DNA of 64,000 nucleotides from Acholoe squamosa (lineage: Eukaryota; Annelida; Polychaeta; Phyllodocida; Polynoidae): contig OX439038.1 in assembly GCA_949317995.1 (NCBI GenBank), positions 72,364,659-72,428,658 of the forward strand, read 5' to 3'. Below, piece after piece: positions 1 through 64,000 of the stretch. The notes under the pieces are model-generated. The model saw only the letters and a list, made by a program, of their open reading frames with translations. It ran no database searches and had not been told where the DNA came from. The first letter of the stretch is position 1. Each line of letters opens with the position of its first letter. A program made the translations under genes and the position numbers.

Positions 1-715
1 GGTTTTTCATGTGACGTCAGTTTGGGGATCATGATCATGATGGTGTTGGAGATCTGCCACTACTCACGCTGCCATAGAGAATGTACTGTGGCAATATGCC
101 ACCCTGTATAAAATCTTAATTTTCTCTGAATCCTGCAGCTTGATCAAAAATTTCTTTTCACCACTAATAGTAGAGATAGAGGGGAGTATGCAAAACTAAA
201 AATGATTTAGGTCCGATTTACATAAATGTTGAAAATATTATGTGGAAGAGGAAGAATGTGCCATGTGGGATCAGCAGGGTGAGTGTGTGGCTTGCCACAC
301 TCAAGGTACTGTAGCAACGTTCTACCCTGTATAAAACCCTGATTTTATCTGAATTATGTAGCTCAATCAAAAAATCTTTTCACCACTAATAGTAGAGATG
401 TAGGGGAGCATGCGGAACTAAGAATTATTGATGTCTAAATTATATTAAGGTTGAAAATATTATGTTGAAGTGGAAGGATGGCCTGCGCAAGATGTGACAG
501 TGAGTGGCTAGCTCTACTAGGGCAATCTACTATCCTTTAGAAAATCCCGATTTTCTCCCCAATTATTTTGCTTCATCAAAGAAGTCCTTTTCACCAGTAA
601 CAGTAAAGATGTAGGGGAGTATGCGAAACTAAGAATTATTAAGGTCTAATTTATATAAATGTTCAAAATCTAATGTAGAAGTGGGAGTATGTCTGCTTCC
701 CCTTAGACTTCAGTG
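1..715. repeat. Diverged tandem repeat, unit about 208-223 bp, three copies
   Basis: Three successive copies share an ordered set of landmarks: CCCTGTATAAAA-like words near 100, 323 and 531, TTTTCACCACTAATAGTAGA-like words near 158, 378 and 588, and GGGGAGTATGC-like words near 182, 403 and 614. Spacing between landmarks is about 223 and then 208 bp. The copies differ at many positions, so the array is old. It begins before the window, so total copy number is unknown. No coding frame runs through it. Confidence 0.8.
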
Positions 716-2275
716 AGTGTGCTAGCTATAGTTTACACCTGAGATCTCCACCATGGCCGCCGAGGGTGTGAATACACATTCGCTGAAAAAGTTCTATTAC
801 GTGTTGCTATAGCAAAGATACCCCTCTACCCCAAAAGTGTCAAAGGGATCACGTCAGTCTCGGAATGTCCACCATGAAGAGACAATACTCAGTCTATACT
901 AGACCTGCCAATCGGTCCCTAGGCATAATTATGATGTTAGGGACTGGCTCCTCTTCATTACAACCTTTTTCAGCTACTGGTGCTGGCCCTTGCTGTCATG
1001 TATGGGTTACCGGAAGTTGCAAGTGATTTGTTTACATGTGTCCAACCGATTCGTCCGGACAGTAACTACGTATCGTAGTAAGTCGCCAAGGTAACATGTC
1101 ACGTGCGCATGGACCGCGCCATATTGTGCGGGGGACAGATTTGTGTGCTTCAGAACCGCGTGCACCATTAAATGTCCAAATTCTCAATATATAGCACTTA
1201 TGGAATCCTCTTTCACACAGTATCGTCTCAATGAATATATTTAGAGGTAAAACTGGGCATTGCAGAAGGCATGGATGATAGATAATGTAAATATCTACAA
1301 CATTTAAAAAAATGGGAACTAAATTCAATATATTTATTATGGTATAGCAGATAGAAGTTGGCTGAGTGCAGCATCACACATCAAAAGGCCGCCATATTTG
1401 TTTTGAAAATAACCTGTGTGGGAAGGGGAAGGTTGCAAAATGTTAGTTTTTCCTATCTTAAATTATTCTTATGTTGCCCAAACTTTCAGCAAAGCTAAAG
1501 GGGTTCTGTCCGGATTTACCTCTTGATTTTTTGTTTACTTTTGTCCAACCGATTCGTTCGGACGGTAACTACGTATTGTAGTAAGTCGCCAAGGTAACAT
1601 GGGGTTCTGTCCAGATTATCTCTTCAGTCAGTCGTCAGTCGTTTCCGAAACCTCCCCAGCCTGGAGGGTGATGTGGGCAGGGACAGTGGGGCTCTAGACA
1701 TCTGGGTCATAGAAAATAAGAGAGAAAATTCTCAAAATCACAAAATCATTGAAAGGTTAGAAGAAAAATTAACACAGAAATCAAAAATAAATCAGGAAAT
1801 TTTAAACCTGAGGATAAGTAGAAAAATACAGCCAAGTTAGTAAAAGAAATAATTCCTCTGAGAAAAATAGAGAGATTTGTAACCCAGGGGTCAGAGGTAG
1901 GAGGCCTCAATTGGACCCTTATCTTATCTCTTATCTGCGATCTTCTCCCGAGTGACCACTGACTGTCTTGATTTTTTGTTTACATGTGTCCAGCCCAAAT
2001 CACTTGGGCAAACTTTCAGCAAAGCTAAAGGGGTTCTGTCCGGATTTACCTCTTGATTTTTAGAAGGATTGAATGCATGAGAGGTGGGCGGAGAGTGCTC
2101 CCACAGGACCAAAAATTTGCCAATATAAGTGTCCCACACCATACAGAGCTCGCTGAGCGGCAGACGGTGTGGAAATTCCCATACTAGTCCACACTGACCA
2201 CAGTCAAAGCTGTATTTCCATTTCTTCTGTGCAGTCACTGCTGCCTCTCACTGCCACTATGAGTGACACTCAGAC
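716..2275. other. Gene-free stretch with dispersed repeat fragments
   Basis: No coding exon is recognised. The segment 1003-1210, containing CCGATTCGTCCGGACAGTAA and AAGTCGCCAAGG, recurs at about 9240-9435 and in part at 1545-1602. The segment 1477-1540 recurs at about 2008-2062, sharing AGCAAAGCTAAAGGGGTTCT. These look like pieces of one dispersed repeat broken and rejoined locally. Confidence 0.55.
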
Positions 2276-2278
2276 TAA

Positions 2279-2633
2279 GGAAGTGGTCATTATTTATCAA
2301 CCGGGGGGGGGGGTTGCGCGAAAATTTTTAACGCCCCCCCCTCGACAGCAGTCAAAATTTGTGCCCCCCCCCAACTAAGAACTCATTTTGCAAAATGGCC
2401 CCCCCCCCCAAAAAAAAAAAAAAAAAATCGGATATGTGCATGGAATAATGTGTCGCGATGGGTATTTGAATAGCCCATATTTAGTTTTGACCCCCCCCCC
2501 CACCCCAATGTGAAGGTTGATCGGGATTTACCCCCCCCCCCTCACCAAGGGGCTCTTTTTCAAAATGACCCCCTCCCCTATATCTAACAATTCCCCCCAC
2601 CTGGCAATAAATGACTCGATAATGACCACTCCC
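2279..2633. mobile_element. Harbinger-like MITE, copy a (TAA target duplication)
   Basis: The terminal inverted repeats read GGAAGTGGTCATTATTTATC on the left and the complement of a GGGAGTGGTCATT-type end on the right. The element is flanked by TAA at 2276-2278 and TAA at 2634-2636. The interior is made of long G or C runs with short AT-rich spacers and has no coding potential. Sister copies lie at 11051-11368, 21882-22134 and 42585-42816. A three-base TWA duplication is characteristic of the PIF/Harbinger superfamily; the superfamily call is inference, while the ends and duplications are seen directly. Confidence 0.85.
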
Positions 2634-2739
2634 TAAGATAGGGATGACAAGATGGCGCAATCAGCGGCACCCTAGTCTAGTGGGCGGATTGCCAGGTCTC
2701 CTGTTTGGGGGCAGTTTGGATTTCCACCTGAAGTGGCTT

Positions 2740-4571
2740 TTTTCCTCTATCACCAGAGCCTCCCCAATAGGTGGGCCGGGCTCATGCATAGACAATATAT
2801 TCACAGACAGCAAATATGTAGCGCAAAGTTTTGTAATGCCTAGACCTATAAGTGATCATTTTCCAGTATGTGTGCAGAGGAAGAAAGGCAAAGAAGTTTT
2901 TGACCCAATAACATACACTGGTAAAAGTTATAGATGATACAATCCGGCTGCTTTTGATGATTTCCTCACCCATCAGGACTGATGGCCCTATTACAACTTT
3001 GATGACATTAATGACAAATGGAACTTTATTACACAGAAGGTCACTAAACTAGACTCTGACATATTCTGTCTAAGTAGAACAGTCACATTCAAAGACTACC
3101 ATAAACAGTGGATGGATTCAGAGGTTAAGGCTGTTATTGACGATAGGGATTTTCTTGCTAAGGGCTATCTTAAAAATAAATATTACCCAGATTTCCTCCA
3201 AGCTAAGCACCTCCGTCTTAAAATTTCCAAGCAGATCAAAATTAAAGAAAAACAATTTGTAGATAAAAAGTTACAAGCTACCAAGAAAAACCCCAAAGCC
3301 TTCTGGGCTGAAATAAATTCCCTATTGAAGCCGCCTAAATCTTCTGGCCCTGAATTCCTTCTTGACCCTTTGACAAAGTCTAAAGTTCTTGATGTGGCAA
3401 ATTATGTAAATAATTTTTACGGCACCATAGGTCAAGCCCTCTTCGATAAATAAAGGTATTTTGAATCCAGGTTATGATACGCCTGATGAAGCGTATCCGG
3501 GTTCCCGTGAATGTCCTAAATTCACAGAGGGTCTAATTGATCTTCTTGTACAAGGTATTGACACAAACAAGCCCTCTGGGCTGGGTAATGTAAGTTCTGG
3601 GGTGGTAAAAGACCTGATGAAGTCTTGTATCTCCCAATTTACACATTTGTTTAATTTTTCGGTTGAACACGGGGTAATACCTGCATCATGGAACTGTGCA
3701 CTAATTAACCCAATACCAAAAACTGGAAACCTCAAATCCGTTACTAACTGGAGACCTATATCAATCCTTCCCAACCCTAGTAAAATCTTAGAACGTCTCA
3801 TTCAACTCTCCCTCTCTGAATTCTTCGATGCACACGGATATATCTCAAATGTACAATATGTGTTCAGAAAAAACTTCAGCACAGCAGAAGCAGTCTATGA
3901 TTTGGTAAATGACCTTTATTTGGCACGTGATAAGAAACAAATGACTGCTGCCTGCTTCGTCGATATCAAGAAGGCATTTGACTCTATAAGTCACACCATG
4001 CTCCTGAACCAACTCAAAGATTGTCATGTAAATTTCTTCTTGCTCAACTGGCTGGAGGCGTATTTCACAAATAGGTGCTACAAAACTGCAGTGATGGAAA
4101 ACTCTCTGATTTTATCCGTGTTGATTTTGGCGTCCCTCAAGACTCTGTTTTGGGCCCCATCCTCTTCTCCTTCTTCATAGACAGGCTAGGACACTCTGCA
4201 AAGTCAAGTAAAATCAAGCTTTATGTTGATGACCTAGTAATATACTCTTCACATAGGAAACCACATACTAGAGCATTGCAAAATCTACAATCAGACCTTG
4301 ATGATCTTTCCCTTCTTTGTGATAAAATTGGTCTTGCTGTCAATGAATCCAAAACTAACTTTATGTGGTTTGGATCACTCCAAAAATATAAAATCTGCCC
4401 TAACTCTAATCCGTGTGTATCTGGGATTAAAATACAAAAGGTGACATCCTTCAAATACCTAGGTGCTATTCTGGATTCTCAGCTCACTTTTAAAGGCTCA
4501 TGCTCAATAATCCTTCAGCAACACAAATTTTTTAGCCTTTAAATTAACTAAAATCAGACACATGTTATTGT
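2740..4571 (+). pseudogene. LINE endonuclease C-terminus and reverse transcriptase, dead copy
   Basis: This is a non-LTR retrotransposon relic. The start encodes the end of an apurinic-type endonuclease with the SDHFPV motif that carries the catalytic histidine (about 2850). After a linker, the reverse transcriptase follows: NWRPISILP near 3750, motif A FVDIKKAFDSISH near 3956, motif B GVPQDSVLGP near 4126 and the catalytic YVDD near 4222. The frame is broken by stops near 2935 and 2980 and by frameshifts near 3450 and 4100, so it is inactive. The endonuclease N-terminus is missing; element a lies just upstream. The motifs resemble the CR1/L2/Jockey group, but I cannot fix the clade. The C-terminal part continues at 7946. 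Confidence 0.9.
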
Positions 4572-4596
4572 CACGATGGCCTTGGCCATTCGTGAC
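4570..4596. repeat. Short hairpin at the LINE break point
   Basis: GTCACGA-TGGCC and GGCCA-TTCGTGAC pair to form a nearly perfect hairpin. It sits where the LINE reading frame is interrupted, so it probably marks the left end of the inserted DNA. Confidence 0.55.
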
Positions 4597-5099
4597 GGTT
4601 TACTTCAGTATAGCCATCGCTAAAAAAACAGCCCATATTCGGAATTGCCACCAGTCTGCCAGCCTTGGCTATTCATTTTTTTTGTCCTTGCTCCTAAAAC
4701 CTATGAACCCTAGTGTATTGGCTATTAGCAGTAGACCCATAATCTTTTAAATAGGCCTTGTACAAGTCTAATCCTCATGTTGTGACACCACTAGGAGTAT
4801 AGCAGTAATGTGTTAGGCTCTACCTGTTCCTCATGGTCATGTTACAGACTGTGTGGTAGCAGCAGCATTGCTTTTGCACAAATGCTTCAAAATGACTTAA
4901 TTTTGAAAAATGAACCTACAAAATGACTTTATTTTGAAAAAATGAACCTAGTGATGTGTTGGACAAGCCATCTTGAAGATAATTTTGTATGGGAAGATTA
5001 TTTCATTCATCTGTTTTTGTCAAAAGTTTGCTACATTCAGGATCCCTTCTACTCCTATCCTGGCCAGGCTGGACTCCGGCCAGTGGGCACTCAACTCTT

Positions 5100-5832
5100 G
5101 CCCTCCCACCATCACAACCCCCCTCCCTACACTGTAAAATAAGTGTGTTGAACTAACACTGTCTAGCTGCTCAACACTACCACGACCCCCCTACACTGTA
5201 AAAAGATTTGTGTTGAACTTACACTGTCCAGCTTGTTCACACTGTCACAACCCCCCTCCCTACACTGTAAAAAATGTGTGTTGAACTTACACTGTCTAGC
5301 TTCTAAACACTAGCACAACCCCCCCTACACTGTAAAAAGATTTGTGTTGAACTTACACTGTCCAGCTTGTTCACACTGTCACAACCCCCCTCCCTACACT
5401 GTAAAAAATGTGTGTTGAACTTACACTGTCTAGCTTCTCTCCACCACTATGACCCTCCTCCCTACACTGTAAAAAAATGTCTGTTGAACTTAAACTGTCT
5501 AGCTTCTCTCCACCACCACCCCATCCCTACACTGTAAAAAATGTGTGTTGAACCTACACTGTCTAGCTTCTCTCCACCATCATCCCCTCCCTACACTGTA
5601 AAAAATGTGTGTTGAACTTACACTGTCTAGCTTCTCTCCACCACCACCCCCTCCCTACACTGTTAAAAATGTGTGTTGAACTTACACTGTCTAACTTCTC
5701 ATCACCACTACGACCCTCATCCATACACTGTAAAAAATGTGTGTTGAACTTACACTGTCTAGCTTCTCACCACCATGACCCTCCTCCCTACACTGTAAAA
5801 AAATGTGTGTTGAACTTACATTGTTGATTTAT
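5100..5832. repeat. Minisatellite A, first block, about 11 units of 62-70 bp
   Basis: The unit begins CCCTACACTGTAAAAAATGT, continues GTGTTGAACTTACACTGTCT and ends with a CTTCTCTCCACCACCAC-type spacer. Unit starts fall near 5128, 5196, 5266, 5328, 5397, 5465, 5529, 5595, 5658, 5727 and 5790. TACACTGTAAAAA resembles the end of Tc1/mariner-like MITEs, so the array may have grown from such an end (inference). Open frames through it are by-products of the repeat. Confidence 0.93.
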
Positions 5833-5839
5833 TTTATTC

Positions 5840-7072
5840 ATAATTGATGCACATTTAAACCTTTATGGATGGCATGATGCATTGATGCACACTTAACCTT
5901 TTATGGATGGCATGATGCATTGATGCACACTTAACCCTTTATGGATGGCATGATGCATTGATGCACACTGAAACCTTTATGGATGACATGATACATTGGT
6001 GCACAATTAGACCTTTATGGATAGCCTGATGCATTGATGCACACTTAACCCTTTATAAATAGCATGATGCATTGTTGCACACTTAACCCTTTAGGGATAT
6101 ATTGATGCACACTGAACCCTTTATAGATTGCATGATGCATTGATGCACACTGAACCCTTTATGGATGGCATGATGCATTGATGCACACTTAACCCTTTAT
6201 GGATAGCCTGATGCATTGATACACACTTAAACCTTTATGGATGACATGATGCATTGGTGCACACTTAATCCTTTAGGGATGTATTGATGCACACTTAACC
6301 CTTTATAGATTGCATGGTGAATTGATGGCACACTTAACCCTTTATGGATGGCATGATACATTGATGCACACTTAACCCTTTATGGATGGCATGATGCATT
6401 GATGCACACTGAAACCTTTACGGATGACATGATACATTGGTGCACACTTAACCCTTCATGGATAGCCTGATGCATTGATGCACACTTAACCCTTTATAGA
6501 TTACATGATGCATTGATGCACACTTAACCCTTTAGGGATAGCATGATGCATACTTAAACCTTTATGGATAGCATGATGCAATGATGCACACTTAACATTT
6601 TATGGATGGCATGATGCATTGATGCACACTTAACCCTTTATGGATGGCATGATGCATTGATGCACACTTAACCCTTTATGGATGGCATGATACATTGATG
6701 CACACTTAACCCTTTATGGATGGCATGATGCATTGATGCACACTTAACCCTTTATGGATGGCATGATGCATTGATGCACACTTAACCCTTTATGGATGGC
6801 ATGATGCATTGATGCACACTTAACCCTTTATGGATGGCATGATGCATTGATGCACACTTAACCCTTTATGGATGGCATGATGCATTGATGCACACTGAAA
6901 CCTTTATGGATGGCATGATGCATTGATGCACACTGAAACCTTTATGGATGACATGACACATTTGTGCACACTTAGACCTTTATGGATAGCCTGATGCATT
7001 GATGCACACCTAACCCTTTATGGATGGCATGATGCATTGGTGCACACTTAACCCTTTAGGGATGTATTGATG
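5840..7072. repeat. Minisatellite B, about 31 units of 38 bp
   Basis: The unit is close to TGATGCACACTTAACCCTTT followed by ATGGATGGCATGATGCAT. Units in the middle (about 6595-6890) are nearly identical, while those at both edges are more diverged, as expected when an array grows by slippage or unequal exchange from its centre. A few units are shortened, for example near 6100 and 6285. Confidence 0.95.
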
Positions 7073-7532
7073 TCTCACTTCTCTCCACCACCACCCGCTC
7101 CCTACACTGTAAAAAATGTGTGTTGAACTTACAGTCTAGCTTCTCTCCTCCACCATCCCTCCCTACACTGTAAAAAAATGTGTGTTGAACTTACACTGTC
7201 TAGCTTCTCTCCACCACCACCCCCTCCCTACACTGTAAAAAATGTGTGTTGAACTTACACTGTCTAGCTTCTAAACCACCACGGGTCCCCTCCCTACACT
7301 GTAAAAAATGTGTGTTGAACTTACACTGTCTAGCTTCTCACCACCACTATGACCCTCCTCCCTACACTGTAAAAAATGTGTGTTGAACCTACACTGTCTA
7401 GCTTCTCTCCACCACCACCCCTCCCTACACTGTAAAAAATGTGTGTTGAAAGCACACTGTCTAGCCTCTCACCACCACTATGACCCTCCTCCCTACACTG
7501 TAAAAAATGTGTGTTGAACTTACACTGCCTAG
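7073..7532. repeat. Minisatellite A, second block, about 7 units
   Basis: The unit is the same as in the block at 5100-5832, with the CACTGTAAAAAATGTG core near 7105, 7164, 7228, 7293, 7363, 7428 and 7496. Its first partial unit starts at the CTTCTCTCCACCACC part, which is what is missing from the last unit of the first block. The two blocks were therefore once one array. Confidence 0.93.
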
Positions 7533-7554
7533 CACACAATAGTTATTAGCAGTA

Positions 7555-7845
7555 CCGTAATCTCCCGCGTATAAGGCGCATCCCGCGTATAAGGCGCACC
7601 CAGAGTTTCACAATATGGTCAAAAAAATTAAAAATTCATAACTTTTGTTCTAATGAATGGATTTTCAAAATTCAAAAAGCTATGTGTAGTTTTGACCCCC
7701 GTGACCCTCCTGGACCCCAAATGCAGCAGATGAGCCTATATGGGAGTGTAATATATCAAAAGAAAGGTCTTGGTGCCCCCCTTGTGGATCCAATGAGAAC
7801 TAAAAACCCCTGTATAAGACGCGCCTTATACGGGGGAGATTACGG
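7555..7845. mobile_element. TA-flanked MITE, TATAAGRCGC family, copy 1
   Basis: Terminal inverted repeats of about 28 bp begin CCGTAATCTCCCGCGTATAA and end with the complement. TA lies on both sides (7553-7554 and 7846-7847), as for Tc1/mariner-type elements. The interior repeats GTATAAGGCGC-like words and has no coding frame. The copy at 10027-10317 matches it in the opposite orientation. Confidence 0.85.
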
Positions 7846-7945
7846 TAGTAAATCATTAACCTTTTAAGCCAACGTGACATTACAGCTATGCTGTACCTTC
7901 AGAAATCATTAAAATTTTAAACAAATCTTAAATCAAAATTTTAGT

Positions 7946-8540
7946 CCCTTGAATTCTCGTCTAGAGGTATTGCCAATATCATATTCAAACAAACAATCTT
8001 GCCAAACTTTGACTATTGCTCTTTCCTAATAGATGGCACTGTTAAATCTTGGAGGGATCAAATTCAAAATGTGCATAATAGAATGCTCAGAAGGATATTA
8101 AAAGTAAGAATTTGGGAGGAATCAGTCCCTGCTCTACACAACCTATGTGAAGTCCCTAAGCAGGAAAATAGGCAGGAACTCATGATGTCCTTGGTATATA
8201 GCAAGCTCAAAAAGAACCCACACCCTAGAAACCAGCGCAGGCTTAGGACTAGAAATGACTATAAAAGAAATATCCCACTCCCTAGGCCTAGAACAGAATT
8301 CTACAAGAAGAATCCTGGAATTCTCTACCAGCCAGTATACAATTTGCAGAAAATAAAAATAAGTCCAAGTCCTTTACTAAGAAATGGTTTGACACTTACA
8401 TGGTTGGTAGAAGACAACTAATCCTTGATGCCCGATGGGGCATCGGTTAAGCTGCAACGCCTGACCCGTAGGGGTCGGCATTCCTCAACCTCCCCCATAG
8501 TACCCGACCCGACGGAGTTGGGCCTCCCATCAATCTTTCA
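7946..8540 (+). pseudogene. LINE C-terminal domain and 3' region, separated fragment
   Basis: An open frame to 8421 encodes ILPNFDYCSFLIDGT followed by NVHNRMLRRILK. This is the typical region downstream of the reverse transcriptase catalytic core in CR1/Jockey-like LINEs. It completes the protein that breaks off near 4571. The stop is at 8419-8421. The next 120 bp (GCCCGATGGGGCATCGGTTA and so on) looks like the GC-rich 3' untranslated tail, ending in an A-rich stretch near 8545. Confidence 0.85.
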
Positions 8541-8595
8541 CCTGAAAAAAAAACAGAAGAATGTAGACTCAAAATATTGCCAAAAAAAAAGCCTA

Positions 8596-8828
8596 CCGTA
8601 ATCTCCCGCGTAGAAGACGGGTTGCGCGTATAGGACGCACCCCAAACTCAGCACATGCATTTTCACGTATAAGACGCACATTTTAATGCTGATATTTGTA
8701 AATTCAATACATTTCTATAGTAAAATTACCCCTCGTATAAGACGCACCCCCAATTTCAATACATCCTATAAGACTCCCCAGCATTTTGTTTGGCGTAGAG
8801 GACGCGTCTTATACGCGGGAGATTACGG
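8596..8828. mobile_element. TA-flanked MITE, TATAAGRCGC family, copy 2
   Basis: The ends are CCGTAATCTCCCGCGTAGAA and the complement of CCGTAATCTCCCGCGTATAA, with TA on each side (8594-8595, 8829-8830). The interior differs from copy 1 but closely matches the copy at 23054-23286, so the family has at least two subfamilies. Confidence 0.85.
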
Positions 8829-8830
8829 TA

Positions 8831-9610
8831 GTATTCATAAACATCTATAATTCTCAGGGCTCTCTAAATACCTCTCTAAGTTTCTCATCTCATTGTAAAT
8901 ATCCCTTTTACCTTAAGTCGTTGACAGTCTGCCATGTTTACAGCCAAAAGATGTCGTCATCATCACTATATCATATCTGGTAAATCTCTCCCTGCAATGT
9001 ATAATAATAAAATTACTCTACAAATATCTGTTGAAATTTGTTCAAAGGAGAACCTAAACAATCAACTACACATTTATGTACTGATCTGTATTGATACGAT
9101 AGATGGGAAAGTTATACTGAAAATCATGAATAAATGGTTATGAGTACGTATAAAAAAAAATTAATAAAGTGACAAAACGCAGAGACAGAAATGTCAAAGT
9201 GAAGCGGCCATAGCCTATGCTGGCACTGTGTATATATCATTGTATGCGGGAACCTGTATTGCCCGATTCGTGCGGGAAGTAACTACGGAACATAGCAAGT
9301 CGCCAAGGCAACTGTCCTGTCATGTGCAGTAGGGCACCATTTTCCCCAGGGGAGAGATTCCTATACTTCAGTACTGTGCGCACTATTCAAAGTCCAAATT
9401 TTCCTAATGTGGGCCATTTAATAATGATTTTTATAAAACAGCTGGTAGTGCTCTGCTGCACAATAGAAGTGACCTTGAGTGCGTTATAGGAGTACAGTGC
9501 ACGCCTGAGCAAGGTCACCATAGCTGTATAGAAAACAAGGGCCATAGATTGGTCTGAGCATATCTTGATTGGGTGTTTAACTTTCCCAAGTTAATGTTCA
9601 AGTTTTATAA
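8831..9610. other. Gene-free stretch with one dispersed repeat
   Basis: About 9240-9435 matches 1003-1210, sharing CCGATTCGTSCGG, AAGTCGCCAAGG and the AAAGTCCAAATT region. Nothing else is recognised. Confidence 0.5.
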
Positions 9611-9732
9611 AGACAATAGACAACTCTTTCTTCACATCTTGACTGTCTGTTGTTCTATAATGCACTCAGATGCATTCGTGCATTATAGAACAACAGACAG
9701 TCTCGATGTGAAGAAAATCGTTGTCTATTCTC
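9611..9732. repeat. Long hairpin P1
   Basis: Arms of about 55 bp pair around a short loop. The inner arm GACTGTCTGTTGTTCTATAA pairs with its complement ending at about 9703, and the outer GACAATAGACAAC pairs with GTTGTCTATTCTC. Pairing is interrupted near the loop by TC at 9666-9667 facing TC at 9676-9677. Read on the minus strand this is CAC-GA facing GA-GTG, the mismatch shared with the other long hairpins of this window. Confidence 0.85.
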
Positions 9733-10024
9733 TAAATAGCGTTTCTTCATTTAAATATAAATGCAGGGTTCCAGTTTAGGTTTCCATTATGGCTTATAAC
9801 AGGGAGCCGTAGCACAGTGCTCAGTGCCGTAGCACAGTGCTCTGTCCCCGGCACACTTAGGCCACATTGTTTTATTTATATGGGTTACGGTTATTTATAT
9901 GGGCCATGGAAAAGTCAAAAACCCAAATAAAAGTTGAAAAATCAACTTTTTTTTATTACCTCCGACCTCCCAAAACAAAAACTTTTTACAGAAAAAGTAG
10001 GGGTAATTGGTATTAAAATGAAGC
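9733..10024. other. No feature recognised
   Basis: AT-rich sequence. A short direct repeat CCGTAGCACAGTGCTC occurs twice at about 9808-9842. No coding or structural signal beyond that. Confidence 0.4.
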
Positions 10025-10026
10025 TA

Positions 10027-10317
10027 CCGCAATCTCTCCCGTATAAGGCGCGTCTTATTCGTGAGGTTTTAGTTCTCCCTGGATCCACAAGGGGGACACC
10101 AAGATCTTTCTTTTGATATGTTACACTCCCCCTAAGTTATAATGGGACATAGGAGGGTTCGGGAGGGTCCTGGGGGCCCTAGTTATACATAGCTTTTTGA
10201 ATTTTGAAAATCCAATCAGTAGAATAAGAGTTATGAATTTTTAATTTTTTTGACTGCTTTCTAAAACTCGAGGTGCGTCTTATAGGCGGAATGCGCCTTA
10301 TATGCGAGGGATTACAG
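10027..10317. mobile_element. TA-flanked MITE, TATAAGRCGC family, copy 3 (inverted)
   Basis: The ends are CCGCAATCTCTCCCGTATAA and ATGCGAGGGATTACAG, flanked by TA at 10025-10026 and 10318-10319. The interior segment CCTGGATCCACAAGGGGGAC is the complement of the corresponding part of the element at 7555-7845, so it is the same subfamily inserted in the other direction. Confidence 0.8.
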
Positions 10318-10319
10318 TA

Positions 10320-11047
10320 CTTATACCAGGAATGCATTCAATGTACTATTATCTGAATTAATGCTTATTAAGACCATAAAAGAGTACCAAAGAATTGAAT
10401 TCCTTAAAAATTCAAATATAACCTGCACTGAACCTCTACGACCAGCTCATATGCCGCAGCTTGTGAATAGTTGAAACGCTGCAATTGTAGCTTTTATCTT
10501 ATTTATTTATTTATTTATTTCGTCCTCCGACCTGAAACTTTCATTTTGGGTGCCCGTAACCTAAGATAAGAAAAAAAGTGTGGCCTTAGCGCGGACGTCA
10601 GAGCATCACCTTTATTACAGGAATTTTTCGGCCCGATGAATGGTACTTGTTTCTGTGAGGTACACCCCCTGAAGCTGATGGCCTCTAAAGGGAGGGCAGT
10701 ACCCAGATCCATGTGTCAAGGGCACGGCCACTATACCATGGGCAGGAGTAAAACTTTAAGATGGGGACTATTAGGATACTCATCCTCTCTCAGGGGAAGT
10801 GTCAAAATAAATTACAAGTTTCACAGCTCCACTGCACCACCCCCTCACCACTATTAGTGGCGCCCGTAGTCTAGTGGATTCTGAAGCCCCTAACTTCGAG
10901 TTAAATGGTCAGAGTCTGGGTGCGTCAGTCACAGTGTCTAACTTTCTACTGTATGACTGTGAGACCACGCACATACACGTAGTGTACTTTATATCCATGG
11001 TGAGACCGAGTCGAATTCTCCCTGCAGACTGACATAATTTATTATCC
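10320..11047. other. Gene-free stretch with a small ATTT microsatellite
   Basis: About five ATTT units lie at 10500-10519. A CCCGTAGTCTAGTGGATTC word near 10864 resembles a polymerase III A box, but I find no matching B box, so no tRNA-like gene is called. No coding exon is recognised. Confidence 0.4.
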
Positions 11048-11050
11048 TAA

Positions 11051-11368
11051 GGGAGTGGTCATTATTTATCAACAGGGGGGGGAGGGTGGGTTTGAGGGAG
11101 GGGCGTACAATTTTCAGACCCCTCCCGAGGGGGGGGCTAAAAAAATTTTGACCCCTCCTGAGGGGGGGCTAAAAAAATTCACCCTCTTTTTAGCAAAAAA
11201 GCCCGTGCGCTACTATAGATCAAAGAGGGGCGCGAAAACTCTCTGCGTCTCCGGCGCGGGGGGCGCAAAAAATTTTGACTGCCGTCGAGGGGGGGGCGTA
11301 AAAAATTTCCGCGCGTCCGCGCAAAAACCCACCACCCCCCCCCCTGTTGATAAATAATGACCACTCCC
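11051..11368. mobile_element. Harbinger-like MITE, copy b (TAA target duplication)
   Basis: This is the best-preserved copy. The first 20 bases, GGGAGTGGTCATTATTTATC, are matched perfectly by the complement of the right end, and the match continues through AACAGGGGGGG. TAA lies at 11048-11050 and 11369-11371. The interior repeats GAGGGGGGGCTAAAAAAATT-like blocks and has no transposase. Confidence 0.92.
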
Positions 11369-11371
11369 TAA

Positions 11372-12123
11372 CATGATGATACCTAAAATCCGTGTCTGCA
11401 TGTGCCCGTGTTTGCTACAGAGCTACCAAGTGTTACGAATTTTTCGTAATTTTTACCATTTTTGACCCCTGTTACGACCATCACTCCAGCTATAATATGG
11501 AAAAGGGTGTATGATAATTAGTAGAAATGTCAGTACAAGAATAGTTGGAATAACCCAAAATATCCTTGGAAATGTAAGGGCAACTACCGGAAAATATGTT
11601 TAACGATATGTATTTAAATGTGTTTGTGTGCAATTAAAGTGGATTACTATGGCTACAAAATGGATTACTATCTTTGGTACAAAATATTACGAATTTTTGC
11701 CTCAGATTACGGTTTTTCACACAAAAAATTACTATTTCTGGTAAGGGCAAGTTGGTACCGCTGTTCCCCTTGAGATCCTTTTTTCAAATTAAAAGAACTA
11801 TAGCTGCTGAGACAGCAAACAATTTTGTATTGGGATGCAAGAAAGGGGGCTTTGGCACTCTTCTTGGAGCAACATTGTTATCTTACCCACATTGTGTGAC
11901 CAGTCACCAGCCTCTCTCAGTCCTCCTCCCAGATCAAAGGGATTTGCTCTGATGGCCTTTGGCATCTACATCTGTTGGGCGTCAATTGTCCAATTAGAGT
12001 CTTTTGACGCTTTGTTACATTTCTCCCTGCCAGACCTTTCCAGACACCATTTGCTGGAAGGTGACATTTCTTATATCAGTGATACTCCAAAGAATATTCT
12101 GAAATTTAATCGTTTATTTTCAG
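11372..12123. other. Sequence upstream of ZC3H3 exon 2, probably intron 1
   Basis: An open frame runs back to 11835, but its residues before 12124 do not resemble ZC3H3. A good acceptor, TTATTTTCAG, ends at 12123, exactly where similarity begins. I therefore treat this as intron. No first exon or promoter is recognised here. Confidence 0.5.
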
Positions 12124-14256
12124 ATCTGATCAATGGAGCAGGAAGCACATCAGTAAGACATGACACTCAGCCCAAGAACATCCATGGCAAATTTGCACCC
12201 AGACACCAAACTCATTGGTCATCAGTGCCCCAGACCCGCCACGCCCTAGTCAAACCGCCGCCTAACACAAGCAGCAGCAAGTATAGTTTGATGCGTGTTC
12301 CGGCATCCAGACCACACAACAGCCATTCTGCCCACTCCCACACAAGTGTTACAGGAAGACCAGGAACATCACAAATTCATGTTAAGAATAATGTTAACCC
12401 ATCCACAACAAAGGGTGGAGTTACATTGAAACCAACACAAAGGGATAGGTATAAAACTCCACTAAGTGGTTCAATGAGTTTCATTAAAAGCAACATTACT
12501 GGCAAACCCAAGACTTGGGTGAATCCAGTAAATTTGATTAAAAACAAAACGATCGAGAAGCCCAGGACTTGTGGTAACCCAGTCATATCCACAAGCTTGG
12601 AGAAAGCAGCATTGAAAAAGGAGACTTATTCCAGTTCAGCTCCTAAGAGGATAGTGAAGGTGCCCTCTGCCAGTAATTTAAGTATTAGTAATGTACAGAC
12701 TCAACATGTGTCAAACATTAAACCTTCTGCCAAGCGGACAGTGTGCCCTCCAAATAGTGGTATCCAAAAAGTGGCTTCTTCGATTAATCCAGAAGTAAGG
12801 AAAGGACAGTTGGTGAGGTCGGCGAGTGACACATGCTTACAAAGTATAGCAAGAGTTGTTTCACCAAGTCAGACCCAGCTCAAATGGTCAGTAACCTCGT
12901 CGACAATAGCCACACCTGGTAAAGCCAACCCGCAAGAAAATGACACCCAAAAAAGCCATACTACGATGTCCCCGACTGTTATCAAAGCCGGAAAGAAGAT
13001 AATTGAGGAAATTGAACGACTAAACAGGGCCATGACACAGTTTGAGAAATATTCCCAAAAGAAGGTGCATAAAGGCAAAGTTAAGTCAACAGCCAGAGTT
13101 CCAGTAGAAGTAGCAAATCCCACACCCCAAATTCCAAAATCAAATACGACTGTACCTTCTGGACAATGTAGTGAAAGGACAGTCTTGCCACTTGGCGCAG
13201 GAGGGAAGTTTGCTGTCCCAACAAGAACAGAGTACAATTTAGCATCAACACATATTGCCTTGGTTAAAAAAGACAAGTACAGGGTTGTAAAAGCTACAGC
13301 TAACCAGAGAGTGGTTGCCTCCAGAAGTGCACCAGCTGTGGTAGAAGCTGCATCTAAGACTGCCTCAGATCGGGTACTTCTACACCTTGCTCAAGAAGGA
13401 AAGTTGCAAAAGACACTCTCTGTTCCAATTAGCACTATTTCTTCAAAACTGAAGCCACCAAGTCTTCCAATTGTCAAAGATAAGAGTCCATACAAACTAG
13501 TGAAACAAAAACAACCAAGTCTTTCGGTTGTCAAAGATAAGAGTCCATACAAACTAGTGAGAACAGCTTCGTGCTCAAATGTGCATGCCCAAACTGCGTC
13601 GCAAGTGCCCCATAGTAAGTATTCTCCCCAGTTAAACACAAAGTCTTCATTTAAGCTCACACATATTGCCACTCCTCAGAAGAACAATTACAACCTTACC
13701 AGGCGGAATTCATTATCTCGAGCAGGGAAGAGTTTTGTACTGCATTTGCCCGTAGCTAGTCCGCGGAGGAGGGTGTATTTAACAAGACGTAGACTGCAGA
13801 ACATTCCTGTACCTCCACAACGACTAACAAAAACTGACACTGTGACCAGTGTACAGGAACAATCACTATCTGGCAGTAAACTGGTTAGATCGACTTCATC
13901 GTCTACTTTGAAATCTCAAACCAGCCAAACATCAAGCATCAAGTCAGGGCAATCTGATGAGGTGAAATCTCTGCTGTTAGAGCTTGCTATCATAGACACC
14001 GCCTTCAAAACAGCAAAACTTCAGTCAAGTCAAAAATTGCTGAAGCGTGCTCTTTTGACCAAGCAAAAGATGATGCAAAAGAAAAAAGCTGAAAAGACAC
14101 AAGGTTCCACTGTAGCGGCGAACCGCCACAATAGGGCCAAGTGGACTACGCCAGCCAGTCGAAGACCAAGGCTACGCTCACATTCAAGGTCCAAGTCACC
14201 ATCCAAAAGTCCTAGGTCCTGGAGTTCTAGGTTTTCCCTCAAGAAGAGTAGTCCAG
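12124..14256 (+). CDS. ZC3H3: ZC3H3 exon 2 (basic, low-complexity N-terminal region)
   Basis: The acceptor TTTATTTTCAG ends at 12123; the donor is CCAG|GTAAAT at 14256. The exon enters after one base of a codon and leaves after one base. The first residues, DLINGAG, and the later SSKYSLMRV (12279-12299) align with the start of vertebrate ZC3H3. The region is rich in S, K, T and P and is predicted mostly disordered. A lysine-rich helical stretch lies at about 13955-14100 and an RS-like tract (RSHSRSKSPSKSPRS) near 14175-14220. A ~60 bp direct duplication at 13460-13560 repeats KDKSPYKLV. Confidence 0.93.
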
Positions 14257-17200
14257 GTAAATATGTAGAATATGTTGTTTCTTGCAAACGCACTCATTCT
14301 TCCTTAAAATCTATATACACCTATTTGATTTGATATGTGTAGACCTTTGTAGAATTTAAAAAGAAACATGTGATGTAAAAGACATTAAATTAAATGTAAT
14401 TATGTGGCATAAAGATACCACACTTCTAATGCAGTTTCAGATCTCTAATCTTCTATACATGTACTTACTTGTGAAATGCAAAATTTGATAACAATTGTTA
14501 CATGTTAAATTGCAGGAACAGACCTGAACATCAACCAGTTGCTTGGCCGTACTGTGGACAATGTCAGCTCAAACAAATACAAGTTCATCAACAGGGGAGC
14601 AGCAAGCGTTAGTCCACGGAAATACACACACCGATCACCGCGCAATGTGCAATCAAATAAGAATAGGTACATCTGATTTATTTGGTTTGAACTTTCATAG
14701 TGTTTTGTTCCGAATTTCCATTCAGTTAATACATTCGTGTCTAAAAAAAACACTGAGACTAGGGGTGTGACACCCTGTCAGAGGTGTAAGATTGTTTTGA
14801 AGTCTGCTTAGAGACGTGAAGGACGAGTAGGATACCCTGGAAAGGGGGGGGGGTAGGAATACAATAAATTATAAAAGGGAGGGGGAGCCTGGAAGAGAAA
14901 TATTTCGCTGAAGAGCTAAAACTTGTCTATCCTGCTTTGTTCTATGGGATCAAACCAAAGGATATGGATGGTATTGAAGCAAATTCATAGGGGTCGTAAA
15001 CAGTGTAATGCTTGGCTGGGAACAAGTGACTTCTGATTCTCTTTATTGGCCCACCTGGTTTTCCTCAGATTATCATTGAAAATGGCCATTAGTATTTCAT
15101 AATAATCGTCTTCTGTGTACATTAAATCAGTATGTTAACATATACCATACTTCATATGTAAGACTAAAAGTCGATCGGCGAACACCTGCTCAGCGGGCCA
15201 TTGGGGCGGCAGGCCTCCCGCCGCGGAGAAGACGGGTTGGCCGCCAACATGTCAGTATTGGAGGTGTAGTGTATAAGACGTCACAGAGGAAACTGACTCG
15301 TGCTTCCCCAAAAAGGGTCATTTCTAAAAAAGGTGAGGAAAGTAAATTTCTAGACCTGTATTAAGCGAAGGCCTATGTATCATGAAGGTCTTAGACACAC
15401 TGTAGAAATAACATACCACATAGTTATACTTATCCCATATTTTTGCTTTATTTCATACTTTTCTTTTGTTCATTACAGTTTAAAGGAGGAAAGATGTTTG
15501 ATATTTTTGAAACACTGTTTTCTGCATAATAGCATATAGATTTCATACCATGCATGTATCATTCAAACAGGTTTCCCAAAACCCCAGACGCGGAGAGTGT
15601 CAGTGGGAGGACACAGGTACCGAGTGACTCAGAACCGACTCACGCTGCTCAGGGTGAACAGTGGTAAGTTAATGTCAATTACCGTATTGGCCTGTTGAAG
15701 CCCCATAAACTCTAATAAGCACCACTCTCAAATGAATGCCTGGGGTTGTAGGAATTGAAATTTATCTAATGCACTAAAAACTCTTATCTCACATAAGTGC
15801 CAAACTCATAAAAGGCTAGCGGTACTGTTGAAATTAGATCCTTTCAAAACTATTGACTTCATCAACCTCAGATATCTCAGGTCCTCAGTTTTGGCACTGT
15901 CAGTTTTCAGTGGGAAAGTATTCAACACCCCCCCCCCCCACCAACATTTGCAGTCAACTCAAAGAGCAGGAGAGTCTAATTAAAGGGTAATTCAATTATG
16001 ACAAATACTACTGCTACTTTAGACATTCATCTTTGGGATTTTCAAAGGGCATTTTCATCAATGCAAATACCAATGGCTTTGAAACTAATTTGGACCCACC
16101 CAGAAATGTGTCTAGTGCCCGGGTCTAGTGTAACTATCATAATACCTTGCATATCAGTCACCGAATATAATGGAAACAACAGTATTAGAGCATGAGCTAC
16201 GGCACTTGTCAGTACCAATCTCGGTGAATACACCAGACTTTATTTTTTGGATTAGTATATGCCCAGGAATCTCTAATTACTTTGCTAGACATCTAAGTCA
16301 CCCAGCTAAGCTAGGATATCCTGCAAAATATACCGTAATCCTTTGTTTACCTCTGTTTCCTGTATAGCAACCCTAACATCCTTACTATTTGGAATAGTGG
16401 CATAAAATTAGAACCAAATTGAAGTCAAAACAGAACTACCGGTATTCACTTTACACTCATCCAATGATAACCACCTTGTTGGCACATTTTGTGTAATCCT
16501 TCAAATATGTCATTAACTCTAGTCAATGACATATATAAGAGTATGGTAAATGAACCCTGATTCTGCTACAATAGAACACCCGGGCAGTAACTATATTTGC
16601 AGACTGTGTGCAGTTTGGCTATCACAGGCACATTAGAATTTAGTGAAATGCTGAGTGTGTGTTTCATGTAGTCTAACAAGTTTGGCCCATGAAGAGGTAT
16701 GTAACATGAGTTGGGCATGTGCAGTGCAGTCCTGACAGGCACTTATAATCAGTGTTCACATAGTTGGCAGATAATCATTGCAACTTGTTAGAGTTAACAT
16801 GAATTTTTAAGGTTTTTTTTTCTGTATATCCCAATATTGAATCCTATTTGGTATATTAATTCTAAAACAAATATTTATTCAATTTCAATGTTAGATATGA
16901 GTTTAATGTTCTGTCACAGAAGATAGCCAACTTGGTTGATACATACTATGGGTAGGGTAACATTTTCACAGGTCATAGCTGTCATTATACAAACAAAGCA
17001 AGGTGCAAGGAGGATTAGTTCCAGCCGCTGACCATTAACCCCTTAAGGATCACCTTAACCCTTTAAGGGCCAATAGTGCAGTAATGCCTATTTGTTGTCT
17101 GTATATTAACTAAGTAATGTATGGGCTAACAGGCACCGAATGGCATGTATCGTAGGATATCGTAACAAGTGGCCGTAGGCCACGAGTTACGATATCCTAC

Positions 17201-20200
17201 GATACATGCCATGAGGTGCCTGTTAGCCCATACCTTACTAAGTTTATTACACGATTAATCAATAAAAAATCAATAAATAATCAATAAAATATCAATAAAA
17301 ACAAGTTGAAAACAAAAATCCTTCCCCGGGACGCGAAGCCTGCCATAGTACACACAGCTCAGCGCCCGGCAGCGGACAGCGACAGCCCCGGTCTCAGCTA
17401 GCCTTGGCAGCGGCACACGGCGAAAAATAGTGTATGTACACGATCGGCGCCCGGTAGCGGACAGCTACAGCGCACACGGCGAAAAAAGATTTCAATGCGT
17501 CTCGCTGTTATGTTTGTATATAATACACCTCCTCGCCCGGCAGCGGACAGCTACAGCGAACACGGCAAAAAAAGTTTTCAATGCGTCTCGCTGTTATGTT
17601 TGTGTATAATACACCTCCTCGCCTGGCAGCGGACAGCGGCAGCGCACACGGCGAAAAAAGATGCGCCCAGACCGGGACGCGATCCATGTACCTCTGACGG
17701 CTGAGCGCGACGTGCTAACCACTAGACCACCGCGTCTCCTCCTTCAGCAGCCGTGTTGGCTTGGCTATGTTTGGTTATGGTAGCGGTCAGCCCGCAGTCG
17801 TCTCCTTCCAGGGCTTTGTATATATCCAGACGTGGTTCGAAGCGAGCGTACCTCGTCAGTCCCTGTGGCGCAATGCATAGGGAGTTGGATTAGGGATCTG
17901 AGACTGCAGGTTCGAGCCGCCCTACCCTGACCATGGAAATTTCGTGGGTTTTAACATGTGACATGTGACATGGACAAGGAGTGCTGATATCCACCTCAGA
18001 GAGTGCTGATATCCACCTCAGAGAGTGCTGATATCCACCTGGGATCTGCTCATAAGGGGTCGCACAATATGCAGGAATATCAGAACTGGGATATCCAGAA
18101 AAAGCACCCAAAATCACAGAGGTTGTGTAATAAAATATAATAACTCATGCAGCAATGACATAGAACATAGACGCCAATGACAACATAGGCCAGTGGCCTA
18201 TACTTAACCTTCATGCTTTAATGCATTAATCAAAAATGTTCCAATTACATGTTGAAGGGTCAAAATTTTAAAAAGTGACAGTTTTCATGCTTTGTCACCA
18301 TCATGCAGGTACAGAGTAGAAAATACTGTTCTATTATGTTTAGTATAGCTCATGTAATTCACAATTACATGAGCTATACTGCTCTAAATTCGTGTCCAAT
18401 AGTCCAGTTTTCCTGGTTAACTTATAAAGCGAGTTTTAAGGAGACACCCTGGAGCCCTGTACTTTCAGTCATTTTGGTGGTGCGAATAAGTTTCTAAAAA
18501 GATGGAAATTTTGTATATAAGAGGCAGAATTACTTAATGAATTGGTAGTGCCATTAAAGGAGGAGATGTAGGGGTCTTGCAGGAAAAGTTATTTCATTAC
18601 AAAGTTTTGTAAATTTTGAGAAATTGTCAATATTGTACAGACTCAGTTGTTTGGCAGCCATAAGATGCTTTTGCCTCCAATGGTGAAGGTATATGATTTT
18701 GATCCATATATCAACTTTCCCGCCTTTTTTGGCAATGTGGTGCGAATAGCACAGTTTTGGCAGGAGTTATGCGAAAAGTAGCTTGGTGGTGCAAATAACC
18801 TGGGTAAGTGAGTGCTGATGCAACAGGATGAGAGCCAATCACAGGCTTTTCACTTTTCGAGTTATCAGCAATTTACATTGCTGCATTATATTTTTTGTGG
18901 ACCAGTGAGTGGCTTTAAAGACGCACCCCCAACTCAACCTAATCCGATAAGGTGCATCTGAAACCAAATTTTAGTGACTTAAGAAGTGTTCTGTAGTTTA
19001 AAAGCCAAGCATAACCTTTACTGATTGTATAGGGCGCTGTAGGGATGTAATCTGGCATGTATGAGCCATGCCATATGTGTGGGGTATTGTGGTAGGTGAT
19101 TTTAGTACGTAAAAAAAGGATAAACATATCATAGAACGATTCGACTCTTGTCTAAATCAATGATAAAGTTACAATTTTGGTGCTTTACAGATAAGGATGG
19201 AGTGAGGCGCTTGTCACTTGGTGGTGTCAAATACATCCAGACCAAACCTGGGACGTTAGTCCGAGCCACCGAGAGTACAAGTCGAACCACAGCAAGGTGA
19301 GGCACATTGAGCTAACATATTTTTAGGGAGATTTTTCTTTGGAACAATATATAAATTAGCACTGTAGTTACAAAGGAAAATCTCCCTCTTCTTTTTGGTG
19401 GAGGCTTCTCTAGATAAAACTACTGTTCCTGAGAAAAAGTGGCCTTAGTTATGCAATAAAGTGTTCAATAGACAGAGATTATAGAAAAGGCAGAGAAAAA
19501 TTGTCAGCAGCGAGCCATACCAAAAAGCGTGTGTCATGCGCAGTATTGTCGATGTTTTGAACTGTTCTCACAGCAGAGTTTATGGTAGATGGAATGGGTA
19601 AACATGCCGAAAGATGCGATGGAGAGTGTGATGTTTGTGGGCAAGATTGACCAATAAATGCAGACAAATAGAGCTTTCTCAATGTTATTCGTGATGTTGA
19701 ATTTGAATTTGAAAAAGAAAATCTTTGTGACAAATACCTTAGAATATACCTTGTATTAGAAATTATAACTATATCATTTACCACTTCAGTGGGTCATCGT
19801 TTTATGTTTCTTTTATGGCACAATATTTTATAACATCTTTCCATACTAGGACGAACTTTATCTTATGTAAAGGATCATGTAAATAAACTGTGAGGTATTA
19901 TTCAGGATTAAAACATTCACAATTACTACTGATGTGATCAATAAATCTACATATTGCAGTCGTTTCATCTACCGGAGTATTGCCACTGCAGCAGCAGCGG
20001 CAGCAGCCCGCAATAAGAAGGTGTCTGGCGTCAAGAGATACTGCATGTTCTACAACCGGTTTGGGAAGTGTAACCGTGGTGACAAGTGTCCTTATCTACA
20101 CGACCCAGATAAGGTGGCCGTCTGTACCAGGTTAGTCGTCTTTATCCCGATTGTGTAATATAGTTCTCGCCATGAATATGACCTTAGCTGTCGAAATGGC

Positions 20201-23200
20201 ATAACTTGATTTTAACTCTAGATTGTTGAGTGTGTAAACATGAATTACTGTCTGTGTCACATGGTGAATTCGAATAACTCTCAGTTATCCAATTTGCGTG
20301 GATTTCAAATTTTCTTGAGTAATTCGCTAGGGCTACTATAATAATGCATCATACTTGCTGTATAAAGTTGATAGACTCCCAAAGGGACAGCGTGATGCAA
20401 TGTTTCAGCACCAGCAAGGCAATTGCCGGGGATACATTGATACACGATGATGGCAAATGAACATGGCATTGTGCAGTCTTTAAAATGTTAGTTGAACTTT
20501 GTATATTGGCAGGGATCAACACTTAACTTTTTGAGTTTGAGAAATCTACTGTTAGCCAGAAATGATTAATGATGATCTTAATCCTCCCTTCAGATAAAGC
20601 ATATAGGTCTTCTTCCTCAGATTAAAGCAAAATTCAAGCAGAATGACCAGATTCCTATTTACCCTTTCCAACGACATACATAAAATCACTATAATGAAAT
20701 GAGTTGATTATTCTAGAAAGCTCTTGTATTCCTGTATTGGTATGTAATTGGCAGGTTCCTGCGGGGGACGTGTAAGGTGACCGACTGCCCGTTCTCACAC
20801 AAAGTAGAACCAGACAAGATGCCCGTCTGTACACACTTCTTACGCGGGGTGTGTAGTAGGGATGAGTGCCCCTACCGACACGTCAAAGTTAGCAGTGACG
20901 CCCAACTCTGTCAAGACTTTGTCAATGGATACTGTCCACTGGGCGATAAGGTATTGAGGGCAGTTTAAAAATGTTGTATTTTTTTCGAGCATATGGTTGA
21001 TAGGAAATTGAGAATAAATTAGGTATTGTTGCTACTTCCATTTTTGCCACATACATCTTAAAGCTTATAAAAAAGTGGAGATGGGATTACCTTGCAATGC
21101 AGGTTTGTCTGGCCCTGCCTATGGGACCAGGCAAATAAAAGAGCACTTGCTATCCTTCGAAAAGAGTAGGGGAATGAAGCCCCGGTAGGGGTTTTCCCCC
21201 TTACCACTCCTCATAGATTCAGTCATTCATCTCATAGATTCAGTCATCCATAGATGCAGTCACCGCTGTGATGGACAAGCAGTGTATAAATTCCTGTCTA
21301 GCTGTATGGACAAGCAGTGTATAAATACCTGTCCAAACTGAGAAAAAAAGGACTTTTGTCCGCAAACTAATGAGGCAGTCCCATGAAGTGGGGATCCCAC
21401 TTTTTGACGTTAAACAAATCAATCAATCAATCATGCAGGTTACCTAATGAAAATTTCTATCATGCAACATCTTTTCCAGGAATTGACATTTAGAATTTTT
21501 GAAACTATTCGATTTCGGGCCTATGCTAGTGTAGGGGCCATCTCTGCTGTAAGGCCAGCTGCCCCGTTTTGGGTGTACCAGACCTTAGGGGCTGGCATCT
21601 GGTGAATGCTGCCCCCTGTGTCTGTCATACAGATTCAGGTGTAGGTGGAAGGTAGAGAACGTTAGGCCAGGGGATGTAGCTCAGTGGTAGAGCAGCCGCT
21701 TGCAAGTTGGAGGGTCCCGGGTTCAAATCCTGGTATTTCCAAAGACGGTTTTCCGCCAATCTCAACATTTGTAATGTATAGGTTCCGAAAAAAGCACCTA
21801 GACTATAATGATAAATCTAGTATTATTTGTTTTACTTTGTTTATTGATACCCTTTATGGGCATACGTCATAAATGAACTTAGGGAGTGGTCATTTTTAAC
21901 AACAGGGCAGGGGTGGTGAATTTTCAGGCAGGTGCGTCAAAATTATCTTGCCCCCCACCCTCGAAGGGGTCAGAAATTTTTCGCTCCCCCTTTATTCAAT
22001 AGTTATGTGTGGGCTATTTCACTAAGAAGAGGTGAAATTTGTTTACCGCTCCCCCCAAGAGGGGCCAGAATCTTTTTGCCCCTTCCCCCAAAACCACCAC
22101 CCCACCCCTGTTGTTAAAAAAAATGACCACTCCCTTAACAGTGCAAGAAGAAACATAGCCGCGTGTGTCCAAAACATGATGGGAAAGGGACATGCCCAGA
22201 TGGCACCAAATGTAAGCTGTTCCATCCGCGCCGCGGAGAAAAGCGACCTGTCGAGTCAGAACATAGACCAGCTGTACGCAAACCAAGGTACTATCTTTAT
22301 TCAAGATTGCTAGAACTTAAGTAATGGATTCTAACTAATAGAATAAAGGATTTTCTATTTTGTCATATCAAAGAATCTGAAATGACAAGCAAAATATTAT
22401 ATTACTGTAATAATCATTCGTATGTTTGGCAAAATAGTGGAATGTGTAGTTGTTTGAAAGAAAAAAAAACTTACTTGGTTAAGTTCTTTATTTTGCTATC
22501 TGTTCTTTAGTTATAATCTAAAAATTAGATGAAGAATTACATTTTGTTCAAACCTCAGAATAAAGCGAGCTGAATCAGTGAGCAGTAAAGACGTAGAGAT
22601 GCACTTAGTTGATGTCGATGACCGCCACTTACCACTTCGTGAACGTCGCCTGCCATCATACATCTCAATCAGAAGTGAAGAATCGGCTATGGATGTATCA
22701 ACAACAGCACATGATGACACTTCTTTTTCAGGTAACTTAAATTGTTTTGAATTCGAATCCTACAAGTAGAAAAGTTCTGAAAAGGAAACAACACTTCTGG
22801 ACTCACCTAAAGTATTCTCCAGAAGAATACAGGCAGGTGCGGCACATACATATGGTTATAGTGTAAATTCTCGCATATAAGCCTCACCCCTGGGAGAAGC
22901 TATAAGCCACATGTCATGCAAGGATTGAAAAGTGAAGGTTTTATACTGTTCTGTAAGATTGAATAATCCGTATAAGCTGCACCCTGACTTTAGGCACATT
23001 CTTAAACCGCAACTTGATTTGGTTCTGGTATCAATACGCAAGAATTTACGTTACCGTAATCTCCCGCATAGAAGACGCGCTGCGCGTATAAGACGCACCC
23101 CAAACTCAGCACATGCATTTTCGCGTATAAGACGCACCTCTTAGGGGTGAATTTTGTAAATTCAGTACATTTTTATAGTAAAATTACCCCTCGTATAAGA

Positions 23201-26200
23201 CGTACCCCCAATTTCAGTACATCCTATAAGACTGCCCAGCATTTTGTTTGGCGTAGAGGACGCGTCTTATACGCGGGAGATTACGGTACATATGTAGGGA
23301 CACAGCAAACTATAAAAGCCGAATAGAGTCTCCTCCGGTTGCCAAATCTCGGCCTCATCTCGTGGATTCACGCAGCTCTCAGTCAAGTTCCATGCAGATT
23401 TCCCTCTTTGTGGTGTTTAATTCTATGGCCACTGACAAATGCCCCTTACACTTTTCCATTCATTTCTGCATATATTTGGATAAAGGATGACTATTTCTTG
23501 AAGATATATATCAGTGAATACCTAGGTCTGAATGATCATTGATCTAGATGAGTTGAAAGTAAACATCCCAAAGAGGGGAAAATGCTGGGAACCTGACTGT
23601 GGGCAGCGTGAATTCACGAGATTTGGCCTGGGATTTGCAACCGGAGAAGACTCTATACCTGGTTAACCTGGTAACTGGTTGACTGTAACTTGTCATTTGG
23701 GCCCAAAGACGGCAGCACAGTCTGCCAAACTTAACAGTGGTGCTTAATTTGTCCACTGGATGGCAGCACCAAGCTATGCCCACTCCCCTTAGTCCTGTAC
23801 TGCTCAGTGCTTTGAGCTAGGAGAAGGTCGGTTGTCGAATGGCTATTTTTAGCATGCCTTAATTTGCTGGGTGAGGCGGGAGGCAGTTCCCACGGTTGTG
23901 ACGTCATACGTCACCAAGCTGTCAGACGGCACTCCTCTTTGTGTGTTATCAACCAGGTTATCAGGTCTGCTATAGACCACTGCAGCAAAAACACGGCGAC
24001 TCCGACCTGGCATTGCGCCATACGGCTGTGGTTAAGGAGGAATCGTTTTTCAAAATCGTTTGTGTATAAATGTAAACAAGATTGATATCATCAATATGAG
24101 GAAACTCATATGACGATTGTCTTTTGTACAGTGGATGGATATTTGCCGTTGTAGTTTGATAGGTTAACATTCCCAGCATCACAGGAAAGCGACAGGAAAG
24201 TGTAGGGGAAAAATATGAAAACTTAAAGTCACTCTTCCACACACTGTTGGTGTATATAGGCCCTAACCATGTCAGTTGTTCAGGGGTGGAAGGGCATGTT
24301 TTTATGTTCCATCGTGTATATTTTTGTTGTTTCCCTTGTTTCTTCTTTAACTGGCAAAGAAGTGTGCGTAAATCAGCCAAGTGCTGCTGTTGAGTTCACT
24401 CACTCACTCTCTCACTCAGGTAAAGAGAAGTGAGGCAATTGCCTTATCTATGGTACAGTGGGAACCCTTTATTCTTCCATGGTGTGGGTATTAAATGAAA
24501 AGAAAAGGAAATATTCTCAATTATTTCACAGTTCCATTTCATACCAGACCTAGAGAAATTCTTCTGACATCAAACTCTTTCGCTGTCTCAAAAACATGAT
24601 ACAAAAGTGAATATTCGGTACATAGAATTCGATCTGAAATGGTTTTAGAATTATTTATTTCCTAATAAGATATCTCCATAGAAATTATTGATCAATTCTT
24701 TTTAGCTACATGTATTCATCATCAAACACCTTTAGCTAATTGTTGATCATCTTAATACTGTTATTTAATACAAATCCTCATCTATAAGGTGGACCCCGAC
24801 TTCAGGCAGATTTTATAAGCGGCAGCTGAGGCTATCTCACTATGCGCCTTATACACCAAGTTTCGTATATGTAATCGTAGTACACCGTAAATTCTCAAAT
24901 AAGCCGCGGCTAGTACCAGAATCCAAATCCAAATGAGCTTTACAGTATCAGCCAAAAGAAGGGGTGCGTCTTAGAGGAGCATATTTGGCACTATAGAACA
25001 GGACTAAAACTCCAATTTTCAAGCAACAAAAGTGGCTTATACGTCCCTCTAAAATCGGGGGTGCAGCTTATACGAAAAAAAATTACGATACTAAGGATTA
25101 GAGGATATTGCGTTGATATAACATGGTCAATATTAATTGGGGCCATAAGATGGGTCATATTCAAGATATTCTGACATTCTTCTAAATGTTAAGTCAGCAT
25201 CTCTATATAAATAACTCAATATGACGAATCCATGCTTCGTCTGTCCTAATGATAACAGGAGAGGCGTGTCTGTACAGCCTTCTATATCATATAAACAGCA
25301 GCATATATGTGAAACCTACTCATTGAGATTCGTGTAAATTTCTCATAGTCTGTATGCGGTTTATACACAGGTTTTCTGATATAGAAACATTGGTAATGAA
25401 TACCATATTTTTAAGTAGCAGTATTCTGCACCAAACTGGTTTCATGACCCTGAGAGGGTTGTGTGGGCATCTTTTTGGTAAACCTACCTTTTGTATAAGG
25501 CCGAGAGAAAAAAGTAATTAGTGGCAGTTTTTTTAGTTTTAGATTGTGTTTATTGTGCATCTCCCAAAAACAGATAAGTGGTAAATGACGTACGATATAG
25601 TTGATATCTTCGTTGTCATGCAATCCATACAAAAATGAAAAGTGAAAAACGAGGAGCATAATTGTAAAAAAGGTGTTCATTATGTCAAGCGGTATCTTAA
25701 TTTGGGGATGTAGATGGGGTCAAGGACAAAAAGTAAAATTGGGAATTTCCATTATTATACCCGGCATCTAATACTTAAAAATACATTAGTGTGGGGCCAA
25801 CTGAGTTATTGACGTTAACTCAATGAAACCTTAGCACAAATTCTCTCATATAAGCCGCGGCTTATACCAGAATCCAAATCAAAATATGGCTTATAGGATC
25901 AGCCAAAAGAAGGGGTGCGGCTTATAGGAGGGGATTTGTCGCTATAGAACAGTACTACAACTACACTTTTCAAGCAAAAAGAAAAAAAAAAGTGGCTTCT
26001 AGCCACCTTTAGAGACGGGGGTGCGGCTTTTACGAGAGAATTTGCGGTAATAATGGGTAAGCATTTTTAGGTCCTGTCTGGGTGAAGAGACAGTAGGTTT
26101 TAGAAAGCTTGATAACTGTCGGGACAGGTACAGCCGGGGGGGCACTCCCTTTATTTTATGTGAATAACTTCTTCCCGTAGAGATAGCATTGCGCGGCCGA

Positions 26201-28555
26201 TCGCCACACCCCCAGTGGCGTAACGTGTGTCGATCCACCACAGCGGCCGATCCAGTACCGTAGCCTCGTTCTGGGTGCGTGTAAACATTCAAAATGGCGG
26301 ACCGCCGCTTGTACGGGGCAATACGGTAACGGATTTTGATAATTTTTCCTTATTTAAACCTCTAAAAACATAAAATAAATATAGAACTAAACTCCCCTGG
26401 TATCCTTGGTGGCCAATCCACCCCTCGGGAGTTGTCTCCCCCGAGGGCTAACGCCCTCGGGGGAGACAACTCCCTCGTGGTGGATCGACCACCTCGTACA
26501 CCACGGTCGTTTAGTTCTATCTATGTATGGCCTATAGTAACCATGTGCATACAAAAACTAAAGGGAAAGGGGTACCTTTTTGACCCTTGCGCCGGATCCG
26601 GCCGGATCCATTATAAGGGGTGTATTTTTGGCTATTTGAGGCCAAAAGGGGTATACTTTTGTGTCTGGGTAACTGACGAAAGTGTCCCTGAAATTGCAGT
26701 GAAAAGGGGTATATTTTGGGTCCTGAATGAGGGAGGTCTCACGCCAAAAAGGAGGTACATTTTCTTATCATTTTCAGAGAGCATTACACCAAAAGGGGTA
26801 TATTTTTTTGGCCCAATTTTTTTATGGCCAATTCAGAAGGGTATCATCTCAAAAGGGTTATGTTTTCTCTAAATTTTATGGGAGTATCCCGCTAAAAGGG
26901 GTATGGTTTTATTTCATGTAGTACCTCGCGTATATAAGGCGCAGCTCACGTATAAGATGCACCCTGAGCTGATGCTAGGCCAAAAGCCAAGGGGTTGATT
27001 TTCGCTCCATCTCGGTATATGTATTATGCGTTTAATGTATGTTATGGGAACGCACAAGTGGATTTACGGGTTAATAATCCACGACCCCGAAGGGGGAGTG
27101 GATTATTAACCCGTAAATCCACGAGTGCGTTCCCATAACATACATTAAGGCATTTATCTCATAGATTCCTCCATTTTGTATTAATTTCTTACCTTATAAC
27201 CCAAGAATTAATCCAGGAGAAGACATTTTGTAAGTGCATCCTATCCGCACGGTTTGCCAAGCCAGCGTAGCCATTGTTTTTACTCCACCCGTCAGACCCT
27301 CGTCTTTCCAACGAATTTTCGGGTATAATCCAAGGATGTCAAGTCCCATACTTCTAGCAGCACCAAATATACGATCTCTAGTTGGTGTTCGCCTACATTT
27401 TGTCTCCATTTTCTTCGAAATAAATAAGAATCCATTGATTTTCCATACCGATCCAACGCACACGGCCCGGTACACGGCCATTGCTTCTTGTTGACAGAGC
27501 GGGTAGGTGCCCGGATGTACCTGACCTACTTTCGGCTGAACCCACTTCCGGCAAGGAGGTCAGCCGGGTCACTCGCGTATCGCTATGGAAAATCAATGGA
27601 TTCTTATATATTTCGAAGAAAATGGAGGAATTTGGCATGGCATGTTCATATAGGATATCTAAGGAAGGTTCTCTGTTAATAACTCCACCAGGCTCCATGG
27701 ATTCTAGGCTAACGAGGTGTGTAAACTTCAGGTATGTCGGAAAAATTTTTCAAATACTGGATGTACTTTGCTATCTATCACCGGTCGGCTTGGTATAGTG
27801 GACAGCGAGCTCGCCTCCTGCCCCAGCGGCCGGGGATCGATTCCCCGTTGAACCCGAAACGGTTTTAACTGGAAATGTATGGAGGAGTTGACTTTGTATA
27901 CTTCTCCAATTTATTAACATGTCCGGAATGAAACCAGCAGCCTCTTGAAGATGTCCAAAAGGTGGTAGAGTAGGGTTATGGCTGGATAATGCACGGGGGT
28001 TATGAGCAAAAAAGCACTGTCCAAGCCAAAATCGTGAGATAATAGGTTATACGCATACCTCCGTATAAGGTTCTATGGCAAGTCACTTTTTCTCAATGAC
28101 CAAACTCAGGTTTTAAATCATATAAAGCTACCCCAGGCATTGAGGATTGATGCTCTATGTCTGCTATGCAGAGTGGAGACTCGCCATGCTAACTGACCCT
28201 ACTAAATCTATACACTCCCACAGGGTCGGCATGAGGCACTCATAGCTAGTCAGGCTATATTGAACTGCTGAAGTAGATATATTATTGAATATCAATGTAT
28301 GGGCATAGTCTTGAAAAGCTCCTTACAGAATTTCTTATGCCAAATCAAAATACTAAACTCAAACTCAGGCTGCTTGTCAGAACTGCATTGACCTACAGGC
28401 ATTATAGACTAGCACGTATCATGCGGCCCCTAAAGGTTTTAATAGTTCTTGTCCTGTTGTTAAAATAGAGTAATAAGAAAAGTTATTTTCCTTATTATTT
28501 TTCAGTTGATGAGCCGTTACAGATACGACCAAACCTGTCGTTTGACGCCAGCTAG
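12124..28555 (+). CDS. ZC3H3: Zinc finger CCCH domain-containing protein 3 (spliced gene, exons 2-11)
   Basis: Ten exons join in a consistent phase to give about 1,129 residues plus an unseen N-terminus, against about 950 in human. Order: a basic, serine-rich region with repeated K-Y-[KS]-[LV]-V motifs (exon 2), conserved tracts in exons 3-6, five CCCH fingers in exons 7-9, then a tail with RRLPSYISIRS and PLQIRPNL, both recognisable in vertebrate ZC3H3. Finger spacings are C8C5C3H, C7C4C3H, C7C4C3H, C7C5C3H and C8C5C3H. In animals ZC3H3 (Smicl) is a nuclear CPSF30-like protein linked to poly(A) tail formation, mRNA export and exosome targeting of polyadenylated nuclear RNA. The exon with the start codon is missing. 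Introns 5 and 10 are long and repeat-filled. Identity is firm; exon ends rest on splice signals and phase only. Confidence 0.95.
14516..14666 (+). CDS. ZC3H3: ZC3H3 exon 3
   Basis: The acceptor is AAATTGCAG and the donor AATAG|GTACAT. The exon encodes GTDLNINQLLGRTV and NKYKFINRGAASVSPRK, which matches the NYKW...SKSPR tract of vertebrate ZC3H3. It enters in phase 1 and leaves in phase 2. Confidence 0.9.
15163..15332 (+). CDS. ZC3H3: ZC3H3 exon 4
   Basis: The exon encodes an arginine-rich stretch followed by VSIGGVVYKTSQRKLTRAS, the counterpart of the IGGVLYKVSANKL tract in vertebrates. The donor AAAAG|GTGAGG is strong. The acceptor CATATGTAAG has a weak pyrimidine tract but is the only one giving an open frame in the required phase. 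Confidence 0.85.
15571..15663 (+). CDS. ZC3H3: ZC3H3 exon 5
   Basis: A 93-base exon between ATTCAAACAG and AGTG|GTAAGT, phase 1 on both sides, so it could be skipped without shifting the frame. It encodes RVSVGGHRYRVTQNRLTLLR, another version of the GG-x-x-Y-[KR]-V element seen in exons 4 and 6. Confidence 0.88.
17111..17240. repeat. Long hairpin P2
   Basis: Arms of about 60 bp. GTATGGGCTAACAGGCACC pairs with its complement near 17215-17233, and GGCATGTATCGTAGGATATC pairs with its complement near 17190-17210. The loop is GTA within GGCC-GTA-GGCC. Near the loop AA (17167-17168) faces GA (17184-17185) in the context ACAAGTGG and CCACGAGT, identical to the outer mismatch of the hairpin at 27032-27147. 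Confidence 0.92.
17246..17740 (-). mobile_element. tRNA-derived SINE-like element with tandem body
   Basis: On the minus strand, GGTGGTCTAGTGGTTAGCAC (A box, near 17735-17716) and GGATCGCGTCCCGG (B box, near 17674) give a tRNA-like head at about 17660-17740. Downstream on that strand come three copies of an ~85 bp unit containing CGGCAGCGGACAGC and ATGCGTCTCGCTGTTATG, then a TTATTGATT-repeat tail at about 17246-17305. The tail ends next to hairpin P2. Tail plus internal promoter is SINE architecture; transcription is inferred. Confidence 0.7.
17857..18060 (+). mobile_element. tRNA-derived SINE-like element
   Basis: The A box TGGCGCAATGCATAG (about 17865) and B box GGTTCGAGCC (17909) are spaced as in tRNA genes. 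The 3' part has three tandem copies of a ~22 bp unit, GTGCTGATATCCACCTCAGA, at about 17980-18040. Confidence 0.65.
18341..18378. repeat. Short perfect palindrome
   Basis: AGTATAGCTCATGTAATT is followed by a three-base loop (CAC or CACA) and its complement. It sits in intron 5. No mismatch of the P1-P5 type is present. Confidence 0.85.
19191..19296 (+). CDS. ZC3H3: ZC3H3 exon 6
   Basis: The acceptor is GGTGCTTTACAG and the donor GCAAG|GTGAGG. It encodes RRLSLGGVKYIQTKPGTLVR, the third GG-V-x-Y element in a row. Phase 1 in, phase 2 out. Confidence 0.9.
19297..19959 (+). other. ZC3H3: ZC3H3 intron 6
   Basis: 663 bases between GTGAGG and TATTGCAG. No repeat or RNA gene is recognised. Confidence 0.7.
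19960..20130 (+). CDS. ZC3H3: ZC3H3 exon 7 (CCCH finger 1)
   Basis: The acceptor is ACATATTGCAG and the donor ACCAG|GTTAGT. An alanine run (seven residues) is followed by the highly conserved KRYCMFYNRFGKCNRGDKC and PYLHDPDKVAVCTR. This is finger 1 (C-x8-C-x5-C-x3-H) plus the first cysteine of finger 2, which continues across the intron. Confidence 0.97.
20131..20754 (+). other. ZC3H3: ZC3H3 intron 7
   Basis: 624 bases. A segment at about 20157-20200 (ATGAATATGACCTTAGCTGT) recurs inverted at about 32340-32395, so it holds part of a dispersed repeat. Confidence 0.65.
20755..20950 (+). CDS. ZC3H3: ZC3H3 exon 8 (CCCH fingers 2-4)
   Basis: The acceptor is AATTGGCAG and the donor GATAAG|GTATTG. 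It encodes RFLRGTCKVTDCPFSH (finger 2), CTHFLRGVCSRDECPYRH (finger 3) and CQDFVNGYCPLGDK, the first two cysteines of finger 4. Finger 4 can only be completed by correct splicing to exon 9. Confidence 0.97.
21670..21741 (+). mobile_element. tRNA-Ala-like sequence, probably a SINE head
   Basis: GGGGATGTAGCTCAGTGGTA and GTCCCGGGTTCAAATCCTGG carry intact A and B boxes. The acceptor stem GGGGATG pairs with TATTTCC using three wobbles. The body resembles tRNA-Ala, but the anticodon stem (GCCGC facing TTGGA) does not pair well and the anticodon is ambiguous, so this is more likely a decayed tRNA or SINE promoter than a working tRNA gene. Confidence 0.65.
21882..22134. mobile_element. Harbinger-like MITE, copy c, abutting the exon 9 acceptor
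   Basis: The ends are GGGAGTGGTCATTTTTAACA and its near-complement, flanked by TTA at 21879-21881 and 22135-22137. Only ACAG separates the right duplication from exon 9. The C-rich right half (about 22078-22108) gives a pyrimidine-rich stretch upstream of the acceptor. Confidence 0.9.
22142..22287 (+). CDS. ZC3H3: ZC3H3 exon 9 (end of finger 4, finger 5)
   Basis: The acceptor is CCTTAACAG and the donor CCAAG|GTACTA. It encodes CKKKH, completing finger 4, then CPKHDGKGTCPDGTKCKLFH (finger 5, C-x8-C-x5-C-x3-H), then a basic tail. It enters in phase 0 from exon 8, and the reconstituted spacing C-x7-C-x5-C-x3-H confirms the join. Confidence 0.95.
22559..22731 (+). CDS. ZC3H3: ZC3H3 exon 10
   Basis: The acceptor is CAAACCTCAG and the donor TTCAG|GTAACT. 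After an acidic stretch (VDVDDRH) comes RRLPSYISIRSEES, the counterpart of the conserved KLPSFISL motif near the end of vertebrate ZC3H3. Phase 2 in, phase 1 out. Confidence 0.92.
22861..23050. mobile_element. MITE of the GTAAATTCTC family
   Basis: GTAAATTCTCGCATATAAGC on the left is matched by the complement of the right end (GCAAGAATTTACG). The interior repeats ATAAGCC or ATAAGCTGCACCC-like words. The next MITE starts three bases further on. Confidence 0.65.
23054..23286. mobile_element. TA-flanked MITE, TATAAGRCGC family, copy 4
   Basis: Flanked by TA at 23052-23053 and 23287-23288, with ends CCGTAATCTCCCGCATAGAA and the complement of CCGTAATCTCCCGCGTATAA. It is nearly identical over most of its length to the copy at 8596-8828. 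Confidence 0.87.
23322..23658. mobile_element. Fold-back element with ~100 bp arms
   Basis: TAGAGTCTCCTCCGGTTGC at the left end pairs with the complement of GCAACCGGAGAAGACTCTA at the right. The similarity runs inward about 100 bp on each side, including TCTCGTGGATTCACGC against its complement. The spacer is about 130 bp. Confidence 0.75.
24883..25088. mobile_element. MITE of the GTAAATTCTC family
   Basis: Left end CACCGTAAATTCTCAAATAA, right end ATACGAAAAAAAATTACGAT, with TA on both sides. The interior shares TACCAGAATCCAAATC and AGCCAAAAGAAGGGGTGCG with the copy at 25834-26047. A fragment of a related element lies just upstream at about 24783-24880. Confidence 0.7.
25834..26047. mobile_element. 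MITE of the GTAAATTCTC family
   Basis: Left end GCACAAATTCTCTCATATAA and right end TTTACGAGAGAATTTGCGG are inverted repeats, flanked by TA. Interior words ATAAGCCGCGGCTTATACCA and GGGGTGCGGCTT are shared with the element at 24883-25088. Confidence 0.72.
26379..26525. repeat. Long hairpin P3
   Basis: TAGAACTAAAC at the left pairs with GTTTAGTTCTA at the right. The inner arm GGGAGTTGTCTCCCCCGAGG pairs perfectly around the loop TAAC. Near 26425 and 26475, TC faces TC; on the minus strand this is CAC-GA-GGG opposite CCC-GA-G, the tandem G-A mismatch shared by P1-P5. The outer half is less regular. Confidence 0.85.
26564..26911 (+). repeat. Spaced motif array, eight AAAAGGGGTATATTTT-like words
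   Basis: The motif occurs near 26564, 26612, 26643, 26700, 26745, 26789, 26850 and 26893, all in one orientation. Spacers of 15-45 bp share little sequence with one another. The open frame that reads KGVYF repeatedly across it is a by-product. It is not CRISPR: the repeat is degenerate and the host is an animal. Confidence 0.7.
27032..27147. repeat. Long hairpin P4
   Basis: Arms of about 56 bp pair around the loop GAA: TTAATGTATGTTATGGGAAC with its complement, and GTGGATTTACGGGTTAATAA with its complement. The only mismatches are two purine pairs. AA (27056-27057) faces GA (27123-27124) in CACAAGTGG and CCACGAGTG, and GA (27083-27084) faces GA (27096-27097) in CCACGACCCC and GGGGGAGTGG. The right side is followed by GGCATTTATCTCATAGATT, similar to the flanks of P5 and, weakly, P2. 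Confidence 0.93.
27405..27640. repeat. Inverted repeat with ~50 bp arms
   Basis: CTCCATTTTCTTCGAAATAA and AAGAATCCATTGATTTTCCA on the left are matched by the complement at about 27581-27640. The spacer is about 130 bp. The arms could form part of a fold-back element; its ends are not resolved. Confidence 0.75.
27784..27860 (+). mobile_element. tRNA-like sequence, probable SINE head or tRNA relic
   Basis: TGGTATAGTGGACAGCG resembles an A box, and GGGGATCGATTCCCC is a clear T-arm with B box. The anticodon and acceptor stems do not fold convincingly, so I do not call an isoacceptor. Confidence 0.5.
28506..28555 (+). CDS. ZC3H3: ZC3H3 exon 11 (last coding exon)
   Basis: The acceptor is ATTATTTTTCAG. 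It encodes VDEPLQIRPNLSFDAS and a TAG stop at 28553-28555. PLQIRPNL matches the terminal PLHIKPRL of vertebrate ZC3H3, so the gene end is secure despite the 5.8 kb intron before it. Phase 1 in. Confidence 0.93.
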
Positions 28556-29348
28556 GAGCCGTAAGGTCGGTAAGGAAGGGACCATTACACCCATCACTCA
28601 GGGACTTGTATAGCGTTTTAGTCACTATCCCAAATTGTTCATATCAATCATAGCTTCAAGTTCATCACATAAAGCATTATAGGATAAATAATACGGTGCC
28701 TTTGCCGTGTTCATTATGCTTACTGATCTACCAGGCTGAAAAACACTACCCTATTCCTTATCAGTCTATCTGATTAAACGTTAACTATGCCTTTTCAAAG
28801 ATAATATGATATCAACAAAGTGGTTTTCAGCTTGGAAGGTCTAGAGCGTTAAAATCATTAGTTCTAATTACTCTGAACTGGCCCACCCAGGCTATGAGAA
28901 AAGCGGAAGAGATACTTGATCGTTACCCGCTAAGATCGCCAGTTTTCTTTCTTTTTGTTTTCTTCTTTTCTTTGGTTCTGATGAGCGCAGTTATAATCAA
29001 AATAAGATTTTCATTTTTCTTCAAGTTGGCCTAAGGTTTGTTTGTTTTTATTTTGGCGAAATGAGATGCCGTTCTTGGAAGGGATACTCTATCGAATTGT
29101 AAGAGTTTTTTTTTTTAGTTTTTTTTTTGTCGTGGTTTAATTTACCCAAGTATTGATGTTAATATGATGATGCCTTTGGTCCCCTATTCAATCTATTGTA
29201 ATACCATATGTTCTTGTGAAAATGTGTAAGTGATTACACGCTTACAATGTCAGAATTAAGTTCTACTTCTGGTCTCACCTCATTTGTGGCATTCAAAAAA
29301 TCATATGCTCAGCATCATAACCATTTCTCCCAATTGAGATATCGGAAA
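28556..29348 (+). other. Probable ZC3H3 3' untranslated region and downstream DNA
   Basis: No AATAAA is close to the stop. The first candidates I see are near 29793 and at 30855-30860, so the 3' end cannot be fixed. T-rich stretches lie near 28945-28975 and 29105-29130. Confidence 0.4.
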
Positions 29349-29459
29349 AACCTGCATATAAGGCGCACCCCCAACTCAAGGCAGCCTTGCTCCCGCGTAT
29401 AAGACCCATGAACGATCTGATTTGTGTATAAGACGCGCCTTATATGCGGGAGATTACGG
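29349..29459. mobile_element. TATAAGRCGC-family MITE, truncated copy 5
   Basis: The right end, ATGCGGGAGATTACGG followed by TA, is intact. The left end is missing; the interior word GCATATAAGGCGCACCCCCA marks where it starts. Confidence 0.7.
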
Positions 29460-29699
29460 TAGTGTGGGCAAACTCAAGTCATCACTGATATGTTGGAGTC
29501 TTTTCATCAACACTGCATTGGTGCATCAATATGACCCTTCAGAAATCTATCAAACACAAAGGGTTATCAACATGCACCAGGGCACTATGCCGCCCTCAAA
29601 GGGTCAACTTATGACATAGGCAGCCTCCCCCAATGGTGCCATTATACAGACGGGTATGGTAAATATTTCCATTTACAGTGTTTGTACTAAATCAGAATG

Positions 29700-29701
<2 letters not shown>

Positions 29702-29776
<75 letters not shown>
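29702..29776. repeat. (AT)n microsatellite, about 37 units
   Basis: An uninterrupted alternating AT tract of about 75 bp. Such tracts readily extrude as cruciforms and are length-variable. Confidence 0.97.
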
Positions 29777-29780
<4 letters not shown>

Positions 29781-30374
29781 AACTACAAAGAAAATAAAAA
29801 GATTAGCCAGCAGGTTACTGTAGAGTAATATTGCCATGTGATTGCCTTGATGTCCAATTTATTTGGACTCAAAATGATAGTCAAAACCTTTATTTCTATC
29901 ATCACAAATGGTGAATCTTCATTATCAGGCCTCTTGTGGGCAATTGTTTTGTAAATCGCCGTGAACAATGGCTCAATTTAGATTCCAAATAGGCTTAGTA
30001 CATTAGTCGACTATGTGACCCTAAAAGTGTTAAAATGAAAACGGAGACTCTTTGATAAGTTGTCTATAAGTATGAATGAAATACGGGATACCGATAAAAG
30101 CACAATGTTTCAAAAAAGAACCCGTCTTGAATAGTAGAAGTGGGAAGTAAACATTTTATGGTTACATTAAATTCTTAAACATTATCTTGAATAAGCACCT
30201 GCCTAGCATAAGCGACAGGGTAGAGGTCCCAAAAAAGAGAGGACTTTCTTGACAAAGAGATGTATTTCCAGCTTCTACTTTAACGGTCGATAATGCATCA
30301 TGCCCATTGGTCGTCATGGTGCACGGATGCTAGGGCTGCATTTTTGCATCATGTCAACTGATGGGCACAACACA
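29777..30374. other. No feature recognised
   Basis: AT-rich sequence. Near 30331 there is a GCTGCATTTTTGCATCATG word of the dispersed motif described in the findings. Confidence 0.4.
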
Positions 30375-30377
30375 TAA

Positions 30378-30632
30378 GGCCTAAAAAATAGTTGTGTTCA
30401 GGTAACGGGGTCGAAAAAAATAAGGGTAGGTAGGTTAATAGTAGGAAAATTAGTTTTGGGGGCCGGCTGTAAATTTTCGCAAATTTTATGTGCGAGATTG
30501 TAAAAAAAAAAATCCAAGTCTCGATAAGTGCTAAAATATCAGATTTTCCCAAAAATGCCATAAAAAAGTTAGGGTAGGGCCAGAAAATTAGGGTAGGTAG
30601 CGTTACCTGAAAACAACACTTTTTTTTAGGCC
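30378..30632. mobile_element. Harbinger-like MITE, GGCCTAAAA family
   Basis: Left end GGCCTAAAAAATAGTTGTGT, matched by the complement of CAACACTTTTTTTTAGGCC at the right, with the similarity running through CAGGTAACG. TAA lies at 30375-30377 and 30633-30635. The interior repeats TTAGGGTAGG words. The element at 56403-56806 has a similar end. Confidence 0.88.
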
Positions 30633-30854
30633 TAAGGACATGAGCGACCCTTAGTACAGTGTTGACAGGCGGAATATGACATGGTCTTTAAGTTTATACG
30701 GAGGAAGCATTTGATACGCAATTTATATCTAGATACATCAAGTTTAAAAACAAAATGGTGCCCCTTCAAAATGTTGAACAGTAATTATTTTATACTGATA
30801 TTGTTCCATTTTATTATCGTTGACCTCTGTATGTGTTATGTATGTGATTGTTTC

Positions 30855-30860
30855 AATAAA
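30855..30860 (+). promoter_or_regulatory. Candidate polyadenylation signal AATAAA
   Basis: AATAAA in TTTCAATAAAGAATAATAAA. It could serve ZC3H3 only with a 3' untranslated region of about 2.3 kb. Chance occurrence is equally likely. Confidence 0.25.
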
Positions 30861-31954
30861 GAATAATAAAAACATTAAGAATTGTGATCGTCTTCTATAT
30901 TATCTAAGAGGATGACCCCATAGTGATATCTTCACCTATTAGGTTCACTCCAAACTTAATCTTATAGGCGCACTAGTAATCCAGCCTCAAGTCTAGGCGG
31001 CACCTTATGTGCGCTATATAGCGTTATATCAAGTTAATGCTTTTCCTATTGGGCATGCCTTATTCGCTCTAATGAGCACACAAGTGCGAAAAATAAATTC
31101 ATAGATGCTTAACAATAATAATTTCTTACAAGCGCACCCCATCCACCTTTTTGATTTATATGTTCTTTGCATTTGGGCTGAAAATACTTCCAAGAAAACC
31201 TTTCAGGTTCATGGTTTAAAAAAAAAGATGTTCATAAGGTGATCAATAACACTGCTGTGTGATTACCCCCGGTGATAACCTTCACCTGTAACAAAAGGGC
31301 TCTCAGAGCATCTAAAATTATCATTAAAACGCGATAACTTCACTTTTTCCAGATAATTTACAGGCCTTTGAGGTATTCTTACAGTAATGAAATGAATAGA
31401 AGGGATTCCAGAATATGAGACATGGTCAGCATCGAGGGCTGTCTTGCTCACATGGTCAGCATCGAGGGCTGTCTTGCTCAGTATCGCCGCATTGATAACC
31501 CTCGTATATTTGCGATTGTGGCGCACCTCTTTCTATATTAGGGACGAGTCAAGTGCCTTAATAGGTGGGGGGTTTGGTTGATTTAAGGGGGGGGGGGGTT
31601 TGTAAAAGAAAAAAAAAGGCTGGGGGGGGGGGGCAAAACTCCATAAACCTACATGCTGGGAAGGGGGGGGGGGGTAAAAACTAAATAGAATGTTTCTAGT
31701 ACATGTACTCATCATTCCGCATACATGTATGTTTATGCATTTTTTATCGTAGGGGGGGTTACAAAATCATTTCTCAGTATTCTCTTCCCCCGCTAACATT
31801 CTATCAAGTCCCACCAGCTGGCAATAAATATCTAGTGGCCAGTCAAAAATGTCTATCCATGAAGAGATTGTGCGCTCATTGTAGTAAATGTAATATATGT
31901 ACATGACATACTTCAACTTAACTCATTAAATGAAAGGCATTCACATCAAATCTA
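30861..31954. other. Gene-free; small tandem duplication and G-tract region
   Basis: A 29 bp segment, ACATGGTCAGCATCGAGGGC plus following bases, is duplicated in tandem at about 31421-31479. G tracts of 7-13 occur at about 31565-31675, four or more in 110 bp, so the plus strand could form a G-quadruplex. No coding exon is seen. Confidence 0.6.
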
Positions 31955-32027
31955 GCTTAAAATTCTAAACTCTCATCTCTGTACCGCGGTACATAGATGA
32001 GAGTTTAGAATTTTAAGCTAATCAAAT
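31955..32027. repeat. Palindrome
   Basis: TAGCTTAAAATTCTAAACTC pairs with its complement around a centre GTACCGCGGTAC. It is nearly perfect over about 34 bp per arm. The tandem G-A mismatch of P1-P5 is not present. Confidence 0.88.
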
Positions 32028-32841
32028 CAGACTACTAACAAGGCGTCGTGATTGATTTTGATGCAAGTTTTGATGACCGGAAATCTGGATTGTACTTGAG
32101 GTGTCCCTAAAGGTGCTGACTAAACAAACACGTTTCACTCCCACCAGGTATTACTCTCAACTTGATGAACACTTTAAGGGTCACAGAATATATTGAAATG
32201 CGTTTATACCATTAAATTTTGACTCCACGATACATGATTGTATTACTAGAGATAATGCTAGTCCACCAAGGCTGCATTCATTAGGACCGATCCTATCGTA
32301 ACGTCCTGAGTATTTGAGTGAGTGAGTGACTAATAGATGATTAATGCCATTTCGACAGCTAAGGTCATATTCATGACGAGAATGACATTACTTAATTTCA
32401 CAGGGGAATGTGTTGGTGCCCGCGCATATGTGCACCATGCAAATCTGTGGGGATAGGAGAGAGATGATATAGGCCTAGACCCTTTGAAGTGTTATAGGGA
32501 AGCCCTCCTGAAGGTTTGACAGGATGCACTAATGTATTGGAGGCATCATGCAGTTCTTAAAGGTTATATTAAGTACTTGTACCAGGCTGATAGGGGACCG
32601 TTTAGTAGGTTAAGCTGAAACACCTAAATATTCATGCACCTATCGTCGGTCTTGGGTCATTGAGGGAAATGCTATATAAGGAACATGTGCATGAGACTTG
32701 ATTTTCAGCATTCGAATACCGGAAAACATATGATGTAACATAGTGTTATTTCAGCTCACCTAATGTTATAAGCCACCCCCTGACCTCAGATACGTTAGCT
32801 GGCGACCTGCTGCAACTCCCAGGATACTCACACGATATATA
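32028..32841. other. Gene-free stretch with a dispersed repeat fragment
   Basis: About 32340-32395 is the inverted counterpart of 20157-20200. Otherwise unassigned. Confidence 0.4.
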
Positions 32842-32945
32842 GGCAAATGTTCACGAGGGGGGAGAATTTTTTAGGGTTATCTCACGCACCGATCAGGCAA
32901 GTGAGATAACCCTAAAAATTTCTCCCCATGAGTGTTCATTTGCAT
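32842..32945. repeat. Long hairpin P5
   Basis: GCAAATG pairs with CATTTGC at the outside, and AGGGTTATCTCAC pairs with GTGAGATAACCCT inside. GA (32855-32856) faces GA (32930-32931) in CACGAGGGG and CCCCATGAGTG, the shared mismatch. Near the loop CACGC faces CAAGTG. The flank GCATTTATTTCATG resembles that of P4. Confidence 0.82.
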
Positions 32946-33929
32946 TTATTTCATGTTATTTTGATCTAAAACTGCTGAATTACAATAGAATTTACCAGAA
33001 TGACTCCCCGTGCACATTGTTTACATCGCCATCTTGGAGCTATGACGTCACTAAATGGTCACATGACCTCGGCGTGTGATATTTTCGCGGGTTATCGCAC
33101 AGGGGGTGTGCGATACGGCCCTCGAGTGCTAGAGCTATGGGCTGTCAGTATCTCGGGCATATCAACATGAAATAAAAGATAGTCCACGTATATCTTTGTG
33201 GGGTGTAGTAAACGGGGCTCCCAATGATTAGAAGGTCCCCTACAGTCAACCCTCACTTCCTCGACCCTTTGATTCCTATGCCTTATTACCTCAGACAGAA
33301 AATATCATTATATGGAACTACCTCTATGTTTCTATATTATATTTGGTCTTAACACCTCAGATAATTTGCTTCCTCAGACATTTTTCCTTGATTATTCGAT
33401 ATCTGAAGAAGCAATGGCTGACTCCATATAAGCACATTATATATGTATAGCGCCCCTCCCACCCTCAACCAAGACCCCTGCCCCCACCATATTAAAAGAA
33501 CCCTGCTTCCTTTGCCTCTTAATTTGGCGTATACTGTGGGTGGATTTCTGGTAAGAAGAGGTCCAAAGAAGTGACGTATCCATGAATAGAGGGTTTCCTA
33601 TCAACGATGTGAAGAAGGGAAACCCCCAGACAAGCGACAACTGTTTTAAAAATTGACGGTGTTGTCGTAAAAAAGTTCATTATAATGTATAAATAAAAAG
33701 TAAAAAAGATAAAATGTCCATGAGGGCTCTGAATACGTATTCTATGGAAACTCCCAAGGCGGGGAAGGATAGTTTTCTTGAATAGTTTTCTTGAAAGTCC
33801 ATCCCCCTTTCTTTATTTCTATTTTATTTAAGAGTGGATATTGTTATATTTACCATGGAGTCCTATTATACTTTAACCCCCCCCCCCCCGCATCCATGTA
33901 GCGTGATGAACTGGAATCCAACATGTCAA
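32946..33929. other. No gene recognised
   Basis: A small hairpin, TATCGCAC around GGGGG, lies near 33088-33110, and a C tract lies at about 33878. Nothing else is seen. Confidence 0.4.
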
Positions 33930-34205
33930 CTATCAAGGATTTTTAACGCTAAAATAACGTTTTTATTTGGTTCCTAAGTTTGCCAACAAGTTTTTTAACA
34001 TATAAAACTTCAAAGTATGCACACAAACACAACGTTCTATATTAGGTTAAACAAGATCCCCTTTTTTCACGTAAAAACGTAATTTCCAAACGTTTTTTCT
34101 TGTTGAAAATTAGTTGAAAACGTAATAAAACTGTTGTTTAAGACGTTATTTTACCCGAACCTCAAAGAAAGTTTGCAAACGTTGAAAATACGTTGGTTTT
34201 TTGTT
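33930..34205. repeat. AACGTTTT-rich tract, probable MITE interior
   Basis: AACG followed by T runs, or its complement, occurs about ten times (AAAATAACGTTTTTA, ACGTAAAAACGTAA, CAAACGTTTTTT, GACGTTATTTTA, GCAAACGTTGAAAATACGTTGG). Words appear in both orientations at irregular spacing. Termini are not resolved. Confidence 0.55.
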
Positions 34206-36150
34206 GTTGTTTTTTTCAAGTGGGCAGGCATACTGCGGACAATCACAAGAAGGTAGACATTCAATTGAGACCCAGGCGGTTACACAAGAGAATATGGTAT
34301 GCATATGTATCTATTATAGGCTTCTATGAATTGGCACTTTCACTCTGGGCGTACTATAATACTTGTGCATATGTACTTTGATTCTATCTTTAATATACAT
34401 AGATATATAAATATAAAATAAATGTATGATAATTTTCTGCAGTCACAATAGTAGTCAAAGGACTTTAATGTACCCTCAGTTGAATTAAGGATTTGAAGCA
34501 ATTAGAATCGATTTTAACACATAACACCTACTTATGTGTGTTTATAGCCTTTCAATACGTGCAGGTCTGTGCCTGAACATTATATAAGCCGCCATCTGTA
34601 ATATTAAGTGCCTTTCCCAATTCAGCGCAGTATGTTTGTTTAAAACCACCCTGCATATTAATAACTAATCTAAATGAGTAATGTCAGAGAAGCTTATTAT
34701 GGCATGTGTACAAGCCCAACAATGCACACATATAAAAGGGAGATTGTGCACGTATCGGCAGGTATATCTATGCAGTTTAGCTATAATATATGTCTGATCT
34801 ATAACCGTTCAAACAAACCTAATTATGGGATCCTAAAGCTAATAAAGTCTCACTTATTTTCTTTCAGTTGACATTTAATGTAGGTAGTGCTGTGTTGAGA
34901 TTCCCCATAAATTATACTTCAAACCTCAAGTGAAATTCGTTGGTTGTTTCTATTTTTCCTTTAATAAGAAATAGAATAAACAGATGAGAAGTTAGCACAT
35001 CTCACCGTTGCTGACGTGCGCATAATAGTTCTAATAAATGCATGCCCTAGAAGTGTTTTTTGATACACAGATTAGTTTATTATCAATAGTCTGTACTCAT
35101 AAAAACCTATTCTGCAATCGCCAGCAATTATCCATCCCTTGATGACAAATAGCCGGGCGTGACTAGAGGTCTGTGGACAAGGCTAGAAGACTGCTGATGT
35201 CTATCTGTCACGCCCCTTTGAGATAAAATGCACGTGTGCAAAATGGCCCCCAACGTAGACACTGAGTTCATCTCTCTGTGAATAGGCTATAATCCTTTCA
35301 CTAACTCTCAGTATATATGCGGCAATAGCGTGCTTTGTCAAACTCTTTGCATTACCTCTAATTTGTTTACCTTTCACTAGAAATTCCGAACACTGAAGTC
35401 TAGATTCAACTTAAATTGGAGACCACAGTCCCAACAGCGGTTGACCATTATTTGCCATTTTTGATTATATGCTTTGTAACAGGGAAATAGATAGCCCGTA
35501 AAGGACTTTGTCTACCAAAACGAAAATAGGTACATGTCAGTAAAAGAAATATTTGTCCAATTATCCACAAATTTAGACAATCTATGAGGGGTGTTTTTTT
35601 TTTAATTCTTTTTTAAAGGTAAAATCTATCTGTAACAATTATACGTGTTGTCGGGTTATGCTGACAGACGTCCCCATGATATATTATGATATCTGAGACC
35701 CAAAACAATCGGGCAATTGTACCATAGGTTTAAGTGTAAACATCTGAATCGAGATCCCTCCCACAGTAAAACAGCAGAGTTGCAAAAGAAAATTAGTTTT
35801 TTTCAAGCAAAATATGTCACGCAGACCTACTTCTGCCTAAGCACTGTTGACTTAAGGCCCAGGTTCCACCATATACCATAAGTATGTGCCTGGATGAAGT
35901 TCCTTAATGTGCAGATTTCCTGCAGTGGTAATACAAATACCAGCTTTAGCTTATCTTGCAGTTATCATAGAACTTTGTAGAGGTTTATCGTGTGGGTTCA
36001 TGGAGCTAAATGTTATATACATGGGCTTTGTTTGTTTGGACCTGTGAATAACTGTTTACTGAAAGAAAAAAGTGAGCAGCATAAAATAAACAAGGCAAAA
36101 CCTGTCAGATTTAACTTGGCACAGAGTCTTCATGTTGACAATGTATACAC
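34206..36150. other. No feature recognised except a small hairpin
   Basis: GGGCGTGAC near 35155 and GTCACGCCC near 35207 are inverted repeats. No exon or RNA gene is recognised. Confidence 0.4.
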
Positions 36151-36345
36151 CTAGGTTGATAACTTCACAGCCTCTCATTCTAGGGTCTTCAGGCAGGGCC
36201 TTGTGCCTTGGCCATCTAAAGTCGTCAAGATGATGAGTCTGTGCCAGGGCTGACAAGTTGAATTTGAGAGGTTTTGACTCGTGTATGTTATGTTGTTCAA
36301 TTAGAAGATCCGTGACCCATGAGGGAGGGAGGGAAGATCTTTTTT
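36151..36345 (-). CDS. Candidate internal exon of an unidentified gene
   Basis: On the minus strand an open frame encodes SLPPSWVTDLLIEQHNIHES, then ALAQTHHLDDFRWPRHKALP and EDPRMRGCEVINL. Composition and lack of repeats look protein-like, unlike the other short frames here. A donor AACCTAG|GTGTAT follows at 36150. The acceptor is not resolved, though the pyrimidine-rich CTTCCCTCCCTCCCTCATG lies at the upstream edge. The ALPEDxxxRG pattern faintly recalls EST1/SMG5-7 family proteins, but I would not name it. It could be a chance frame or a relic. Confidence 0.35.
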
Positions 36346-37679
36346 TCATAAATTTTCCTTTTATTTGTCATGAACATCGCAAGCAGGGATGGCTTGCCAT
36401 CATGTTCTAAGATTCAGTAATTGGAAACCTAGATTCTTGTGCTGATGGATGAATTTTTTTTTCAGAACTCAGTAAAAAAATTCCCATTGTCCACATAAAA
36501 AAAAATCCAACAGGCCTCTGGACAGGAAAGAAACATATTTGTAAGGGTGGTCCCTTACTGAACAATTCTGAACAATTTAAGTGTCACCAGGGCTTGATTC
36601 ATGCATCATGTCGACCTTATGGAGCTTCTAGAGCTCGGAATGATACACTAACTCCAGCACTAAACTAGTGCATCATAATGACACTGAAGACATGATTGTA
36701 CAATGTACTTCCTTTTTATGCTGAGCTGGACATGCATAAGGACCGACGTAATCCTCGCCCACACCCCCTTACACTTAGGGGTGTGGGCTGAATTCAATAC
36801 AGTAAACACAATCAACAATGTGGAACCTTACATCTGCAGGCATGAAAACAGATCTATCCGAAAAAGCAAAATTAATGTTACATCTTAAGCTCATAATTAT
36901 AAAAGTTGAATAAACTATAAACCATGCATGCCATTTATGTGTGTCCGACAAAGTGTGCGTCTTGTTTAAAAAAATCCAGGAGGGGCACTATCCATCCAAT
37001 ATTAGTTAAGTTTTGAATAATTTTATTTGGCAATATGAAAGAGGACTACTAGTTTATGACCTTGTGAGTGATATCCTGTTCCGATGTCCACCTTCACCTT
37101 AGTACCATATGTAGGCTTATACACGAACTGATATGGCATTTAATAACACAGAGTAGATTTCCTTATTGTACATCCAGCTTTGATTGATCTTCATGACCTT
37201 CACATTAAAAGAAATTAAATAATCAAACTCTCTGCCCACCCTCCGAATAAGGCCTGCTTCCTACCTCGGTCAAGATCTTTTCATCCTACTCGCCCTTCAC
37301 ACAGGAAACTCTCTGAAGGCAAATTAAATCAGCTAAAATTACAACAACAAAAAAGGATTAAGCTTTGGCACAAACATCTGATTGGCCACAAAAGATGATG
37401 ACAGGTTTATCTAACTGCTGTGATTGGCTAATGAGGTAAACAAAGGGCATGTGTTTAATTGTCAGCTTCCTTAAGGCCAGGGTAATGGTAAAATAGACAA
37501 TAAACTAAAGGCCTATTCATGTCTTCAACCAAACCACCCCCACACTGGAACACCGTGTACAGCCTCCTCCTCCTGCTGGGGTGGTCACTTTTATATCCTA
37601 CTTGGTAATGGTGGATCTCAACCCTGTCATCTTCAAGGGGAAATTAACCTTTCCAGGGTCACGTGATAAAACAGGCATC
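36346..37679. other. No feature recognised
   Basis: Unassigned sequence. A TTCATGCATCATGTCGACC word near 36598 belongs to the dispersed motif noted in the findings. Confidence 0.35.
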
Positions 37680-38225
37680 TTTGTCATAACAATATGTGAA
37701 TGCAGCTTAGGCTTATGTCATAGCAATACGCGAATGCAGCTTAGGCTTATGTCATAGCAATACGTGAATGCAGCTTAGGCTTATGTCATAGCAATACGTG
37801 AATGCAGCTTAGGCTTATGTCATAGCAATACGTGAATGCAGCTTAGGCTTATGTCATAGCAATATGTGAATGCAGCTTAGGCTTATGTCATAGCAATACA
37901 TGAATGCAGCTTAGGCTTATGTCATAGCAATACGTGAATGCAGCTTAGGCTTATGTCATAACAATACGTGAATGCAGCTTAGGCTTATGTCATAGCAATA
38001 CGTGAATGCAGCTTAGGCTTATGTCATAGCAATACGTGAATGCAGCTTAGGCTTATGTCATAGCAATACATGAATACAGCTTAGGCTTATGTCATAGCAA
38101 TACGTGAATGCAGCTTAGGCTTATGTCATAACAATATGTGAATACAGCTTAGGCTTATGTCATAGCAATACGTGAATGCAGCTTAGGCATATGTCATAGC
38201 AATACGTGAATGCAGCATAGGCTCA
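37680..38225. repeat. Minisatellite, about 16 units of 34 bp
   Basis: The unit is CTTAGGCTTATGTCATAGCA followed by ATACGTGAATGCAG. Unit length is essentially constant and most units differ by one or two bases (ACGTG or ATGTG, TAGC or TAAC). The last units carry more changes. Confidence 0.97.
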
Positions 38226-38547
38226 TGATTCCCATCAAGACAGTGCTCATGAACTCTGTGAAAGGTCAGCATGGTACATGTACATTACGACAGAATGGCA
38301 AATGGAATAAAAACATTATCGCTTGTTGAATAGAGGGCTCATTATCTAACGGGGTGGGGCTGTCAAAATTTGACCTATCCACAGAGGCACTGCACCCCGG
38401 CGCTGCACATTTCTCTACTTCAGATGCACACTGGGGCAAAGGAAAAGGCCCTACCTCCGTAAGGTAGGGGAGGAGAATTTAGTACCAATTATATTCAGGC
38501 AAATCATCCAAAACCTAGACTTCTCTCCCCGGGCATAGTTGGCACTT

Positions 38548-40039
38548 AGGGGGCTGTGTACAAATGACATCATGCATTTTTGGACCATTTTTGAGCACCC
38601 TCCCCCCCCTTGTCATGTTTCGTCATACAACACTTGACCCCCCCTCAGCATGACGTCATGCAGAGAGATACCCCCCCCCCTCAAAGTGCATGAATAGTGA
38701 AGGCCTATAGGCTATAAACAAATTTCAAAAATGGTTCAAAGGGACATATAGTGGGTGTGAATTTGCAATAAAGGATAAGATACATGCAAGTGAAAAAGAG
38801 AACTAGCACTGATCAACAAATGAACAGAGAAACATGCCAAACACTGTCAGCTTATATAATGTATGGGTCCCTATATACAGGATGTACCATTTACGTGCCT
38901 TATAGTTATACACGGAGTACTATGGTAGTGATCATACACAAGTATTTTCTGTCACAAAAGGGCTTAAAAACTGTCAAGATCAATAGTCTAATACAGTTAA
39001 TAATCTGCCTTCTTTGCAGCAAAAGTTGTACACTTGTCAGCGAAGAGAAAATCGAGAACAGTTGTTATTAAGGATCATATAGTTCAAGAGCTTGAATGTA
39101 TTGATATATTGAATGTATTGATTTAATCTGTAACTTGAACCATATACAAGTGTAGGCCTACTAGAAATAGGTTTCAGGCCAAAGACTCGGAATTTAGTGA
39201 GTGGCCTAATAGAAAAGAAAAATCTCAGAAAGCATCACAAATTCTCAGGAGACCATCGATTGCAATCCTAGTTCCAATTTATGATCTTACAAAGCAATTG
39301 AGTCACCTCAGCATTTTACTGTAGAATCTGCAAATAAGGTGAGTTCGATAGAGTTCCATTCAGACAAAGATGTGGAGAGTAAGTTTGGGGGGAGGTCCCC
39401 TTTACATCTCCCCAAGCATCCCCTCAGTTAAAATAGCAACAGGGTGGTGGAGAGCTCCAGGGGAGTGTTTGTTATTTATCAACAGTGGGACTCCAGGAGG
39501 GGGTGGATTGGGGGAGGAGCAACATAATTTTGACACCTCAAGGGCGGGGGGAGGGGTAAATATCACACCTTTCAAAAAGAAGCCTGTGGATTACTATGGA
39601 TGCTGCCCTGAGGCAACAGCAGCAGTTCAGGTTTTTTTTAGATGCATCATTTGAGATCCTGAGGGCAGCAGTGACCCTTTTCAAAAAGGGTTAAATTGGT
39701 ATAGGTAGGATAGAGTAGTGGTGCCCCCTTATAGTGGCCTGGACATCACCTTGATTTTACACTGACATTGATGGCAGTGACACACATTGAGTGAGATGTC
39801 TGAGGAATGCATGCATGTAGGGCCTATAGGTAATAAATTTATGTCAGATGAAACTTCCCTACCTTTACAAATCTTTTTACAAAAGTTTTTGTTCTTGCCA
39901 AAACCAAAGCATATTGTGATTTCTTGATGACATGATGTCATGCAGCCCATGACCCCCCTCCCCCCCTTGTCATGCTTGGTCATGGCAAGTGGGACCCCCC
40001 TCCCCCCTCCTGCATGACGTCATTTGTACACAGCCCCTA
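38548..40039. mobile_element. Inverted-repeat element of ~1.5 kb, GGGGCTGTGTACAAATGAC ends
   Basis: AGGGGGCTGTGTACAAATGA at about 38548 is matched by the complement of TCATTTGTACACAGCCCCT at about 40019-40039. The match continues through the GTCATGCA words. C-rich blocks follow inside both ends. The interior has no transposase. A one-ended relative of the GGGAGTGGTCATT MITE family lies inside at about 39458-39650. A related fragment occurs at 51960-52010. Confidence 0.7.
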
Positions 40040-40338
40040 GGTCATCACGATCGTGCAACCATTCTCCCGCAATGGAAATCACTATTCAGTAACAAGGCCA
40101 GTGATTGGACGTTAAATAACCAAATCTTATCATTATAAATGTAAAAGAAGAAAAGGACATTAATATTGCGTTTATTTTATTGAAAGGACACGTGACCTGA
40201 ATATAGAACATAGAAATATGTCATTAGAAATCTTATTAAATGAATCAATTCTGTAAGGACGGTAAAACTTACCATGTCCGATTCTAATTGTGAAATAAAA
40301 TGCTTTAGTGAATAATGTATTGAGCCATTTATCAACAG

Positions 40339-41403
40339 CTACACTGTAAGAAGTAGACAGGGTTATTTTACAGCAAAATCCCTTGGTAACTTTGGTTCCA
40401 GTACATTTTGCTGTAAATCTACAGGAGGTGAATCACAGTAATTTTACAGAACAATTCATACAGTAACAGTCACTGTGATCATACAGCAATCTCATTAAGT
40501 TCTACAGAAACATATGCTGTAAATTTACAGCAAAATGTGTTGTAGAATTACAAAGAAATTTCTTGTAAATAAACAGAAATATTTCCTGTGAATGGACAGC
40601 AAATCTTGCTGTAAATGAACAATAAAATATACTGTAATTTACAGAAATATTTGCTGGCAACTGAGGTTCCAGCAACTATTGCTGTAAAATTACAGAAACT
40701 TGAATTGTAGAATTACAGCAAGAGGTTCTTTTAATTAACCTAAAGCTGTAGTTTTAGGTATCGTCAACTGGAGGACCTAAAGTCGTCATCACTGACTAGT
40801 TTCGGATCTTCCAGGTTTTCAGTGTAGAGAACCATCTTACCCAAACCATTTCATGGTCATTCAGTTTTAACACTGAAATAACCTAAAGGCAGGTAGGCCT
40901 ATGTTAGCTTCTACCCCAGAGTCCAGGGACTTGTATTTCAGATTTAGACACAGTTGTGGTGTCATGTATGCATATCATTGGTTGTTCCTAGTTTCTTCTT
41001 AGGTAACCTTGTACAATATCATTGGTACACAATGCTAGATTGAACCTGTTGAGGTTATTATCATATTGCAATTAATTATTAAGCTCTGGGGACAACATTT
41101 GATTGGGGTGTGCAATATAAGACTATACATACTAAACATATGGTACACTACTGGCCTCTATCAAGGGACAGTGCATGTAAGGCTATTTTGGTAAACCCTT
41201 TGAAGGGCCACTAGGGTGACTGGCTGACCTAGGGCATACTGCATACAGAACAATTATACAGGATCACTCACTGTACACATATATCTACACCTACAAAGCC
41301 TTATTATTACAGTAAGGGTCACGGTATTTGAGAGTACAGCACTTTCCCCTGTGAGCTTACAAGAGACAGCTCTGTTATAAAACATAAACTTCTTACAGTG
41401 TAG
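40339..41403. mobile_element. TA-flanked inverted-repeat element with ACAGTAAAT-rich interior
   Basis: CTACACTGTAAGAAGT at the left is matched perfectly by the complement at the right (ACTTCTTACAGTGTAG). This fits a TA duplication and CACTGTAA ends of Tc1/mariner-type MITEs. From about 40365 to 40740 the interior is crowded with TTTACAG and CTGTAAA words, about 15 of them. The rest is unremarkable, with no transposase. Confidence 0.75.
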
Positions 41404-42581
41404 GGGGAGGGGGGGGGGCTGGATATAGGCCTAAGCCCTACGAAGGACACACGATTTTGGACCGGGAGAACACTTAGGCTGCATTCATGCATCGTGCATA
41501 TCAAAAATATAGCCTAGTGTGTTAAATGAGCATGTAGCTCAGACAGGATTAAGTTTAAATTGGTTTAATCTAGTCGATTTGATCCTCATTACACTTGTCC
41601 ATTTTCCCCTGGTTATCGATTTCGTGATCTCTTGCCATGCGTTTTTAACTCTACACCTAGGTCTAAACTGGAATAATTTCATGTTTCTCACAAAGGTCCC
41701 CTCACGTGAACTGGTCATATTCGGAAAGGCTACCGGTATTCACAGGGTTGTACATGTACAATAGAAATGTTTCCCCGTCAGGTCTAACCATAATTTTTCC
41801 TCTTTTCACAAGAAGAGTTAGTCCCTTAAGGGTTGATGATATGCAGAGGACTATGTCTCCTCAACAGACCCGTATCTACCTGTCATGCTGACCCTACTTA
41901 CTAAGGGAGAATCAGTGCTAGACTGTCTCACTCTCTATAGTGCTATATGTAATAATCTGAGTTGTATCAACAAGACTATAAAGCTTGTTTGACTGCTTTC
42001 TTACAATCGACCATATATAAGAGAGCCTTACAAATAAAGATTATCTTTTCGTTTGAAAAAGAAAAATGGTCAAACAAATAATGATGACAGTAGATTGGAA
42101 TAAGAAAAATGGAGTGCAGCCCTGTGGAGCCTATTGTTTGTGGTGAGGAGTAAGTGAATGTACGAGTACATGTACACATGTATTACAACGGTATATGTAC
42201 GTGTACATTCACCTATAAACAATGCCTTCCTGGCAGCCACACAACCTGGTTCACATAGGCTACACATAGGCTAAATTGTATTGGTCAAATCCCACACACA
42301 ACGCTAAAAAATGGCAAAAAAAGAAAGCTTATGATTATAGAAACGCAGGGTACCTTTGCCGTTTTGAGAGGCAAAATATTGGCTGAAGCTTATAGAAAGT
42401 CAATACATGTATACCACGATCCTAGCACGATTCTAAAGACTCTCTGAAAACACGAAGGCTTTGGGCATATGTCGGATGTTGTGGGATTTGACCTTTAGGC
42501 ATACAACTACTTTTACTACATGTATAGGCTCTGGCATTCGACAAAGGAAACCGAAACTGGTTTAGGTGTATCAAAATATAC
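41404..42581. other. No gene; one short palindrome
   Basis: GTGAATGTAC and GTACATTCAC bound an imperfect palindrome at about 42156-42214 rich in GTACATGTAC words. Otherwise unassigned. Confidence 0.45.
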
Positions 42582-42584
42582 TAA

Positions 42585-42816
42585 GGGAGTGATCATTTTT
42601 TGACAACAGGGGGGCTGGTAGATCCCCCCCCCCCATAAGGGGCGAAAATCGCGCGCGAATGTGCCCTTTTAACCTATAGTAAAGCATGGGGTTTTCCACT
42701 GAAAACAGGTGAAATTATTTTGACCCCCCCAGTCAAGGGGTTGAAAAAATTCTGACCCCCCCCCCTCCGCAAACCCACCAGCCCCCTCCCCCCGTTGTTA
42801 AAAAATGATCACTCCC
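42585..42816. mobile_element. Harbinger-like MITE, copy d (TAA target duplication)
   Basis: Ends GGGAGTGATCATTTTTTGAC and its near-complement, with TAA at 42582-42584 and 42817-42819. The G/C-run interior resembles the copies at 2279, 11051 and 21882. Confidence 0.88.
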
Positions 42817-43010
42817 TAATACCCCTTGTATACGGGACTTGGCACAGAGGGAAATGTAAGTGAACACATTGCCATATATTGTATAAGAACGTTGTTAAAT
42901 ATGAAAGGCGGCAGTAGAGCGTGGACTGGTCATTCAATGACCTCTCACCCCTTAGGCCCGACCCGCTTGTATCCTGATCGAGTCACTTTCATTTTGATGA
43001 ACTGTTATCC

Positions 43011-46000
43011 TTAAGGTGGGTCGCTACTATTGGATCTGAGCCTACTGCGCAGGTCCCTGCGCATATAGGTTAACTTTATCAGAATGAGATCATTTTTGTG
43101 GGCACATACCTATATATATCCTTAATGTCTACATAAAATTTTGGGGGATTCTGATCAAAATTGTCCATTTTATGACCGTTTTAAATTTTGGCATATTTAC
43201 ATCCAGATTTTTCTTATCATTCTCTCGAATTCTTTTGCACCTTAGTATCATAGTACTTACAAAACCAATACAATGCTATAGAAGTGGTAAGCTATTCACA
43301 GTGAGCAAGGGCATATAATGGAGCAATTCTATGCCAAGTATGTGTACATTTTACCCATTATGCAGTGCTTTGAAAATGGATTTTTGTCAGTTTTTCCAAT
43401 ACTTTTTTATTTCAAATGGCCAAAACCCCAAAATTATGCATGGGACCCCATATCAAAAGTCTTTTATCTAAAGGTAAATTATATGAACAATATTTAAAAA
43501 AAGTTTAAGAAATATCTAGTGGTTGAAAATATGAATTTTATTGGCTCAGGGACCACCCTGAGTCTATACCGCCGGGTAGGTGGTGGCATTGGAAAAAAGT
43601 CAGTGATACAATTTTCAATCTCAATTTTCTACAAGAAACAAAGCATGTAAACAAATAAAATTACCATACATGAGTAGTTCATATATCAGTCTTTAGTTAC
43701 AGTAAAGAAAAAAAATTCAAAAATCCATCCATGAGTTCATACAAAATTAAATAAAGAAAAAAGTCATTTCATAAAAATCTTTTGTCCAATCCAGTCCTCC
43801 ATAGGTTTACCTCCGGGCTGGACTTTTCTCTCTTTGTTTCTATTTGTTTCAAAAACAGCGTCTAAAAGTGAGACGATTTGGAAGCCTTTCAAAAAACACG
43901 GGAAAAGTTATCAGCTCCACAATGTTCATTATCAGGTACCGTGGTAGGTGGCAGCACTAGCCCTGAGCCCTTTGTGCGTACCAAAGCACATCGTTCCATT
44001 TTTTGTTTTTGTTATGAAATAATAGTAAATTTACCCTTCTCTTTTCCGGAAAAAGAGAAATTTACCCAGAATGCCATGTTATGGAGTTAAAATCAAAAAT
44101 TCTTTATAAATAAGGATATCAGACAGTTTACCATGCGAGGTTTCATATCTCTGTATTAAACATTTATGACAGAAAAAAAATCTCAAATCTGATACACATT
44201 TTCTCTAATTTCTAGGTGAAGATTAAGATACTTTATTTTTCAAAAATCTGTAGAAAAAAAAGTAGCTTGGGAACCCTTACTTTTCTTTTCATATGCTTAT
44301 TCTAGATGATAGTTTGTACCTCTGGCAAGAAGCTTCAATAGATAGGAGGTGAAACTCAGAGCTTTACCTATGGACACAGTGTAACAGCCCCCCCCCCTCT
44401 ACCCCCCCTTCAAAGTAGGCTCCCTTTTGTGTTCAGTATTGAGTCCTATGTAGGATAAGGGGGTTTATAGAGATGTCAGGAATCTTTATCAGAGTCATAT
44501 CAAATGGAAACAAGGGGCCACCTATACCAGAAAATCCTGCTGAATCCAAAATTTGTGATTTTGATTCTCAAAATTTGGCCAAAGGTACCTAAAAATGAGG
44601 TTTGATGATGAGAATATTTTAAAAATGTACAAAAGTTATATTGAAAATGATTGGAACTTTTTATAGATGCAACATGCTAATCAAAGTCAGTGCCTCAATC
44701 TACATATCCCAATGTTTGCCTATCCGAACCTGACAAGTACTCTGCTTGCGTATGGCTCTACCTCTCCCACATACTGCCTATCCTTTAGTCTGCCTATCAC
44801 TCATACTACCTATCCCCTGAAACATCTAGAGTTTAATTAGGTTTTCCCTCACATGGCTTAAAGGATTAAAGTTTACCCCTCACCTTTGTGTACCTAATTT
44901 TCTCTGTACATTCTTTCCATTAGTCTACCTATCCTCAATCTGCCTATCATTCACTTTACCTATCCCTCATGGTGACTATCCCCCAACTCTTCACATCCCT
45001 CATGTTTGACTGGCACATCTGTGATATTACCTAGCACCAATGTATCTTTTGAATATGCTCACCTTACAAGGTACCCTCTGTACCTATCTCTTAAACTGTT
45101 TATTACCTATCCTCCTTGCTACCCATCCTCTTCAATACCTATCCCTCAAGCTCACTTTATAGCTTTCCTACCTATCACAGCTTGATCAGCTCGGATAGCT
45201 CACAACCAACCTTAATTTGGTCTCTTAGTCAACCTATCCCCTAAGGAACAAATTTAACAGTCTACCTCACACATACATCTACCTATCGCTCATGCTATAT
45301 ATCATTGAGGTTACCTATCCTTCAGGCTGCCTATCCTTCATGGTATATATCCCTCAGTTTTTTAACTTGTCAAGTGGGATAGCATGAACAACATGCAGCA
45401 TGAAGGATAGGAAGAGGGGAATAAACAACATACATGTAGGATAGGAAGTTAGCTAGTCTAATGATAGCCATGGTGAGGCATTTTAGAAAAGCATGATAAT
45501 TCAATGGCCTGAGGGATATGTAAGGTAAACATGAATGATATGCAGACTTGAAGATAGGTACAATGAGCGATAGGTATATTTCACAAGGCATAGACTATAA
45601 GAGCTACTATAAAGGTAGAAAGAATAGCATACAAGGTGAGAGATACATAGATAGCTGGTTAGGTAGGCAGAGGGTTATATACCATGAAGGATAGGCAGCC
45701 TGAAGGATAGGTAACCTCAAGGATATATAGCATGAGTGATCAGTAGATCTATGCTTGAGGTAGACTGTTGGATTTGTTCTTTAGGGGATAGGTTGACTAA
45801 GAGATCATAACAAAGGTTGGATGTGAGCTATCCCAAGCTGTGATAGGCAGGAAAGCTATAAAGTGAGCTTGAGGGATAGGTATTGAAGAGGATGGGTAGC
45901 AAGGAGGATAGGTAATAAACAGTTTAAGAGATAAGTACAGAGGGTACCGTGTAAGGTGAGCATATTCAAAAGATACATTGGTACTAGGTAGTATCACAGA

Positions 46001-46745
46001 TGTGCCAGTCAAATATGAGGGATGTGCAGATTTGGGGGATAGTCACCATGAGGGATAGGTAAAGTGAATGATAGGCAGATTGAGGATAGGTAGACTAATG
46101 GTAAGAATGTACAGAGAAAATTGGGTACAAAGGTGAAAGGTAAACTTTAATCCTTTAAGCCATGTGAGGGAAAACCTAATTAAACTCTAGATGTTTCAGG
46201 GGATAGGTAGTATGAGTGATAGGCAGACTAAGGGATAGGCAGTATGTGGGAGAGGTAGAGCCATACGCAAGCAGAGTACTTGTCAGGTTCGGATAGGCAA
46301 ACATTGGAATATGTAGATTGAGGCACTGACTTTGATTAGCATGTTGCATCTATAAAAAGTTCCAATCATTTTCAATATAACTTTTGTACATTTTTAAAAT
46401 ATTCTCATCATCAAACCTCATTTTTAGGTACCTTTGGCAAAATTTTGAGAATCAAAACCACAAATTTTGGATTCAGCAGGATTTTCTGGTATAGGTGGCC
46501 CCTTGTTTCCATTTGATATGACTCTGATAAAGATTCCTGACATCTCTATAAACCCCCTTATCCTACATAGGACTCAATACTGAACACAAAAGGGAGCCTA
46601 CTTTGAAGGGGGGGTAGAGGGGGGTGGCTTGCACTATAGGACTCTATGGAGTAACATATCCTAGGGAACCTATACTATTCTTGCCTCTGGGAGAAAAATG
46701 GAAAACATCTAGGATCTTTGATTCAATGGTAGCGACCCACCTTAA
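43011..46745. mobile_element. TTAA-flanked fold-back element of 3.7 kb
   Basis: The left end TTAAGGTGGGTCGCTAC and the complement of the right end agree at 24 of 26 positions. The terminal TTAA at each side is the likely target duplication, as for piggyBac- or Kolobok-type elements. Inside, about 44320-45350 is an inverted copy of about 45672-46650, with a spacer near 320 bp. The arms are filled with diverged CTACCTATCCCTCA or GATAGGTAG units. The left side carries about 1.25 kb (43037-44320) absent from the right. No transposase frame is visible; open frames in the arms come from the repeat. Confidence 0.85.
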
Positions 46746-47771
46746 TAAAGCAAGAAATACGTATCCATAGACTCCACAGCGCAAAGGTCCATGTATATGT
46801 CCGTTAGAGACCTGCACTAAGATGCTATCCGCAAAGTTTCAGGTGACTTTTAGTCGTGTTTCTTATTATTGTTACTATATTTATTAAATCATTGTCAATG
46901 ATTTGCTCTCCAGAACCATTGGCAATTTGCTAGCTGTTGATTCCCTAGCAGTCTTATACATTTCCAATTGAGAGATATGTGCTAGTAGATTTCACACGTC
47001 ATTAAGACTAATATTACTTGGCCTTCTAATCCTGAAGGTGCATGTGTGGACAATACCCCCCAGAAACATTTACCCCCATAGACGATACCCACACACTGCC
47101 ATTTAGAAATTACCCCATTACTACATTTTCTTCATACAAGTTGCTGACAAAGTTTACTGAATGGAGAATTTTTTTAATATTGTGATCAATACAACTTATA
47201 AACTAATCACAAAGTATTGTCTTGTTAATTAGGGTTATGCAGGAGATAATTTATATAAACACAGACTTGCTGTAAAAGGATGATTAGGGGCCGAGATGCA
47301 ATAACCTGCGTCACAATGATGTATCCGGCCTATATATACGAAGTACACACCTATACTCCAAAGTAGGGCCTAAAATAAACTATGAATATGATTGATGTGT
47401 TATCACATTAAAGCACAGTTATTATTGCAAATCTGGGAGGTACGATAAACACTTAAAAGCTCCTCATCCTATTATCAGTCTACACCAAATTAATAGGACC
47501 TATCATATTAGAATATCAAAAGAGCAAATCACAGAGCTACTTGAGTGCAGCGTCGAGGTATTTCCCTGACAGTGCAAAGTCAGCCATATTTCAGACTTAT
47601 GTACAGACATTAACTTTATAAATGTGTGACATCTTCAGAATAATCTATTATACATTACGGGAACAGGTAATAAAAGTCCTTGAACTTATATTCAACCCAG
47701 TGGATGCAAGTAAGCAATATTTGGTGAGACAGCATGTGCCGTTTTTGGTGGGTGTCAGGTTATCAATTTAC
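46746..47771. other. No feature recognised
   Basis: AT-rich unassigned sequence. Confidence 0.35.
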
Positions 47772-47794
47772 AAAAAAAAAAAAAAAAAAAAAAA
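47772..47794 (+). repeat. Poly(A) tract, 23 bp
   Basis: An uninterrupted run of A. It could be the tail of a retrotransposed copy, but no LINE or SINE is recognised upstream. Confidence 0.9.
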
Positions 47795-48039
47795 TCGGCC
47801 ACAGCTTGCACCTTTTCCTGGTTGAAGTTCTTCTTTTCCTTTCCTGTTTTTTTTTTGTTTTGTTTTTATTTCCTATTTTTTTAGAAAGTTGACATTCTCC
47901 TTTATCAAAGTTCATCCTTTAACCATTTAGGTCGCATCCCACATTGCTCAAATATCTCTGCAATTTTGAATATGTTGCGGTTTTGGGACCTACTCCAAAT
48001 TTGCAAGTGATATAACTACAATAGAGTGCATAGAACACA

Positions 48040-48430
48040 AGGACACTGTTGCTTTTCTCCTGTACTCTTTGGGGTATTTTCCCTTTGTTTATGTTTATAT
48101 TTCTGTGCATTATATATATACACTGTTATATAAAAAAAATGTATTCTCTGTCCTAAAATCACAAAAGAATGCTTGTGTTTTATACTCCCTGTTGTAGTCA
48201 TATTCCTTATGAATTTGAAATAGACCCCAATATTGCAACATATTCAAAACCGCTGTTGCATTTTCTGATCTAACCTTTAGGATATTTTGCCTTTGTTGAT
48301 GTTTATATCTCCGTGAATTATATATTCTTAGGGCTAAAATCGCAAAGGATTGCTTGTGTTCTATACTCCTTTCTATAGTTATATTTCTTATAAATTTTGG
48401 GAGAGACCCCAAAATCGCAACAGATTCGAA
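48040..48430. repeat. Diverged tandem duplication, unit about 206 bp
   Basis: Two copies share the order CTGTTGCWTTTTCT, ATTTTSCCTTTGTT, GATGTTTATAT-like, then CCTAAAATCACAAAAGAATG or GCTAAAATCGCAAAGGATTG, then GCTTGTGTT and ATACTCC. A partial third copy may begin near 47930. The minus-strand frames across it are by-products. Confidence 0.75.
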
Positions 48431-49109
48431 ATCGTGCCCAATCATCATCATGCTGCATGAATGCAGTACTCGGCAATGATTCATTCATGTCTCATACTGA
48501 CCCCATGGATCTGTAGGCCCCAAATTCGCAAGAAAAATAACTACTATACTATTTTACCCAATTTTCTCCATGTGGGATTCAACCTTATGCACTGGATTGC
48601 TGCATCATGACGACAAATGAACATAACCTTGGCACTGGTCTGAAGAGGGTAAACAGAACAAGGGGCCCAAGGGCTGTATTCTGAGGTGTCAAGATTCCCT
48701 CAGCAGGTTCAGAATGTTGGATCAATGTCGAAGGCTGGTTGATCATCCAGTTATCAACATTGATTCAATGTTCTATGTCCACAAGTCTTGAGATTAAGCC
48801 AAAACGAGTCCAAGCATGTTGATGGACAGCGTTATCTGGACCAGGTTGTATGTATTATTCCCTACCACCACAAAATGGGTGTTTACCATTAGTCACATTG
48901 GAATCGTGGAATCGCAGAAATGGGAGGGTAAATTTGTAAATATTTCTTTTACAAATTCACTCTAAGATGAAGTGGCAAAGCTAGGTCCTATCAATTTGTT
49001 GTGTATTATCATTACTTTATTCAATTCAGACATTTGTGTCTATTAGAATATTATGGTTGTACCGTTATGAGCATCCCCTGCCACCTAGTTAGTCGGATCG
49101 GAACCAAAC

Positions 49110-49325
49110 ATTTAAACACTTGTGTTTATTGTCTAAACACTTGATGTCAATGTGTTTAAATTCTAAACACATCATGAATAGCTCAACACTTTTCTTGAAA
49201 TATGTTTAAGTGTTTAGAAAAAAGTGTTTATATGATGAAATATGTGTATTCTAATGAAAGTGTTTAGCAAAAACAGGTGTTTACCAGGAAATGTGTTTGA
49301 GGGCTAAACACATTTTTTACAGTGA
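49110..49325. repeat. AAACACTTGTGTTTA-rich tract, probable MITE relic
   Basis: AAACAC or GTGTTTA occurs about 15 times in both orientations. The right end ACACATTTTTTACAGTG matches the CACTGTAAAAAATGTG core of minisatellite A and the ends of the 40339 element. A left terminus is not found. Confidence 0.6.
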
Positions 49326-51429
49326 TATACGGGTTTTGGGATAGGAGCTCTGCCACTTCTCCAGCGTTTGCGTAAATTGCTCAAAATCAAATTAAGTGTT
49401 CCCCAGCTACCCTCTTTAGAAACCTAGCGAAATACCCTACGAGGTCCACATAAACAAAAACAAAATCACCTATCCAGCTAGCACAACTCGTACAATTTAT
49501 GTCATTCTTACGTGAAAACTGATCAGATTTACCTATAAGAAAAGGATGTTATTTGAATGAGTTGTGTTAGCTCGAGTGCATTGTTCCTTTATGGAGAAGA
49601 CTGACGGACACCTTATGGCCAAACTACATATAAAGTCGAATTATAGAGTTATGGACTTTTCAAATGACTTAGTAAAATCAATGATTACAGTGCTGTTAAC
49701 TATTACAGTTGATAGATCCAACTTTCCCATGTGATTTAACTGTTCTATTTGGCTGAGAATAGATTAAGAGAAAAATGCTTAAGGAAAAATCGTATTGCTT
49801 ATGGAGAAAAGTTACGGCTTATGGAACTTTCTTATTGGTTTATAGTGACGTACATAGGATCTATATTATGGTAGGTAAGGCGTGGATATATGACGTACCG
49901 TCACGCTGCTGTGGGTACAAGGTACACGGGGGCATGTTTGCCATGTACACATTTTCTCCCATTCACACAAACAGACCGTTACTATTCTGGTCCACAGGGT
50001 GATGTAGACACCCCTGGGTGTCCTACTTATTGTGTGAACATAACCTTTTTTCCTTATATATTTATACGATTGTCCGTTTGGATATTGGTTCAAGGTATTT
50101 GGCAATTGAAAACACGCCATTTTATATCAGATGACGCCCCAAAGGAGAGTCAATGAATTGTTTTCTTCGTGAATTCCATATCTGTGAGGGCGGGAAACGT
50201 GTTTTAGTAAACCCCCCCCCCCCGTCCCCCCTCCATTGCACCTCCCCCAATGTAACTAGAAATTGATTGACATTGACATAAAACTAGAAATGATGAGCTA
50301 CGTACGCGCCAGTTGTTGCGCCTTGTATGTATACAAGTCGAACAGTTATTAAGATTGTAAACAATGCATAATAGAAGGTTATGATTTCATACACGAGCCA
50401 CCTACATTGTGGTGTTCTAAAGAATTTTAACTACAATTTTCATGATGCTAACGTAGTTTATTATTGAATGAGGAAAATGCCACCGCATCCTATGCTGAAC
50501 TGCTCTACGACAAGGGGAAGGGGACGCGTGTACATGAGCTTTCGATTTGCATTATAAAGTCATTCTCGTATGAATGATACCATTGAACGTTTGTGAGAAT
50601 GGTCAGTATTAGCCTTCATATGTGCTATTTAATTATGATGCTACTTTTATATACTCATTGGTATGTATACCTCACTGTATGCATTGATATAGGCTACATT
50701 TTAGTGAAGGAGGCAACTTTACAGAGACTTCTAACATTATAGCACGTGTATTTATATCAACTGGGAGGAGGAACAGGTGAAGAGGGGGAGTGGTCATATC
50801 TCTTCTTTATCATAACTATAACGATGTCCAGGCCAGACGTGTTCTCTCTGGTACAGGTGTCCCCTAGTCAGCCCTGTCTCAATTGTAATGGAAAACTTTG
50901 TGATAAGTGGAAATTGAAGATATAATTATCAATCTATCAATTTTGTCTTATCTATCATGGTCAAGATTTAATTTTATGCATGTGTTTATAATTCCTTCGC
51001 TGTTTTAGGAAGACACTGTTCAGATTTGAAGGTCTTTATTCTTTCTTTCTACCCACACTCCCACTAATTGTATACTCGTACATATGGGGACAGGAGGGTG
51101 CTGCTCCAATGGGAAAAGGTAGTTTTGCCTAAGGGGTGCCTCCCCTGCAGAAGTCTTTTTCTTTGTAGTCCTAACTTTTTTTTGTGTTCCACACAAGTGG
51201 TCAACACAAGAGCACTTGAAAGAGTGTGTGACAAAAGTAGGTATCTCATAGTGCAGTGCACGCTGGTTATTTTTAAGCAAGGCAGGTGCCTTTGTCAACT
51301 TATAATAATTTATAGTGAGTGAAAGTTGAATGGTGAAGCAGAGTGTAACTTCTTTGGGAAAGAGAGCACCACTCCCAGCTCTTATTTTGCATACGGGCAA
51401 CACCCTCCTTGTTCCCTGAGAACTATATA

Positions 51430-51433
<4 letters not shown>
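49326..51433. other. No feature recognised
   Basis: No exon, RNA gene or clear repeat. C-rich tracts lie near 50210-50240. Confidence 0.35.

Positions 51434-51465
<32 letters not shown>
51434..51465. repeat. (TC)n microsatellite
   Basis: An uninterrupted alternating TC tract of about 32 bp. Confidence 0.95.
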
Positions 51466-51467
<2 letters not shown>

Positions 51468-54400
51468 ATGCCCTCTCTGGCACTTAAAAGGCCTAATCGT
51501 TTTTGGCACCCATTCTATCCTGTGCTCTTTAATCTACATAAAATTGTTGAAAATGGTCATGGGTATGGCGTAGAACTTAAATGTCACAGAGACTGGGGTC
51601 TATTTATGAACCCGAGTAGGTGCAGCTTGTTGACGGAACAACTGGCAGCCAAACGTCGGTACAATGGACCACTATACCTCTGCCATATTCCAATGAAATC
51701 AGCATTAATAATTTAGCCAGCCTGACATATTGAATATTAATTATCCTGCATCATTTATCTTGTTTTGCGTGATTCTAATCACAGGGCACGAAATGTCCAC
51801 AGCACAGAGTTTTAAAGATTACCTAAGAATTTCCTTCGGAATGTCCACAAAACCCACTTTATCCATATCAAACTTCACACTGTCCACGTCTACAGGCACC
51901 TTTGCTCTGTGGCTAAAATATGGCTTTCCACTTATACATGCAATTATGGGTGGGGGGGGGTGTTTACGCATGACGTCATTAAATTTTTGGACATTTTGAA
52001 CACCCCACTAACGCACCAACCCACCATGTTTTGTGAGAAAAAAAATTAAATACATAGATTCCTATATGAATAAAATTAAGTTTTCTGTGCATACATTTGG
52101 TACAGTACCGCTACAGATATGCCTGGATCCCTGAAACCGATTCAGCATAAAAGCCACAAACCCCTCCCCGCTACCACGATCCTCCTATCTGATGAGGGGC
52201 CCCAATACCGTGAACTTTGACCTAGATCAGCCATAATATCTCCCACATACCTTGAAAGGATTTGACATGGCGGGAAGCACTCCTCTTCTTTTTCCAGTCA
52301 GGCCTTACTCTAAAAGGAAAATCGGAAAGAGAAATGTTCAAACATGCTCACATTATTCTATAGTCAGCCGGCCCTCCTTTTTCAAGCATGGCTTTTTGAG
52401 ACCATGGACATCAAAAGAGTAGAATATTGTCCTGTAACTTCTGTCGATCTCACATTCAAACTGAATGATATCAAAATGAGCCGCCTGACTTCTAGGATGG
52501 GTAGTTAAAAATAGTTTGCTGATAAGCAATCTGTATAAGGCCATAAGGCCATGGAGTGGTTACTAAGCATTTTCCTGGAGTGATATGTCCCTACACTACA
52601 GATGATAGGAGATAGCGATAAGGACACAAATAATATAAGTTAGTTTTCAGGTAGCCCTAGATGGGATACTTCCATTGGGCATTATGATGCATGTTGACAT
52701 CATGCATGCACAAGTTACAAAGGGTCGATAAACCCCTGAAGAGCTAAGCACGATGTAGCATTGCTCATTGCCATTGAATTGGAGTATCATGAGGACAAAA
52801 TAGTACGGGCCTAGCATAAGGTAGCTTAAGCTTAAAGACGTCAACAAACCTTGAGACGCCCACCCCATAAAATACCCTAAGTCTCTGGGTATAAACCGCA
52901 GTTTATAGACCATTTCAGAGGCCTACTGCGGCTCATAGCGTCTTCCTGAACTCAGGGTGTGACTTATACGAGGGGTTTTACTTATAGTGACTTCATAGCA
53001 AGGAATGTTCTTTGTTGGTTGTGAACAAATTCTACATATATTTATATCTATATATAAGGTGACCTAGGTGTAGTTACCGCGCCAGGTCAATATAGCATTT
53101 TCCCTCTAGCCTGCTTTTCTTTAATTGTATGTAGAATGTTGATTGAGTTATTCTTTCCTTGCCAATGAATTCAGCCTTGTGAATCACCTGATGTTTGAAT
53201 ACTCGCATTGTTGAGGAGAATTAGGGGAGGGGGAAGGGAGGGACATGGGATTTTGGTATAGATTGTAGAAGTATCATGATAGGTTGATTGCCATGACACA
53301 ATACGTAAAGGTGTATCTTTTCTCTTTGTTATTATGTATAACAATTTTGTATGGTGTCACCAAAACAACATAGGGTATGAAGGTGGCACCATTAACTTAA
53401 ATGACCAGCATCATATTACCTCTCATGGTAACGGGCATGTAAGAAAGTGCCGTTATGGCCATGTATCATTCACACATTTAAGGTAAATAAAGTTTAAATT
53501 TATTCTAAAAAAAAAGGAAAAAAGAAAAATTCCGAATGTCCGACACATATCATTCTGACGTTTGGGGAAGAAATTTTAAATTCAAGATCTTCTTACAAAA
53601 CGGTAGATGGAATAGATAAAGGAAACACTTTTATATTGTTATGCCTAACCATATGTTGGTGATAAGTTGGTGATAAGTTATGAGATAGTAGCGTTGGGAG
53701 TATATGATATCAATGACTATGCTACCAACGAACTCTGACCTATTTGGAGATATTATGCTGACGATGCAGAATTTCACTGCTTATCAGCTGCAATGTAAAG
53801 TATACGCTAAACTGTTGTCTCCAACGATAAACAATATTAAAGAACAGCTTTCGTGCATTCCACATATGTGTCTGATAGTGGCAGGGGGGGCTGTGCTGTT
53901 TTGTTGTGCTTTCTTCATAGAAATATGGGGCCCACATAATAAAATAAGCATAGACCAAAGCGAGGGGCCGCGCCCCTCTAAATCCCAGGAGCTATAGTAC
54001 TCCTATCAACGTGAAGAAATGACGGGGGTGATTGTCTTGGGGGTAAAAGGGCCGCGAATGTTTCATTTGACACTGTCAGCATAATAGAGGGTCAGTGGTA
54101 TGTTCTCATGGAACACTTCAGAAAGTTTTTTATGTATATTTTTAATCTAATACAGCGTGTAATAACTCAGCTTCTCCCACTGCTCCCTTATATCAAGCCT
54201 GCCCCCTCTGTGACGTTTCCATCTCACATTACACCACCCACATAGTGCTATAGAAAAGTGTTATGCGCATTTGTTAGATACTTGTTTTCAATTTCTTCAG
54301 ATAGCAACACTGAAGGTTTGTCACCTCTCTACCTATCGGGTTACTGTCGTTGCTAGCCCACGCATTTATTGGTATCGATAGAGAATGAGTGCTAATTTCC

Positions 54401-55429
54401 ATGATCCAGCTATCACGTGTAGGTTCACAATATCCATAGGCCTAATCATGAGACCATGCTGGAAAAGTCTTTACTGGGGACTTTATTTTGAACGCTAGAG
54501 GCTAAAAGAGGAATATTCCATCAAGCTAAGATACAGTGAGATCTCGATACAATGTACTCTGTCATGCCAAAATATTTGTGAAAATTGATCTGATCTGAAA
54601 CTGGCTTATAGTCAAGTGAAAATAGAAGTACTTCTTTAAAATGATCTCCCCTGTGAACCTGGTGGATATAGGGGTGGCAGACTATTGGATACTGGTGATA
54701 CTCTTATACAGGTGGTACCTCTCTCACCTTATCATGATTCATCTCATATTGACATGCAACATACAAAAACATATTATGTGACATATCAGTATTGTAGGTT
54801 GGGGAGGTTAGCTTCTTTCAGACATCACCCCACCTTGTGTGGATTACTATAGGAATGATGGGAAGTCTATATTTAGACGATGCCATGACTCAATTCATAG
54901 ATGTGTATCATAAGTCCACTCAAAAAAAAAAAATACTTGTTTCTCATCAACACCCCTGAAAAAAAATGACGAGGGCGATTTTTTTTTGCTCTGGGCTATA
55001 CTGGGTGCCGTGGTTTATAGCATCCCAAATATTTCAGACCGAAAGTTCTGATTTTAGTACTTAAGGGTTTGCTGGTTAAGGAAAATTGAGCAAATGCACC
55101 CAATCTCTAGTCCACTGCACTGCTGGCATCAGCAGCTTTAATTTGATACCAGATATGCCCATATCTTTTCTATTTTTACCATGTTTCTGACTAAAAATCT
55201 GTAAAAAAAGAAAAAAAAAAAATCTTGAAAACACATCTTTTTTATGCTCGTGGTGATGAGTAACCAGTTTGTTGTTTTAGTGGCCTAACAGAGGAATATA
55301 TTATTTCCAATTATCAATGATTAGTGAACATGTCATGGGAAAAACAAGAATGGACTACAGCAGGTCCATACACACATGTGGAGAGATGTATAGAATACAT
55401 GTTACTATTTCACTATGGCCCTATGGGCA
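51466..55429. other. Gene-free region with repeat fragments
   Basis: 51960-52010 (GCATGACGTCATTAAATTTT, then TGGACATTTTGAACACC) resembles the interior just inside the left end of the element at 38548. About 52900-52980 has a TATAGACC and TTATACGAGGGG pattern like the GTAAATTCTC MITE family. No exon is recognised. Confidence 0.45.
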
Positions 55430-55515
55430 CAGAACCTTGGATCAACGTTGAAATAACGTTGATCAACAACGATCAATGTTTTACTTCAACGTTGATTCAA
55501 CGTTCTCTGGGAGGT
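55430..55515. repeat. AACGTTGATCAACG-type tract
   Basis: CAACGTTGA or its variants occur five times in 75 bp, forming overlapping inverted repeats. Similar but weaker tracts occur at 48707-48775 and 55915-55960, each next to a GGGCCCATGGGC-like or TCTATGTCCAC word, so the three appear to be copies of one short element. Confidence 0.6.
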
Positions 55516-56399
55516 AAGGCTGTGAAACCTAAAACATCTCCATTTCTTTTGGTGATAATATCTAAAGAGTAATCAGTAAATCGCCAAGGAGTTTGCTTCA
55601 TTTTCAACGTTGGGATTTGTCATCTTCCATAGATTGTTTTGGAACACAATCTGTAGACCTAAGTGTGTCCACTATGCATGGATATCCAAGGGGTGGTGGA
55701 GCCATTATCGGTACATGTATAAAGCATACCTACACTGAAATGTAATGTTTCAACAACCCATTGATTACAAGAGTGTTTTAAGGCAAAACAGTGAGATTTT
55801 TGTAACTGAAAAAGCGGCCCAGACTCATTTTTTTTTTCATTTGTATCCCCCCCCCCCATCCCATTTGCATTTCTTACAGCCACGGCACATAATCTTGAAT
55901 CAGTGATGAAAATTAGTTGATGAACGATGATCAACCAAATATCAACATTAATTCAACTCTCTATGAGTACTTCTATGTCCACTTGGAGGGCCCATGGGCT
56001 GTGTGCTCAAAGCACAAGTAGTATAGGAAATTGGGCTAACAGCGCAAGGAAAATATTCATCATACAAGAAGCAGTTAGTGAAAGCACTCAGCAACCACGT
56101 ATTTATAGACTATACACCATAAATATGTTGGACCCTGGAGTATACTTTATTGTTTCAAATCAATTAGCAATATATGAAATTTGTCTCTATTGTCACTCGT
56201 TGTTGTCGCTCTCTACATGTATGTATTTCATAAGCCCCCATGCAATCCACACACGCGATCCTGTCCTTGGCGGAAAATAAACATCTTTTGTTCAGAGAAT
56301 CTTGTTGTGAATAATACTAATCTATTTTAGCATCACAAAGTGTATTTCTTTGAATCCTTTGAATACTAGTACTCTCGTCAACCATGAGAGAATATCAGA
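55516..56399. other. No gene recognised
   Basis: Includes the weaker AACGTTGA-type copy near 55915-55990. A long frame at 55927-56280 has no recognisable protein features. Confidence 0.35.
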
Positions 56400-56402
56400 T
56401 AA

Positions 56403-56806
56403 GGCCAAAAAAATATTGTGTGCTTCCAGTTACATATCTCACAACTCTAGATAGGGTCGGTATGTCGGATCTTTTTCTTTTTTTTTGTAAATTTTTCTTT
56501 TCACCTTTCATTGACATCTATGGCCAGTAACCACCAGAAATCTTGTATATTGTGTCAAATTCTTTGATATAAAGGTAAAACATGAAAACAAAGGAGAATT
56601 ATCAAATATCATGAAAGATATGGAAACATGGTGAAGGATTGTGAGAAACATTGTGAAGAATATGAAAAAGGTTAAAAAATAAAATAAAAAAAAATATGAA
56701 AATATAAGAGAAGTTTCTAAAAATGAAAAATAAAGTGCAGGGTCGACATTGTTTTGCTAGGGTCGGTCGGGTGACTGGAAACAAACTTTTTTTTTGTCGT
56801 TTGGCC
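56403..56806. mobile_element. Harbinger-like MITE, GGCCAAAAA family
   Basis: GGCCAAAAAAATATTGTGTG at the left and the complement of AACTTTTTTTTTGTCGTTTGGCC at the right form imperfect inverted repeats that continue through CCAGTTAC-like words and GGGTCGG. TAA lies at 56400-56402 and 56807-56809. The AT-rich interior has no coding frame. Confidence 0.8.
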
Positions 56807-56809
56807 TAA

Positions 56810-57666
56810 CTAAAGTAAATAATCCAACGACAAGAAGGTATCGCCATTGGTTGATGTGTATTAATTCAGTCTTGCAAATATAAAAAGAAAGTGTAAGATG
56901 ACTCACTTATTTACCACATCTTGAACATTCATTTTAATCGCTTGCAAATTTAGCATATGATTAATGCGAAATTGGCCTGCCGCAGTCACAAAATGCTATA
57001 AAGTGCTAGATTTCGTGTAAAATCATCCGTCTTCACACATTAATCACAGCTAGATGCAATGAAATGCTGATGCCTTAGATAATATTTAGATCTGCAATGC
57101 CTCTCTAAACCTAATGCTGCTTCCACTAGCCTGCAACCATGGTAACTGAACGCCTGCTATCTATAAGGCCACTACATCCGGTCCCCCGCGTTCATGGCGC
57201 GTCTGGTTACATTCACTGACCGGAAGTTCCTTTTTTTAGACGCTTGAGGCTAATGCAGTCCGGTGGAAGTGGTCACTGGTACCTGTGTGATATTATTTGG
57301 TTTAACCGCTTCCGGTGCTACATAGCCTTTAGCTTCTTTGTAATTAGTTTGATTAAAATGGCGCCTGGTGGTTGCCAAGGTGCTGGTGTTAACGGAAGTC
57401 AGCATTGGCACTGCCGTGCCACCTGGTGGTAAGAGACTGTGGTGACGGCTATTGCCCAATTACACTATTTGCCGCATTTTCCAGCTTACTTTAATCTGGG
57501 TTAATTTCTACTAGGAAGGAAGAAGACCGGGCAACTCAGCAAATCAAATGAGTATGTTTATCTGGGTCCGCCCACAAAGCCAAAGGGATCAGAGGTGGAA
57601 GGAAATCAGATGAGCCAAGAGAAGGCGTTGTTACATACAATGCAAAATGGGTGCTTATAGTTTGAT
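56810..57666. other. No gene recognised
   Basis: A GC-richer patch at 57180-57440 contains open frames in both strands but no splice-bounded exon I can support. Confidence 0.35.
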
Positions 57667-57791
57667 TAAGGGGTGCATCCACTGCCGACGGATGGACTAT
57701 CCGTCGGTTTCATCCGTCGATTTTATCATTGGAGCAAAACACGGATGAAGGGAGACGGATGGTCCATCCGTCGCAGTGGACGCAGCCCTTA
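57667..57791. mobile_element. Compact 125 bp fold-back MITE
   Basis: TAAGGGGTGCATCCACTGC at the left is matched by the complement of GCAGTGGACGCAGCCCTTA at the right. Inside, GACGGATGGACTATCCGTC is itself a palindrome and recurs near the right end. The whole element is almost one hairpin. Confidence 0.85.
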
Positions 57792-58203
57792 GGTAGACAT
57801 AATCACCCCATACTTTTGTCCTCAAACGTCAAGTCGTCAATGGTATACACTTTTTACACAAAATGTCAACTTTTTTTTTTTAAATAATTGCAGTGTTCTT
57901 CGAACACAATAGACATTGTTAAAAACTGTAGAAAGACTGATTCCAGGAATTCTGACATTTTTATGAAACATTTTAAACCACATTGTGCTAAATATAGATG
58001 GAAAAAAAGGCCAACCTTTGGTTTTTACAGAGGGGATGCTTCCTGACACCAAGATCGTGTTTTTCTATGCCCTGTCGGCGGAACCCGATTACCACAATGA
58101 TTGGTCATTTAGATCGTTTTTAACCCTTTAAAGGCAACATTAACCCAAACCTCAAGTTCCTTTGTCACCTTGATGCGCCTGTGCACCCCATTGGGTTAAT
58201 TAC
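57792..58203. other. No feature recognised
   Basis: Unassigned AT-rich DNA. Confidence 0.35.
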
Positions 58204-58303
58204 AGTGCTGCATTCGTGCATCATGGCGACATATCTGGGCTGGTACACTCCTGCTGCCCGGGCATGCTGCACAGGTCGTCATGATGCACCAATGCAGTAC
58301 TGA
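58204..58303. repeat. Inverted repeat with GCTGCATTCGTGCATCATG arms
   Basis: CAGTGCTGCATTCGTGCATC on the left and the complement of GTCATGATGCACCAATGCAG on the right form arms of about 28 bp with a ~45 bp spacer. It is a short fold-back element of the dispersed GCATCATG motif. Confidence 0.75.
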
Positions 58304-61300
58304 GTTCTTCCTTAGGCCGCTTAAAAAAAAGATTATCAGCTTTGCGGATATTTTTGGGAAAAAGATGATATTCTTTATTTTTATTTATTCAATATTTTCT
58401 CAAGACACTATTTCCCTGCATTATCATCAATGGAACCATTTTTAACATCATGTATCATGTAAATCTACACTATAGGTGATTAAATTGGGATTAATATGCT
58501 GTTTAAATCACGTTTCTACCGAGAATACTAACTGGGACATGAACATTTTTGTGTTGGGGGGAATTATTTTCAGGGGGTGCGGTGTTTTCAAACATTTTTT
58601 TAAGGTAATAAGATTTAAAAAGCAAATATGCGGACCCTTTTAAGTGATGCGGGCGGTATCCGTGAAGCTCATTACCTTTTTTTTTTTAAGTGGCCTTATT
58701 GTTCAATAATAGTAGGAGCTCAGCTGAACCTACCATGCAGCCCTTAAAGGATGAGGTCATATTTAACTCGCTGCCTGGTAATTTGGTGGCATTGAGGTTG
58801 ACATTTTGCACCAAGGAGCAGCTCATGGTGCGAAGTGAGTGGGTGGGAGCAGTAGGAGCTGCTGTACGAACTACACCAAGAGGCAAATGTCGTCTGCTTA
58901 GCCATAATGTACTTAGACTTTCAGACAATCTGATCAAACAGGACAGATTTCTTCTTCTTCTAAATGAGGGTCGGCTTTCATAATGATAGATTCAAGGCAA
59001 TATCTGTAACAATTTCATAAGTGATTATGGACACATTTCACCAAGAAATGTGGTACGCTTGATGACGGCCAGGGAAGATCAGAGCCATGGTGAACGATTT
59101 ATTCGATGAAGAATCTCATTGTGGCCAATAAAGATACTCTCTACCATGTTAACCAAAGATCTGCTGGAATATTTGGCAACTCCCAAATCTTGTAAAAGTT
59201 GATTACATCCCATTAACATTTGCTTGAAGTGATCCTTTTGAGCAAAAGGAGTTCAGAGCACACTTTTATGTCTGGGTCTACGCCTTTTTTGTTGCCTTTA
59301 TTTTGTGTGTGAAGGCCTGCATGACAAACATCATTTAGGCAGATCATGTATCATTCCCCAAATGGTGATGTTGTATACTACACTCACCAAATGATGTTGT
59401 GATCGTGCATGCAGTTCCCACAGACCCCGGCCACAATTCATCATCTATATCAGCTGCCATAGGGAGTGGTGTGTGGATTTTGGGATGGGTCGCCGTAACA
59501 GACTTGAAACTATAAAAAAGCTCGATGCAGCAAGTCGGGAACCTGAGTGTTTTCCAGTTTTGAGGGCAGCTGTGCATGTAAAATGCCTTCATTCAGGGGA
59601 CATTTTTGCATATGCTGCAGAAGACAACTCTTGTGTATGAAAATAGAATCATTTGCTATGAATTATTCCCTCATAATACATGTAAAACAAGACAAAATGC
59701 CCTCTGTAGGTCCCATATGGGCTGGAAAAGCACCATGCTCGTCTTAATCATTTTCAAGATAAGAATATCTGAAGATCTGAACAATGTTAACAGGTCCATG
59801 GTGCAAAACCCTTTTGATCTATTAAATTCCATCATCAATTGGGGTTTTGACCTGATGATTCATTAAAAACCATATTGAAATGCTATTAGAACCCCATGTT
59901 AGGCATGTGAGGCCTATTATGATGGACTATTGAGCTATTTAGCTGTAAATAGCAACAAAATTGTTGCCGGCACCAAAGACTACAATCATAAGATGTGCCT
60001 TATTCTTCTCACACTTATTGTATCACTTAGATATTTCACAGGCCTTTAAAGATGATCAAGTAGAACATAAAAATGGATAATTCAGGTATCAGTGGGCAAT
60101 TTTTTTAAACTAATGATTTTCAAATATATAATGTGTACTTCAGTGGTAAACTGTGCACTATATTAATGTAATACCATCTACCCCGGCCTGAAAGCAATGA
60201 GTTTCATCTTTCATTTGCTGCAAATATTGTGTAAATTGGATCAGTTTTGGCTAAACTACAGCAATTCTTAGCGAACATTCAGGAAAAACTAAGTTTTAGG
60301 TTCCCAACTTGCTGCATCGAGCTATTTATAGCCGGACTCAGATCGTGCCAGTGCCATCTGGTGTCAAAACCTCCACAGAATCTGTCTAACCCTTTTCTCA
60401 ATTCTGGCCATAGCTTTCAAAAGAAGTGTTAATGCAAACCAATATTCAGAGTTTTGATGGTGGGTTTAGGCCCAAGGAGTGTGTACCTCCCGCCCTTTTA
60501 TATTACTAATTGCTGGTTCCACAGGCGCACAATCGGCCAGAATAGCCATAATCCGACATTTTAAAATATATCAAAAGTACAGAAAAAAATCGGGCAGATT
60601 AGTGCTAATCCGGCCTATTTATACCTGTGGAGCCAGCGCCTTTTTAAGACCCCAGATTTGTACCCACATTCTCTAAGAGAGGATGTTTTCCTTATCTCTA
60701 GCTAATTCGCCCCCTTTCCCGAATTCTACGTCGATCACTCAGATCATTTCAGATTGAGAAACAGCTTTACATGGGTATATCATGATTTCCATGAAACTCT
60801 ATAATCTCACTGTACAAATCATAAAACATATCGGAATGCCTGCAGGAGATACATTTTTTTCTACTAAATAGTAATATCACAATTAGCCAATTGCCCCTCT
60901 TTCACTTCCCAGTTAGAGGGCTAGTGAGCGCAGACTGATTCTCAGTCCGCGCCAGCACCTGGGCGGAGAGTGGCTCTGTGTGGTTTGAGCAGCTCAACGA
61001 GCAGCTTACTCAGTCGTTCTTTACACTGCGGGCCTTTTTAGCTCCCCCCCCCCTCATTCAGCTCACATGTCTATGGGTATCTTCATTTCTCCCATTATAA
61101 CATTATCTATGTACTTTATATCAACATTAATAGTTTTAGATTTTCCAAGGAATTGAGCTGACGAAGCCTACTGTATTTTTCACCCACCTCCGAAAACTTA
61201 CCTTTTCTTGAAATAAAACCAGCTTGAACTTTTCGTATTTGTATTATTATAGAATTCCTTGTCAGAATTCCTGGATAGAGGTACTCTTATTTTCTCATTC

Positions 61301-61386
61301 TCCTTTTTTTCTCTTTAGCACTGCTGATTTGTCATTCCTTTCAGTTGGGCCCTGTTTCTATAGTTGTCTGTTTGATTCTTGATCAG
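58304..61386. other. No gene supported
   Basis: Frames at 58690-58983 (+) and 58686-58937 (-) overlap on opposite strands. Neither shows a domain or good splice sites. Other frames between 59344 and 60676 are short and featureless. Confidence 0.35.
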
Positions 61387-61529
61387 TGCCGGCGATGATT
61401 AGTGAACCGTCGGCATCACCCAGCTCACAACATTCTCTAAAACCCAGTCCCAACACTATCTATCATAGTACAGGAGGCGACGCCGGAAGTAGGCCAGAAA
61501 GAAATCGTTGCATGCATCCTGGGCAATCA
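61387..61529 (+). CDS. Candidate internal exon of an unidentified gene
   Basis: A pyrimidine-rich tract and acceptor (TTTGATTCTTGATCAG) precede, and a strong donor, CAATCA|GTGAGT, follows. The 143-base frame encodes PAMISEPSASPSSQHSLKPS, then PNTIYHSTGGDAGSRPERNR and CMHPGQS. It is hydrophilic and serine/proline-rich, as in a disordered linker. It has several CpG, unlike most sequence nearby. I do not recognise the protein. It could be one exon of a gene extending beyond the window. Confidence 0.42.
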
Positions 61530-64000
61530 GTGAGTATGGAGTGGGCTGATCGTAGAGGTTTGTCTTTTAATCAAGGTTCACCCTATATGATTGTGTACTT
61601 AAGGCCTATTTGATTAACGACTGAACCTTTGGTGTTATCAAGAAAGGAATGTGACTTAAGAAAAATGGTAGGTATAGTAAGAAGTTATCACAAACCTTTT
61701 TGCTCGTCTTTGGGGGGAAAACATCCCTCGCCAAAAAAAATTGGAACTCAGCATGAGTGAAATGATACTTGATTGCAGCATAATTGGCGAGTTAATCGCC
61801 ACGGTAACATATATAATATATATGTATAGTGCATCAATGTACTATCACATGTACGTGCCTCTAAGCACTGGGAGTCATTTCTTAATAACGTACTATTCAG
61901 TCCATGATGATGTCCCTACTCTAGGTTACTGTACTAGAGGTCCCACCTATAGTAGGCATGACCATTTCACAATGAGCAATAGTACAGATCACTTTTTATA
62001 CCTCTAGTAAGAGACACTACTATTTACTGGTAATTTTTTACATGTAGTAGGCTACTAAGTAGATCGTACAGAAGTGAATAGTATAGGTGATCTAGCCATA
62101 GTAAGAAAATTTGAAAGAAAGCTGTGTACCCCTCACCTGCATAAACAAGGTCTATACATAGCAAATAGAGCTGGCAGAGGGCAGCACCATTCCTTTATTT
62201 CTCAGCCTTTCTATATGGATAACACCTACACAGACTCAACCTGGTAACCAGTCCACGCCCGTGATTGTACCCAATCCTAGAATAATAATGAGTCCATATA
62301 AATACTGGATGGCGCCAAAGGTTTAAGGACTTATGCAACAAAGCCTTTAGTTGATTTTTTTTTTACAAAAAGTGTTTATTGACTGCGCCACTACACAAGC
62401 AGGTGATAATAATGCAGTCAAAGTTGATTTATCCAGTTTTCCTTGGTTTCCAACAAAAAGAGATTGTATTATAAGAAGTATGATCTCTATTTGATAGATA
62501 ATATATTGATAACTTGCTAATAATCAAGGAACTCTACAACCACACATAGTTACCCATAACTGCATTATATTTATGCTAGTTGTAGTTATTTTCAATGATG
62601 GAATTACCTTCTGAAAATAGGATGCATCACATCGAATTTCATATGCTTAAGAACAACTCTTTACAAACAATGTTGATGAAATACATAGACATGCACTTGG
62701 GAGGGATAAAGACACATTACAGGAGATTGAGATGACCTCTGAGGGTGTGTCAGCTAAGTGCAGTTGTAGGGCACTTACCAGAGGTTAGATGGAAAAGTAT
62801 ATAGTACAATGTTGCACTAATTACCCCTACTATTACATTATGGAATGGGTAAGTTTTAACTCTACTAGAGGCTCCAACTATCATCTTTGTACTAAGAGTG
62901 GGGTCCTACTATTCACCCACATTTGTCTACTAGAAATGCAAATCACCTCTAGTAGAGACTTGAACCTCTAGTTGGCTATTAAGAAACGCCGCCCTGGTAT
63001 AGGTAAAACAGTCAGTTGATTCAGGACTTCTACGTCTGTAGTCAAGAAAAGTGCAAATATCACCGAGTGCAAACACAGGTGCTCCCGTCACGAAAGTGTC
63101 ATTTACCTTTCTTCTCTGTCAACAGACTTCTGTAGTGTCCCGCCCCAGTGGCATAGTTCGGGAATCATAAGACGCAAATGATTTATAATGTAAGAATGTA
63201 AGAAAGTCCTTGGGAGAATAATCTAAGCGAAATATGCAGTCCTTACGAAACGTTTTTCAGTGTGCAGGACATTCGGTCATGCAGCTTTTTTCATTCTGCA
63301 GGCCCAGCACGATTTCCACAGGACCAGTTATAGCTGTGTGCATTCATCAGTGATAGGAATTCCTTGTTTTTCTACATGTTTTAATCATTAGAATAATATG
63401 ATATGCAAAATTTGAGGAAATTTGTACTGGAGGCTGTGAAAATAATTCAAAACATTCATGGTTTCTGTCCTACACTGCAGAATCCTTACTAATTGTCTGA
63501 TTTAATAGACATAAAAACTGGCATATAGCCCAAAGTATGGCCAGTAATTTGGACTGGCAGTCTTCATTCTTCCGCCAGTCCTTTAGACGTTTTGCCGGCT
63601 ATAACTGGCATCTGGTATGTTTTCGTATGGACTGAATATGGGGGGGGGGCGGTGAAGAGAAATTGAGATATACAGGCGGATGAGGAGGAGAAACAGGTAG
63701 ACAACCAGAGTGAGAGACGGATAGAGGGAGAAGCAGGTAAGACGCTGCAGGGATGCCCAAAGCTTATCAGACAGAAAGAGGAATTTTTGTATAGGAAAAG
63801 CCAGAAAGACAGACTAATAGGCAACATTCCTTTGGACGAAAAAAAAACAACAGATATTCTCTTCCCTAAGGCCATGAACTGTATTGAAGACGAATAAACT
63901 TGGCATTGCCCTGATTAAAATAAGATACAATGCTGTAATGAAATCGAGAAAAATTAGCAACTTTGCAAAAATTGAGAGCTGGGGTATTTGCACTACATAG
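61530..64000. other. No gene recognised; weak CTCTAGTAGAG repeats
   Basis: CTCTAGTAGAG-like words recur at 61930-62010 and 62870-62970, suggesting two copies of a diverged short element. No further exon of the 61387 candidate could be identified. Confidence 0.4.

What the first reader, a model, noticed from the sequence alone, without database searches (positions are those of the whole stretch)
9611..32945. Five long hairpins of different sequence share one fixed CAC-GA / RA-GTG mismatch
Hairpins at 9611-9732, 17111-17240, 26379-26525, 27032-27147 and 32842-32945 have arms of 45-65 bp that are mostly unrelated in sequence. Each is interrupted at CAC-GA on one arm facing RA-GTG on the other (P1 and P3 read on the minus strand), giving tandem G-A or A-A/A-G mismatches; P3 has an extra imperfect pair beside it. 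The 27032 hairpin has the motif twice. P4 and P5 share a 3' flank GCATTTATYTCAT, and P2 and P4 share an outer TAATGTATG. Neutral decay would not put the same mismatch in the same context each time, so the mismatch looks kept or created by a mechanism. Possibilities: a hairpin mobile element with a nuclease-recognised internal loop and template-switched arms, or a structured RNA.
Basis: partly seen in the sequence, partly recalled or inferred. Interest (0 to 1): 0.9.

Follow-up and report, generated by a model that had tools for sequence, protein, structure and literature searches.

The report
Jumping DNA with giant jointed hairpins
The five hairpins are the ends of small, very numerous mobile DNA elements, probably in an animal genome; the hairpin sequences differ freely, but one kind of mismatched joint is mostly kept, which suggests that the moving machinery reads the shape of a folded single DNA strand.

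Summary
Read on one strand per hairpin (P1-, P2+, P3-, P4+, P5+), 10 of 11 tandem interior loops are GA/GA or GA/AA with an outer C-G pair, and 5 of 5 apical loops are C-G...A-G. Control hairpins: 2 of 19 loops (sorted by hand).

The 1.48 Gb genome shows what they are. Each hairpin lies at one end of a dispersed repeat; P1, P2 and P3 have 1,685-4,149 first-look candidates, 40 scored each. P1, P3 and P5 have an inverted repeat just inside the hairpin and again at the far end; P2 probably too; P4's far end was not found. One nested copy shows insertion without target duplication. This is the plan of non-autonomous Helitron2/Helentron elements, with hairpins of 102-153 nt instead of short palindromes. 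In the P5 family stem pairs change on both sides while most joints persist; three copies lost joints by arm-to-arm copying.

Best reading: rolling-circle-type elements whose end is recognised as strand-specific folded ssDNA, with GA joints as the kept feature. Not shown: the partner transposase, the folded strand in vivo, the function of the joints. New variant of a known kind.

The parts
9430..9736 (-). P1 element, complete (~305-307 bp, ends within 1 base); hairpin end at 9736, far end at 9430
   Evidence: 30 genomic loci: unrelated sequence begins at the hairpin on one side; on the other, homology to L070 ends 179-190 nt inside in 26 of 29
9611..9732 (-). P1 terminal hairpin; joints GA/AA at 9639-9640 with 9703-9704 and GAT/GA further out; apical loop GAATGCATCTGA
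9602..9611 (.). inner copy of the P1 inverted repeat (GTTTTATAAA on +)
   Evidence: sequence
9430..9439 (.). far copy of the P1 inverted repeat (TTTATAAAAC on +), at the far end
17104..18134 (+). P2 element; hairpin end sharp at about 17104; far end only inferred from a 10-bp inverted repeat
   Evidence: 40 scored copies start at query 1-8; repeat match, which could be chance; far end not compared with other copies
17108..17244 (+). P2 terminal hairpin; joints GA/GA (17138-17139 with 17213-17214) and AA/GA (17167-17168 with 17184-17185); apical loop C-GTA-G
17243..17252 (.). inner copy of the P2 inverted repeat (TTTATTACAC)
18125..18134 (.). putative far copy of the P2 inverted repeat (GTGTAATAAA)
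26150..26528 (-). P3 element, complete (379 bp); hairpin end at 26528
   Evidence: 39 of 39 other scored copies (94-97%) span query 42-47 to 412-428; second copy in L082 has the same ends
26381..26520 (-). P3 terminal hairpin; three GA/RA joints, G.T wobbles, apical loop C-GTTA-G
26368..26379 (.). inner copy of the P3 inverted repeat (ACATAAAATAAA on +)
26150..26161 (.). far copy of the P3 inverted repeat (TTTATTTTATGT on +)
26202..26241 (.). P3 far-end palindrome (GCCAC-ACCCCCA-GTGGC region) and the 13-mer GTCGATCCACCAC shared with the hairpin arm
   Evidence: sequence
27017..27757 (+). P4 element, lower bound; relative L029 matches 27017 to 27757 (87.6%), where the held locus ends
   Evidence: far end not found; a genome search for P4 did not complete
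27032..27148 (+). P4 terminal hairpin; joints AA/GA (27056-27057 with 27123-27124) and GA/GA (27083-27084 with 27096-27097); apical loop C-GAA-G
32842..33176 (+). P5 element; a shortened member (hairpin 102 nt against 153 nt in full copies)
   Evidence: a genome search for P5 itself did not complete
32842..32943 (+). P5 terminal hairpin; joints TT/TT and GA/GA, then a 15-nt apical loop starting G and ending A
32945..32957 (.). inner copy of the P5 inverted repeat (TTTATTTCATGTT)
33164..33176 (.). far copy of the P5 inverted repeat (AACATGAAATAAA)
33089..33118 (.). P5 far-end palindrome (GGGTTATCGCAC ... GTGCGATACGG), words similar to those of family hairpins
   Evidence: sequence

Best explanation
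The five hairpins are the termini of five families of small non-autonomous mobile elements with the plan of Helitron2/Helentron-type (rolling-circle, HUH Rep) transposons: an inverted repeat beginning TTTAT at the far end, a palindrome near it, a second inverted copy of the repeat, and then a terminal hairpin. The hairpin has grown to 102-153 nt. On one strand it folds into a single-stranded DNA rod of stems joined by tandem GA/GA or GA/AA pairs and capped by C-G...A-G loops. Stem sequence is free to change as long as both arms change together; joints are mostly kept. The likely mechanism (inferred) is that a transposase supplied in trans recognises the folded strand by joints and cap, which also tell one strand from the other, to cut or to end transfer at this terminus. 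Shown: repeat families (P1, P2, P3 by genome search, P5 by sampled copies, P4 by one relative), sharp ends, inverted repeats, no target duplication in one site, covariation and persistence of joints in the P5 family. Inferred: rolling-circle movement, the partner enzyme, the folded strand, the role of the joints.
For: Repeat families with sharp ends at the hairpin: P1 (2,296 first-look candidates, 40 scored, 94-100%), P2 (1,685; 40 scored, at least 97%), P3 (4,149; 39 of 39 other scored copies share both ends). Inverted repeats of 10-13 bp in P1, P3 and P5, confirmed by other copies, and a 10-bp match in P2. Of 16 P5-type copies with the full 153-nt hairpin (14 distinct), 15 have the far repeat, up to 2 errors, 229-245 nt after the foot. 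One empty site: L071 lies in another P1-family hairpin, GCATTAT^AGAACAA, without duplication. Covariation in 13 P5-type hairpins: 97.7% of 871 cells paired, 16 pairs changed on both sides, 58 such cells against 19.2 (sd 3.1) shuffled, 0/500. In 14 distinct hairpins the GA.AG joints stay in 12-13 of 14 and a T.G wobble in 13. In 29 P1 copies the joint bases stay in 27-29, and changed pairs are G.T in 39 cells, A.C in 9. Literature passages: Helentron/HINE plan (PMC4067079); fungal Helitron2 terminal hairpins with GAA loops (PMC5148889); Helraiser hairpin works with a swapped stem (~90%) but not with a changed loop (PMC4778049). The genome holds 87 Helitron_like_N matches, 31 in open frames of 2,054-3,071 codons.
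Against: The hairpin is flush with the terminus and the inner repeat lies at least the length of the hairpin (102-153 nt) from it, against 38-60 bp reported for Helentrons. P4's far end was not found. Other joints are kept too in the P5 family (TT in 9-12 of 14, GC/AA in 10-11 of 14), so GA/RA is not the only one. In P1 the first cap base is A instead of G in 8 of 29 copies. One covariation measure, further pair types, is no higher than in shuffles (34 against 33.1, 206/500), and the rows form a few subfamilies. In the usual Helitron orientation the strand with the hairpin at its 3' end carries the TC side, so the GA fold would be on the other strand. Scored copies are very alike, so copies are not independent cases; at most the five families are.
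Confidence: 0.67

Rival explanations
1. The mismatches are repair-blind remnants. Arms are kept alike by hairpin-mediated correction (mismatch repair or template switching), and only tandem sheared GA pairs, which repair sees poorly, survive; no function is needed.
For: Arms are otherwise near perfect in P1, P2 and P4; arm-to-arm recopying does occur (L039, L048, L029). That repair sees such pairs poorly is recalled.
Against: In those three copies the recopying erased GA joints, so joints are not immune. Other joints (TT/TT, GC/AA) persist too, and apical loops follow the same rule although nothing pairs there. GA/GA needs two changes at one place.
Confidence: 0.15
2. The hairpins encode a structured RNA or small-RNA precursor, and the GA pairs are RNA tertiary motifs.
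For: Tandem GA pairs and G-U wobbles are also stable in RNA (recalled); covariation alone cannot tell RNA from ssDNA.
Against: No Rfam match at gathering threshold. The hairpin sits at the sharp end of a mobile element; the three-base loops GTA, GAA and GCA are typical of DNA mini-hairpins rather than RNA tetraloops (recalled).
Confidence: 0.07
3. Miniature inverted-repeat (MITE) derivatives of a cut-and-paste transposon that carry a long palindrome at one end.
For: Short, high copy, with inverted repeats.
Against: The inverted repeats are not at both termini: a 102-153 nt hairpin lies outside one of them. The one empty site has no target duplication. The terminal palindrome is present in all five families.
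Confidence: 0.1

Closest known systems
Helentron-derived HINE/DINE-1 elements and Helitron2
   Same: asymmetric inverted repeats, the one near the 3' end followed by a palindrome; palindromes at both ends; short non-autonomous copies in high number (PMC4067079, PMC5148889: passages read); no target duplication in the one site tested here
   Different: terminal palindrome of 102-153 nt instead of 5-10 bp; flush with the terminus; several stems with tandem GA joints; AT-rich target with a TTAT-like word 7-10 nt upstream (26 P1 loci) rather than a plain TT
Helraiser 3' hairpin (Helitron1)
   Same: hairpin near one end; stem sequence exchangeable, loop not (PMC4778049 passages)
   Different: 19-bp palindrome 11 nt from a CTAG end, no inverted repeats, A^T target
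Bacterial REP sequences and TnpA_REP (IS200/IS605-like)
   Same: strand-specific folded ssDNA hairpin; in one group a kept tandem mismatch in the stem is needed for activity (PMC8266576 passages)
   Different: E. coli REPs are 29-37 nt with an AA-GC mismatch and a GTAG motif; here GA/RA joints, much longer stems, and no Y1 transposase looked for or identified
Streptomyces telomeres and parvovirus terminal hairpins
   Same: single-strand hairpins closed by G:A sheared pairs (PMC4513846 passages); a mismatched GA/GAA site in a viral terminal hairpin (PMC1185569 passages)
   Different: these are replication ends of linear replicons; here ends of dispersed repeats inside chromosomes

Membership tests
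Helitron2/Helentron (non-autonomous) | asymmetric inverted repeats: one at the 5' end, its partner inside the 3' terminal palindrome | tested here: met
   P1, P3, P5 confirmed by other copies; P2 a 10-bp match only; not found for P4
[quoted passage not shown]
   all five, but far longer than reported
Helitron2/Helentron (non-autonomous) | palindrome near the other end (Helitron2) | tested here: met
   P3 and P5 far-end palindromes and, by reading of the loci, P1; P2 and P4 not examined beyond a word search
Helitron2/Helentron (non-autonomous) | no target-site duplication | tested here: met
   one nested empty site, L071; a single case
Helitron2/Helentron (non-autonomous) | insertion in TT or T-rich sites | tested here: inconclusive
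   26 P1 loci: A or T before one end in 24, AT-rich after the other
Helitron2/Helentron (non-autonomous) | shares ends with an autonomous element encoding Rep (HUH) and helicase | tested here: inconclusive
   Rep-type genes are in the genome (87 matches), but no element with both genes and these ends was seen; whole elements could not be fetched
Cut-and-paste MITE | terminal inverted repeats at both outermost ends with constant target duplication | tested here: not met
   hairpin lies outside one repeat; no duplication in the one empty site
REP / TnpA_REP | GTAG motif beside a short palindrome | tested here: not met
   no GTAG at the hairpin feet printed; hairpins 102-153 nt
Known structured RNA | match to an Rfam family | tested here: not met
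   only a tRNA in the window at gathering threshold

The most novel reading that the evidence does not exclude
A lineage of rolling-circle-type animal transposons marks its terminus by a modular single-stranded DNA rod: interchangeable stems of about 11-30 bp joined by tandem GA joints and capped by G...A loops. The enzyme reads joints and cap, not the stem letters, and the purine joints on only one strand tell it which strand to process.
Probability: 0.42. Interest if true: 0.8.

Novelty: new variant of a known kind. Interest (0 to 1): 0.66.

Why it matters
How Helitron2/Helentron transposases recognise their ends is, to my knowledge, untested. Here many natural variants show which parts of a terminal hairpin change (stem sequence) and which mostly stay (joints), and on which strand. 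That turns the question into a direct binding and cleavage test with oligonucleotides, and gives a structural signature (tandem GA joints, G...A caps, one strand) for finding such ends in other genomes. My paper searches listed no paper that by title or abstract start describes GA-jointed terminal hairpins in eukaryotic transposons; passages of seven papers were read and most subscription papers are not held.

Tried and rejected
Parvovirus-like telomeres: only an analogy; the P1, P3 and P5 elements have short interiors that end after about 180-245 nt, too short for genes. Arms copied from nearby unique DNA: the one 13-bp match (P3) lies inside the P3 element. P3 and P4 as two ends of one element: rejected, each is the end of its own repeat. 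Co-evolution of hairpin words with far-end words: tested in 16 full P5-type copies and only partial: the variable base of the first word agrees in 8, differs in 6 and could not be read in 2. Protein homology of the 832-codon frame gave one weak partial relative and no species name. Looking for the hairpin ends in the 30 held Helitron_like_N pieces found nothing. (48 of 70 places) contains spurious folds and was used only for the 16 copies of full 153-nt span (14 distinct). Rows dropped: L010, the most divergent, was left out of the 13-row alignment but is; one of 30 P1 loci without a recognisable left end is missing (29), four loci without both ends (26). In one search nine hairpins that lie at P1- or P5-type places (L010, L014, L017, L021, L023, L025, L087, L094, L095) were filed as non-family by my word list; I set them aside by hand, which leaves 19 control loops (L005 and L006 show the same one).
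Full report
What was claimed and what is there. The five hairpins are at the stated places. On the motif strand (P1 and P3 minus; P2, P4 and P5 plus) 10 of 11 tandem interior loops are GA/GA or GA/AA, each with a C-G outer pair; the exception is TT/TT in P5. The count includes P1's asymmetric outer loop (GAT/GA) and leaves out single mismatches and a 3x3 loop in P5. The caps are CAC-GAATGCATCTGA-GTG, C-GTA-G, C-GTTA-G, C-GAA-G, and in P5 a 15-nt loop beginning G and ending A. With random mismatched dinucleotides the chance of 10 of 11 is about 2e-11 and of 5 of 5 caps about 2e-9, both post hoc.

Controls. None of six other 2x2 loops in the window scan is GA/RA (an AT array was cut from its output). 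A scan without energies over the window and 128 loci gave 19 loops in hairpins outside these families, after nine misfiled family members were set aside by hand; 2 are of the GA/AA type, both in the hairpin at 23323-23656 and on opposite strands. That is near the 0.069 expected. Energy-based folds show such loops more readily: the control hairpins 23323 and 40604 also have GA/AA-type loops. So an isolated GA/AA loop is no sign of anything; the run of them on one strand is.

What the hairpins belong to. The window looks like animal nuclear DNA (an inference: LINE fragments, sparse coding); the species was not identified. The assembly has 1.48 Gb. The 13-mer shared by P4 and P5, GCATTTATYTCAT, occurs 1,004 and 1,012 times on the two strands, against 45 and 15 for the reversed pattern. 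The P1 hairpin has 2,296 first-look candidates; 40 were scored, at 94-100% identity. Among 30 of these loci unrelated sequence begins at the hairpin on one side; on the other, homology to L070 ends 179-190 nt inside in 26 of 29 and earlier in 3. P3 behaves alike: 39 of 39 other scored copies begin and end within a few bases of 26528 and 26150, and a second copy, found by chance in L082, has the same ends at 84% identity. P2 has 1,685 candidates, 40 scored at 97% or more, starting at about 17104. P4 is known through one relative, L029, and P5 through the copies behind the 13-mer; genome searches for P4 and P5 themselves did not complete.

Plan of the elements. Just inside the hairpin lies a 10-13 bp sequence beginning TTTAT whose reverse complement lies at the far end: TTTATAAAAC (P1), TTTATTTTATGT (P3), TTTATTTCATGTT (P5), and probably TTTATTACAC (P2, unconfirmed). 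Of 16 full P5-type copies, 15 have the far repeat 229-245 nt after the hairpin foot. One P1 element (L071) is inserted in another P1-family hairpin; uninterrupted relatives read GCATTATAGAACAA, and the insertion fits between T and A with no duplication. In 26 P1 loci one end is TTCTCTAA followed by A/T/G, T (22 of 26), A (22 of 26); the other end is preceded by A or T in 24 and by a TTAT-like word 7-10 nt upstream (16-21 of 26 per base). Inverted repeat, second copy inside, then a terminal hairpin, without target duplication, is the plan described for Helentron-derived HINEs and Helitron2 (passages of PMC4067079 and PMC5148889), where palindromes are 5-10 bp; here 102-153 nt.

Evidence that structure is kept. 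Of 70 places with the 13-mer in L001-L068, 16 carry the full 153-nt hairpin, 14 of them distinct. In 13 (the most divergent left out) 97.7% of 871 cells pair, 16 of 67 pairs have changes on both sides and 58 cells carry such changes, against 19.2 (sd 3.1) in shuffles, 0 of 500; sliding the partners destroys it; the number of further pair types is no higher than shuffled (206 of 500). The rows form a few subfamilies, so independent changes are fewer than cells. In all 14 the two GA.AG joints stay in 12-13, the TT joint in 9-12, the GC/AA joint in 10-11, and a T.G wobble in 13. L039 and L048 show a stretch of one arm that has become the exact complement of the other, with loss of a GA joint; L029, a P4 relative, shows the same at its apex. 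Recopying can thus remove joints, yet the amplified lineages sampled keep them. In 29 P1 copies the joint bases stay in 27-29, but the first cap base is A instead of G in 8; changed pairs are G.T in 39 cells and A.C in 9 on the motif strand, or 17 and 9 positions, the 17 including one pair that is G.T in the reference. The second P3 copy keeps three GA/RA joints, one changing from GA/AA to GA/GA, while stems differ.

Links inside the element. Words of the hairpin arms recur in the far-end palindrome of P5-type copies, and P3 shares a 13-mer with its own far end. They follow each other only in part: of 16 P5-type copies the variable base of the first word agrees in 8 (4 with G, 4 with T), differs in 6 and could not be read in 2; the window's P5 differs as well. 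P2 has no shared word of 8 or more.

Mechanism. The simplest account is that a transposase supplied in trans recognises the terminus as folded single-stranded DNA. Helraiser keeps about 90% activity when the hairpin stem is swapped but not when the loop is changed (PMC4778049 passages). TnpA_REP of E. coli needs a tandem mismatch in a strand-specific ssDNA hairpin (PMC8266576 passages). Streptomyces telomere hairpins are closed by G:A sheared pairs that resist single-strand nucleases (PMC4513846 passages). Two fungal Helitron2 termini have hairpins with GAA loops (PMC5148889 passages), as P4 has. That Py-GA-Pu pairs and GNA loops are unusually stable in DNA is recalled. Which strand folds in the cell is open: the GA strand has the hairpin at its 5' end, whereas in the usual Helitron description the hairpin is at the 3' end of the moving strand. 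The genome holds 87 Helitron_like_N matches, 31 in open frames of more than 2,000 codons, but none was shown to carry these ends, and the held pieces, about 3.5 kb each around the domain, share no sequence with the elements.

Verdict. Real, ordinary in kind (non-autonomous rolling-circle-like elements), unusual in form (giant hairpins with kept GA joints), and useful, because natural variation separates what may change from what mostly does not.

Noticed in passing
window 44389-46627: A 0.97-kb inverted duplication, 95.6% identical, with about 315 bp between the arms.
   Followed up: no
window 5112-7533: Tandem arrays of 64/68-bp units flanking a 38-bp array of about 33 copies.
   Followed up: no
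window 7553-7601, 8594-8642, 10024-10321, 23052-23100, 29425-29463: Dispersed repeat ends with CGTATAAGGCGC-like sequence, partly in inverted pairs about 240-300 bp apart; another small element family.
   Followed up: no
window 17257-18040: The putative interior of the P2 element holds tandem repeats (11-bp, 86-bp and 22-bp units), as HINEs often do.
   Followed up: partly
window 27404-27627: A 49-bp near-perfect inverted repeat with 126 nt between, inside the P4 element and shared with L029.
   Followed up: partly
window 23323-23656: Inverted repeat with 100-nt arms (79%) and GA/AA-type loops on both strands; not one of the five families as far as seen.
   Followed up: partly
window 11835-14333: 832-codon open frame with no Pfam match and one partial relative (45% identity over 20% of the query); perhaps an exon of a basic serine-rich protein.
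   Followed up: partly
window 3461-4542: Reverse transcriptase fragment (RVT_1 at 3461-4180) and an overlapping frame that reads on, probably a decayed LINE.
   Followed up: no
L028 and L050: Adjacent or nested hairpin elements; L028's other hairpin (GTCCAC-GA with GA-GTGGAC) appears to belong to a further family.
   Followed up: partly
L099-L128: Many intact-looking Helitron_like_N frames in several families, some in pairs with equal scores, suggesting recent activity.
   Followed up: no
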